A stretch of DNA of 64,000 bases from Bimuria novae-zelandiae CBS 107.79. Its lineage: Eukaryota > Ascomycota > Dothideomycetes > Pleosporales > Didymosphaeriaceae. The stretch lies in contig ML976664.1 in the NCBI GenBank assembly GCA_010015655.1, forward strand, positions 1,172,166-1,236,165, written 5' to 3'. Below are positions 1 to 64,000 of this stretch, one piece after another (position 1 is the stretch's first letter; each line of letters begins with the position of its first letter). The position numbers and the translations under genes were made by a program. The notes under the pieces are model-generated. The model was not told the origin of the DNA. It ran no database searches and saw nothing but the letters and a program-made list of their open reading frames with translations.

Positions 1-632
1 AATACAGACACTAGATACCAAAGACAGAGAGTTACTTGTTCATTCCTTGCTACCTGTGAACCGACAACTTTATAGGTAGTAAGCCGCGTACGTAAAGCTT
101 ATTAATATAAGTAATAAGGTATATTTTTTATTATTGGGTAAGGAGGTAGTATTTATTATTTACTTTTTATTTAGTACTCTAAACACCTTACGCTCTTTTA
201 GATAAAAGTTATATAATTAATTTTATACTTTTTCGTAATCTAAGTGTAATTAGGTTTATTACTAAGTTTTAGGGATTTAATTGCTATAATTACGGCCTCT
301 ATATTGTGGTTTTTCGTAGAGATATTGATGTTTCAAGATGCGTAGGTTTTGGTTGTGGGAGACGAAAAACGTGCGTTGGGTGGGGAATCACAGTATGGGA
401 TCTAATCGGTATTGTTTCGTTTGTGAATATAACTCCCATCGTAACTGACTGCACCATGAATAACACGCACGAACACCAATCACGCACCCATCAACACACA
501 ACATCGACTCAAGAGCAAAACCATCCATTCCGCCAATCCCCATCCACCAGAACGCCCGCTGCACAAAGAAACAGCGCCACCAACACCAATGTATGCATAA
601 CAATACGATCCCAAACGCCTGTCTTCAGCCAT
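1..632. other. AT-rich repeat tail and 3' flank of the Pcp1-like gene
   Basis: Bases 1 to about 300 are very AT-rich and full of TA dinucleotides, like the RIP-degraded transposons further on, so this is probably the end of another repeat. Composition turns normal near base 300. The short open frames between 300 and 632 show no recognisable domain, and I see no gene here. Confidence 0.5.
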
Positions 633-3600
633 CTACCTCACAAAGCTCAACTGCTGTCTCCCCACCCCACTCGTCCGCCCACCCTTCCTCCGCATCCCCT
701 CCAAAGTTTTCACAAGCTGCGCATGCACCTTGCGATTCGCCGCCCACCCCTCGCTTAACTTCTTCATCCTCAGCGCTGCGATAACAGCCCGAGCCGTAGC
801 CTTCAGGGTAGGTTTCTTCGCTTGGATGGATACATCGGGGGTGATACCCATTTCGGAGATGAGGTGGAGGTCTTCTTGGTTGCTGGTGTGTTTGTTAGTA
901 TCTATTGCGGGGATTCTATGGTGAGGAAAGGTAGAGATGGACATACCATTGGTTGTATACTTCAATCATCATCAAGAAGAAGCGCTTCTGGTATCCGAGC
1001 GACTCGCGGAACCCTTCAGCACGGACGCATCGCGCTCGGAGGTACTGGATCTGCTTTGCGAGGCCGTTGATCTCTTTGACGTGGCGCTTCTCGAGGGCTT
1101 GGCTTTGCGCTTCCAGATCCATGGCCTCGTTTGTCGCTTTCTGTTGGACAGCTTTGACGGAACCTTGCAGGAGGCGGTGCTGGCTCTCCTTTTCGCGGAG
1201 CTGGGACTGGAGATTGCGGATCTCGATCTGGTAGTCGCGAAGCTGCTGGTCGAAGTTCGACTTCTGGTCCCGCTGTGAGCCTTTGAATTCGGATTGGAGA
1301 CGGCGATGCTGAGCTTCCTTCTCGCGTATGTCGGACTCCAAATTGCGAATTCTGTCGTTGAGCGCAATTTCCTGTTCACGCTGGGCAGCCCGGGCATCCG
1401 ACTGAAGAGCCCGCTGTTCGCTCTCTTTATCACGAAGCATTGACTCAAGCACTGATATCTTGTCTTCCAGCGAAGTCTTTTCGTCTTTGGTCTCGTCTAG
1501 CTCCTCTTGCAAAACATCAATCTCATCGTCCATATTCTGCTTCTCTTCCTCCATCTGGCTCTTGAGCGACTCCAAAGCCTCCAATCTCTCCTCCGCCAAG
1601 TGTTGCAGAGATTCAATCTCACCCTTACGGGCGTTAATATCGGATCTCAAGCTCTCCAGCTCGTCGTCTCGCTCGCGAACCAAGCCCTGCATAGCGTCGA
1701 GCTGCGTACCTGGCTCATCAGCATGACTTCTGAGGGCGTCCAATTCTGCATCGCGTTCGGTAATGGTGCGTCGCGCAGTTTCGAGGTCGCGGCTGCGGTC
1801 ACTTAAATCAGTTCGTAGCTGCTTAAGCTCTCGGAGTGTGATCTCGTGAGATTCGATCTTCTTCTGCAGATTTGACACATCTCGCTCGCGAGACTGAAGC
1901 GAGGTCTGCAGATTAGCTAGATCGCGCGACAGCGCATCTCGTTCGCGGGTCACCTTCTGCAGTGCTTCGATCTGACTATCTTTGCTCGACATAGCGGTGC
2001 GTAGCTGAAAGGCGTCTTGAGTAACGTTGTCTCGTTCCTGACGTAGACTCTCGATCTCGCGAGCGAGGCTGTCCCGCTCACGGCTGGCCTTTCGCAACGA
2101 CTCAATCTGCGAGTCTTTCCCGGAGAGCGCATCGCGTAAGTTTTCCACTTGTTGTGCTGCACCATCAAGCTCCCGGCGAAGGTCCGCGAGCTGTCGTGAC
2201 AGGGCATCGCGCTCCCGCGTAGCTTTGTGCAATGCCTGGACCTGAGCATCCTTGCTGGACAAGTTCGAGCGGAGATCATTGATCTCTTGGGTAGCATCGT
2301 CGCGTTCCCGGCGAATCTTCTCTAAAGTATCGATATCTCGGTCTTTCTGAGCGATGGACCGGCGGAGCTGCTCTACCTGTAATTCGTATGTCGATGTCTC
2401 ATGTTGCAGACGCGTAATCTTCTGCATTGCGTCTTGTAACTGTTTACGGTAGTCGTCGAGCTCATCGGCCCTGATCTCGGCGTCATCGACTCTTGACTGG
2501 AGAAGCTGAATCTCGACGTTTTTCTCGCGTGTGACATCGAGGACCTTTTGGTGCGCATCGCGAGCAGCCTGTTGCGCGAGTTGAACCTGGCCGTCTCCTT
2601 GCGATTCCGCAAGCTGTAGTCGCTCGTGTAGCGCTTCCAGCTCGGTCTGCTTCTCGCTCGCGAAGGTATGTAGCTCCCGTTGCAGTGTCTTGACTTCTGC
2701 ATCCTTCTCGCGTTCAACTGCCCGCAACCGTTCCTCTAGTTGCGATATTGCTTGTTGCTTTTCATTTTCTACCTCGCCCAGCTCCCTTTCCGCGTCATCC
2801 AGCTGTTGCTCCAAGTCGCGCAGTTCCTGGTGCTTGCTCTCGAATGCGGAATCGAGCTTGGCCTGCAATGTATCGATTTCGGCCTCTTTGGTGTGTGTTA
2901 CGTTCCTGATCTCTTCTTCCAAATCTTCGATCCGTTCCGCCTGCTCCTCGATTTGGCGCTGCTTTTCTTGCGCATCCGTACCTTTGGCTTGCTCGAGCGA
3001 ACGTAGCTGTGCCTCCAGGTCCCCGATCTTCTGTGCCTGCTCTTCCAACCGACGATCCTTCTCCTGTATTGCCTCGTCATTGGCGCCTTGTGTCCGAAGC
3101 CCCTCTTCCAGTTTCTCAATCTTGTCTTCGTATTCGTCCAGCTGTCGGTCGCGGTCTGCGAGCTCGGCTTGTGCGTTCTCGAGCTCGGAGCTGACCTTCT
3201 CAAGCTCGTCCTGGTCGCCGCGCGCTTCCTCCAACTTGTCTTCCAGCCGTTCTACCTCAGCAGCGCGTTCTTCTGCAAGCCGTCGCAGCTCGTCCAGCTC
3301 TTCGCGCATGCCCTCGTCAGCGTGCCGTCGCTTGACCTTCTCGGCGTATTCCTTCAGTTGCTGCCTGCACATTTCGATCTCCTTTTCCGAGTTCTTCAGG
3401 GCCTTCATGTGCTTTTGTATGTCACGCGACATCTGGACCTTCTCGGATTTCAGATTGACGTTTTCTTCCATGGTTTCCCTCTGAAAGTGCGGACCCATCT
3501 TCTTCAGGTTCTCTTCCAGAAAGTGAATTTTGAGCTTCAGGCCGAAATTCTCCTTGTCGATTTGCTCAAGGCGCTGTCTCCAGTTAGTATACAAGAGTAG

Positions 3601-4156
3601 ACGCTGTAAGTGCAGTAACGCCTGCACAGCTGGCGACCGCTTCACCATGTAGCGCACTTACTGCTTCTTGCTCCCTGAGCGTGAGTCCCTTGCCATCGTC
3701 GAACTCGCCTTCTGGCCGCCTTTGAAGGGCCATGGGCGTGCTCAGATCGCTTGAGTCGGCCTGGGGTACTGGAGTCTGGCTTCCAACACCAGACTCGCTG
3801 AACGAGCTGGACAGTGCGTTCATGGTGCTTGCCTCGGGTAAAGGCGTACCGCTTATTTCGAACCCCTTCTTCAAAGCAGCCGGTGTAGCAATGCCGCCAT
3901 TGAGCAGGCCGTTGACTTGTCGCGTTCGGTTTGCAGTCGCACTCTTCATGAGCGGGGTGAATTCGGCTTTACCGGCAGGATTGCGCAGTGCGGCAAGCGG
4001 GTTTCGTGGTGTTCGCGCGCCGTTTGACGGTTTGAAAAGGTTGTCACGGCCAGCAGGCGCCTGGAAGGACTCGAGCTCAGTGAAATCAACCCCAGTCTGG
4101 CTCATACGCGTCGCGTCGCCGCGCTCTGTGCGCGGTGTTTCGAGAAAGTGCGCCAT
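633..4156 (-). CDS. pcp1: Spindle pole body coiled-coil protein, Pcp1/PcpA (pericentrin-like)
   Basis: Exons on the minus strand are 4156-3662, 3573-947 and 882-633, giving 1123 aa. Introns 3574-3661 (GTAAGT, branch TACTAAC) and 883-946 (GTATGT, TACTAAC) restore two conserved domains. Across the first junction, around residues 157-187, lies a centrosomin motif 1 (LREQEARLEQIDKENFGLKL), the site by which such proteins recruit the gamma-tubulin complex. Residues of about 190-980 are nearly continuous coiled coil. The C-terminus matches the PACT domain (RAEGFRESL, then CNQEDL...MGITPD...KKPTLKA), which targets pericentrin-family proteins to the spindle pole. CM1 plus PACT favours Pcp1/PcpA over Mto1/ApsB, which carries a MASC domain instead. 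ATG 4156 is the first methionine in the conserved frame. A possible 5'-UTR intron lies at 4174-4237 (GTGAGT...TTTAG). The gene is divergent from the ECD homologue. Confidence 0.9.
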
Positions 4157-4480
4157 AATATATATGTCTCCTGCTAAATCATGAGCGAGAGAAATGGCGA
4201 GTCGGCAGTGCGCGGGAGGTATGAGAGGAACACTCACTGCGTGTATTCCAGAGTAAACAAACACGGAAACACGTCAGTGGTTGGCCCGTGCCCGAAGCGG
4301 TTCCAGCCGCGCTAAACTTGGGACGGGAAGGCGCGTCCCAGTCCATCGCGCCTGCCAAGGTGGAAAGTCACGCGCCACTCCCTCAGAATCAAGTTCTCTA
4401 ATCTTCGAAAAATTCCATCTCAACCCGTCGTAACCACCACCTACAATCTTCGCGCCATCGCTGCTGCCATAGTTACTGCC
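4157..4480. promoter_or_regulatory. Shared divergent promoter region of the pcp1-like and ecd1-like genes
   Basis: A 324-bp GC-rich interval separates the two start codons. It must hold both 5' leaders and both core promoters. An inverted pair, gacgggaaggcgcgtcccag, lies near 4322. No TATA box is evident. Confidence 0.55.
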
Positions 4481-6385
4481 ATGGAAGGTCCGAAAGATGA
4501 CTTCAGATGGTTTGGCGAGGGCTTCGATGGCTTTCCGAAGCGGTTACCCGAAGACGTTGTTGAGTACATGGTGTTCATCATCGACTCCAAGCTTTCCGAT
4601 GTCCAGACACGAGAACGTCTGCAGGCATTTCAACGCGCACTAACCGCTCTCGAGAAAAAGTTTCTTAAGGAATACATCTGGCAGCGCGACTCCATCAAGC
4701 TGGACCTCGTCCGGGAGGACGGGCGATGGCTGCTCAAAGGTATCACAAACTATGGCGACAGTGTCGCTGATGAGTGGCTCATTGTGTACTTTCTACGAGA
4801 GCTAAGTAAAGAGTTCAAAGACGCATGGATCAGAATCTACGACTCAGACGGCGAGTTCCTGTTGATCGAGGCTGCTAACGCTCTTCCGAACTGGCTAAAT
4901 CCAGAGGTTGCAGAGAACAGGGTTTGGATCAATCACCATCGACTCGTTATTATACCGCTGTCCAAAGAACAGACACCGGCGCCGCTGGGCCTGACGGAAG
5001 CCCTGTCGATAATCCGAGAAACACCCGCTCGGCCGCAGCACTATCCCAAGATCGAAAAGGAGGCCTTCCATCGTCTTAACGGCTATCCCGAAGCCATCTC
5101 CACGAATCAGCACCATGCCACCCTGCTGTTACCGCGGAAAGTGGCTCATTTTTTGCATTTGAACCCGTCATACATTTCGCCGGCCGTCGAGGCCTTCTAC
5201 TTGCGCGATCCTGTCGCGTTATGTTTGCTGGAGCCGAAAAAGTCAAAGAAAGAGCTTGCATTTCCTCTAGATGATTTTGTGGAAGTCAGCACCAGGTTTA
5301 CGAAGGTCCTCTACGCGCAACTACTGGGCCAAAACTGGGATCCACCGGATGCATACGCGACCGCCCTAGAGCAACTCAAGAACCGAGGTCAGCCGCCTGA
5401 AAAAGCGGAAGTAGCCGTCAAGCTCGTAGCCGGACTAGAAATCCTCGTCGCCCACGAGATCTATGCCGACAAAACGGCGACCCGGGAAATCCAGCTGCTC
5501 CTGGAGGATCTGGACGAGGGCAACGATGTTTTACCAACGGATGCAGAGGTTGCATCGTGGCCCAAGCGCGATGACGATGAAGCTTGGTTGAACATCGACT
5601 TTGCCGAATTCGAGCGCGAGCTAGATGGCAAGGGCGGAAAGGAAGGGTTCGGCGACAAGGACGCCCAGGCCAACCTGAAGAAGATGGTCGAGCGTTTCAA
5701 CGCCTTCTTGAATGACGACGAGGCCGGCCTTGACGGTGCCGACGGCTTGGGCCCCATGGACCTGGATGATGACTCCGACGCGGAAAGGCGCGCGTGGGAC
5801 GACCCCGATGATTCTGACTCAGCGCCTGGCCACGCGAGTGGCGCCGATGCAAGTGACGACGATGATGTAAGCGACGATGCGAACGCCGATGCTGAGTACG
5901 CCGAGTACGAAAAGGCTTACGAGAAGTTCATGTCGCTGTCTGCGGCTGAGAAAGCCATCCTCACCGACGACGCGCGTGAGCTAGCACTCGCCGAGGAGGC
6001 GGAGCAGGAGGAAGACGACGAGATCCAGAAACTGTCGGAGATGATGGAGGCTGAACTATTCGGGCATGGCGCGCTGCATCGAAATCCTGAGAGGGGCCAA
6101 AAGAGTCGGGGCGCCAAGGACCAAGGTACAAGCCCGATCACGTCAGACAAAGGCAAGGGCAAAGCGAAGGTCGAGGAGCTGCCCGAGGACGACGCAGACG
6201 AAAGCGAGGACGAGGTGTTGGATGACGACTATAATCTCGCCGAAAACATGCTCAAGGCGTTCAAGGGCCAGGTCGGCATGGCGGGACCGGCAGGTAATTT
6301 GATGGGCCTAATGGGCGTGCAGTTCCCACCTGATGCGGACGACGAGCGAAAGAGCCGAGGCAAGGGCAAGGCTCCAGTACGTTAG
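4481..6385 (+). CDS. ecd1: SGT1/ecdysoneless (ECD) family protein
   Basis: A single uninterrupted exon encodes 634 aa. The N-terminal half carries the ECD signature: WFGEGFDGFP near residue 10, KEYIWQRDSIKLDL, ADEWLIVYFLRELSKEF, and the block around EAANALPNWLNPE...NRVWINH. In animals and fission yeast, family members act in transcription and pre-mRNA splicing (linked to Prp8) and in cell-cycle progression; that role here is inferred from family membership. Residues of about 425-560 are strongly acidic (runs such as DDDSDAE and ASDDDDVSDD), and a second acidic stretch sits near EELPEDDADESEDE. An acidic tail is usual for ECD proteins. The start is the ATG directly before the conserved region. 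Composition and codon use match the neighbouring genes. Confidence 0.92.
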   Translation: MEGPKDDFRWFGEGFDGFPKRLPEDVVEYMVFIIDSKLSDVQTRERLQAFQRALTALEKKFLKEYIWQRDSIKLDLVREDGRWLLKGITNYGDSVADEWLIVYFLRELSKEFKDAWIRIYDSDGEFLLIEAANALPNWLNPEVAENRVWINHHRLVIIPLSKEQTPAPLGLTEALSIIRETPARPQHYPKIEKEAFHRLNGYPEAISTNQHHATLLLPRKVAHFLHLNPSYISPAVEAFYLRDPVALCLLEPKKSKKELAFPLDDFVEVSTRFTKVLYAQLLGQNWDPPDAYATALEQLKNRGQPPEKAEVAVKLVAGLEILVAHEIYADKTATREIQLLLEDLDEGNDVLPTDAEVASWPKRDDDEAWLNIDFAEFERELDGKGGKEGFGDKDAQANLKKMVERFNAFLNDDEAGLDGADGLGPMDLDDDSDAERRAWDDPDDSDSAPGHASGADASDDDDVSDDANADAEYAEYEKAYEKFMSLSAAEKAILTDDARELALAEEAEQEEDDEIQKLSEMMEAELFGHGALHRNPERGQKSRGAKDQGTSPITSDKGKGKAKVEELPEDDADESEDEVLDDDYNLAENMLKAFKGQVGMAGPAGNLMGLMGVQFPPDADDERKSRGKGKAPVR

Positions 6386-6822
6386 GGTCGTCTCGTGATC
6401 AGATGCAGGGCATACAGTACGCTCTCGTATTTAAGGCTAAGCAATATTTCAAGCGAGAAAACGAGATGGAAGACGAGCAGTAAATTTAGTCGCATACATA
6501 CACAAGAGCGATACACGAGAGCTGATCAAGATCCGAAGAGCACTCCAATGCTCTTCAATCCCATCTAAATTCCTGCCAAAGCAGCTCCGCTAAGCTTCCT
6601 GAAGACAGCAATAAAACAAAAGCTAATCTATTTATATCATACACCACGCCCGTATCCCCGCTCTCCCCACCCCTCACACACCTCCGCCGCCTCGTATTTC
6701 CCCGGCACAAAAGACCTGCCCGCCTAAGGCCCCCAAAACACTACCTTGATTTTCCACATGGAAGTACCGCGCACGCGACAGTTTAAGAGTCGGACTTCAG
6801 GTCCAACCCACCCCTCCACGTG
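6386..6822. other. Intergenic, convergent 3' flanks
   Basis: The 3' ends of the ECD gene (plus) and the small Q/P-rich gene (minus) face each other across 437 bp. No open frame with coding character, RNA gene or repeat was recognised. Confidence 0.4.
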
Positions 6823-7390
6823 TCATCCCACCGAGCCGCCCTGGTTGCCCTTGTCTTGCCCCTGCGCGTCAGCTGCCGCGCCCGCTTTGTAGCCTAGTTG
6901 CTCTCGGCTTACGCTTGCGAAGGGCCATGGGTATGGGACGCGCGGGACTTGGAATGGTGCTGTGATCTGCCAGATAGGCGTTAGCATGGCGCGTGGTTCA
7001 CGGGGTGCGGATTTGAGAAGTTGTGGAGTGGGCTAGGCATGCTTGAATATTGATATGGTGGGCCGATGAGAAAGTAATGGGTGATTTCGTGTGTGGAAAG
7101 AAAATTCAGGGAGCAGGCATTTTGATTGTTTGAGGAAGAGCTGGACATACCGGATACTGTGCTAGTGGCGGAGGAGCCTGCTTCATTGGTGGTTGGTAGT
7201 GATGGAATTGAACCGTAGGAGAATTGGATTGGCCGTGGTGTTGAATTGGGGGTTGTGATTGCGGTCGTGGCTGTATGTGCGGGTACTGGGATTGTTGTGT
7301 AGTCGGAGTTGACGGTAATGTCACCGGGGCGTGTGTACTGGGTCTGGGGTTGTATGTGTGCCAGTTCTGGGATGTTTTGTTTGGGTCCAT
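6823..7390 (-). CDS. Small Q/P-rich hypothetical protein, two exons
   Basis: Exons 7390-7151 and 6966-6823 join across a GT-AG intron (7150-6967; GTATGT donor, TGGCAG acceptor) to encode 127 aa. The first 80 residues are low-complexity, rich in Q, P, H and S. The second exon adds a sharper segment, FQVPRVPYPWPFASVSREQL, and ends with a glycine-rich tail. The frame is kept through the junction, and the second exon would be an unlikely open frame by chance. No known domain was recognised. The start is ATG 7390; a second frame starting MDPPG at 7597, also on the minus strand, could be an upstream exon, but no consistent splice joins it. Function unknown. Confidence 0.45.
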
Positions 7391-9756
7391 TACTCCTGCT
7401 TTCACTGAGTCTCAGGTTTCGGAAGATAGACGGCAGATGTATTATAGCTGATGAAGTACCGGACGAGGTTGTACTGTAGAGTTGTGCGATGAATTTGGTA
7501 TGTAGCTCGAAGATTCTTTGCGTTCAAATGCACAAGAGGACGGAGTAGCCGGTGGATACCAGATGGTAGAGCCGCTTGATATACCAGGAGGATCCATACT
7601 AGCGCGTACCCTCCCTAAGCGAAGCTCTACGCGAAACATGCTCGGTGCTTTTCCATATCTGCCCACGTGAGTCCCAATGCACCTGAGGCCACAAAACCAA
7701 CTTTTCTGTAACAGAGCTAGCCGTCATCGCTGCATTGCACGGACGACGAACTGATGTGGAAGGTGATAATGTACTAACGAACGGGTGCGTCTCGCTTGAG
7801 CCGAACCCAAAGCTGTTGGCTTGATGCAGAACTAGTGTATATCGTTTTCCTCGTACCTGCGTCCTCAGCCGAAATTCCTCGCTAATCTCCGCCCGTGCAT
7901 GGATCGCGTGGGCTGGCCTTCGGTTCTCTTGGTGCCTTACATGGCGACCCACGCGTGCGGTTATAATTAAGTTAGTCTTGCGATGCGCCCGCGGAGACGA
8001 GTCATTCACTATCTCCAAGTTGGACGAGAAAATGCGCAAGAGTCCTTGATGGACACTGAAAGCGGGTTCGATTGAGAATCAAGACAATGACGTCTGGAAG
8101 GATTGGTGCAGATAGGTTGAGGGACTGTGGACGCGGATGCATTTGAGGTAGTAGGGATACGTGTTTGTGGCGTGGGCGGGTCAGCTCAGCATCACATGCG
8201 TGGGGTTAGCAGTTGTGTAACATAGTGCGAGAGAGATTTCAACACGCTACGTCGTGAACTGGATAGTCTACTGATCGATAAGCGGGAATAGATAGACGGA
8301 CGTTGTGCCTGGGCCGCAACTAACCCTAGAGTCTGACGTTATGCGGCTACATATGCTAGCTTAGGGTCCGAGCAGAGATAGAATCTCCACAACATAGCAG
8401 GGGGAGTACCTGAGCAGCGCAACAAATTGATCCTGCCACGACACAGTTCATTTTTCACGAGTGAGCATACCGGACGGAAACAACTCCGCAGTCGCAGGGA
8501 TACAGTAGAGCATAGTATTCTTAAACCCGGTTATAGGATGTCGCCTCCTCATTCTGGCGATCTACGACTCTAATGATCCACTAGCGAGACCTGCCGCTGC
8601 GGCAACAGTTCCATGGAGTTCCAAGGTTCCATGCAGCAGCTCAAGGGCCGGATCGCGGCTTCTCCATCTGTCGGCATTTGGCTCTGATTGGTGAGCGGAC
8701 TTTTTGGGGGCGTGTTACAAAACCATGACTACGTCCAGCTCTGGGGCGAACAACGTGGTCGTACCGGGTGTGATCCCGGTCCGGCGCTACGGACTTCGAC
8801 TAATCTACTAATTGGGACAGACGTAATATCGGAAAACGAATCAGAGAACTTGCACTTGTTCTTCACCTTACAAATGAGTTGTTTGGGTACGTGCGCTCCT
8901 CAGACGGTGCGCTTGGTCGCGAGGACTGTTCCAGATGTCGCGGCTGCGAGTCAGACTATAGCTGTGAAGCAGTGACAAATATGACGACCAGAACGAGATT
9001 GCCTAATCAGCGGTGAAGATGTATTGATTCCTGGGGACGTTAATTCCATTTTTGTCAATCTCGTTTCCTGAAATTTTGAAGGCTCGGATATCACTACCGA
9101 GCTTCTTGGTGAGGTCCTGGGCGCCTTTTACGTCTGGCAATGCCACCAGCAGGATTCGTCGGTGAGATAGGTAAAGACGGTCCCATCTTGTCTCGCGACC
9201 ATGGCTTGCAAAGTTGCACAAGCATACATGGAATTGGGTTGAGTAGTACAGGCTACGAAATACCATGGGTTCCTGTCTCGGCTAGGTCCGCCCCACCGCT
9301 ACATATCAGAAACACCTCGCTTGTTTGACTATATTTCAGGCATTTACCATGCACGATCTCACTCGCATGTTTCAGGGATTCAGATAATCAGGTGTCGTCA
9401 TCTTTGTAGCTCGGTCAAACCTCATTCGATAGCCCTAGAAAGGCGTTACGCCAATCTGTGTAGCGAAAGCTGCAGCCAATGAATGAGTTTGACACGCGAG
9501 ATGGCGGAGCACACTGAGATCTTCAGCCAGGATCGCGCGGGCTGCCAGAAAGCCCTCGGAGAATTTTGGAATCCGTTTCCCAAAAGAGTAAGACGCAGGG
9601 GTTGCCTGATGCTGTCATAGGCTTCATATGCATTACTTGGGCGAGGCTGCTCTCATAGATTAAGACATGTGTTGGTATTGGGCTGGGATATTGTGCTAAC
9701 ACTATTTCTCTCCTTGCTGTTTTAAATTTTGTTCCGATCTCCGATCCTCTACCCTC
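7391..9756. other. Long region without a confident gene
   Basis: About 2.4 kb of normal composition. Several short frames exist, for example 9003-9266 minus (87 aa, no start context) and 7599-8039 minus, but none has a recognisable domain or a convincing intron-exon structure. This may be decayed genic sequence beside the transposon nest. Composition drops abruptly to AT-rich just after 9840, inside the first element. Confidence 0.4.
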
Positions 9757-10608
9757 TACCGTAGCTTGGCAGTTGGCGCGCCGCGTCACCGAACGCACCA
9801 CCCCACCATGATCGCTCGGCCAGCAACATAAGGCTACTAAGCCACCCATAATTAATATTATCACGAGATTTTATATAGTTAAAGTCTCTTAAGTTTATAG
9901 GTAATTACTATTAAATTAAATTATAGATATCTGCTTAGTTTTAGATAATATAACTACTACCTATTTATAAAGTAAATATAGTAGCTAAGGCTTTATTAAT
10001 ATCTATAGTCTTATGCTAAAGCAATTTTTTCTTAATAAGCCTATTAAGAGGCCTTAATAGCTTTTTATTGCCTTATTTAAATATTTTAATATATTTTTAA
10101 TATTAATTTTATATCATACAGGCCTATTACTTTACGCGTATATTTTTAGTAATTACTTAAGTAATAGGCCTTTTTAAAGTAGACTTATTTTAACATACTA
10201 ACCAGTCTAATAGGCTTTTACTTACTTACTTTTTTAAAACTATAGTTACTACCTTTTAGTATTAATAATCGCGGGCCTGCTATATGCTATAAATTAATTA
10301 AAAAATAGTTTTACTATAATACTTATTTAACTAATTAAAAAATAAAGACCTATTTTACTTTAAGTAATTTTTTTTATATTATTAGAGCCTTTTATAGGCC
10401 TTTATTATTATACTTTAAAAGTTACGTTTATATAAAAATAAAATATATAGTTTAACTTAGTAGTTTAACCTTAATAATATCCCTGATATTAATAATAGCT
10501 TTTAGTAGCTAGTTAATTTAACTCTAATCTAAAGTACTAAGAACTAAAGTTAAGCTTTTTTATAATTTTTGCTTAGGTAGCTAAGCCTAATTAAATCTAT
10601 TAAGGATA

Positions 10609-12622
10609 ACGTATTTGGCAAGCGAGCGGCCCACCCCCACTAACTTTATGTAACGCTTCACCTACCAAATATAATAGCTCCACTAGCTATAGCTCGATCA
10701 CCCTATAACAAAGCAGATGTCTTCTTAGCTATCTCTACTATTTAATGCGACCACATATAAAGTGTATAATAGACTATATAAATATATAGCGTTCTTTAAA
10801 TAATAGTATAATAACAACGTGATAGAATTACTATATAACGCGATTATACGCCTAGCTTAAAGAAGCTTATAAAGCTATAAGAGGAAGTAATTACTAGGCA
10901 TATACTTAACCTAGATTTGCGAGAATTTCCGCTCACGAGAGATTCTATGCGAGATATGTATAATGAGGTAAGCGTCCTGCTTACTAAACCAATATTATGT
11001 GACTTCCCCACTGTACCAAAAGGTACGTACAAGAATACCAAAGCTAGTGTATTCTTGTATAGTATAATATATATGAGTAATATTAGAGCTAGTGTTTGAT
11101 TCTAGCTTCTATAAGCGAGTCGCCACGTGTCCCTTTGCATACCACGTGCTATCGTTATAATATAATAGATAAGCTACTCGCTAAGGAGGCGCTAGCAAGG
11201 TTGGCGAAAAGTAGCTATATAACTTTGTTAAGTAAATAGATAGCTTTACTATATAATTTAATTAACTATATAATTAATAGAGAGCTTTATATAAAGATTT
11301 AGAAACTATTAGAGCTTAGTTTAACCTTATATCGTGCACGAAGGCCATCTATAGTATTTATAATAAAAATACTTATTACTTTAATATAACTAGCTTTATA
11401 CTAGGAAGAATATCAGCTTAGATTATTATTATAAACTTAAAAAGATAAGGAAGACTAAAGGCTATCTAGCTAAGTAATTATAAGTAGGCTTAGTAATCTA
11501 TAAAATTAGTACTATAAACTAAGTAATTTTACCTTTTATTATCTTTCCTAGCTAGTATTACCTCTCTATCTAGTAACAGGATAATAATATACTATATAAC
11601 TAGGCTTTTACTATTAGTAATAATAGCGAGACTACTAATAAGCTTAAAGTAAAGTAGCTAAGATATTTTATTAGGTATATAGTAGAGCGTAGGATAGACG
11701 CGCGCTAGCTACTTATATTTAATAATTTTAAAAGCTTTATAAAGAGAATAATTTTTATACTTTTTATATACTATTTTATTTATTATATCTTTTATAGCTA
11801 TTTAATATTAATTATTTTTCGCTATTAAAGCGCGCATATAGCTACTAGATTAAAAGCTTAATATATAACTATATTAGCTATATTATAAAATTAGAGTTCT
11901 TACTATCCTTTTACGTAGCCTATAAGTAGTTAATTATAAAGGAGAATATTTACGAGAGCTTTTAAGACGCTAGCCTAGTATTACACGATCTAGAAATAGT
12001 AATATTAAAGCTTAATATTAAGTTTTGTACGCTAACGCTACTTTTCTTATAAAAAAACTTTATAAAAACTAAAATACCAAGTAACGTGGGCAAGCTAGAA
12101 ACTTAGATAATATTAATTTATAATAAAATTTAAAATTATAAAAGCTTATTACTCACTTTTATTATTAAGAAGTTCAATTAGCTCAAGAAGGACTTTATAA
12201 AGGTAATATATAAAACTACGTTAATACGCAATTAAATTAAAAGTCTAGAGAAGGCTAATAAGGCTACTATAATATATACAAAGTAAAAAAGAAAATAAAT
12301 ATAGTAGTAAGACACTCTAATAAAGGTAGAATTAAAAGAAATTATTACTTAAAAAACGCTAAGTAGTAGGTAGAGAGTAAAATACATTAGGATAAGGCGT
12401 AATTAGATACTAATTAGTAGGCTTTAACACGCTATAGTTACTATAAGAAGACTAGTTTTAACGTATAAATATATAAAAAGAATACTATAGATACTATTTA
12501 ATCTATTATAGTAATTACACACTATTATCTTATTATGTTATTAAGATAGGTCGCTGTAAAGGCATAAGAAGTTAGTGGGATGGGCCGCTCGCTTGCCTGG
12601 GCCGCTCGCATGCCGAACACGT
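10609..12622 (+). mobile_element. Element 2: Fot1-type transposon nested in element 1
   Basis: Terminal inverted repeats contain the unit gcgagcggccca, once on the left and twice on the right, and are flanked by TA at 10607-10608 and 12623-12624. It belongs to the same family as element F (48244-50095). Remnants of transposase read on the plus strand around 10870-10960 (EEVITRHILNLDLREF, a Fot1 helix-turn-helix region). Otherwise AT-rich and broken. A 205-bp insertion (10961-11165) interrupts the transposase; without it the element is about 1.81 kb. Confidence 0.8.
10961..11165. mobile_element. Small unclassified insertion in element 2
   Basis: Alignment with the related element F shows continuous transposase sequence (gatatggcggataagctac) where element 2 has gatatgta, then 205 bp, then tagataagc. 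The insertion is flanked by TA on both sides, but I see no clear terminal inverted repeat. It contains two CACGTG-like motifs near 11124 and 11142. Probably a MITE-sized element or a fragment. Confidence 0.45.
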
Positions 12623-12949
12623 TAAGTATTATATTTAGTGGAAAAACATTAATAGTTTTAAAGGCCTAACGTATTAGTAGTTACCTTATAATATCAATCT
12701 CGGCTTTTTTTAAATAGTCTAATAAAGTCCCTCTTAGTAATACAAGCTAGTTTCTAAATATTTTATAAAAAGGCTAATAGCTTATTTAGATACGCTATTA
12801 ATAAAAACTTAAAAACGCAGATATCTAGAGGCTATAATATATAAGTTAAATAAAGTAGATATATAGCTAACGTGAGCGGTAAGCGAAATGATCGGGTAAG
12901 CGAAATGATCGGATAAGCGAAATGATCGGGTAAGCGAAATGATCGGGTA

Positions 12950-14752
12950 CTCGCCCCACACGCCAACCGGAGGTTGGCCCTGCGCAGCCCAACGTAACTT
13001 CGCAGCCTAACGTAACTTTTTATCGCGGATTTTTCTATTTTCTTAATAAACAACATATAACTATGCCTAAATATTATAGCGAGAGCTATAAAATTAAGCA
13101 GCGTATCTCTAATTATCTCTCTAGTTTTTCTAGCTTAGAAATACCTAATTNNNNNNNNNNNNNNNNNNNNNNNNNNNNNNNNNNNNNNNNNNNNNNNNNN
13201 NNNNNNNNNNNNNNNNNNNNNNNNNNNNNNNNNNNNNNNNNNNNNNNNNNNNNNNNNNNNNNNNNNNNNNNNNNNNNNNNNNNNNNNNNNNNNNNNNNNN
13301 NNNNNNNNNNNNNNNNNNNNNNNNNNNNNNNNNNNNNNNNNNNNNNNNNNNNNNNNNNNNNNNNNNNNNNNNNNNNNNNNNNNNNNNNNNNNNNNNNNNN
13401 NNNNNNNNNNNNNNNNNNNNNNNNNNNNNNNNNNNNNNNNNNNNNNNNNNNNNNNNNNNNNNNNNNNNNNNNNNNNNNNNNNNNNNNNNNNNNNNNNNNN
13501 NNNNNNNNNNNNNNNNNNNNNNNNNNNNNNNNNNNNNNNNNNNNNNNNNNNNNNNNNNNNNNNNNNNNNNNNNNNNNNNNNNNNNNNNNNNNNNNNNNNN
13601 NNNNNNNNNNNNNNNNNNNNNNNNNNNNNNNNNNNNNNNNNNNNNNNNNNNNNNNNNNNNNNNNNCTTTATTACTAGTATACAAATACGGCGCTGCCTAA
13701 TAGCTATATAATCGCTATATTAATATTAGGATACGCTAATAACTCTATCTTAATAAAGTAGCTAAAGTTCTTTAAAATATAAACGCGCGCGCGCTAAAAA
13801 GGCGCATAGTAATTACTTATATTTAATAGATTTAGTAGCTACCTTACTATCGAGTTTATATAGTTCTGTAATAATTATAAGATACTCCCCTTCTTACTAT
13901 TACTATATTTATCACATTATCTGCAGCCTCTAGACATCGTCTGTTTTTAGCTATTAAAGCAGAATTATAAAAAGGCTATAGAGATGGCCACCCGAACTGG
14001 CTACACAGACTTTAACAAAGTCGAATTTCTACATGCAATCTATAGGATTAGGATAGATATATTCAAGCGCAGCACAATCCTAAGCGCCTAAGAGAAAGCT
14101 AGGATCTTTTTATTTAATCTAGAGCTTGTTTACATGAAGCTGCTAGCACCTATCCAGACGCCATCCCTATTAGTTCTATCCGCTGTTGATTCGAGCCCTA
14201 TCGCCAATACACCTACAGCATATTAGCGGCAGCATCAAAAAATGTCGCGCGCCCTAGAGAGAAGTAATATATCAAGCAGGAGGCTTACAAAATTCCTAGA
14301 AAGCTCGTAATTGCTAATTAATAGTCTCGCGCTGGCCTAGCGCGACCTTATAAATATTACTGTAGTAGCTTAACAACGCTAAAAAAGGTAGATTAAAGAT
14401 AAAAGGCTAGTATAAAAAGGTAGTATAGTAACCGTTAAAGCAGCGCGACAAGTAATTAGTTAATATATAAAGCTTAAGGCTTAAAAGGTTACTTAAAAGG
14501 CTATAAAAACGTATAAGGACGCCTACTTGCAGAGCCTACAAAATTAGCCTTAATAGGTCCTATCTCTTAGAGAGATGACTGTAGATCCTGCCCTACTTGC
14601 TACACCAACTCCACTGTATATTAGCCTATATAATTGAAGTCTACGCTGTTAAAAGACTGGATTAATTTCGATTCTCTATACAAAGTTACGTTAGGCTGCG
14701 AAGTTACGTTGGGCTGCGCAGGGCCAACCTCCGGTTGGCGTGTGGGGCGAGT
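12950..14752 (+). mobile_element. Element 7: Fot1-type transposon inserted into the left terminal repeat of element 3
   Basis: Inverted repeats of about 69 bp, starting ctcgccccacacgccaaccg, lie at both ends with TA outside (12948-12949, 14753-14754). Each contains an 18-bp direct repeat (cagcccaacgtaactt / cagcctaacgtaactt) and a palindrome, ccaaccggaggttgg. A plus-strand frame opens at 13063 (MPKYYSESYK). After the sequence gap, remnants of the DDE region and C-terminus follow (YLQPLDIVCF near 13920; TRTGYTDFNKVEFLHAIYRI near 13995). It sits exactly in a TA of the 17-bp repeat array of element 3. Confidence 0.82.
13151..13665. other. Assembly gap (515 N)
   Basis: A run of N inside the transposase of element 7. 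Open frames reading through it are meaningless. The true length may differ; the element spans 1803 bp with the gap as given, close to its relatives. Confidence 0.98.
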
Positions 14753-15616
14753 AAGCCAAATGATTACTCTGCCACGACCACACCTCTTCCTACTATCTAT
14801 CTTAATGTCTTAACAACCTAATCTTGAGTCGCTTTCTTATAAAGACAGGATTATCCTTGCCCTTTACGCTATGCAATCTAACGCATTAATAAGCTAGTGA
14901 TACGCTACTATAATTTATAATATTAATTAAAGTACTATTAGTAACTAACGCGCTAAAATAACTACCTAACGCGATTATTACGCTAACTTATTAAAACTTA
15001 GCAGGCTTAAAGAGGAGGCGGTTGTACAGCGTATAAGGAAGCTTGATGGGCGAGGGTTTGCCCTTACGCTTAGCTATGTACGTGAAATGGCCAACCAACT
15101 GCTAGCTACACGTGGAGGTGGAGAGGTTGGAGAGAAATGGGCTAGGAACCTGACCAGACGAAAGCCTGGGATCAAGTCTCAGATAACCAGGCAGCGCGAT
15201 CACCAGAGAGTCTTATGCAGCGATCCAGCTATTATCAGCCCCTGGTTTGACCTTGTGCGCAACGTTAAAGCCAAGTATGGTATCCTAGACCAAGATACAT
15301 ACAACTTTGACGAGACTGGCTTCCAGATCGGCGTTGGAGGGTCTGTCAAGGTGGTAACAGCGTCTAAGAGGCGTCTGAAACCACTACAGGTTCAGCCTGG
15401 GGACCGTGAGTGGGCAACGTTGATTGCTGCTATCAACGCTAGAGGCTGGCTAGTCCCATCCTTCTTTGTCTTCAAAGTAAAGCACCACGACCAGGCCTAG
15501 TACTACAACCCTAAAGATTGGAGGATTGGCGTTAGTCCAAATGGTTAGACAACAAATGAGCTTGGTCTTGCCTGGTTACACCACTTTATTCAGCATACAG
15601 AGGCCTAGACCGACTA

Positions 15617-17741
15617 CCGTGCCTTGGCAGTCAGTGCACCACGTCAGTCAGTGCACCACCCCACCATGCAACACTTCAACTTCAACGCGCCGCATCTCCA
15701 CCAATATGGATCCAATTGAAGCTGCGATTACAGCAATCGAATCACGAGAGCCAGGAGAATTTTTCTCATACAGACAAGTTACGAAAGAACATGGTGTTGT
15801 ACATACTACGTTAATACGTAGGCACCAACACGTCACGCAGGCGCGTGCAGCTGCCAACTCTACACGTTAAAATCTTAGCCTAGAACAAGAATCAGAGCTC
15901 CTACGATATATTAAACGCCTTACTAAGCGTGGCCTTCCACCTACATGGCAGATAATATAAAGCTTTGCCTCTACTATTGCTAAAAAGGAGGTTAGCCTAT
16001 TATAGGTTAATTGCTTCGTTAGGCGTAGCGCTGAATCCTTAATATCTCGATGAACGACTAGCATTAATAGCAACCGCCATAAAGCTAATTCCCTAGCTAA
16101 GTATAAACTCATTTTTAATCTTCTACAGCAAAAGATGGAGCAGTATCAAATTAAGCCTTAGTATACGTATAATATGGACGAAAAAGGCATCCTACTTGGC
16201 ATCACCTCCCGCTCAAAGAGGATCTTTGATAGGCCTCTGTATGAGAGCAAGGCTGTAAGGCAAGCTATCCAGGATGGCAGCCGTGAGTGGATATCGCTCA
16301 TCGCCTGTATATGCGCCGACGGATCTGCCTTGGACCCAGCTCTTATCTATTAGGCCACCTCTACAAACATACAATCAAGTTAGGTCGAGGATCTTAATCC
16401 TAAACACTATTAGGCCTTTATCACGGTATTAAAATCTAGCTAGTTAAGCAATTAAATAGGCCTTATATAGCTACGGTAAGTATTTAATCGCCTTATAAAG
16501 GCTAAAGCTAGATAATTATATTAACTATTAATCCTTAATAGTTATAGCTCTTATATTACTATAGATTTTATTAACTATTGCGATCGCAATAAGATCCTGT
16601 TAGCTATCTATCTACCTTATTTAACCTATACGTTATAGCCTCTTGATGTCTGTGTTTTTAAGCCTCTATTAACAGCGTATTTAAACAAGCTATTAGCCTT
16701 CCTATAAAACAGCCTAGGGATAGCCTCTATTGCTAAAAGAGACTTCTTTAGCCTATCCTAGAAGGCCTAGGTTAACACTATAAAGTAGCTATTAATCCTC
16801 TAGGCCTTTAAAGCTACTAGCATTTCCCCCCTAGATCTAACGACTATCTTTAATAGATTTAATTAGGCTTAGCCTCTTAAGCAATAATTATAAGAGAGCT
16901 TAACCTTAGTACTTAGCGTAATAGATTAGAAAAGATTAATTAGCTACTAAAGGCTATTATTAATACAAGGGGCAATAATAAGGCTAAGAAGCTAAAATAA
17001 ATAGTATACTTAATCTCTATACGAGCTTAGCTCGTAGAACATAAAAATTAAGGCCTATAAAAAGCCCTAACTATCTAAAAGAGACGCTTAAAGCGAGGCA
17101 GGCCTCTACCTTTTAATTAGCCTTATAAGGATTAAGGGGGATCTATTTTCTTATTACCCTATAGTATACAGCGGGCACGTAATTATTAATATAAAAAAAA
17201 TACTAAAGTGTAGTAACTATAGCTTTAAAAAAGTAAGTAAGTAGAGGCCTGTCAGGCTAGCTAGTAGCTTAAAATAAGGCTACTCTAGGAGAGGCGTATT
17301 ACTTAAGTAGCTACTAAAAATACACGCGCAAAGCAAAAGGCTAATAAAGCTATAAAATAACACCTTAAGTAATAGGCCTATAAAGTATAAAAGCAACTCT
17401 AGAATCGTATTAAATTATTTAAAAATGGTAATAAAAGAGCCTTAAAGCCTTTTAGTAGGCCTATTAAGAAAAAACAGCCTCAGCGTAAGGCTATAAATAT
17501 TAAAAAGGCTTTATTTATTATATCTGCCTTAAAGTCGCGCAGTAGCCAAACAATTAGAATACTAAGTAGATATTAATAATCTAAGTAGCTAGTAATTATC
17601 TATAGGCCTAGGAGACCTTAACTCTAGAAAATCTTGTAATAATATTAATTATAGGTGGCTTAGCAGCCTCATGTTGCTAGTTAAGCGATTTTGGTGGGGT
17701 GGTGCACTGACTAACGTGGTGCACTGACTGCCAAGGCACGG
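15617..17741 (+). mobile_element. Element 5: Fot1/pogo transposon, first of an abutting pair
   Basis: The 48-bp terminal inverted repeats start ccgtgccttggcagtcagtg, differ at one position and are flanked by TA (15615-15616, 17742-17743). They include a 17-bp direct repeat (cagtcagtgcaccacgt). The transposase starts at ATG 15706 (MDPIEAAITAIESREPGEFF, a psq-type helix-turn-helix N-terminus) and is soon broken by RIP stops. An undamaged patch at 16160-16350 keeps the first Asp motif, NMDEKGILLGI. Length 2125 bp. It interrupts element 3 between its two catalytic motifs. Confidence 0.9.
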
Positions 17742-17743
17742 TA

Positions 17744-19893
17744 CCGTGTCCGTGCGCGTGATGCGCCACTTCGCGTGATGCGCCACCCTCATCAAAACAA
17801 CAAAAGTTCAACACGCGATAACTCCACCAATATGGCCCCAATTGACGACGCGCTTGCAGAGCTAGAATCACTAAAACCTAAAGAGGACTTCTCCTATAGA
17901 AAAATTGCTGCCAAGTATAGCGTTGTACGATCTACGTTAACCCGAAGGCACCAGGGTCTAGTACGTCCTACTTAGGCTAAGAACGCCAACTAGCAAAAAC
18001 TCACCCTATAGTAAGAGCAGGAGCTTATACGATATATTAAAAGCCTTATAAAGAGATATATACCTCCTACTAGAGAAATAATACGGAATTTTACCTTTAT
18101 AATAGCGAAAGAGCTAGTTAGCGAGAGCTAGGTTATCCGCTTTATTAACTAGCATAGTATTTATCTTATATTACGATAGATAGTCGGGATAGATAGCAAT
18201 TACTATAACGCTAATTCAGTAGATAAATATTACTACTTTTTTAACTTTTTATATAGTAAGATAGGTTAATATCGTATAAATCCTTATTATATTTATAATA
18301 TAGATTAGAAAGGCTACCTAATTAGTATTATAAGTAAATTAAAGAGGAAATTTAGCAGATAAATATAAGAGAAAAGGGAGGTTAGAGTATTACTTTAAAA
18401 TAGTAATTACGTATAGATTACGCTCCTAGTATATATTTACGCTAATAAATTAGCTTTACTACTAAGCCTTATCTATAAGGCTACTAATAAGGGTATCTAA
18501 TTAAGATAGGTAGAGGATATTAAGGTAGGGTATTATAAAGTCTTTATTACCTTATTATTCTCTAGCTTAATAAATAATAATATTAGGCTTGCCTAGCTTA
18601 AATAGATGTTTAATTCCTATATAAAAGAGAAGACTTAATAATTATATTAACTTTTAAATATAAATAGCTATAAACTTTATATTACTATAAACTTTATATT
18701 ACTATAAACTTTATATTACTATAAACATTATATTACTATAAACTTTATTAATTATTATAATTAAAATAAGATCTTACTTACTATCTTACTTTCTTATTTA
18801 AATTATATGCTTTAGTTACTTAACGTTATAATATTTAAGCCTCTATTAATAGGCCACTTGGTAGAGGAATTATAATATCTTTAAAAAAGCTAGGGCCTAG
18901 CTTTTATTACTAAAAGTAGCTTTTTCCTCTTATTTTAAAATACGTAAAAAGACTCTTTTAAGGAATTAACTATCTTTAACTTTTTTAAAATAATAGGTAT
19001 ATTATTACCTAGTCTTAATTTTATCCTTAATAGGTTTACTTATTATTAAGAATTAGGCAATAGCTCTTTATTAAGGCTTAATAATTATAACTAGAGAAAG
19101 ATAGATTGGCTTATATACTTTATAGTTAAGAATTGGGATAGTAAAGATACGTAGAAGTTTTATTAGTTACTTTATTATCTTTTCGTGTAAAATAAGCTGC
19201 TCTAGCATAATAACAATAGGCTAAGGTAGGCGCTATTAATAAAATAAAAGCGTAAGAAAAAGGGCAAGACTCTGGATTTTTAATAGTATTAAAATTATTA
19301 TAATAGATTAGTCCTTTAGTTACTAAGGAAGATAAGGGAGGCAAATTTTATTAATTTATTAAAAAGTAAAAAGATAAGTAGTAGTAGCTTTAAAAAGTAA
19401 AATTAGTAGAGCTAAAGAAGGTAGCTAAGCTATATAAAGAGAAAATATAGCAGGAAAAGCGTGCTGCGTGAGAGGTAGCTAAGAAGGCGAAGGATAAGGA
19501 GAGGGCTAAAAAGGCAGCTTAGCGCGCTGTCCAGAAATCTGCCTGCAACGTAGAAAAAGCTCTACAATTATCCTAAAAGAGTGAGAAAAAGGCCTCTTAG
19601 CTAGCACTACTGAGCAGAAAGCGTCAGAAACGTGTTATTAATACTATAGATATTAGGGAGGCCTTAGAGGGCATATTTACTATCCTAACTAAATCTACAC
19701 GCAGCGGCCGCAACATTAAGCTTTTAAATAGATTTAAATAGTGTAAATTAATAGCTAGGATTAATATAGTGCTACTCTAAAAAATGCTATAATAATACTA
19801 ATTATAAGTAGCTTTATAGCTTTATTTTGAGTGAGCTGCTTTTAATAAGGGTGGCGCATTACGCGAAGTGGCGAATCACGCGCACGGACACGG
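17744..19893 (+). mobile_element. Element 6: Fot1/pogo transposon abutting element 5
   Basis: The terminal repeats start ccgtgtccgtgcgcgtgatg and contain two copies of the 17-bp unit gtgatgcgccacttcgc. The element shares the single TA 17742-17743 with element 5 and ends before TA 19894-19895. The transposase starts at ATG 17832 (MAPIDDALAELESL...FSYRKIAAKYSVVRSTLTRR) and is stopped after about 47 codons by RIP mutations. Around 18660-18745, a 17-bp motif (ataaactttatattact) is repeated several times. It belongs to the same family as element D. Confidence 0.88.
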
Positions 19894-20502
19894 TACTTAT
19901 TCTTGATGGCCATGAGAGCCATAAGTCGCTGCTGTTCCAGGGTCTGTGCGAGAAGAACAGGATTATTACCCTTTGCATGCCTCCTCACGCCTCACATATC
20001 CTACAGCCGCTCGATATAGGTTGTTTTGCCCCATTGAAGCGGGCGTACAAAGAGGAAATCAGAGTCTTGGCAAACTGCCACATCAACCACATCGACAAAA
20101 AGGCCTTCCTTGCTGCCTTCCAGCAGGTATACGAAGGAGCTCGTTTTTTTTAATTCTGCACCCGACTTGGCATGTGGGGCACCCTATCAGAAATGCGACT
20201 CCCTTATTAAAACGTACATAAATCGCACAACGCTTAGGTAAATAGATATTACGCCTTTAGATATTAGACTTTAAGGCTTAAATTTTATATATATAGACTT
20301 TTTCAAGTGTTAAGGCTTACTAGGGGGTCTTAGCTATTATAGAAGTTATTATTCTTGCTATATATAATAAGACGCTAAATAATCTTAAAGATATAATTAA
20401 TTTACTTATTAATCTATTTAATAGGTAGATTTTCCTACTATTATTTTTATTAACATTAGTATTTATCCTTATATGTAGATTGTGGCATCTCTTTAGTAAT
20501 AT

Positions 20503-20750
20503 TGTCCGATTACATGGCCCTTTGCACACACGAAGGTAGCTGGCGCAACCCTATACAAAGAGACTTTGCCAGTAGTCCGGTTTATCCGCACGATTCCGGG
20601 CGGGATAAAGGGCGACTCTCCTTACTTAATAGAAATAGATTAGCGTCTTAACGTAAGACGTAAGGATAAAAGAGCCTTACATTCTTACAAAGACATAACA
20701 TAAGAATTAATTACTTTTCTATCTTATTAAAAACACCTTTTAATTTAATA
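20503..20750 (+). repeat. 5' LTR of the Copia element
   Basis: It begins TGTCCGATTACATG and ends AATA, a mutated form of the AACA end of the 3' copy. All differences from the 3' LTR that I could see are C/T or G/A transitions. Confidence 0.9.
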
Positions 20751-23700
20751 ATTAAGAGTCTTACTGCCTCAACCGATACTGCCTTAATTAAGCTAATTAC
20801 AATGGCTCTATCGACCCTTAGAGATCCTACAGTTATCCTAACTAATTACACAAATTACACGCTATAGCTAAAACAGCTTAAAACAAGATACTAATTCCTA
20901 AAGGTCTGGAATATTATTAACCTAGCGCTAATAAATAAACTAAAACAGAAACCCGCGATGCCGGTGCCGCCGCTAATAAGTAACTACTAATTAAGCGCCG
21001 CCTACATGACTGCGAACCTGAATAACGTGCCAATATTGCTATCCTATCTATCAACGGTAGGTGCGAAAGCATACAAAGATGATAGCGACTATTATAAAGA
21101 ATGGCTTGAGATCTATAAGATTACAGACCAAGACTATTAAGAACAAAAGGCAGACCTTAATAAGGTAGTTACCTTTCTTTAATTAATAATCTCTGTATAC
21201 CTGCAGAGTAACTGCTACATCCCTAGAGGTATAATAAAGTAATAGATTAATAACCTCACGATTATAGTTAGGGTTAACTATTAAGACGAACATCGACGAG
21301 CAAGGGCAAGATACTAAAAAGCTTTTAAGCTAATAAAAATAGCTAGATTATAGGCTATATAGCTATCTAAGTACGATTATATAGCTATAAAAGTAGAGAC
21401 TAATTAGGTCCTAGAGCTTTAAAGGCTAGACTTAGTTAAAGAAGACTTTATAAAGGCAGTTGTCTATGTTATACCTATATAGGTAATAACCTTCCAGCAA
21501 TATAAAAGTAGAGATATAGCTATCTTATAAAAGAATATAATAAAACTTTTCTAAGACTACATAATCCTGTAGCACCTGATTAAGGGCAAATAAAAGGGCG
21601 CTTTTGCTACTATAGGTTTATCTCTCGCTAATGGTGGTGAATCTACTTAGGCTATAGATAGGGACGCCTCTCTTGTAGATAAAGCAGCATTATCTAAAAG
21701 TTAGGGAAGACTTTAGAATTATAAATAATAAAACAATAGTTAACGTACTAAATTTAAGCAGTCGCCTTAGAGCCTTAAGCTAATAATAGTTAGTAGTAAT
21801 TATTACCTTGCTTGTAAACTACGCTATAGTCTTTAAGACTGTTTTTATGCCTTTTTAGACAAGTAGCTAGACTGGTTTAGAGCGAACCCTCTTATGGTAA
21901 AGCTAGTTAAGCTTAGGCTAGAACATGATACTAACTTCTAAGAAAAGTTAAGAATAGTGAAAAGACTAAAGTCTTAAATACTTAGAATTAAATTATCGCA
22001 TACTCCTACTCCAACTCGAATTACTAAGGCTAATGATGAGTGACTAGATAGACGTAAGATTACTAAAATACTAGCGAGCTTTAAAGCCATATCTATCTAC
22101 ACTAACCTAAACACGTACCTATTGCGATGCTTAGCCATACTTAATTTAGGCACAACTTGCTATATCTTTAACGATATTAATTGCTTTATCTCCTACCAGC
22201 CACCGGCGCCGGGAGACTTTATATGGGCAGGGAATACGTAAATATAGATTAAAGGATACAAGAGCGTCTATCTTAACGTATAAAGTATAAGTAGTAATTA
22301 AATAATATAGCTAGATAATATTGCCTAATTTCCCTGACCTGCTCTATAATCTTATATTATTCTAATTACTCTAGAGGCAAGGCCTTTGGTGGGATATAAA
22401 GGTAGACTTAACGACTCTAAAAAGAAGAGATAATACTATACTAGCAGAACTTTAAGAGTTGCATAGATAGTGGGTGCTAGAACACAGGACAAGGCTAGTA
22501 GGTGGTACTCCTACTAAAGCTACGCATGCCACCCACAAGACTAACACATGCACTAAATAAAGACCGTAGAGGGTAGACGCATTAACCTGGCACTAACGAT
22601 TAGGCTATCTAGGCCCTTAGGCTCTTAAATATCTCGTATAGTAATCTAAGGGAGTAAAGATTAAAGGCCTACCTACTATTAAGTGTGACGCCTGCGGTAA
22701 AGTAAAACTAAAATAGTAAATACGCTAGTAAGCTAGAGACCTAACTAAAGGCCCTAATAAGCAAGTCGCAATTAATTTTCACGACTATAAAGTAAATAGC
22801 TTAATAAGAGAGAAAAGCTAAATACTAATTAATTCTCTAGCGTTGCATAGGACTTTTACTTTAAGGATAATTACCTAGCACGATCTATTATTAAGTAGCT
22901 TAGCACCTTTATACTGTTTATAAGAGTATAATATAATGTTACGGTGAAAGTAATTAAATCTAATAAAGAGATCTTCTCTATTAAGGCAGACGTTAAGAAG
23001 TAGTACTTAGTATAAGGTATTAAAATTAAGCCTTTAGCACCTAATACTTAAGTATAAAATAGAGGGACTAAACGCTTAGGGGGTGTAATTAAGAAGAAAG
23101 CGCGTGCGATGCGACTTAACTCTAACCTACTTTGGTAGATATGGCCTAAGATTACCCGAGCTGCAGTCTACCTCTATAATTAAACTCTAAACTACGCTAA
23201 TTAATAGCGATTACTATATAAAGTGTTCTTTACGATAGTAGCTCTTTAGAACGGCGTTGTCACTTAACTAAAGAAGCCTAATTAAGCTTACTTAAAAGCC
23301 TATAGCTACAAAGCCTTTACTATAACTAATAACACTAAACGTGGCAAGAGCAAGCTCTAACGGCTAGACCCTAAAGCTTAGATAGGCTATCTAGTTAGCT
23401 ATAGATTAACTAATATCTAGAGGATATAGATCCCCTCCCTAGCAAAGATAATTAGTACTCGCGACGTAATATTTAACAAGGATACTGTGTTTTTAGGCAA
23501 AACTAAAGACCTAATAAATAACCTTATGTATAGTATATTAGAAGAAATAGTAGCCTAGGTATAATTAGTAGAGTTACCTCCCTTACCTTAATAAGAGCAA
23601 GCTACCAAGTCCTTCTTTAAAGATAAGATAATTAGTAAAGCGTTAGAGGAAGAGGTTAAAGGAGCTCCTAAGTATAGGCAAGGCAGGAAAGTTAGGTATA

Positions 23701-25628
23701 AATATTTAATACCTCTTTTAACGCTTCTACTAGTAATACTCCTTATATAATTAATAGTAGGAGATAATTAGCTTAAACTATTGCTAGTAGTGCAAACAGG
23801 GCAGTTATAAACAAGCCCATGGGCCACAGCCTTTATGGCAGGCACCGAAGCCGGCAATAACGGCAAATATAAAGGCAAGGCTCTTAATAAGGCGTAGCTT
23901 CGACGAATGATCACATCGGGCAAGAAACCACATCGAAGTGTACTCCTAGAGCCACCCACATGTCGAAGCAAGCTCGAGGATCACCCACTCTATGATATGT
24001 GGAAGGAAGCCGAGCGATCTCATCTCCAGAGCTATAAGGAAATGAAGTCCTGGAGTAAGGTTGCAGCAGCTCTAATAAGAGCATTAGGTTATTAGATTCT
24101 TGACTGTATGTGGGTATATACCTATAAGTTTAACAAGCACTATTAATTATAAAAATGTAAGGCGAGATTAGTGGTGCGAGGCGATTAACAGCGGCACCTT
24201 AACTTACAAGAAACCTATGCCGCAACGCTAGTAGGACGATTATTTTGTATGCTCATGGCAATAGCTGCACGATTTGACCTAGAACTAATTTAATACGACG
24301 TCACGAACGCCTTCGTACATGCAAAGCTCGATAGAGAGATCTACATGAGGATGCCCCGCGGATATACGCGAGTAGGCACAGTCCTGCAATTGCATAAGGC
24401 GCTCTATGGATTACGTATCTCTCTATTACTATGGCAGAGGGAGTTCACATCTACGCTCCACAACATGGGCTTCACCACAGTCCCTTATGAGCCGTGTTGT
24501 CTTATTAAAGATGGCCTTATTCTTTTCTTTTACGTGGACGACCTAATTATCGCCTACTATAAGAATTAAGAGCACGCAGCTAAAGGAGTTATAGTAGAAA
24601 TAAGTACTAAGTTCTCCCTTACTAGCGGAAAAGATCTATAGTGGTTCTTAGGGATTAAAATTATTAGGGATCGCCTAAACAGAAAGATTTAGCTTTTATA
24701 AGCCTTATATATTAATAAAATATCGCGTCTTATTAATTACTATAAGATTTGCTATAATACTCTAATAGCAGTAGTTGAACTGCTCCTACGCTTAGGGCTC
24801 GCTAGTAAGGCTAAAGTTAATTGATATTAGCAAAAGATAGGATTAATCCTCTACGCTATAGTAACTACGCGACTAGATATTACTTTTGCAAGCTTCTAAT
24901 TATTACGATTCCTATCTAACCTAGGTAAAGAGTACTAAGTAGCTACTAATTAAGTTCTCCTCTACCTTACTAATACTAGATTATTAGGCCTTTAGCTTAG
25001 GGGTGTAGATACTTTAGAAGTAGCGAGTGACACGTCCTTTACTAATAATACGCTCGACCGCAAGAGCTTGTAAGGATATATTATTAAGCTATTTAGTGGC
25101 CTAATTGCCTAGAAAGCAAATAAGCAGGACACAGTTACTATATTAATAATTAAAGCTAAATTACTAGCACTATTATAGGTGGCGAAGGAGGCTCTATTTA
25201 TATCCTAATTACTAAAAGAGCTGAAGATTAACCTTAGCAATTCCCTTATTACGATTAATTACAATAACTAGTAAATAATCTAACTTATTACTAAAGAGAT
25301 CACCAAGCTGCAGACGAAGCTCCGTTATATTAATATCTATAATTACTAGCTAAGATAAGAAGTCGCATTTAGGACAATTAAGGTAGACTATTAATAATTA
25401 GAGGACATGGTTACGGATAGACTTATAAAGGCCTTGCTAGCTAACAAGTAGAGCAAGTTTCTAGATAAATTAGGACTTGCAGAGATTAAGAACATAATTA
25501 CGAATAAAGAAGTTAATCTGCTTAAGCTAGAGAAAAGGATAGAGGCCTTTGAGATTAAACTAAGATAGGACTATCTAATTACTGACGAATGGTCTCTAGC
25601 TTGAGGATAAGCCTAAGCTAAGGGGGTG

Positions 25629-25876
25629 TGTCTAATTACATGACCCTTTGCACACACGAAGGTAGCTAGCGCAACCCTACACAAAGAGACTTTGCTAGCA
25701 GTCTAGTTTATCCGCACGATTCCAGGCGGGATAAAGGGCGACTCTCCTTACTCAACGGAAATAGATTAGCGTCTTAACGTGAGACGTAAGGATAAAAGAG
25801 CCTTACATTCTTGCAAGGACACAACATAAGAATCAATTACTTTTCCATCTCATCAAAAACACCCTTTAATCTAACA
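25629..25876 (+). repeat. 3' LTR of the Copia element
   Basis: It begins TGTCTAATTACATG and ends CTAACA, followed by the target duplication AATAT. It is preserved better than the 5' copy at most differing sites. Confidence 0.9.
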
Positions 25877-27900
25877 AATATACTACTAAATCTGTAGCTA
25901 TGCATACTCTAACGTGTTAACGTCTAGTAAGTACCCTACTTAAGATAATTCTTTATAATATAAGAGATATAAGTAAGAGCTTTATCTATAAGTAATATAA
26001 CTTTATTATCTTGTTTCTAGAGGTCCTTAAGCTATGGCACCACTTTCTTAAGTGCCTCTTTACGATAGCGATATCTATCTATCCCCCCTCGCTGACGCTG
26101 TCCCCGAGTATAGTCATCTTTCTTTGTATATTGCTTCTTGCGCGAGCGTAAGTTTCTGTCGTTGGCGTTGATTTTATGGAGAGCTGCGCGCGCGCGATGC
26201 TGCGCAGAAGTAGCCTGTTTCCGGCGCTCTATATTCTCATGGGCAAGGGCAACCTCTGCAGCCTCCTTTTCCTCCTATTTCTCATGTCCGTATATGTGGC
26301 AAGGTCCCTTATGATCGTAGGTAAATATGCCGTAAAATTAAAACTTATAGTATTTCTATACGCGGTTATATTTAATATTAATATTATATTTTTCCTCTAG
26401 TAGAAACTATACCCTCTACATACCACGTTACTCCCCTATTTAAGCTAGTATTTTATCTATAAATACACATTGCCTAAAGTTAAATCCTAGGCTATTATTA
26501 TATATAAATTTACTAGGGTTATACGCGAGCACCCACTTATAGTAATCCTATATTTTATTATTAGTTAATAATAGCTTTTATCCTAGCTTTTGACGCGTAT
26601 ACCTAGCTTTATATATTATATTTTTAAATATAGAGACGCTTATAAGAGGTAGCTTATTAAAATTTCTATCTTTTATTATTTATAAAAATTCTTTCTCGTA
26701 GTGCGCATAGTCTTAAGTAATAATAATAATAATAATAGCCAGGTGGGACGCACGCCAAGGTAGAAAAAAAACGAGCTCCTTCGTATAAGGCTACCTTTTC
26801 ATCTGAAAATATCAGATCAAGCTTCAGGGCAACTGGCTTAATTCCATATAGCCCAGAGGCAGTACTATCAATGCTTGAAGTAAAGCCTCGTACGCCAACA
26901 CCACCTGCACCAGGGCCTACCCCTAAGCAACCTCAAACACTAAGCAACGCCTAGAAGATAGAAGCTTAAATAATGCTAATCTTAAAGAAGATAAGAGACT
27001 ATAAAAGTTTAGTACCTAATTATATTATTAAGATAGTGCTATAGGTTAAAAAAAGGTTAATTTTAAAAGTGCACTCTCACACGTTGCTTAAAGCTAGGAT
27101 AGCTAACCTTAAGGCAGCTAACAACGCTATTTTAGAGCGTAAGAAGCGTAAAAAGAAGTAAATCTAAAAAGGGGGTACCCTATCGTAGGTAGAGGGGGAG
27201 GAAATTATTGCTTAGAGAGATGGTAAAGTTCAGCTAGAGGTAGAGAGACGTGAAGAGAGGGTGCTGGCAGGTGCTGGCAGCAGGGGTATTCATCGCTACA
27301 AGAGGTGCGGTAAGATAGGGCATAATAAGCGCACGTGTAAGAAATATTTAGTAGAAGTAGGGGATTAATTCGGTACACTATAGACTATAGTATATTATTG
27401 TAGTGTTCAGTTATTCGCGTGCAAAGGTGGAGGGCTATATTTAGTGATTATTTCGCTTACCTGATCATTTCGCTTGCCGCTCACGTTAATAGGATTATAT
27501 TATAATTATAATAGTTACTAAAATCTATAGTAATATAAAATTTATAGTTATTAAAGATTAATAACTAATATATTTATTTATTTATTTTATTATAGTTTTT
27601 ATAAGATAATTAAATACTAACTATAGCTATAGTCGACCTATTTAATTATTTAATTAGTTAAACTTAAATATTATAATAAAGGCTTAATGGTATTAAGGAT
27701 TAAGCTTCTCGAGTTAACTTAATAATATATTTATAAAGATAGCCTAATAAATAAGAGTTAGATTTAAGGCAGATCTGTTAGCATATATATAGACAATAAG
27801 TAATATCTACTTATAGCTACTATTTTAAATAGCTTATCCTATATTCTTGCTCTTGTATAGAGGTCTATTAAAGATTTTCTTTAAGTAAAAGGTAATACTA

Positions 27901-28313
27901 GGCTTTGTAAATGGGTTGGGTCGCAGGGGCCATAGTTGGGTCTAACTCAGTAGAACACTAAAATTCTAAACTTTAAACTCTTTATAACTTTATAAATAGA
28001 GGAGTTATACTTATGCAATCTTAATATAAGGTGTATATATATACTATTAGTAATATATTTAATTTTTAAAAAATTATATATTATATTAAGTCGTGCATCC
28101 TAAAAAAAAGTCGTAAAATATTACTAAAAGAATAATTTCTCTCTAAAATAAATTTAAAATATAGGCTTTTTTTATAAAATTATATACCTTATATATATAC
28201 ACCTTATATTAAACTTGCATAAGAATAGCGTCTGTATTTATTAAGTTATAAAGAGTTTCAAGTTTAGAATTTTGGTGTTCTGCTTAGTTAGACCCAACCC
28301 ATTTACCAGCCTA
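27901..28313. mobile_element. MITE with long inverted repeats and 10-bp target duplication (Mutator-like)
   Basis: The related element E has continuous sequence here, which exposes a 413-bp insertion. It is flanked by ggtaatacta (27891-27900) and ggtaatatta (28314-28323), a 10-bp duplication differing by one transition. Each end begins with a form of ggctggtaaatgggttgggt. The inverted repeats extend about 140 bp, with a gap of roughly 20 bp in one arm. The duplication length and arm length fit non-autonomous Mutator-like elements. No coding capacity. Confidence 0.75.
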
Positions 28314-28912
28314 GGTAATATTAAGTAGGATATCTTTCTTATCTATATTATAAATATTTTAAGCCTTAATCTAATACGACTCTATTTTCTATTATAAGAT
28401 GTTAAAGTAAAACTTATATTTAGCTAGTAAATTAGCTTTATAATAATTGCTGTTAATACTAAGTATTTATTATAATATTAGGGGTTTAGCGTAACGCTAG
28501 ATAAAGTAATTAACTTATAATAAGCTAATATTTTAAACTACTACAGAGGCAAAACTTTATATTATTTACTATATAAGAAAAAGACTACGTTTAGTAAAAT
28601 GCTTAATATATTATAAAAGCTCTTATTTTTACTATTAGGTAATATTAGGTAATATTTTAATTATATTATATAAGAACTTACTGCTAGCTAATAACGTATT
28701 TATACTAGCGCGTTAATATAAATTATATAATACTAAATTCTTTTATAATTTTTTAATATAAGAAAGTTTTTTTTAGTTTTTATAACTTAATTACTTCTAT
28801 CGCGGCCGTAATTGGGTCTGTATTGGTGGAGATGCAGCGCATTGAAGTTGGGGTATTGCATGATGGGGTGGCGCGTTCGGTGACGCGGCGCGCCAACTGC
28901 CAAGCTACGGTA

Positions 28913-29759
28913 ATATCGCGTCCAGAAACACCTAGAAAGTCGTTTACCCGATGCCCGTGCAGGCATTTTCCATGACTTTGAAAAGCCCAAAGGCCAGAAC
29001 GTCCACTGGAAGACACATCTGTTACAGTCGGTTCTATCCTCAATTGATATCCTCGTCCCATAAGTAGGAGTATTGCTCTCGCCGAACCGTTGACTAACAA
29101 GTTGACAATTCACTGGCTATCCCGAGAAATACTTATCGTCATCCGTGGTAGCACTAATTTATTAGTTTCTCATTGCGCATGTATCTTAAAAACCACCCCA
29201 CCAAGTCTCCGCTGTGCAATATTACATCTCGAAGGAATCCTAGCCATGTTTCTTAGTAAAATAATACCAAATTAGAGCTGCGACGAATAATAATACCACA
29301 TCAATCAACCTCGCGCTTTCTAAGATTTAGATTCATCAGGTTCTATGGGTGTCGAGTCTGTATCCAACAGCATTCATAACAAGCTTCCCAGTATCTTTTT
29401 CCAAAAGTATGTCTTTTTGGCTCGAGGTATAATATGCTTTCTTCGTCCAGCTACTTCACACCTCCCTCTCCCTTCCGACCCCGCTCAATCAAAACCAAAC
29501 CCACAACCCCATTCCATCGCTCTCCGAACCTAACTAATTTGCCAAAGTTCCGCGCCCCCCCGGAGCCGTCGCACCCTCATTAATATTACGCCCGCAAGTG
29601 TAAACGTCCAGTGTGGGGCGCACTTCACATTTGCGGGGGACCCCATCCTTACCCCAGCCCCTCTCCACTTTCCCCAATCACCAGCACCGACGCGCTCACC
29701 TCGTACTTCACACATACAACCCCATCTGTACCATCACTCCCTATCCCTCAATTCCAAAA
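28913..29759. other. Intergenic: right border of nest 1 and promoter side of the P450 gene
   Basis: Host sequence resumes right after the TA of element 1. A short minus-strand frame at 28920-29113 has normal composition but no recognisable domain. Pyrimidine-rich stretches just before 29760 are typical of fungal 5' leaders. No further gene recognised. Confidence 0.45.
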
Positions 29760-31544
29760 ATGTCTTCACTATTATTCAAAGCCCTGCTGCTCGTCTCAGC
29801 GCCCGTGTTGCTAGTTTTAACCTTGTACTTTTATCTCGTGCCGAATGCGATTAAGGTAAGTTATATAGATTTTAGGGGCTGTGTGGAAGGGGAGGGGAAA
29901 TGGAATTGATAGGGAGTAGGATCCACGAAGGCGGAAACTGCCTCCTGGACCGCCGGGCTTGCCGTTTATAGGGAATCTGCTCGACTTTGGGGATAGCGAG
30001 GGTGTGAGAGATAAGGTTACGAAGTGGCATAAGCAGTATGTCTGCTCCTCCCCATCCTCTCTATAACGTCATATGAGCTCACCCATACGTTCCAGATACG
30101 GCCCCATATTCTACACCAAACTCGGCGGCACAGACTACATCTGGCTCTCCAGCCCCCGCACCGTAAAAGACCTCATGGACAAAAAATCCTCCCTCTACTC
30201 CTCCCGCGCCCCCTTCCCCCTCGCCCAAGACACCATGTCCGCCGGTCGCCGCCAACTCTTCATGCCTTACGGCCCCCGCTGGCGCTCCATCCGCAAGCAC
30301 TCGCACGCCCTGCTCAACCTCACCACCTCCGTCTCCTACCAGCCCGTGCAAGACTTCGAGTCAAAGCAACTCCTCACGGAATTCCTTAACGATCCGGGGA
30401 ATTTTTACATGATGATGCGGCGCTACAGCGCGAGTGTGATTATGCTGGTTACCTACGGGTATAGGATTCCGACCTGGGAAGACCCGCTGATTAAAAAGAT
30501 ATATACGGTTCTGGAAAACTTTACGGCTATGACGGCGCCCGGGGCGTACGCTATTGATTCGTTCCCCAGCTTGACGTTTCTTCCTGAAAGACTGATGGGG
30601 AATTGGAAGACTGCGGGGAGAAAGGCGTTTGAACATGATAGCCGCGTGTACATGGACTTATGGGAGCGGCTGAAGCACGAGACGAACGCCGGGACGGCGC
30701 GGGACTGCTTTACGAAGACGTTTTATTTGAATGGGCCCGAGAAGAGCGGGATTGACGATTTGGCTGCGGCGTATACATGTGGCGGACTTATAGAAGCTGG
30801 GAGCGAAACTACAGCGACTACGCTGAATAATTTTATGCTGGCGATGACGCTGTTTGGAGAGGCGCAGAGGAGGGCGCAGGAAGAGCTTGATCGGGTGGTT
30901 GGGGATGCGAGACTGCCGAGCTGGGAGGACGAGAACGAGTTGCCGTATGTGCGGAGTCTGATCAAGGAGGTGCTCAGGTGGCGGCCGGTGAACAAGTTTG
31001 GCATGACGCATGCGACGAGTGAGGATGATTGGTATGAGGGGTACTTTGTGCCGAAGGGGGCGGTGGCGGTGCTGAATTGGTGGTACGTCCATTTGTTCTT
31101 TCTCAAGTATATCTGCTCGGAGTAAATTGATGCTAATAGCTGCACAGGGCTATTCACCGCGACCCAGATTTGTGGGAGAATCCGGACGAGTTCGATCCTT
31201 CGAGATATTTGGATTACACGCAGAGTGCGGCAGATTACATCAACGCTACCGATCCGTACGAGCGCGACCATTTCGCGTACGGAGCTGGGAGGCGTGTTTG
31301 CCCAGGTGTGCACGTCGCAGAACGCTCGCTGTTCATCAACATCTCGCGCGTACTGTGGGGTTTCAATATCTCCAAGAAGAAAGGTCCGGACGGGAAGCTG
31401 ATTGAACCGACGCAAGAAATGGTGCCGGGCTTCTTCTCAGTACCCATCCTGTTTGAATGCGAGATAACGCCACGGAGCGAAAAGCACGAGCGAGTGATGA
31501 GGGAAGCCTTCGCGCAAGCCGAGAAGGACGGCATAAACTTCTGA
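29760..31544 (+). CDS. Cytochrome P450 monooxygenase, four exons
   Basis: Exons 29760-29855, 29920-30035, 30096-31082 and 31148-31544 encode 531 aa. The N-terminus is a membrane anchor (SLLFKALLLVSAPVLLVLTL), followed by the proline hinge KLPPGPPGLPFIGN. Typical P450 motifs follow: I-helix AGSETTATTL (about residue 304), ExxR in KEVLRWRPV (about 360), and the haem loop FAYGAGRRVCPG with its Cys near residue 450. All introns are GT-AG and all junctions keep conserved sequence, for example HKQ|YGPIFYTKL and LNWW|AIHRDPDLW. It resembles fungal class-I (CYP2-like) microsomal P450s that oxidise small aromatic or polyketide molecules; the substrate cannot be read from sequence. Its 3' end faces the decarboxylase-like gene with only 27 bp between them. 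Confidence 0.93.
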
Positions 31545-31571
31545 CACATCTCCAAAAGAAACCTAGCAAAT

Positions 31572-32037
31572 TCAGAGCTTTGCTTTGACCGTCTCATTAT
31601 CTTTTTTGTACTTTTCGAGAACATCTTCGGCGACTCTAAAAGCTTCAAACGAGGCAGGCTGGTCGTCGTCAGAAACGCACACCATAGATCAAGTGTTACT
31701 TACCAGCCCGCAATACGCCCTAACCTGCAACAACGCCTCCCTAATCTCCACCTCAGTCAACCCATTGTTCAGCGCCCCTCTGACATGCACAGCCAATTCC
31801 GTACTCCTGTTCAACGCACACAACATGCCCAAGTTCAGCAAGCTCCTCTGCTTCCGATCAAGCCCGGGTCTGCTCCAAATCCAGCCCCAGCCCGTCTGTC
31901 AACAGCGCCTGCAACGGCTTCGAGAAGCGCCGGAGCGCCGCATCGACGTAGTCGCACTCCGCGACTTCTCTGCGGATCTCGATGCCCGCGTCAAAGAGGA
32001 CCTTGTGCGCTTGCTCGATCTCCTTGGCGGTAGGCAT
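31572..32037 (-). pseudogene. Carboxymuconolactone decarboxylase-like protein with one-base frameshift
   Basis: The minus-strand start is ATG 32037 (MPTAKEIEQAHKVLFDAG); an in-frame ATG at 32088 is also possible. The frame runs to [10 protein letters not shown], then needs a shift of one base at a GGG run (near 31895) to continue as [20 protein letters not shown], the expected AhpD/CMD core, and [20 protein letters not shown]. After a 45-bp intron (31659-31703, GTAAGT...CCAG) it ends PASFEAFRVAEDVLEKYK...KAKL. No splice site explains the shift. The result is either a recent loss of function or a base-calling error. Fungal members of this family work beside P450s and dehydrogenases in aromatic breakdown or as small decarboxylases and oxidoreductases in biosynthetic clusters. 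It is divergent from the dehydrogenase gene. Confidence 0.8.
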
Positions 32038-32354
32038 GCTGCGAGACGTGAGGGTGTGCGGGTAGCAGGCAGGGGTGGGGTAGGGCATCTGGTATGTGAA
32101 TGGCGAGGTAGCTGGTAGATACCCCGCATCGCTCAGCGGGGCTTAGTGCGGGGCCTGAACAACGCCAATTCTGCTGCACCAGCTCTAGAAAGATGTGGGG
32201 TCTCTCCTTCTCCGCATATCCAGTGTACGACCAGCGTAAACACCATGGCCCATCCGGTCTCTCTCCAGACGACCCTTACACCCTCATACTACCCGCTCTT
32301 CCCTCCCTGACCCATCAACCGCATAAACCCCCCAAGAAAGCAACGACCACCGCA
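32038..32354. promoter_or_regulatory. Divergent promoter of the decarboxylase-like and dehydrogenase genes
   Basis: A 317-bp interval between divergent starts, with pyrimidine-rich sequence (ctctccttctcc) before the dehydrogenase start. It is consistent with co-regulation, but no specific factor site was recognised. Confidence 0.4.
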
Positions 32355-33288
32355 ATGAGCAAACCCGTCGCCATCGTCACCGGCGCCGGCTCAGGCATCG
32401 GCCTCGCCACCGCCCGCCACCTCCTCACCCACTCCTACCGCGTCGTCCTCGCCGAACTCAACCCCCTCACTGGCTTGGCCGCCTCCACCTCCCTCGGCCC
32501 CGACACGCTCTTCATCCAATGCGACGTCTCCTCCTACCCCTCGCAAGCGCTCCTCTTCAAGCGCGCCTACGAATGGGGCGGCAACCGTCTCGACTTCTTC
32601 CACGCAAACGCCGGCATCGACGACCGCCAACTCCTCTACGACTCCATGGATAAAGAAGAGGTGGACGAGGAGGGGCTGGTTAAGCCGCTGAATACGAACT
32701 CTATGCAGGTTAATCTTGAGGCGGTGGTACAGGGATTGTGGTTGTTTAAGTATTATGTGCGGAGGAGTCCGGGGGGGAGGGGGAAGTTTGTGGCTACGGC
32801 GAGTGCGGCGGGGTTGTAGTGAGTTCGCGCTTTCTTTTTGTATGGTTGCACTGGGAGAATGACGGGAGGTTGCTTTAGAGGCTGACTGGTGGTGTAGCTG
32901 CATGACGCAGAACCCGCAGTACACGGCGTCGAAATATGGCGTCATAGGCTTCGTCCGGGCATCGGGCCCCGTTTTCGCCAAAGAAGGCATCACCGTGAAC
33001 GCGATTTGTCCGGCCTTCATCCCTACAAATCTCTGCCCGCCTGAGATCCTGCCGCTGTGGCCAAAGGAGCACATCACGCCCATGACGACGGCTTTCAAGG
33101 CCATCGACGCGATACTGGCGGACGACAACATGACGGGAGAGACCATAGAGCTCTCGCAGGAGAACATATATTTCAGGAAGATGGCGGACTGGGCCAATGA
33201 AAGTCAGAGATGGATTGGAGAAGAGAGCCAGGGTATCTGGGATTTAGGGTACCAGAAGGTGCCTGAGCGGCCGACTTTCGGAGCCTGA
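32355..33288 (+). CDS. Short-chain dehydrogenase/reductase
   Basis: Exons 32355-32818 and 32898-33288 (intron GTGAGT...TGTAG) encode 284 aa. The N-terminus has the Rossmann glycine motif TGAGSGIG (residues 9-16), the NAG motif (HANAG), a catalytic Ser region (ATASAAGL) and the active-site YTASK (Tyr near 163), reached across the intron as GLYCMTQNPQYTASK. This is a classical NAD(P)-dependent SDR resembling 15-hydroxyprostaglandin dehydrogenase-type fungal enzymes. The C-terminus contains an IELSQENIYFRK segment. It likely oxidises an alcohol or reduces a ketone in the same pathway as the adjacent P450; the substrate is unknown. Its 3' end converges on the esterase, 84 bp apart. Confidence 0.93.
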
Positions 33289-33372
33289 AGCAATAATAAT
33301 GAATATCAATTAATCTCCCTTCGGATTCTTCTCGTTGAGCAGATCCACAAATTCCTGCCTCCCAAGGATACA

Positions 33373-35145
33373 CTAATTCCCAGCGAGAAACTCGTCCCAC
33401 GCTCCCATCAGATTGTCCAAGGACACACCCTTTTTATCCAGTTCGAACAGCGTTTCACGGCGGCCAGTGTTTAAAGGATCAACCCCATACACTTTGCACA
33501 AATGTCCCGTCTCGTCATACGCCGCCCAGGGCTGTCTCCCATGCGCGAAAGAAATGAAATCACATGCCATCTCCTTTGCCCTCATGGCCGCCTTTTGAGA
33601 GTATTTCCAGATTTGTCCTTTGAAGTTCTGAAACAGGAATGCCGCATCGAGGTAGTGACTTGATATCCCTTTGAACTGTCCGTCCCAAGGGTTCGTCTCA
33701 TTGAAGTGATAAACGTACGCCCTTGAAAATCGCAGGGAACGGGCAAACGCGATCACTGGGGCGAAGTACGCGATGTCGGTGGCAAGGTTGATCGCAGCTT
33801 CCATCGCGTCCCCGTCCGACGTCGACCTATCAATTTGGTACGACTGAAGGATGAGGGTCGCCGATTCAGCATCCAGTGTGCGTGTGAACGAGTCATATAG
33901 GGCCGGTGCTAAGCCTTCGAAACGCTTCCCCAAGCCCATCAAGAGATAAACATTGCCCTGTACATGGTCAGTACATTCTCGGCGAACCTGAAGAGAGCTA
34001 GGACAGCGTACATCGCGTTGGCAGTCCCCAATCATCAATTCGATGGGACGCTTCTTATTCGGGTCATACTCCTCGGTTGCGAGATCTTCAAACGTAATTG
34101 CCTCTCGTATAAGCTTTCCGTCCTCGAAAGGCGTCAGATGGAGATCCATGGGCGTTTTCTCGACCAACTCTCTGGGTGACACTGAAATGAGGTACTCGAT
34201 TCTCTCTTCCACGCTCTTGTCGTCCAACCCGAAAATGCTCATCAACGTCTCGTAAGAAGTTTGCGCTTCGGATTCCGTGCGGGGCTTGAGCATGAGAGGT
34301 GTTCCGCTCATGGCGATTGCCCTGTTGAACGTCGTATATGGTGATAAGTGATGTAGTAGGACGGAAACTTTGAGATTTTAGTGAAGGTCGTGTAAGAGAG
34401 ACAAAGGGAGAAGTACCAGAGCCAGCGCTCACTCCGAATGCCGTCACGTTTGTAGGGTCACCACCAAACTCCCTGATATGGATAGTGATCCATTCGAAAG
34501 CGCACATTTGGTCGCGAAGAGAATTGTTGCCCGGAAAGCCCGCGTCTCGAAGCTCTTTGGAGGTCAGGTTTCCGAGGACGCCGAGTCGATAGCTTTGATA
34601 CCAGTCAACCTCTGGTGACATTCCTAGCGGACGGATGACCTACTTGATGTTGACCACGATGACCGGCATTTTTCTCTCCTGAGAAAGCTCGACAAACTTC
34701 TTCGGCTGCCAGTACGGCAGTGAATTCGCACCCATGAGGAAGCCGCCACCGTGAATGAACACCATGACCGGTAAATCCGTTACCACTCCCTCAGCCGGTA
34801 CTGTAATGTTCAGGTTGAGACACTGGGTGCCTGACATCCTCGGTGAAGGCGTGTCATCAATTACCTGCTGGATGAGGGATTCCTGCTCGAATTTGGTGGC
34901 ATCGTACGCTGGGGCGCGGGGGCTGCGAGGGTCAGCGAATAGATTGCATTGCGTGGTAAGAGAACTCGCCCATAATGCATAGCATCAACAACGTCTGTGT
35001 AGCGCTCGATCACCTCGGGCGGGGAGAGCTGGTTTTTGACGTTGGCGTATTTGATGCCCCGGTACTCGATTACGCTGCCGCGGTTTCGTCCTGTAAAATT
35101 ACCGAATGATGTCTCATGCACCACCGGACGTGTGCCTGAGGGCAT
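33373..35145 (-). CDS. Type-B carboxylesterase/lipase family, four exons, one GC-AG intron
   Basis: Exons 35145-34970, 34922-34644, 34592-34417 and 34367-33373 encode 541 aa. The first intron (34923-34969) starts with GC (GCGAGT) and ends GCAG; the others are GT-AG (51 and 49 bp). The junctions restore family motifs: DAMHYG|PRAPAYDAT, VVVNIN|YRLGVLGN and FGVSAGS|VSVLLHHL. The oxyanion loop HGGGF is near residue 115, the nucleophile is in GVSAGS (about 207), and the probable catalytic His is in SSHYLDAAF (about 447). The first ATG of the frame is used; no signal peptide follows it, so the enzyme is probably intracellular unless an upstream exon was missed. It hydrolyses ester bonds of small molecules. 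Divergent from the alpha/beta-hydrolase gene. Confidence 0.88.
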
Positions 35146-35780
35146 GATTGCCAAAAATAAAACGATGACGAAGAAACACTGCTGGGCTGAGATTGTGCGC
35201 CATCTCTGGAAGGTCTTCACTATTTATGCTCTGACGTAGGAAACATTTTCGCGGGAAGGGTCGCCCGAGGAAGTGGAAAATGAGTGATGATGCATTGGAA
35301 CCTGAGCACCACCGCGACCGAAAAAAGTTCGAGGCGCGAAGGCACCATGCCGTTCTCATTAGATTGCGGATTCTTCGTTATGCCCTGGTCGTAATGAAGC
35401 ATTATGAAGTGGATCGTGTCCTATTAGCTGCGACAATTGGGGAGATGTGCCAGCCCGAAACAGTCTAGCTCTTTTCGCGCCACGGTCCGTTTTGGGAACG
35501 GGTGTATCTTGAAGGTTCAGCCCTCTGTAGGAGCTGACGAACTCCATAATCGCATTGAACCGTCACGTAAATGAGATAATGCGTACAGCCGACAGATGGT
35601 TTAGCAGCCTCTTTTCGTGCGCTAACACTACGTCGTCTACGAGGTCGAATGTTCCTTCCATTCCTATGTGGGGCCACTGTGTGTGCGGGGACCATTGGAG
35701 AAGTCACTCCCATCGATACCTCATCAAAGGTACTCGAAGGCCGACTGTGAACGTAGTCAGGATCTTTATTGCAATTCATC
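35146..35780. other. Divergent intergenic region between esterase and hydrolase
   Basis: These 635 bp contain the two promoters. Short frames on both strands show no domain. A hydrophobic minus-strand stretch (QQCFFVIVLFLAIM) lies directly upstream of the esterase ATG in the same frame but has no ATG of its own, so a non-annotated upstream exon with a signal sequence remains possible. Confidence 0.4.
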
Positions 35781-36689
35781 ATGCCACTCGAACGCGACGC
35801 CTCCGGCTATACATACGTCCGCCATCCGAACAATCAAGTAACGCACTACATCTGCGACTCCTTCGTGGACCCTTGGAAACCGACAGACACAATCCTCATC
35901 CAGCATGGCTTTGGCCGCCATGCTGAATTCTGGTATCATTGGGTTCCCGTCCTCGCGCGCCACTTCCACGTCATCCGACGCGACCTCCGGGGCCACGGAC
36001 GCTCCAGCTATGCGCAAAAGGGCGAAAACTATACCGGAGATGTAGACACCGTGATTGGAGAGGTAGTAGATACGTTGGACCAGCTAGGTGTGGAGAAGGT
36101 GCATTTCCTAGGCGAGAGTACCGGCGGTATGCTAGGCGAAATACTGGCTGCGAAGTACGCACCACGCTCATCTCGCAGCTAGAGAAATGGCTGAGAACAA
36201 TGCAGACACCCCGAGCGACTTCACTCCCTTGCCGTTTGCTCGACGCCAACGTACCTCCCGCTGCCGGCCCTGAAGCTCTTCGCTTTCGACCGTAAAGACT
36301 GGCCGACGGCATGTCGCGAGCTAGGCTCCCGCGGCTGGACTGAAGCACTTTCGAAGATCCCGGGCACGATCCCCATCTCGGATCCCGAGTATTTGCCGTG
36401 GTACCTGGATAGAATTGGTCTGAGTGATGGGGAAGGTCTGGCGCAGTACGCGGAATTTCTTTCGACGCTAGATGCGCGGCCTTATTTGGGACGCATCGCG
36501 GTACCAACGTTGATTCTGGCACCGAGTAACAGCGCAGCGACAAGTATCGAAGAGCAGAGAAAACTAGCTGAGCAGATACCGAACGCGAGGCTCGAAATCG
36601 TGGATGCGGTCGGTCATGAGATCTACGTTACAGCAGCGGATAAGTGCCAGGCTGCGTTCTTGGATTTCGTTAGAAGTGTAAAGAAGTAA
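35781..36689 (+). CDS. Alpha/beta-hydrolase (enol-lactonase-like)
   Basis: Exons 35781-36154 and 36206-36689 encode 285 aa; the 51-bp intron (GTACGC...TGCAG) joins EILAAK|HPERLHSLAVCSTPTY. The fold shows HGFG (oxyanion), RRDLRGHGRS, the nucleophile elbow GESTGG (Ser near 113) and the catalytic His in VGHEIYV (about 261). It resembles 3-oxoadipate enol-lactone hydrolases and related ring-opening or ester hydrolases. With the decarboxylase-like protein, the P450 and the dehydrogenase next door, this suggests breakdown or modification of an aromatic or lactone compound; that link is inference. No signal peptide. Confidence 0.9.
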
Positions 36690-37919
36690 GGTAGGTTGCG
36701 AATCAATTTTTCATAGCGCGACGGGAAGAGTAGTGGAAGGCGTTGTGCAAAAGCCGTCGCTTGGGGGTTGGGTGATACATGGGGTGATTCCGTGAGCTCG
36801 GCCGGTTGCCACACCGCAAGTTTGTCTGTGCGACCCCAATACTGACACTATACGGTGCAACATGGCGATATGCGGTACTCGAGTCCTGTATGAGCTTCAT
36901 CGTATGCTGATGAGGAGACTTTTGTTAACACGAGTTTTATCGTCTATGCTTTATATAATGTCATTCTTAGAAGGCTTCAACGGCTCATCAGATTCAAAGC
37001 TCAACCACCAACATACAACAACAACTCTATTTATCAAAATTCACGAACTCCTTCTCGGCTTCGCTTGCAAATTACAACATGAATAGCATCGAACTAGTCC
37101 ACCACGCCGGAACCTGCATCGGCCACTGTCGGGCAACACGACTTGAGATGGACCACTTTTGTTCCGAGCAACAACGAAATATCGTCCCTAAGTCTGCATC
37201 TTTCCCAGCTCGACCAGTGCAAGAAGCCAGGCAGACGTTGGCTCAGGAAGAAAAGTGGCAAGTATGTTGCAATAAGCCGCTGCAGACAACGAGTTCCATA
37301 GGTGAGTCCTCTTGCACCGCATCCGTATAGTGATAGCTGAGAATAGTACAGGTCCGAGATGAGGTTATTGCGCTGATCCAGACACGGATGGATACATATC
37401 GGAGGTGTTAGTAGAGCCTTTGGGAGATTGGGATGAGAAGGCGCAATTCGAAAGTTCGCATGGATCTGTACGGTTAGATAAGATTTCTGTATTTCTACGC
37501 AGAGCTTAGTTCGTGCTGCAACTGAGCCCGTGAGTATGCAAGCGGATAGCAATACATACCGGTGGATATAGAGACGTCCATACATGATGCTCGTGGTATC
37601 CAGCGCTTGCTTCCTCGCCGTGAAGCCCGCCAAACGCCTAGTTTTGTTTCGACTCATAGCCTTGCTCTGCACTGTCCTCGTCGTGCATCGCGGTCATAGG
37701 CGTGAAGCGCTCAGGCTCTTCTACATTATTGTCCTCCGCTGAACCCAGTGCGATCCATGGATGTATCGATCGATTGCTAGCATCCGTGTACGAAGTATAT
37801 GAAACGGCTCTGAGCTACTACTACTACTCCAGCGTTCGATGCGCCCTCGTCTGCAGCATTGTCTCCGTAGTGCTGTCATGACAGCAGAATTGTCAAAAAG
37901 CGCGTGGCTGCAATAAAAT
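36690..37919. other. Intergenic region, possible small gene at 37079
   Basis: This is a 1.2-kb stretch up to the stop codon of element G. A frame at 37079-37330 (83 aa, MNSIELVHHAGTCIGHCRAT) follows an AC-rich leader like fungal 5' UTRs (caccaacatacaacaacaac), but it has no domain and no signal peptide, so I do not call it. The left end of element G must lie between about 37720 and 37919; its terminal repeat was not recognised. Confidence 0.35.
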
Positions 37920-37965
37920 TCACAACTGTGCATCCACAAATCGCATGCTTTGTGCACGGAAGGTA

Positions 37966-40092
37966 CCCTGCCGAGACAGTCAGTGCGCCGCGACACTAAC
38001 GCGCCACCCCAACAGATGTAGCACCTCAACTTTGACGCGCCGCATCTCCACCAATATGGATCCGATTGAGGCTGCAATCATCGCTATCGACTCACGAGAA
38101 CCTGGAGAAACTTTCTTATATAGAAAAATTGCAGAAGAATTTGGTGTTATGCGGTCAACATTAACGCGCCAGCATAGACGCGCCATGCAGGCGCGCACAC
38201 AGCTACTACAAACTCGCCAAAATCTTAACTAATAATAAGAATCTAAGCTCCTATAGTATATATAGCGTCTTACTTAGAAAGGTCTACCCCCTACGCGTTA
38301 GATAATCTAAAATTTTATATTAATTATTACTAAAAAGGATATCTCTATATAATAGGTTAATTACTTTATTAGGCGCTACCCTAACTCCCTAATCTCGCGA
38401 TAGACAACTAGGCTAGATAGTAATTACTATAACGCTGATTTAGGCGCAAGATATAGGCTCTACTTTAAGCTTTTATATAAAAAAATTATAAAGTATGGCA
38501 TAGAGCCTTAGCATACCTATAATATGGACGAAAAAGGCTTCCTACTCGGCATCACCGGCAGGTCAAAAAGGATCTTCGACAGGCCTATATATAAGAGTCG
38601 CCAAGTGAGGCAATCTATTCAGGATGGCAGTCGTGAGTGGATCTCGCTCATCGCATGTATATGCGCCGATAGATCTACTGTTGATCTATCGCTAATCTAT
38701 TAATCTAACGCTAAGACTCTATAATTAAGCTAGGTTAAGGAAATTAACGTTAATTCTTATAGAGTTTTTATCACCTTATTAACCTCTGGATGGTTAAACA
38801 ACGAGATAGGGCTTTAATAGCTAAAATAGGTGTTTAATCGCTGTACTAAAGAGAAGGCTTAACGATAGTGGCGACTCTTAGTCCTTAATAGGCATAGATC
38901 TCACGTTACTATAGATTTTATTAACTACTATAATTAGAAAAAGATCTTCCTTACAATATTTCCCCCTCACGCTACTTATATGCTATAGCCTCTAGACATC
39001 TATGTGTTTAAGTCTCTTTCTATTGCCTGCTCCGACGAGCTCTCCGCATACCTATATAAAAGTTAGGGGCTATTAACAATCGCTAAAAGAGACTTCTTTA
39101 CACTATTCTAAAAGGCCTAGACAACGTTAGTTACGCCGCAATTAATTACTAAAGCTTTTAAGTATATAGGTATCTCGCCGCCAGATCCTATACTAATCCT
39201 TAGTTAATTTAATAAAGATAAGTCTCTAAAATAGAGATTACGTAAAAGCTCTACTTTAGTACTTAGCGCGTCTAATTGGCGCAAAATTAATTAGCTTTTA
39301 AAGGTTGTTGTTGATACAAGGGGAGGTAATAAGGCTAAGAAGCTAAGTCGCACTATATACTTAATCTCTATATAAAAGCAGCTCCTAGAGCATGAGAATT
39401 AGGGGCTACGAGAGGCCCTCACAAACCAGAAACGGCGTTAAATAAAGGGCAGGACTCTACCTTTTAAGCAGCTAGATAAGTAGTATAGAGGATCTGTTTT
39501 CTAATTACCTGCCTACGTATAGAGGGCGCGCGATTCTCTCAGCCAATAAAAGGCTAAAAAGCAACAACTACAACTCCAGAAAAGTGAGCAAAGAGAGATC
39601 TAGATAGTAAATAGGTAGCTTAAAGCTTATCTACTATAGGAGAAGCGTGTTACGCGTGTAGTAGCTAAAAATACGCGCGCTAAGGAAAAAGCTAATTAGA
39701 CTACTAAGTAACGCCTTTATTAACAGGCTCGTAAGACTTAATAATAACTTTAAAAACGTCTTAAAATTACTAAAAAGGGAAGCCAGAATGCTTTAAAAGC
39801 TACTTATATAATTATAAAGAGGAAGAAGCCTACGCCGGCATCTATACGCGTTAATATAGTAATATCTACGCTATTAGCGCCAGCATCGCGCAGTAACTAA
39901 ATAATTAGAATACTAAGTAGATATCTATAATTTAACTAGCTAGTAATCTTCTATAGCTCTATAAAATCTTAACTCTAGAAAATTTCGCGATAAAAGCTTT
40001 TATGTAAAACTCTATAGCCTTATGTTGCTAGCTGCGGTGCTGGTGTTGGGGTGGCGCGTTAGTGTCGCGGCGCACTAACTGTCTCGGCAGGG
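37966..40092 (+). mobile_element. Element A: Fot1/pogo transposon, first in the abutting array
   Basis: Identical inverted repeats of about 47 bp begin ccctgccgagacagtcagtg and include a 17-bp direct repeat. TA flanks are 37964-37965 and 40093-40094. The transposase starts at ATG 38056 (MDPIEAAIIAIDSREPGETF...IAEEFGVMRSTLTRQH) and is stopped by RIP after about 60 codons. An unmutated patch at 38515-38690 (NMDEKGFLLGITGRSKRIFD) lies at the same distance from the left end as the patch in element 5. Length 2127 bp. Confidence 0.9.
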
Positions 40093-40147
40093 TACCGTGT
40101 CTGTGCGCGTGCCGAGCCACTTCGCGTGACGAGCCACCCACGCGGTA

Positions 40148-41567
40148 AACGAAAAATCGCGCACACCAAACTAGATGAGTCAGCTTTTTGTCACCCATAC
40201 ATTTGCCCTACAAAGTCGAAATTCGAGCCATATTAAATCGATTTCGACGCTAAATCGCACCGTGAGGCTTGCTTTATATGTAGATCTGTATATATATAAC
40301 TTTTGTTTAGTGTTAAGCTTAATAACCTGTAATTTCTCTGCTAGAGTTATAGTAGTCTTGCAGCCTTTGCGGCATGCTATTAACACGCTTATTTATAAAC
40401 TTTTAGCTAATTAATTACTAGCCTTTAATTACGAGGTCTCTTATTTTAAAGACGTCTTAATAGGGAAACCTTTTAAGATACTGCTTTAGAGGCTGCCAGC
40501 AATTTTCTATAAGTACTAAATTAGGTAAGTGTGTATAGTTAAAGTAAGACTTTAAGCTATAAGTTTTCTTCTAATTATAAATAATATTATTAGAGGATTT
40601 ACCTATCTTATAGCTAGAGTTGTTATCTTCCTTTAGCACGAAGTCGTCGCCGCGTAAAATCTATAGCTTAATAATACGCTTAAGGATCGCGTCGCGGTAT
40701 ACCTTAAAGCTTATCTTGCTATTTTTATTACCTAAGATATTATAAAAGTATAAGTTGCTTTTAAAATTAAAGCCTATAGTAGCCTATAAGTGCTAGCGCT
40801 CTAGAGTCTTCTCGTCGTTGTAATTTAATATATATTATATATAATTGCGATAGTAGCGCTCTCTAGGTTTTCTAATAATCCTTATCTTGCCCTTAGGCCC
40901 TATACTCTAGTGTACCTTGTTAGAGAAGCGTACGCGGCGCTAGTCCTTCTTATTAAGGTACTTTTTAAGCATAATAGTAGAGTACTTAACGCGGAGCTTT
41001 ATAACGCGCTAGGAGACCTAGCCTTTATTATAAGTAACGCATTTTAAGTAATATATAGTGTAAAGATGCTCCTTAAGGGTCTTGCCGCTAACGCTAAGAT
41101 CTAATTTATATGCTAGCTACTTCTATGTAAGGACGCGGGCGTCCTATTCTAGGTCTTATAAATACTTATTAGCACGCTCTAGGTCCTCTAAAGATAGCTT
41201 TAAGGGTCTGCCGCGCTTCTCCGCCGTTAATATACTATTATAATAGGTCCTATTAGCCTCTATATTGTCCTTAGTAAGTATCTCCCAGCCCCGGCGGCGT
41301 TTCACGCCGTAATAGCTAAAAATATCGTTATAATAGTAGGGTATGCGGCGGAAATCTATAAACTTATAGGCACCTTTAATCCGCGACTTTTTTAGCGTGT
41401 TTAAATAGGGGTTATTAGGTAATTAGGCTATCTAATTAATTACGTAGCAAAATATTATTGTAAAGTAGTATAGCGTGTGGAGTTTTATTTTTATGTAAAA
41501 AGGTGGCTGCAGAGTGTTGCATGGCGGGGGTGGACTAGCGTTGTTTTAGTGTGCGCGATTTTTCGTT
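40148..41567 (-). mobile_element. Element C: Tc1/mariner-type transposon nested in B
   Basis: The terminal repeats start aacgaaaaatcgcgcacac, are flanked by TA (40146-40147, 41568-41569) and give a 1420-bp element. Minus-strand remnants of a fungal Tc1/mariner transposase are readable: GVKRRRGWEILTKDNIEANR (near 41290), SNKVHW-like and KGKIRIIRKPRERYY (near 40880), and GDDFVLKEDNNS (near 40640), the second catalytic Asp region. AT-rich, with many stops. The uninterrupted target in B reads ccacgcggtaccgcgtgcc. Confidence 0.82.
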
Positions 41568-43610
41568 TACCGCGTGCCACCCAACACCATAACAGCTCGT
41601 GCAAGAATAGGGCTATAGAGCCAGCCACGATTGATTTTATCACGAGATTTTCTAGCGAAGCACTATATCGATCCTTGCGATTAATTTGCACTATTTATAT
41701 CTATCAGGAAGCTTGACATTGCGGCCCCGGCGTGTCGATCTAGTTGGGGTGGTAGATGCGCCCTCTGAGGCCTCCCCAACATCTAGAGCATCAACACCAC
41801 GTTTCTGACGCTTTCTGCTTAGTAGAGATGGCTGAGAAGCTTTTCTCTTACTCCTTTGGGATGGCTGTAGAGCTTTTTCTGCGTCGTAGGCAGGCTTCTG
41901 GGCAGCGCGCTAAGCTGCCTTTTTAGCTCTCTCTTTCTCCTTCGCCTTCTTAGCTGCCTCTCGCGCAGCACGCTTTTCCTACTACATTTTCTCCTTATAT
42001 AGCTTAGCTGCCTTCTTTAGCTCTACTGCCTTTACTTTTTAAAGCTACTACTACTTATCCTTCTACTCTTTAATAGATTAACAAATATTTGCCTCCCTCG
42101 TCTTCCTTAGTAACCAGAAGACTGATCTACTATAGTACTCTTAACGCTATTAAAGATCTAGAGTCTTGCCCTTCTTCTTACGCTTCTGCTTTATTAATAG
42201 CGTCTGCCTTAGCCTATTATTCTCATGGTGGAGCAGCTTATTTTAGGCAGATAGGTGGTAGAGCGATTAACGAAGCTTCTATATATCTTTACTACCCTAA
42301 TCCTTAACCGTAGATTGTAGAAGCCTATCTATCTTTCTTTAGTTATAATTACTAAGCCCTAATAAAGAGCTATCGCCTAGTTCTTAATTATAGGTGAACC
42401 TATTAAGGATAGGATAAGGATTAGGTGACGATATACCTATTATTCTAAAAGAGCTAAGGATAGTTAATTCCCTAAAGGAGGCCTTCCACGCATTCTAGAA
42501 TAGGGGGAAGAAGTCGCCTTTAGTGATAGAAGCTAGGCCTTAGCTTCTATTAAGGTATTGTGATAGCTCTGCTAAGTAGGCTATTAATAGAGGCTTAAAC
42601 ATTGCAACGTTAAGTAGCTAAAGCGTATAAGTTAAATAGGGAGGCAGGATAGTAAGCAGGATCCTATTCTAATTATAATAGTTAATAAAGTCTATAGTAA
42701 CATAAGATCCGTGGCCATCTATAATTAAAAGTTAATATAATCGTCGAGTCTTCTCTTTTGTACAGCGATCGAACACTTGTTTAAGCTAGGCAAGCCCGAT
42801 ATCGTTGTTTGTCCAGCCAGAGGGTAATAAGGTAATAAAAACTTCATGATATCCTGCCTTGATATCCTCTACCTAGCTTGATTGAATGCCCTTGTTGGCA
42901 GCCTCATAGATGAGGCTTGGCGGTAGAGCTGATCTATTAGCGCAGATACATGCCAGGAGCGTAATCCACGCGCGATTACTATCCTAGAGTAATGCCCTAA
43001 CCTCCTTCTTCTCCTATATTCGTTTGCTAAATATCCTCTTTGATTTACTAACGATACCGATTAGGCAGCCTTTTTTATCTATATTATAAATATAACGAGG
43101 ATCTATGCGATATTAATCTATCTTGCTATGTAAAAGGTTAAAAAAGTAGTAATATTTATCTACTAAATTAGCGTTATGGCGATTGCTATCCATCCTAACT
43201 ATCTATCGTGAGATAAGATAAATGCTGTGTCGGTTAATAAAGCGCGTAACCTAGCTCTCGCTAACTAGCTCTTTCGCTATTATAGAGGCAAAGTTCCGTA
43301 TTATCTCTCTAGTAGGAGGTGTATGTCTCTCTGTAAGTCTTTTAATATATCGTATAAGCTCCTCCTCTTGTTGTGGGTTAAGTTTCTGCTGGTTAATATT
43401 CTTGGCTTTATTTGGGGCCTGAACGCGCTTGTGTCTTCGGGACAACGTAGTCCTATCAACACCATAGGTAGCAGCTATTTTTCTGTACGAGAATTTTTCT
43501 CCTAGATCTAAAGATTGAATAGCTTCAATCGCATCTTCAATTGCCGCTATATTGATGGAGTTACGACGCGTCAAAGTTAGGGAGTCATTCAGTCGTTTGG
43601 TGTTGGGTGG

Positions 43611-43702
43611 CTCGGCACGCGAAGTGGCTCGGCACGCGAAGTGGCTCGGCACGCGAAGTGGCTCGGCACGCGAAGTGGCTCGGCACGCGAAGTGGCTCGG
43701 CA
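43611..43702. repeat. Six tandem 17-bp units in the right end of element B
   Basis: The unit gaagtggctcggcacgc is repeated without spacer (first copy partial), followed by gcacagacacgg at the element end. The inverted left end has only two copies, the second altered. This is probably an array of transposase binding sites. Confidence 0.88.
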
Positions 43703-43719
43703 CGCGCACAGACACGGTA

Positions 43720-45820
43720 CCGTGTCCGTGCGCGTGATGCGCCGGTTCGCGTGATGCGCTACCCTTATTAAAAACAGTTTATGTAAAAACGAGGCTATTA
43801 AGCCACCCACAATTAATATTATTATAAGATTTTCTGGCGGAGTATGAAGTTAATAGCTGCGATTAATTTGCACTATTAATATCTATCTAGAAGCTTGACA
43901 TTGCGGCCGCGGCGCGTAGAGATCGCTGGGGCGGCAGATACGCCCTCTAAGGCCTCCCCAGTATCTAGAGCATTAACAACACGTTTCTGACGCTTTCTGG
44001 TCTGTAGAGGTGCCTGTAAGGCCTTCCTCTTACCCTTTTAGGGTAGTTGTAGAGCTTTTTCAGCGTCGCGGGCAGACTTCTGGGCGGCGCGCTAAGCTGC
44101 CTTTTCAGCCCTCTCCTTCTCCTTCTCCTTCTTAGCCTCCTCCCGCGCAGTACGCTTTTCCTACTAAATCTTCTCCTTATATAGCTTAGCTGCCTTCTTT
44201 AGCTCTACTTTATTTACTTTTTAAAGCTGTTGCTCCTTCTCCTCCTGCTCCTTAATAGATTGACGTGTACGTGCCTCCCTTACCTTTCTAGGTGACTAGA
44301 AGACTACTCTACTATAATACTCTTAGCGCTGCTAGAGGTCTAGAGTCTTGCCCTTCTTTTTACGCTTCTACTTAGTAAATAGTACCTGCTTAATCCTATC
44401 TATCTCATGCTTAAGTAGCTTATTTTAAACAGATAAGTAATAAAGTAATTAGCGTAGCTTCTTAGTATTATAACTACCCTAATCCTTAACTACTAATCGC
44501 ACTAGCCTATCTATCTTTCTTTAGTTATAATTACTAAATCCTGATAAGGAGCTATTGCCTAAGTCCTAATTATAGGCGAACCTATTAAGGATAGGAGTAG
44601 GATTAGGTGGTGATATACTTATTACTCTAAATAAGCTAAGGATAGTTAATTCCTTAAAGGAGGCCTTCTATGCATTCTAGAATAGGGGGAAGAAGTTACC
44701 TTTAATAATAGAAGCTAGAGCCTGGCTTCTATAGAGGTGTTTTAAGAGCTCTACTAAGTAGGCTATTAATAGAGGCTTAAACATCGCAATATCGAGTGGC
44801 TAAAGTGTATAAGTCGAATAAGGTGGCAGGATAGCAAGGAGGATCCTATTTTAATTATAATAATTAATAAAATCTATAGTAATATAGGATCCATGGCTAT
44901 CTAAGACTAGGAGTTAGTATAATCGTTAGGCCTTCTCTTTTGTACAGCGATTAAACACCTGTTTAAGCCAGGCAAGCCTAATATCGTTGTTCGTCCAGCT
45001 AGAGGATGATAAGGTAATAAAGACTTCATGTTCTCCTGCCTTAATATCCTCTACCCAGGTCGATTAGATGCCCTTGTTGGCAGCCTCATAGATAAGGCTT
45101 AGTGGCAGAGCTAATCCATCAGCGCAGATATATGCCAGGAGCGTGATCCATACGCGATTACCATCTTAGAGTGATGCTTTAACCTCCTTGTTCTCCTATA
45201 TTTATCTGCTAAATATCCTCTTTAATCTACTAATAATTCTAATTAGGAAGCCTTTTTCATCTATATTATAAGTATAACGAGGATCTATCTTATATTAATT
45301 AATCTTGCCATGTAGAAAGTTAAAGTAGAGGCGATATTTATCTTCTAAATTAGCTTTATAGCGATTGCTATCCATGCTAATTATCTATTAAGAGATAAGA
45401 TAGGCACTGTATTAGTTAATAAAGCAAGTAACCTAGCTCTCGCTAACTAGCTCCTTTACTATTATAGAGGCGAAATTCTGTATTATCTCCCTAGTAGGAG
45501 GTAGGTGTCTCTCTATAAGTCCTTTAATATATTATACAAGCTCCTCCTCTTGCTATAGGGTGAGTTTTTACTAGTTAGTGTTCTTAACCTATGCAGGGCG
45601 CACTAGACCCTAATGCCTTTGGGTTAACGTAGATCGTACAACACCATACTTGGCAGCAATCTTTCTGTAGGAATATTCTTCTCCAGGTTCTAGCGATTCT
45701 AGCTCTACAAGCGCGTTATTAATTAGAGCCATGTTGGTGGAGTTGTCGCGTGTTAAAGTTTGGGTAATTTAATAAGGGTGGCGCATCACGCGAACCGGCG
45801 CATCACGCGCACGGACACGG
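43720..45820 (-). mobile_element. Element D: Fot1/pogo transposon in the abutting array
   Basis: The ends begin ccgtgtccgtgcgcgtgatg, with two 17-bp units (gtgatgcgccggttcgc). TA flanks 43718-43719 and 45821-45822 are shared with B and E. The minus-strand transposase N-terminus (ALINNALVELESLEPGEEYS...YRKIAAKYGVVRSTL) is at 45600-45735. Same family as element 6. Length 2101 bp, heavily RIP-mutated with GC patches, for example near 45060-45180. Confidence 0.88.
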
Positions 45821-47508
45821 TACCGTGCCGCGACAGTCAGTGCGCCGCGACAGTCAGCGCGCCACCCCAACATGATTGCTCGGCCAGCAACATGAGGCTA
45901 CTAAGCCACCCACAATTAATAATATTATAATATTTTCTGGATTTAGGGTTACTAAAGACTGTAAATAATTATTAGCTACTTAAATTATTAATATTTATTT
46001 AGTATCTTAATAATTTAGCCTCTGCGCGACTATAAGGCAAAAGTAATAAATAAAGGCTTATTAATATCTATAGCCTTACGCTAAGGCTATTTTTTTTTTA
46101 AAAAAAAATTATTAAAAGACTTTAAGGCCTTTTTTTTTTCTTTTTAAATAATTTAATATAATTCTAGAGCTACCTTTATACCTTATAGGCCTATTATTTA
46201 AAGTATTATTTAATAGCTTTATTAGCCCTTTACTTTACGCGTATATTTTTAATAATTATTTAAGTAACACGCTTCTCCTAAAGTAGTCTTATTTTAAGTT
46301 ACTAATTAGCCCGACGGGCCTCTACTTACTTACTTTATTAAAGCTATAATTATTACACTTTAGTATTTTTTTATATTAATAATTATGTGCCTACTATACG
46401 CTATAAGGTAATAAAAAAATTTCTCTACTATAATACTTATCTAGCTAAGTGAAAAGTAAAGGCTTATTATACTTTAAGCTTTTTTTTTCGTTACTGGAGC
46501 CTTTTATAGGCCTTTATTATTATGCTTTAAAAGTTACTTTTATATAAAATTAAGTATACTATTTAACTTAGCACTTTAGGCTTATTAGTACCTTTTATAT
46601 TAATAGTAGTCTTTAGTAGCTAATTAATCTTTCTCTAATTTAAAGTGCTAAGTCCTAAAGTTAAGTTCTTTTATAATTATTACTTAAATAGCTAAGCCTA
46701 ATTAAATTTATGAAAGATAGTCGTTAGATCTAAGGGGGAGGTACTAGTAGCTTTAAAAGCCTAAAGTATTAATAGCTACCTTATAGTATTAATTTAAACC
46801 TTTTAGAATAGGCTAAAAAAGTCTTTCTTAGTAATAAAAGCTAGCCCCTAGCTATTTTATAGAAAGGCTAATAGCTTATTTAAATATGTAGTTAATAGAG
46901 GCTTAAATATATAAATATCTAGAGGCTATAATGTATAGGTTAAATATAGTACATAGATAGCTAACCGGATCTTATTATAATTATAATAGTTAATAAAATC
47001 TATAGTAATATAAGATTTATAGCTATTAAGAAATAATAGTTAATAGAATTATCTAGTTTTAGCTTTTATAAGGTAATTAAATACTTATTATATCTATATA
47101 AGGCCTATCTAATTACTTAAATTTAGATATAGTAATAAAGACCTTATAGTATTTAGGATTAAGATCCTCGACCTAACTTAATTATATATTTATAGTGGTA
47201 GTCTAATAAATTAGAGTTAGATCTAGGACAGATCCGTCGGCGTATATATAGGCTATAAGCGATATCCACTTACGGCTGCCATTCTAGATAGCCTGCCTCG
47301 CAGCCTTGCTCTAATACAGGGGTCTATTCAAGATCCTCTTTAAGCGGAAGGTAATGCCAAGCAGGCAGCCTTTCTTGTCTATATTATGTATATACTAAGT
47401 CTCGATCAAATACTACCTAATATTTTGCTATAGAAGCTTAAAGTAAAGCCTATATTTAACTAAGGAATTAGCTTTATAGTAATTACTATTAATACTAGCT
47501 ATTTATTA

Positions 47509-50175
47509 CGAGCTTAAAGAACCTAGACTATAGTACTACTATAACTAAAAATAGATAGGGGGAGGTGGATAATATTATACTACAGCTAGCCTGCGAGGAC
47601 TCGCGAGGCCACTTAAGTTAGTAAGGGTTACGTAATCACGATCCGCTAAGAACTAGCTTTAATGCTAGATTAAATATAATCCGCTAAGAAAGAGGACAAT
47701 CGTTAAATTACTTAAAAATAAAAAATTAAATAAACTAGTATATAATATAATAATTCTTCTAATATTTTTTTCCTTATAGTTAACTTATATATCTTCTGTG
47801 TGAGTACGTTCTCTTATATAGACTAATAGTTATTTTATTCTTATAAGATTAGGTTATATAACTACGCTGTCACGGTAACCTCCTAGGCAACCTGACAGCC
47901 TAGACATACTGTCAACGACAGTATGTCGATAGACGGACGAGAGTTAGAAGCTAGGCTTCTACCTCTAAACTTGTACTTCGGGAGCCAAAGGTCTGATGGC
48001 CTATACCCCGAAGCTTACTTCTAATTAGTTAGACACGACGCTAGCCATCTAGGTACTAGCACCTGGCCAAGCGAGATAGATAGATCCACGTTGGATAGGG
48101 GCAGAAGACCTTTCTTCCTTATCCAACGTCTTGTACCTACACGTAGATACCGAACGCAGTATATCGATCTAGCCTACCTAGGCCCAGACATCTCTACGCG
48201 TTGGTCTCGTGACATACGCGCTACGTTGTCGCATTAACTTGTAACGTGTTTTATAAGCGAGCGGCCCATACAAGCGAGCGGCCCACCCTACCAACTTTTT
48301 ATACCTTTACAGCAACCTATCTTAACAACACAATAAGATATTAGTATATAATTGCTATACTAGATTAAATAGTATCTATAATATTGTTCTTACATGTTTG
48401 CATGTTATAGCCAGTCTTCTTGCAGCGGCTGTAGCGTGTTAAAGCCTACTAATTAGCACCTGATCGCGCCTTATCTTAACGTATTTCTACCTCTATCTGC
48501 TACTTAATATCCTTTTAAGCGATAATCTTCTCTGCTTCTGCCTTTATTAAGGTACCCTGCCTCTAGATCCGCTTCTTTTTACGCTATTTACGCGTTATAG
48601 CGGCCTTATTAGCCTTCTTAAGCCTCGCGATCCGATCGCGTATAAGCGTACTTTCGTGAGCTATTACCTTAGCGCCCTTTTTAAGCTAATTAAGCGCTAT
48701 AATAATAAAAGGAAGTAATAAGCTCTTATACCTTTAAATTCTATTACGAATTAATATTAATTAAGCTTCTAGCTCGCGCGCGTTACTTAGTGTTTTAGCT
48801 TCTTAAAGGGTAACCTTTAGTAGAGGCGGCGTTAGCGTATAAAGCTTAATACTAAGCTTTAATATTACCGCCTCTAGGTTATATAGGACTAGGCTAGCGC
48901 CTTAAAAGCTTGCGTAGATATTTTCCTTTATAATTAACTACTTATAGGCTGCGTAGAAGGCTAGTAAGAACTCTAGCTTCGTAATATAATTAATATAGTC
49001 GCGCATTAGGCTCTTAATCTAGTAGCTATACGCGCGCTTTAACGGCGAAAAGTAGTTAATATTAAGTAGCTATAAGAGGTGCAACGAATGTGGTGGCATA
49101 TAAAAAGTATAGATATTATTCTCCTTATAGAGCTTTTAAAATTCGAGCGAGTTATAGCTCTTATAGCTATTAAGTATAAGTAGCTAGCGCGCGCCTACCC
49201 TATACTTTACTATATACTTAATAAAGTGCCTTAGCTACTCTACTCTAAGCTTATTAGTAGTCTAGCTATTATTACTAACAGCGAAAGCCTAGTCGCGCGG
49301 TATATTATCGTCCTGGTACTAGGCAGAGAGGTAATACTAGCTAGCGAAGATAATAAAGGGCGGGATTGCCTAGCTAGTAGCGCTAATTCTATAGATTGCT
49401 ATAGTCTACCTATAATTGCCTAGCTAAATAGCCTTTAGCCTGCCGCGTCTCTTTAAGCCTGTAATAACAAGCTAAGATAATATCTTGCCTATTATAAAAC
49501 TAGTCTAGTTAAAGTTATAGGTATCTTTATTATAGATACTATAGGTAGCCTTTATGTGCGCTATAAGCTTAAACTAAGCTCTAATAGCATCTAAATCCTT
49601 ACATAGAGCTCTCTGCTAATTATATAGTTAATTAAATCGTGTAGTAAGATAATCTATTTGCTTAATAAAGTTGCGCGGCTACTGCTTACTAACCTATCTA
49701 GCGCCTTGCTTAGCGAGTAGCTTATCCGCCATATCTTGCACAGCACTTAGCGTGGGCAGAAATCTTCGCGAATCTAGGTTAAGTATATACCTAATAATTA
49801 CCTCCTCTTCTATCTTAGTAAGCTTCTTTAATTTAGGCTAGTAATTACGTTACGCAGTAATTCTAGCGCATTAGCGTTAGAGCGTTATTTAGGGGATAGT
49901 AAATATATATACTACACCTCTTATAAACTAAATTTAGTTTTAATTAATAGCTAAGATTGCAAGGTGTATATTAGCCTTAGTAGAGGCTAGTTAGGCCTAA
50001 ATTAGGGGCGCCATAGTAGGTAGAAGTTTATATGCTGCAAAAAGTTGGTGGGGTGGGCCGCTCGCTTGTATGGGCCGCTCGCTTATAAAACATGTTATTA
50101 CTAAATAATCCGTGAGACGCCTTATCACCTTACTACCTTAACTTAGACTAGACTAAGCGAGAGCACCTTATAACA
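47509..50175. mobile_element. Unclassified insertion in E, about 0.8 kb plus nested element F
   Basis: Element 1 has one copy of tatttatta where E has ctatttatta on both sides of this segment (47499-47508 and 50176-50185), so it is an insertion with a 9-10-bp target duplication. Excluding F, it is about 815 bp. The part at 47870-48240 is GC-normal, begins tgtcacggtaacc, and contains a palindrome catactgt/acagtatg and a second inverted pair (gttggataggggcaga / tatccaacg). I see no coding frame and no clear terminal inverted repeat; a solo LTR or a Mutator-like element is possible. Confidence 0.55.
48244..50095 (-). mobile_element. Element F: Fot1-type transposon nested in the insertion within E
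   Basis: The inverted repeats begin acgtgttttataagcgagcg and contain two 17-bp-spaced copies of gcgagcggccca. TA flanks are 48242-48243 and 50096-50097. Minus-strand transposase, readable through stops: EEVIIRYILNLDSRRF and QDMADKLLAKQGAR near 49700-49800, NKDTYNFN near 49540 (first Asp motif), and a degenerate zinc knuckle near 48410. Length 1852 bp. Same family as element 2. Confidence 0.85.
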
Positions 50176-52046
50176 CTATTTATTATAATATTAAAGATTT
50201 AGCGTTACGCCTAATAAAGTAATTAACTTATTATATAAAAATATTTTTTTTTTAGTAATAGTAAAGGTAAAGCTCTATAGGATTCGCTATATAAAAGGAA
50301 GGCTACGTTTAGTAAGGCATTTAATATATTATAAAAACTCCTTTTTTATTATTAGCTAAGATTTTAGTAACTTTAGTAAAGATTTAGTAAGGTATATTTA
50401 GCGCATCTATACTAGCGCGTTAATATAAATTATAAAATACTAAACTCTTTCGCGATTTTCCTTTATAAGGTTTCTCTAAGTCTTTGTAATTTAATTATAG
50501 TAATTACCGCCTTGATTAGGTCTATATTGGTGGAGATGCTGCGTGTCAAAGTTGGGGCGTCTTATTGTTGGGTGGCGCGCTGACTGTCGCGGCGCACTGA
50601 CTGTCTCGGCACGGTAGCGCAGTGCCGCTTGCACCTGCCGACTTTCCAAGGACTAAGTGAGCGGGATTTATCAAGACGTTGCAAGCGTCTCATAGCTCCT
50701 GAAATACGCCAGTCCGTTAACAGACGATGATGTCTCCTGAGCACAGGCATGTGCCTGTACTCGTCCTCCTCCTCGCCAGAGCTCTCTACCTCTGGTGTCA
50801 GGTATCTCTGCACGTCCACCACCTCCTCCACGGCCTTATTTTCACCCCTGCTAGCCTCTGCAGCCCTTAGAGGCTCGATTGCCTGCGCTAGGCGGAAGGG
50901 CGTAAGGCCTATTTTACGCTAGCTACTTTTAATTATATTTTCTTTAAACGCGCGCCCTCTAATTTATAAAAAAATTAATAAAAAATTAAAGTAATATATA
51001 TTAATAAAGCTTATATATAAGGCCTAGTTAAGTATCTAGCTATAATACTACTTTAGAAGCTAAAAATAGCCTATGTCTAAAAGCTATAAAAGGTAAGTTA
51101 TATATAAAAGGGAAAGCGTAAAATTATATTTAAAGACTTTTATAAATTTTTATAAATTTTGCTATTAAGTATAACTTATACTTATTTATAAAGAGTAGCC
51201 TTTAGGTCTATAGTAAAGTATTAATAGCTATTATCTTATTAAAGTGCTTGGTTTAGTTAATAGTAGTCTTATTATTAGTATAGCTACTATTAGTAATATT
51301 TATAAAATAATTATTAGGTAAACTAATTATTTATTACTATAAATTTATTTTTATCTTTATTATAAGTATAGGGAGGATTAATATACTAACTATAAAAATA
51401 TGCTTAGTAAGTAATATAAGCTTTTAATTTATTATAGTAGGTATTAAGACCTTTTACTTATATTTTATATATACGTAACTATCCTTTATAATACTAATTT
51501 AGATCTTAGTCTTATCTATATTATAAGTGTTTATATTTATAATTTTTAGGCGTTAATACGTTTTTTAAAACTTTTAAAACTATTTAAAAAGGGCATTTAG
51601 TAACTATACTAGCTTATAAGCTAAGTTAATTAGCTTTACTTTTATTTTATAATATTTTATATAGACTTTAAGTTAGTAAGATACCTAGTTAATACTAATA
51701 TATAGTAAGTTATTAGTACCTTTATATATTTTATAAGTAATACGTCTACCTACTACTACATGATCTCTCTTATAATACTAAATTTAACGTTATTAATCGC
51801 GTTATAAAAGTGTTTAAGGGCGAGGTCTTGCTTTATAAAGAGTCTCTTATTTATAAGAGGGCGCGTTAACTTATTATTATAGCCTTATAGGGCGCGATAG
51901 ACGCGCTAGCGCAGGTGGTTAATGCTACAATTCTTAAGGTATGCGGCAACGTTAGGTCGCGTTAACATGCGCAGCTCCGCAACGGCGTCGCTAACACTCT
52001 GACACTCGCCAGTGTACTGGGATACTTTGTTCTTGACTTTAGGCAT

Positions 52047-52572
52047 TTTATTGCACGTAAATTGAGCGTGATTTGACGTTGTGGGGAGGTGCTGCAGGTA
52101 GGTGGTGTCATTGAGCTAGTATTATTGTTGAGCGTGTGGGGCCGTGCATAGCACGGTCTTTCTCGGAGAGAAATCGAACTCGACTGTTTGGGCCGAGTAA
52201 GCATGGCGAGGCTGAAGCTGTCGCAACTGCCAAGCGTAAAACCCTACCGAAACTCGAGCACGAGTCGCCACAAATCGCACGTGACACCTCGTTGGTCAGC
52301 CACATTGATCGACCCCCTGCAGCCAACCGCCGAAGCGTCCACCAATGACTCGCTCAGCTTTCTTTTGTGTCCTCGTGAAGCTCCACGACACCATCAAAAT
52401 CCTACTTTGCGCGCAGAAAGGTAGCACGATCCCGTTTCAACAATTTCCCACGTTCCTTGGAAGGCAGACGCTACTTTGCCCTTCACGTCCATTAATACCG
52501 CTCTCTATAACGACCAATTGAGCTAGCATCGTTGTCAGCTGAACGGCATTTCGCAACCTTCGAACCGACACC
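52047..52572. other. Intergenic: right border of transposon block 2 and promoter of the next gene
   Basis: Normal composition from about 51950 on. The right end of element G should lie here but was not recognised. No gene called. Confidence 0.4.
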
Positions 52573-53541
52573 ATGAGCGAAAAGAAACTCTCTATCATGT
52601 CCAATGGCAGCGAGGATTTTTCCGTGCAGCGGCAAAGTATGCTGCTCCGCGAACTGGAAATGTTGTTGGATCTGAATCCCAGAGAATTGAGCTCCAACCT
52701 ACTTGCACTACCGAAGGAACTACGAGACCGAATATTCGACTTTGCACTGCCCGATACCTGCAGTCCCCAGCGACCTGAACTCCATACGTGCCTGTGGGGA
52801 GCAGACATGGTGCACGAACCCTGGCGACACGACATCTTCGGCTACGCTCATGGCGTTTCCAAAACCCAGAGATTACATCCTGATTTACAACTCATCAATC
52901 GCCAGTTACGGAACGAAATTTTGCAAAGGTACTTTCGACGTAGCAAACTTACCCTCCATGCTGAGCTGCGCAACACGCGAGGGAGCGACGGGCGCTTCGA
53001 ATATTCGCCACACATCCTGAAGCTACTGATGCTCAAGTTCGTCACGCACGTTCGTTTCTACGTGGAGTGGAACTACACCGTGATTTCCAAAAACGATAGC
53101 ATCGACGACCAAATCCGCATTGCCAAAGACCTCATGAAGACCATGGACACATTACTAACCTCCCTGGAAGCCGTAGAGAACATCGAACTCAGCGTGCTCT
53201 TCTTCTGGAAGCTGCGCTCGGGAAAACACTACATGCTCTCGATGCAGGACCTCTTCGACTTGGAAGACGTCTTCAAGCGCCACGCTGAGTCGCGCTGGCT
53301 ACGCATCTTGCGCACTAACAAGTCGACTGTCATGTCGCCCAACCTGTCTGCTGGCGTGGGCTACAAGCTCTCGTGCGAAGACACGGGCACCGAGCAGAGT
53401 GGCGGCATGGAGATTTTTGTCTCGCAGGATTTGGAAGAGGCAATGCAGAGTAAGAGGAAGAGCATGATTGATTTCTACGGCAATTATGGGATTTCGGATC
53501 CGCTGCCGCATCCGGCCTATGAGCAGGGGAAGATGATATGA
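52573..53541 (+). CDS. Hypothetical protein with F-box/2EXR-like N-terminal motif
   Basis: A single exon encodes 322 aa. Residues of about 43-55, LLALPKELRDRIFDFAL, have the pattern of fungal F-box-like or 2EXR proteins (LPxELRxxI), and LHPDLQLINRQLRNEIL near residue 100 is the usual second block of this large, poorly characterised fungal group. The remainder, with a predicted mix of helices (VENIELSVLFFWKLRSGKHY), has no motif I know. No signal peptide or membrane segment. True F-box proteins of this kind recruit substrates to SCF ubiquitin ligases, but most members of this fungal group have no assigned role. Composition matches the other genes. Confidence 0.75.
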   Translation: MSEKKLSIMSNGSEDFSVQRQSMLLRELEMLLDLNPRELSSNLLALPKELRDRIFDFALPDTCSPQRPELHTCLWGADMVHEPWRHDIFGYAHGVSKTQRLHPDLQLINRQLRNEILQRYFRRSKLTLHAELRNTRGSDGRFEYSPHILKLLMLKFVTHVRFYVEWNYTVISKNDSIDDQIRIAKDLMKTMDTLLTSLEAVENIELSVLFFWKLRSGKHYMLSMQDLFDLEDVFKRHAESRWLRILRTNKSTVMSPNLSAGVGYKLSCEDTGTEQSGGMEIFVSQDLEEAMQSKRKSMIDFYGNYGISDPLPHPAYEQGKMI

Positions 53542-54901
53542 AATGAAGATAACAGAAAATGAGGCAAGGGCCTTGGCCAGCAGTTTTATTCTCACGTCAC
53601 ACTGCCTCGCAAGAAATATCGGTACCAGAGGATGTTGCCTACCGACATGTCTTTATACGGCTTGATCAGACGGCGGAGCGGCTCCTCTCCCCAGTACTGG
53701 CGTCGATAATCTGTTTGACGGGCCCTGCGAGACTTCACTCAGCTACGCGGTAGAGCATGTTTCGATGATCGGCTTAGCTCAGTTGAGTTACTATGATGCG
53801 TGCACGATGGCGTGCAGCGACGGGGGCGTATGGGCGATGCCGGATAGCGAAAACGCGATGTCCAATATGGATGGCGCCTTTCGGGGACTCGAGAATAGCA
53901 TGGAGCTGGGTGAGGTCTGGGACGAGGGTGAAAGTTAGTGCGTCGGACGCGAGGTGTGGGCAAACAGAATGTAGTTGGAGGACGGTTGAGGTGGTTACTT
54001 ACATCGAGACGGCAGCCTGACATCGTAGGCTGCTTAGAAGGGTCGGATGGTTGTTGCGTAGCCTACCAGACCGTCGGAGTCAGCTTCGAGGCTGTTGGAG
54101 GCATGGGGGAAGGGAAACCACGAGACCAGAGCCTGCTAATAAATGCGTCTCGGGATAAGGGTCGCGTTGGAGCAGCGCAGTCATTCAAGGTAGATCGAGA
54201 CTAAGAGTAAATCATCTTCAGAAGCAAAATGAGCTACCTGCTATGCCCCTGATCCATGTGCACTGTTGAATCCTTTTGACTGGTTTCTGGTTTCTGCAGT
54301 AGAAACGCGGAGCGGAAAATACTGAATGCAAAATCTTCTCACTGCTAGCGCCCCCAGCTGTCCCACTCAACGTGGACGCACACAAGCTTACGATCATTGC
54401 ACAGCTAGAGTTGGTCGGTCCATCAAAGCTCACCGGCGAAACGAGGGCTCATATTAAGCTTTAAGAAGCATAGCGGATTTGTTGAACAGTGGGTACCTAT
54501 GGTAAGGCGCACGAGTGCAGTGCTGCAGTAGTCGGGGCGGGAGGGGTTTGATTGTATGGAATAGAGGTGTAGATTGAAAGCATGTGACGTTGTAGTAAGG
54601 AAGGAGAAAAGGGAAGTTGGGTATATCATGTCGTGTTGGTGATGGGCGGAGGATGGTGTTGTCCACTTTCTATTCAAATGGGGTAGTTGAGCTGGATTCA
54701 TACATGAGCAATGGATACCATGCTCCCTATGGAAAGGAAGACGTTGGGCAAACGTGTCAAAAACTATCTCAAAATCAAAGCCATATCCGTTGTGCATTGG
54801 TACAGTGACAGGCAGGCTAGGCCGTGCGTATGCATTGTAGAGCCCAAAGAGCCAAAAACAAATGTGTGACGAAGGATGACAAAAAGTTGAATTGAGTGGT
54901 T
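53542..54901. other. Intergenic, no gene recognised
   Basis: Between the F-box-like gene and the tRNA. Short frames occur on both strands (for example 53739-54023 minus and 54423-54983 minus), but they overlap each other or the tRNA and show no domain. Confidence 0.4.
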
Positions 54902-54997
54902 CGACATTGACAAGATTCGAACTTGCGAGGCCGAAGCCATTAGATGACTGAATTAAGTAATTCAAGTCTAACCCATTAACCACTCTGGCACAATGTC
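54902..54997 (-). tRNA. tRNA-Ser (anticodon TGA), with short intron
   Basis: Read on the minus strand, the 7-bp acceptor stem GACATTG pairs with CAATGTC, followed by discriminator G. The A box (GTGGTTAATGGG) and B box (GTTCGAATC) are present. The anticodon stem TTAGA/TCTAA encloses CTTGAA, with anticodon TGA at 54962-54964, followed by an intron of about 15 nt directly after position 37. The long variable arm (TGGC TTCG GCCT) marks a class-II tRNA. The T stem GCAAG/CTTGT is intact apart from one G-U pair. It closely parallels yeast tRNA-Ser(UGA). Confidence 0.87.
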
Positions 54998-55174
54998 TGT
55001 TGAGACGATACTAAAATTGAAATTTAGATAAGATATATCCAGCAACATACACGCATCTCTCAGAGAAGAGTGCACAATCTTCGTCATGCGCATCTGGAGA
55101 GAGCGGGGCACACGCCTAACGATAGCATCATCGCATAATTCGTTGATTCGTCACCCACCCACACCATGGTGGGG

Positions 55175-56118
55175 CTACAACGCTGCCTTCCCACTCCCAC
55201 TCAGCGACCACCTGCCCCCCTCGCCCTCCACAACCTTGCCTTCCCCTTTCAACTTGCTCAATATCTGCAACACGCCCTTTTCCGCCGGCGCCCACAACAC
55301 TTCTGGATAATCCTTATAAATCACCTTCACGATCTCCGTAGCCGTCCATCCACCCTCGCTCTCCTGCCCTAGCACATCCAACACCTGCTTCTCACGCTGC
55401 TTCCGATGCGCAATATACTCTCTCACCTTTGCGGGGCCGTCTTCAATGACAGGCCCGTGACCCGGGTACGCGCGCCCCGTGAACTGTGTCCCCATGCCCT
55501 CGAGCGACTTCATGTACACCGCGAGGTCCTCGAACACGGCTGTGCCCTGTCCGAGCACGTTGTCTGCCGTGAACATTGCATTTTCTTCTTCTAGTACGAA
55601 TGCCATGTGATCCGTCGTGTGTCCGGGGCAAAAGTACGGGCGCAGCGTCGCACCCTCGGTGGTGAATGTCTGCCCATCGACGATGTCCTGCCATCCGTCT
55701 TTCGGGTCGCGCTTATAGACTGCCGTGGATGGGGAGTGCGCGAGGAGGTCGGACACGCCGCCGGTGTGGTCGTGGTGCCAGTGCGATATGAGCGTCTTGT
55801 CGATGGTGATGTTCTCGTCCGCGAGGACGGATTTGAGCGAGGAGAACCATTCGGGCTTGCCCTCGCCCGTGTCTATGAGGAGCCGTTTCGCTCCCGTGCC
55901 GACGATGTACGTGTTCGTGCCTATGTGAGCGTTTCAGACAAGGAAGATGCGCGCGCGTGGGCACGTAGCGGTACCTTGCAGCGTGAACTGGGAGCTTGTC
56001 AGCGCAGCAGCGTTTGGCGGGTGAAAATACGCACTTTACTTGGATTCCCGCCCAGCACGCGGATCACGCGGCTGCTCAGCCTCTCAACTTTTGGGAGGTC
56101 TGCTAGAGGCTCTACCAT
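55175..56118 (-). CDS. LACTB2-like metallo-beta-lactamase-fold hydrolase, with 13-nt microexon
   Basis: Exons 56118-56035, 55987-55975 (13 nt) and 55920-55175 encode 280 aa. The introns (47 and 54 bp, GT-AG, with CTGAC/CTGAAAC branch points) join VLGGNPSK|FTLQG|TNTYIVGTG, the conserved start of this family. The metal-binding motif SHWHHDHTGG is near residues 76-85, followed by YFCPGHTTDHM, FTADNVLGQG and AYPGHGPV. The C-terminal winged-helix region (WTATEIVKVIYKDYP...GVLQILSKLKGEGKV) is typical of LACTB2. Human LACTB2 is a mitochondrial endoribonuclease; fungal paralogues also serve as thioesterases in polyketide clusters, but no such synthase is in this window. Divergent from the Efm5 gene (216 bp between starts). 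Confidence 0.9.
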
Positions 56119-56334
56119 GGTGGAATACGCGTTGTACAGTGTGTGCGACAAGGAGTGAGCACGCAATCGCCATGGCAGACGCATGTTTGTATTGCTCACT
56201 GCGGGAGGCCGCCAGGCCGAGGTACCGGAGTTTAGAGCGACCCTTATCGATAAGACCGAGGGGCATCTTTCGCGATGAAATTGTTACCGTCGGGAGCACC
56301 CCACTTGACGCAACACCAAGGTGCTGTAATGACC

Positions 56335-57253
56335 ATGGAGAACGATGATGGACCGATGTAAGTCCCACATACTCATACGAGGTACGCGACTAAGCAAAGA
56401 AGTCAGCTCTCAGCCGGTGCACTAGAAGCGCTGAAGGAATTCTACGGCGAACGCGATGCGAGGGAGAAGCAATTCGAAGACCTGAAGACGCAGGCTGAAG
56501 ATGAATTCAAGGGAAAGTTGAGCATGGAAGCGTTTACGGAAGACTGGAACGCCAGCCAATTCTGGGTACACAAATATCCACTCGCTCTCCAAACCCGTGG
56601 CACACTCTTACGACCATAAAGTACTGCGACGACACGGCGACGACACTTGCACGGCACTTGCTCGATGGGGCGACGGACGATACTAGGATAGCGGTTGTGT
56701 CGGCGCCTAGTACCTTTATACAGCTCAAGAACTTGTTGGTGCGTTGGCCAGGTTTTCAAGGCGATCTCTGGGGAGCTGACGAGGATGCAGAATTCTGGAG
56801 AGTACACGGCGAGACCGAAGATGACGCTGCTCGAATACGACACCCGTTTCAACGTCTTCAAAGAGTTCGAGCCTTACGATTTCGAGCAGCCACTCAAGCT
56901 ACCGGTGGACCTGAAGGGATCGTTCGACCGTATAATATGTGATCCGCCTTTCTTGAGCCAGGACTGTCAGACGAAAGGTACTTCCACTCTCTTCATACCT
57001 TCAGGTGCAATTTAGTTGACGGGATATAGCTGCGTTGACGGTACGGTGGCTAGCAAAGTCATGGGACGAAGCCTCGTTGAAACTAATCGTCTGCACGGGA
57101 GAACGTATGGAAACCCTAATCACGAAACTATACTCCAAAGTCGGGACGCGGACAACGACATTCGAAGTCAGGCACGCGAAAGGGCTGAGCAATGAGTTTA
57201 GGTGCTATGCCAACTTCGAGTGCAAGGATTGGAAATGGGTGAAGCAAGCCTGA
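56335..57253 (+). CDS. efm5: Protein-lysine N-methyltransferase Efm5 (N6-adenine-MTase-like fold)
   Basis: Five exons (56335-56357, 56403-56565, 56622-56738, 56791-56977 and 57030-57253) encode 237 aa, near the length of yeast Efm5. The junctions restore family sequence: GPI|QLSAGALEALKEFY, NASQFW|YCDDTATTLARHLL, LKNLL|NSGEYTARPKM and DCQTK|AALTVRWLAKSW. The catalytic motif DPPF (ICDPPFLSQDCQ) is near residue 150, and VVSAPSTF belongs to the AdoMet-binding fold. In yeast, Efm5 trimethylates a lysine of elongation factor eEF1A; the same role is inferred here from family membership. All introns are 45-56 bp GT-AG. Confidence 0.9.
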
Positions 57254-58233
57254 CAATTCTACGCATTTATTTCCCTATCTAGCAAAAGAATTAAAAAAAA
57301 AAAAAAGTCTTACACCAAGTCAACCCCTGCTCTCTGGCTATCGTGGCCTCACCTTTATTTTTTGATTTCCTTGGTGAAAATGCGAAGTATTTCCTGTCTA
57401 TTGCTGGTACCTCGAGCTAACTGCTTATACAATTCTCATTCCCCGTGTCCATGAGCGCCAGTGCTGGCACTCCCAGCGACCAGCGTTACAATGTCCTTTT
57501 TTTTCCACCACAGCCTCCTCGGAACCTCAAAGGTCGAGAGCTGTCCACACGATATCATTCACGCGTAAATCGTCACTCAAAACGAGAAAGAGCTCACAGC
57601 AGCGCCTATGGTGGTAGGATATACATAGTCAAGACCGCCTGATGAAAATATTTCCGCTGCCAATTTGTGTCACAGGGAAGGATTAGCGCCTCGGCTCGGT
57701 TTCTCAACCTGCGGTGTATTAGCTTAAAGCAAAGCTAAAACAGCCATACCCCGCTCACCAATGGGTAGCGGCATCTCCTTGAAGAAGTGCGTCGCTGGCC
57801 GGAGGATGACTGTTGCGTAAAGCTTGTTTGCGCTTCGTAGATAGTAGTGTGACGGAAGAGTAATGAGATATGTTTGCACGCGTTGCTATTGCAGCGATGC
57901 AATTCAGTAGGTGACACGGCTCCCGTCCTGTTGAAAAGGCGCAATCTCTGAGAAGGGAATGAAAGCGAACTATATTGCAAGCGTATCCATCGTTCTCGAT
58001 TTGCCTACTAGTGCTCTTCTGTCATAGGTGGTCCTGCACATCTATTCCGATTTCAACTGTGCGAAGCATTTGTGACATTTTCGGTAGTGTATCCGTCCGT
58101 TGCACAGCGCTTTGAAGTTGTGTAAGTATGGTAAGATGGTTCTTAGAAGAGAAGGGACGAGGTTTCAAGTGTTCCCAAAAGACGCCGCATATCGAGAAAA
58201 TCGGTGGTGCGAGAGAAATGATATCGCCATCTA
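57254..58233. other. Intergenic, no gene recognised
   Basis: It contains a 16-A tract at 57291-57306 just after the Efm5 stop. No frame with domain similarity was found. Confidence 0.4.
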
Positions 58234-60110
58234 TCAAAACTCCCACACATCACAACATTCGCACCCGCCGTACCCAATATGCGAGTCCTCGTCTTCGGTG
58301 CTCCATTCTACATCATCGAACGACGGATCCGCTGCTCTTCCGCATGACCGCATTGCCTCGCACCAGACGCGATATGACTCCTCCCCATATATCCTCGCAA
58401 CCTGGCTAGGTGTCACCCGCTCATGTTCAAGAAGACGAAGAACAGCCCGACTGGTTGCATTACTCTTAGCCTCCGGGCCAACAGAATGCTGCACGAAAAA
58501 CGGAATCGCCTCGAAATTACCTGCTCCCACAGCTACATGGAGTAGATTCCATCCGCGTAAGTCTGTCACCTAGTGAGGCTTGTCATAGCAGCCCCACAGC
58601 TGTTGCAAGGTGTCGAAGCTATTATGGCACACGGCACAAAACAGCGCGTTCCAGCCCAGGTTATACGTCTGTGTAGACGTTGAAGCTCCCAGACACACGA
58701 CCTTTTTTAACATCCTGGCACGTGCCGAACGCAGCAGCTCTATGTAGCGCCGACCATCCACTGGCATCCTGACGGTCGACCTCAGTGTAAGAATTGCAGG
58801 CGAGGAGGTCGATGAACTCGGTTTGGTCCAAGGGTTTGCAGTCGACATGATATAATGGCATCAGCGCGGTTATACCGTCGGAGACGATGTAGTCAGCGTC
58901 AACGCCGTGACTGAAGCAGAGTCTGGCTATGTTCGGCTGTATCCAGAGGGCGGCGAAGAGGAGAAGGCTGCCGTATCTGGTGTTAGTTCGAGTGGATGTG
59001 CGCAGATCCTGGCGAGGACTTACAGCAGGACTGGTGCACAGTTGTCGATCAGGTATTTTGACAATTCTGTCGACCACTTTGGGCCGCATACTGGGGTGAT
59101 CAGCTAACGATCAATGGGGTCGAAATTTCGACGACATACCCAAAGTAGCGAAAAGCCATGGCGCGATACGTCGGCGGGTGTTGCCTTCCCATCTTCCATT
59201 AAATTTCGGACGGCTAACAGATCACCGCTCTAACATGCAGTAACAACCTGCTCGTTAGCGTAGCTTATGAAGCTCAAACGTCCACCGAGAATGTCGAACT
59301 CTTGCCATCTGAAAATCGAGCGGCGAAAAGAAACCATGTCCATGAAAGCCGTGTGACCAGAAACGGTAGGCACACTTAGCCTTGCTGCGTAATGGTAATT
59401 TTTTTTTTAAATCCTCAGTGCAATATGAGACCCTCAAAGCGCAGTACAATAGGGATTCCCAGAATCTATGCAATCTAAAGGCGCTAATGATGGGTTTGCT
59501 ACATATCGAGTTGACGCCTTTGGACAGATGCGTCGTTTGTTGTGATATCAGAGGCTCTACCTGTGATGGTTGAGCCACGAAGTTCGAAGCCGCTATTCTT
59601 GCGCTTCGTTGCAAGGCAAGCGAAGATCTCAAAGATATCTTTCTAACTCATATCAGCGATAACTCTTCGTATCCAACGTAGTACTAACAGGTTAATTGAC
59701 TGGAGAACGATGTTCAAGCTGCTCTCAATGCGCTAGAGTTGCTGGAGACATTCCTCGGCCTTGCCTTCCTCCAACAGAGTCCATCTGAGCCTTCGTCTAC
59801 TTGGCGCCAGAGTGCGGCACATTGTCGTGCAGTCTGCGTGGATTGCCAGAACGTCATGCTTTGCAGTTTGCAATGCTTGATAGAAGATCCATAGCTCCTG
59901 TTCAGATAGGAAGGTTTCGAGACCAGCCTTGTCGGTGATGTCGTTCAGTGACTGCAGCCCCAGAAGAACGAGACATGTATGGTTCTGCAGTTGGACGAAC
60001 TGTTTCGGTGCAGCCTGGAGACCGCTGATAAGCTTTATGTTGAGCTCAGTTACTTCCTTTGCCACAGCCACGAGTGTTGTGACAGAAGCTACGGCACCCA
60101 CAAACTCCAT
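58234..60110 (-). pseudogene. Degraded fungal STAND/ankyrin-type gene
   Basis: The 5' part (60110-59733) encodes MEFVGAVASVTTLVAVAKEV...LQNHTCLVLLGLQSLNDITD, the N-terminal domain that opens many fungal STAND and ankyrin proteins, and is ended by TAG in ECLQQL*RIESSLNIVLQS. The 3' part (59090-58234) encodes ankyrin-like repeats: DGITALMPLYHVDCKPL, DASGWSALHRAAAFGTCQDV, NLGWNALFCAVCHNSF and DLRGWNLLHVAVGAGN. It is interrupted by a one-base shift at an A6 run (near 58708) and by an in-frame TAG at 58570-58572. The middle (59100-59730) has no clear frame. Such genes act in heterokaryon incompatibility and immune-like responses, but this copy appears dead; whether the two halves were one gene is inference. 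Confidence 0.6.
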
Positions 60111-60967
60111 TGCAATTGATGTTAGCAGTGGCAGAGCCTTCGGAGTATTGAGAGTGGAATTGAAGCAAAATATTAAAAACCGGTCAATCGATTAGGCGAG
60201 GCGTTCTCACGCCGGAGACGATAACATCGATTGGGTGGTCGAGACCGGGAACGACTGAGCGTGGCTGTCTCAGCCTAATGCTAACACAACACCGACCTAT
60301 AAAGACGACCCCACCTCTTCGACAATGCATTAGACGAACATTCCGTATCCCTCGACTTATCGAATTCAGTCATGAATGCCCCAACCGCTGTCTCTCTGTA
60401 AGTGTACCATCCGTTCGCAGTCCAATTTGCTGATTGGAACTCCATAGAAATTCTAAACCAGTGCAAGGAGGTTGTCAATCCGTGGCTATCAATGGGCAAC
60501 CGGACGGACCTTCGTCCACAAGTGCCGGCAACTACGGTTATTACCAGTAATCAGAAGCCTTTCTGCGCTTGTCGCTGTTGCAGTGGTTAGGAACACAATG
60601 AACGTGGAACACGCCAGTGTCCGCGTTCGTCTCAAAGATGTGTGAAAATCGGATGACAAGAACAACTCTCCGTAGCACAGTACACCACTCAGTAGTTGAT
60701 GCGAGGCATTCTCACGATAGAATCGGTACTAATGACTGGAAAGTGACGCAGGAGGCTGCGGAAAACGGTCTCAGCCTGATGACAGGTCTTCGGTCATGTA
60801 CATTAGAAGTTTGTCGGTGAAGTTGGAATTTTGATGATTCATGTCATCTAATCGTGATGTTGTGGCAGGCAAAACACGCCGCCTATGCAAGTCCTCGGTC
60901 CTCTCAAACGCCTTGATCCCGTCCATGGTGATCATGTCGCCCTTGTATCTCATTCACGTGGTATCAC
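60111..60967. other. Intergenic, no gene recognised
   Basis: Between the start of the broken ankyrin gene and the 3' end of eIF3k. Minor frames only. Confidence 0.4.
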
Positions 60968-61950
60968 TTAAGCAGGTTGCTCGAATGCCCTGCGCACAAC
61001 TCTTGAGAACTCTGCAGATACTGTTAGTGACATGCTGCATCGACCAGTGGATATGCTTACGATCAAACTTGACGTTCTCCCTCACAACGGTACCCTTGGC
61101 CTCGTTGTCCTTGTTGATTGGTATTTTGATCTTGTCACCGCTAACGTTCCACCCGCAGACGGTCCCTACGAAGTGCTCAAACTCCTTGCCCGAAAGCTCC
61201 AGCCAGCTCTCAAGGATGCTCCGGTCAACCTCCCGTATCGCTTGGCTCACTGTCGCCGCGATGCGCACTCGCATCAGCTCCTCGAAGCCGGCCACATCAG
61301 CCACCAGGTCGGCATACAGATCGTCCGAGTCCAGCGTTGACCAGAACGTGGCGTAATCGGCGCCCTCAAGAAGGTTCTTGAGAACGTTCAGCTTCTGTAC
61401 AGCCTCAGAAAGAGGTGCGTCGCCAGCAGCTGGCGTGTGTGATGAGGTGGAGAGCGGCGCGAGGGTGTGGCTGGGTAGCAGGGCGAGGCAGAGCGAGAAG
61501 TCGGGGGAGGGGAAGACGGTGAGGGCCTTGACGAGGATGTTGGTGATGGTCTCGTCGCGGGCGAGGTGCGGGTTGAACTGGTACCTATGATGTTGCAGTC
61601 AGCACAGGTCCCAGACCGTATGTCGACGAATCTATGTGCGGGGTTGCTGCTTTCAGATAGAGCTAATAAATAAACGTCAGCGGGCAGAGTGATTCATGCT
61701 CTGATCCCTCGGGTAATAGGAAACGTTGTGGTTCTTTGTTCATCCTAGAAGCGTATTAGGTAAGGAATGAAGTAACGTACAGCTTCAACAGGGCGAGATT
61801 GGCGTAGCAGTCATACGTCTGCTGCTCGCACTGCTGCATGACATAGTCCTGGAAGACGGCCGTTGTCTCGGGGTTGTACCGGTCGAGACCATTCAGAATC
61901 TGCTCGATATGCTCCGGCCTGTCCGGCGCGTAATCGAAAGGGACGCCCAT
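60968..61950 (-). CDS. eif3k: Eukaryotic translation initiation factor 3 subunit K
   Basis: Exons 61950-61781, 61584-61061 and 61011-60968 encode 245 aa. The start, [20 protein letters not shown], and the segments [28 protein letters not shown] and [20 protein letters not shown]...[22 protein letters not shown] match eIF3k throughout. Intron 1 (61585-61780, 196 bp) is longer than usual for this window; intron 2 (61012-61060) is 49 bp. eIF3k is a non-core subunit of the eIF3 complex, which binds the 40S ribosome during initiation; it has a HEAT-like N-terminal and a winged-helix C-terminal part. Single-copy housekeeping gene with normal composition. Confidence 0.94.
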
Positions 61951-62589
61951 GGTGATGTTGGCTTGCGGGATGTGCGACAGAAGTGGTGTAGAAGCGTCGC
62001 GAAGTTTGAGTGCGCAAGATCGAAATTATGTAAGCGCATCAGCCACAGCACCAGCCACAGCATCATGAACCAATCAACCGGCCGACCACAATATCTTCCT
62101 TTCACGACCTGATCTGCCGTCAGTGATGTAAAGAATACAGCGTAGCTCAGATTATTACTTTAGAATGTAGAATACCTTCCGAGGTAAGTGATATACCTGT
62201 CTACGTCGTGTCGGCTCCCGACGCCTTACCTACATATACTCTTCAACCTTCACTTCCTGCCCCTCTAACCTTTCCGACCTCGGGAGTCAAGTTCCACATT
62301 GATTTTACAGTTGAATCCATCTCTTCTACTGTTCCCAGGGCCAACTTGGTCTTGTAGCTAACGCAAGCCACCGCATCTTTCGTGGACAGAACAGCTCCAA
62401 AGCCGCAAGAGGCCTTCGATCAGCCCCAGCATGCGTACACGACAATTCGTACGGCGATAATACTTGACATCATGAGATGCTTTGCGGAAGCTCAAATACG
62501 TAGTGAAGGGTTCTAATTGGCAACGCGTCCATGCAATTCCTCGTTTCTTTGTAACCGTCTTCCCGTGCCCACTCACAAATTCACAACCG
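61951..62589. other. eIF3k promoter region and 3' flank of the oxygenase
   Basis: These 639 bp carry the upstream region of eIF3k (minus strand) and the downstream region of the oxygenase. No coding frame recognised. Confidence 0.45.
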
Positions 62590-63684
62590 CTACGAATCAT
62601 ACGTCGCCGCCATCCTCATCTGCACATACCCCCACGCCGTAACCGGCTCATACTTCTTCGGATTGTCCTCGCCCCAACACCCGGGTAATGCATCAATAAC
62701 CGCATCCATATTCGCCGTCGCAAAGAAAGGGATACTGTATCTATCTGGCACAATCGCATCGTCTTCCTGCTCCAATGCGATCACTTTCCCACCGTTTTGC
62801 TGACCCTCAGTGTTCACGCCCGGACCAGGAATCGTCACGGTTTTCGGAGGTGGCAGACCCACTCGATGCACCGTGGAACGCCATCTGTCGTTCGACCAGC
62901 GAGCCATCAGGTCGCCGATGTTGAGCAGGACCGCATCCTCGATTGCACCTGCGCGGTGGAAAGTTCCGGGGTTGTTGGGGTCTTCGACTTCGAGGCCACC
63001 GACAGAGTCTTGGAAGAGGAGGGTCATTGTGCCGAAGTCGGAGTGAGCGTTAATGCGGCTGCGCTTGTTGTTCTTGAGCTCCTCTGCCTTGATAGCCGGG
63101 TAATGCAGAAGACGCAGCTGGAACAGCGAGTCGGAATGTGTCGGCGAGAGACCTGGAGGCGGGACAGCCAGTGCCATGTTGAGCGCATCCAGGATCTTGT
63201 GGATCAAATTGGCACATAGAGTGAAGTACGACTCCATGAACACTCTGAAGCCGGGCAACTTCTCTTCCGGCAGCCAGATATTGGGCTGAGCCTTATCATT
63301 GACATTACCAGACTCGTAAGACTCCTTGAAGTCCGGAACTTCTCTCGACTTCGCTATCTCTTCCTCTTCGTAGGTGTGTTGGGTGACCTTCTCTAGTCCA
63401 GGCGCCGAATAACCCCTGTGATGCGACCCGCCCGGTGGATGTGGAGCAAGCATTTTTGTCCCCAGTGGTAATGCGAAGAACTTCTTTGACCATTCGAAAC
63501 ACTCCTCGACTTTCTCCTTCGGCACGCCATGGTTCTTCAGGTACACGAAGCCCACATTTCGGAATGCTTCGTCGATCTGTTGTGCCACACGCTCCTGCTC
63601 TTCCTTTCCGCCATTCAAGAAGGCACCGAAGTCCACGATTGGTATTATAGAGATCCCCATAGATTGCTTGTTAGACTGCGCCAT
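62590..63684 (-). CDS. 2-oxoglutarate/Fe(II)-dependent dioxygenase (isopenicillin-N-synthase-like)
   Basis: One exon encodes 364 aa from ATG 63684. The N-terminal DIOX_N domain reads IPIVDFGAFL...FRNVGFVYLKNHGVP (residues of about 15-55). The 2OG-FeII core has the metal triad H214 and D216 (INAHSDFGTMTLLFQD) and H273 (WRSTVHRV), and the 2-oxoglutarate-binding RxS as R315 and S317 (DRYSIPFF). Length and motif spacing are standard. Family members hydroxylate or desaturate small molecules; fungal copies include gibberellin-type and other specialised-metabolism enzymes as well as unassigned housekeeping ones. The substrate cannot be told. It is not close enough to the 29.8-36.7 kb island to be assumed part of it. 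Confidence 0.92.
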   Translation of the reverse strand: MAQSNKQSMGISIIPIVDFGAFLNGGKEEQERVAQQIDEAFRNVGFVYLKNHGVPKEKVEECFEWSKKFFALPLGTKMLAPHPPGGSHHRGYSAPGLEKVTQHTYEEEEIAKSREVPDFKESYESGNVNDKAQPNIWLPEEKLPGFRVFMESYFTLCANLIHKILDALNMALAVPPPGLSPTHSDSLFQLRLLHYPAIKAEELKNNKRSRINAHSDFGTMTLLFQDSVGGLEVEDPNNPGTFHRAGAIEDAVLLNIGDLMARWSNDRWRSTVHRVGLPPPKTVTIPGPGVNTEGQQNGGKVIALEQEDDAIVPDRYSIPFFATANMDAVIDALPGCWGEDNPKKYEPVTAWGYVQMRMAATYDS

Positions 63685-64000
63685 CACGGATGTCTGACTT
63701 GGGCCAGGTGTGAGCCGCTTTAGATATGGAAAGCTGCGAATGCAAGAGAGCGAGAATGAGTAATCTCAAGTAAGCAAGAAAGAAGCTTGCATGAGGAAAG
63801 CGCAGGTGCTAGATTGTATCACACAACGTTACACCAATGAGGGGGTCGTGGCTTCCGACAGGTGGGGCAATTCACTGACCATCCCGCTGACGTCAGCGAC
63901 CATTCAAGCTGCTGAATTCACAAAGTTGCACTATAAACAGATCATTTCTTTTTATGTCTGGCATCTAAAAGCGCTGCCATTCATGCTAGGTAGTTTTCAA
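63685..64000. other. Upstream region of the oxygenase, window edge
   Basis: Promoter side of the dioxygenase gene. A TATA-like tataaacag lies near 63931, about 250 bp upstream of the start. Nothing else recognised. Confidence 0.35.

Follow-up and report, generated by a model that had tools for sequence, protein, structure and literature searches.

Why should transposons whose terminal inverted repeats (TIRs) differ in sequence carry direct repeats at one and the same spacing of 17 bp? The question is raised by a stretch of 64,000 bp of Bimuria novae-zelandiae CBS 107.79 (hereafter the window), which forms part of contig 9 of the 77.4-Mb genome. From these letters the original prediction had described 17-bp repeats at the ends of several Fot1 families. 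We matched its element numbers to the present ones through the unit sequences it quoted and their positions, giving the following features.

9757..28912: Element 1, with nested insertions; ends TACCGTAGC; weak 17-bp units at 9770-9803 and 28866-28899
10607..12624: Element 2; left end with one unit (10620-10636), right end with two (12578-12611)
12868..27488: Element 3; left end with four units (12881-12948), right end with two (27442-27475)
15615..17743, + strand: Element 5; units at 15628-15661 and 17697-17730
17742..19895, + strand: Element 6 (w6); units at 17755-17788 and 19849-19882; box core GATGCGCCAC
17832..17987, + strand: HTH1 of Element 6 (HTH_psq type, decayed); the w6/wD/wB topology switch seen in transversion splits lies near its end, ~17973-18004
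37964..40094, + strand: Element A; units at 37977-38010, the second box lacking 1 bp; right end likewise
40093..43719, - strand: Element B (wB); two units at 40106-40139, six at 43605-43706; core GCCGAGCCAC
40139-41576: nested element interrupting Element B
43251..43715, - strand: open stretch in Element B that encodes HTH_psq and the beginning of HTH_Tnp_Tc5; both score above the Pfam cut-off
43718..45822, - strand: Element D (wD); units at 43731-43764 and 45776-45809; box core GATGCGCC
45821..50616: Element E, with Element F nested within; units at 45834-45867 and 50570-50603
48242..50097: Element F; units at 48255-48288 and 50051-50084

A scan of the whole window for local self-matches with a score of at least 10 gave 18 at lag 17 and at most 5 at each of the other lags from 6 to 60. 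Terminal repeats hold 15 of the 18 and the remaining three, at 11245, 18668 and 27519, are AT-rich; 20 shufflings of the window in 200-bp blocks gave 0-2 lag-17 matches (mean 0.5). Ten Fot1-like elements of the window share a common grid counted from the terminal TA, with a 13-bp tip, unit 1 at 14-30 and unit 2 at 31-47, and a lag-17 score of at least 10 was reached at 15 of their 20 ends. The 17-bp repeat is real. It is seen as predicted at the ends of elements 2, 3, 5, 6, B, D, E and F, and the weak form foreseen for element 1 scores 4 and 6 at lag 17. Element A, for which a plain 17-bp repeat had been described, does carry the repeat but in a mixed 17/16 register at both ends, since a 1-bp deletion in the second box leaves its first half in the 17-bp and its second half in the 16-bp register. 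The expectation of at least two units in every terminal repeat holds for one end of element 2 but not for the other, which has a single unit, and unit numbers are also unequal in element 3 (4 and 2) and element B (2 and 6). We rejected an 18-bp repeat at 12980-13018, which may be the one described for element 7, as a case of the 17-bp rule. Its host element (12948-14753) has another tip, and the repeat lies about 33-70 bp from the terminus, off the Fot1 grid, and is thus probably of another kind. The window elements are decayed, with a TpA/ApT ratio of 1.37-1.62 in four of them against 0.64 in a gene-like stretch, which fits the expected effect of repeat-induced point mutation (RIP). The named database relatives of their transposases belong to ascomycetes, for example Curvularia and Ascochyta, and the content of the window is fungal.

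A first look at DDE_1 domains across the genome gave 2298 candidates, 150 of which were scored. Stretches of 5.5 kb were taken around the 40 best-scoring DDE_1 matches and a further 40 one-kb stretches at 5' ends were picked by hand for variety, so that neither set is a random sample. A TIR pair with a tip starting TA was found in 39 of the 40 long loci, the TIR of L037 being incomplete, and both these loci and the window ends show the TIRs of about 40-100 bp and the TA target site (TA or TAA) of Fot1/pogo elements. The tip motif anchored 29 of the 40 one-kb ends and left 11 unanchored (L052-L055, L060, L061, L065, L069, L072, L081 and L082), L054 and L065 yielding an end on the opposite strand. 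With the window ends included there were 34 end clusters, among which L050 was counted although its lag-10 repeat looks unlike a TIR. Of all lags from 8 to 40, 17 was the best in 25 of the 34 clusters, significantly so against shuffles in 23, while ends shuffled by mononucleotide pick lag 17 in 3.3% of cases. Without the four clusters that repeat a family already entered and the three families that the repeat itself had brought to notice, lag 17 was best in 20 of 27. A score of at least 10 at lag 17 was found at 23 of the 34 termini as against 1 of 196 element-internal windows. The autocorrelation against shuffled controls that the original prediction had proposed as a check gives a 17-bp peak both in the window and in the families of this genome. 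Two 17-bp direct repeats per TIR, the pattern of Trem, Aft1 and Tan1, are found here, the exceptions being L072 (18 bp), A (mixed), 1 (weak) and the one-unit ends. The period of 17 is a strong preference and no law, since the period of L072 is 18 bp at either end; four further places with L072's score and open frames, found among the PF03221 matches listed, may be more copies of the L072 type. The Fot1 DNA compared is that of this genome, and generality across species rests on published papers and database proteins; a scan of viral contigs confirmed no independent Fot1 elements.

The anatomy of the unit was read from an alignment of 31 ends, from which L050, w4 and L072 are absent; element A was also omitted, giving 30 families aligned gap-free from the terminus with the TA shared by construction. 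A T at position 6 is common to all 30 and the tips are mostly CGTG or GCT, the tip motif having also been used as anchor for the 29 one-kb ends. CAC is frequent at positions 26-28 and 43-45 from the terminus. At lag 17 the identity of units 1 and 2 is 77.5%; at the remaining lags between 8 and 30 it is 18-32%. Within families 13.17 of the 17 positions agree, compared with 6.78 (s.d. 0.48) after reassignment of unit 2 across families. The two units track each other at every one of box positions 1-15 (P <=0.0115 each) but not at position 16 (P 0.74) or 17 (P 0.087), and the repeated object is thus a 15-bp box with a 2-bp linker. Judged from the aligned sequences, the units of different families are homologous, and the period is inherited and retained while the core changes. 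The idea of a fixed spacing with changing sequence is upheld, but the units cannot be called unrelated in sequence, sharing as they do a grid position and residues, often CAC. Unit number varies in whole units in elements 2, 3 and B and in L010, L012 and L047; results of the unit counter for A, D, E, L009, L011, L022 and L027 are left out here (the threshold was strict and some window starts were shifted by at least 1). L010 and L012 have one-unit 3' ends with the same asymmetry in both, which suggests that two boxes at both ends may perhaps be dispensable.

The DDE_1 catalytic domain typical of Fot1/pogo elements is present in sibling copies of this genome, for example L027 and L040, and the decayed elements w6, wD and wB were assigned through their mutual DNA similarity and their similarity to L066, L067 and L071. 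N-terminal HTH_psq (HTH1) and HTH_Tnp_Tc5 (HTH2) domains both score above the cut-off in window element B, L027, L051, L057 and L040; in L066 HTH_Tnp_Tc5 lies above and HTH_psq below it. Two tandem HTH domains, a feature of the CENP-B-type DNA-binding domain (DBD), are thus seen in Pfam and in the helices of the predicted model, in agreement with the predicted pairing of a psq-type with a Tc5/CENPB-type HTH. For the full-length model no CENP-B was among the matches listed, the catalytic domain having filled the list, and the DBD was for this reason folded alone. Its top-listed fold match is CENP-B (1hlv), at modest scores and with 20-23% sequence identity to the model; a search of the PDB by sequence yielded no useful relatives.

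The link between box and protein is clearest in the sibling families L066, L071, L074 and L076, in which HTH2 is 89-95% and the comparable part after it 81-97% identical but HTH1 only 42-56%. Their first boxes begin with CGCGT, followed by GATGCGCCAC, GCCGAGCCAC, AATGCCCGGA and AACGATCGGA respectively, and in each the second box has most of its core in common with the first. L067, with an HTH1 like that of L066 (42/52), has nearly the same core as L066. Among the 16 families that combine a readable DBD with an anchored end, box positions 1-5 correlate with HTH2 (partial r 0.57, P<0.0005) but not with HTH1 (-0.18), and positions 6-12 lean to HTH1 as a trend only (0.19, P 0.066). The proposed co-evolution of repeat and binding domain is supported by these data and sharpened, in that the core differs with HTH1 among siblings. 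Since both units change where mainly HTH1 differs, HTH1 would have to read both of them, and this in turn would require two protomers per end.

HTH1 also stands apart at the DNA level. Between L066 and L071 synonymous divergence is 1.65 in HTH1, 0.17 in HTH2 and 0.05 beyond, and codons of conserved residues have changed in 15 of 27 cases in HTH1 versus 8 of 133 elsewhere (P=1e-8). Such an excess of synonymous change in HTH1 was found in 8 of the 10 pairs tested (P <=0.015); there was none in the pair with the same core (6/42 and 9/53) nor in L027/L029 (11/45 vs 39/172). RIP is a process of transitions and makes no transversions. Sites of transversion within bp 1-262 join w6 with wD in 47 cases and w6 with wB in 5, whereas within bp 263-1800 the numbers are 6 and 50; in the last 95 bp they are 7 and 2. 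Between bp 1801 and 2060, outside the test, 5 sites join w6+wD, 13 w6+wB and 10 wD+wB. This switch of topology has P=6e-18, with bins set after viewing the profile and sites treated as independent, and is located at the HTH1/HTH2 junction, about 17973-18004 of the window. Three further trios switch (P=1.4e-5, 3.7e-8 and 2.2e-14), but the four are not all independent, because the trio with P=1.4e-5 consists of other copies of the w6/wD/wB families and the other two share L030. In L018/L015/L030 the two ends (0/11/5 each) agree with each other and disagree with the body. For L027/L029/L030 a switch is seen in the HTH1 segment (16/3/9); the terminal segment is undecided (4/4/0), and the body is joined by the leader that follows (0/5/0) and by the final 66 bp (4/7/0). 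As the topology of transversions switches at the HTH1/HTH2 junction, the elements are mosaics. Where both ends go with HTH1, a single internal exchange of the body would require the fewest events. A pair of database proteins (P0022/P0031) shows identities of 58% in HTH1, 85% in HTH2 and 91% in the body.

Taken together our results lead us to propose, as the probable reading, that one CENP-B-like transposase binds each 17-bp box, with two protomers per end, and that HTH1 and the TIRs form an exchangeable cassette. Each unit would be a composite site of 15-bp box and 2-bp linker for one pogo/Fot1 transposase protomer. HTH2 most likely reads positions 1-5, the third of the box nearest the tip, and HTH1 the remaining positions, about 6-15. 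With two such boxes side by side and their distance to the cleavage end fixed, each end would load two protomers. The 17-bp period is in our opinion likely to be the footprint of the double HTH; this footprint would hold the spacing while the core shifts with HTH1 in both boxes and at both ends. Changes in the boxes appear to go together with changes in HTH1, one half of the DNA-reading part of the enzyme, and this half appears to be exchanged between elements like a cassette. We lean slightly towards the broader view that Fot1 transposons are two-part mosaics, in which a recognition cassette, made up of HTH1 and the four terminal boxes, has an inheritance separate from that of a shared body (HTH2 and the catalytic domain), internal recombination or gene conversion setting one body between different heads and ends.

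Other explanations of the period can be weighed against the same data. That it is an effect of chance or composition is scarcely credible, as we found no point in favour of it and it is countered by the shuffles of the window and of the 34 end clusters as well as by the element-internal windows. The period could instead be merely inherited, an ancestral tandem duplication being kept alike by slippage and conversion with no constraint from binding. Homology of the units across families and the whole-unit changes in number listed above fit such a history, but the spacing has been kept despite strong divergence of box positions 6-12, the box tracks between units when the 2-bp linker does not, the distant second end has the same or nearly the same core, and the core is linked to HTH1. 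We consider this explanation unlikely.

The two remaining alternatives concern the protein. The original prediction had a single protomer touching both repeats at constant spacing with one HTH module on each, and the presence of two HTH modules and two repeats at each end invites this reading. The repeats are alike, however, although the two HTHs are different domains, and both repeats change together in siblings that differ mainly in HTH1, so that we regard it as quite improbable. HTH1 might also simply evolve fast under positive selection, modules not being exchanged at all. In 2568 of 2775 database protein pairs its conservation is lower than that of the body, and in L027 and L029, whose HTH1 differs at only 7 of 52 residues, synonymous changes are not in excess, which means that point changes also occur. 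Yet synonymous changes and transversions rise too in 8 of the 10 pairs, and the topology switches at the HTH1/HTH2 junction in four trios, with the overlaps noted above; fast evolution of HTH1 as the whole explanation is therefore improbable.

How transposase and terminal repeats can change specificity jointly is an open question for cut-and-paste elements, since mobility should be lost when only one of the two changes. Dozens of Fot1 families in one genome offer apparent natural swaps, in which body and HTH2 are closely similar and HTH1 and both cores differ at the same 17-bp spacing, making the link between HTH1 and box directly testable with short domains and short DNA. If our hypothesis is correct, recombination would give elements with an unchanged engine and a new address, providing a route of escape from cross-mobilisation by non-autonomous relatives, and the HTH1/box pairs of one genome would form a natural library for deciphering the code by which psq-type HTHs read DNA. 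In our view it is the mosaic recognition cassette that is worth following.

Among known systems, Pot2 is said to have 16-bp repeats, and the Mos1 mariner transposase differs from Fot1 as seen here in its DNA-binding part and TIR layout. CENP-B is to our knowledge a centromere protein without the paired-box end of Fot1 elements. It nevertheless resembles them in its two tandem HTH domains (PDB 1hlv) and in its box, the ‘17-bp CENP-B box’, which is as long as the repeat period. The 17-bp repeat itself is already known in kind, and its supposed novelty in the original prediction does not stand. The accessible parts of PMC2836289 describe two 17-bp direct repeats in the TIRs of the Fot1-type/pogo elements Trem, Aft1 and Tan1 (43-49 bp TIRs in Trem), whose proteins have HTH, CENPB and DDE domains, and propose the repeats as HTH/CENPB binding sites. 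For Verticillium the available text of PMC3441728 gives internal repeats of 15-17 bp in DAHLIAE1 and, in DAHLIAE2, ends with three and two 17-bp units, which resemble the unequal unit numbers of our window elements. Available sections of PMC4188875 report that no such repeats were found in S. sclerotiorum, and those of PMC7386202 give the domain set of Fot transposases. Within the literature searched, to the extent that its text was open and with subscription journals mostly outside it, we found no HTH1-box link, module swapping or mosaic Fot1 elements. Siblings with a closely similar body but a different HTH1 and a different core in both boxes were not found in print within this scope either. 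Here the box core is compared with HTH1, a comparison that we did not find in the accessible text on DAHLIAE1 and DAHLIAE2. Set beside Trem, Aft1 and Tan1 as the accessible text presents them, the present genome adds about 30 families on one grid, a link between core and HTH1, and mosaic elements.

The terminal inverted repeats (TIRs) of the Fot1-like elements follow a grid counted from the terminal TA, with a 13-bp tip and then 17-bp units (a 15-bp box and a 2-bp linker) at 14-30 and 31-47. In three of the decayed elements of the window (2, 3 and B) we observed that the two ends differ by whole 17-bp units.

Units at the two ends of elements 2, 3 and B (window positions)
10620-10636, element 2, one unit
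12578-12611, element 2, two units
12881-12948, element 3, four units
27442-27475, element 3, two units
40106-40139, element B, two units
43605-43706, element B, six units

The 18-bp direct repeats at 12980-13018 and 14683-14721, which belong to a nested element with the tip CTCGCCCCACACGCC, lie off this grid. A different TIR (CACGCGGTAAACG...) is also carried by a nested element located at the second box of element B (40139-41576), flanked on each side by CCACC, and a lag scan of the whole window detected no 17-bp repeat at its ends. Nested in elements 1 and 3 is a decayed, retrotransposon-like stretch (about 20500-25900) with similar ends, ATTACATGGCCCTTTGCACACACGAAGG and ATTACATGACCCTTTGCACACACGAAGG. 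The interior of element 6 holds an AT-rich tandem array (18668-18748), distant from the element's ends, whose period happens to be 17 bp as well.

Several Fot1 elements stand end to end and have their terminal TA in common, an arrangement that possibly reflects insertion into the TA at the tip of another element.

Common terminal TA of adjoining elements (window positions)
17742-17743, elements 5 and 6
40093-40094, elements A and B
43718-43719, elements B and D
45821-45822, elements D and E

Elsewhere in the genome, one end of the Fot1 locus L036 (about 3860-3907) showed the 16-bp TIR tip TAAGCTAGCCGATACG in three consecutive copies.

The first helix-turn-helix of the transposase (HTH1) has the motif I/V-D-R-x-T-L, with Asp, in three families (L057, L071 and L076), and all three have GA at box positions 9-10 despite their different bodies. 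This pairing could be a piece of a reading code, yet L009, without the Asp, has GA or AA there.

Two separate insertions, L010 and L012, are asymmetric in the same way: the 5' end carries two units and the 3' end a single unit, suggesting that elements of this type moved.
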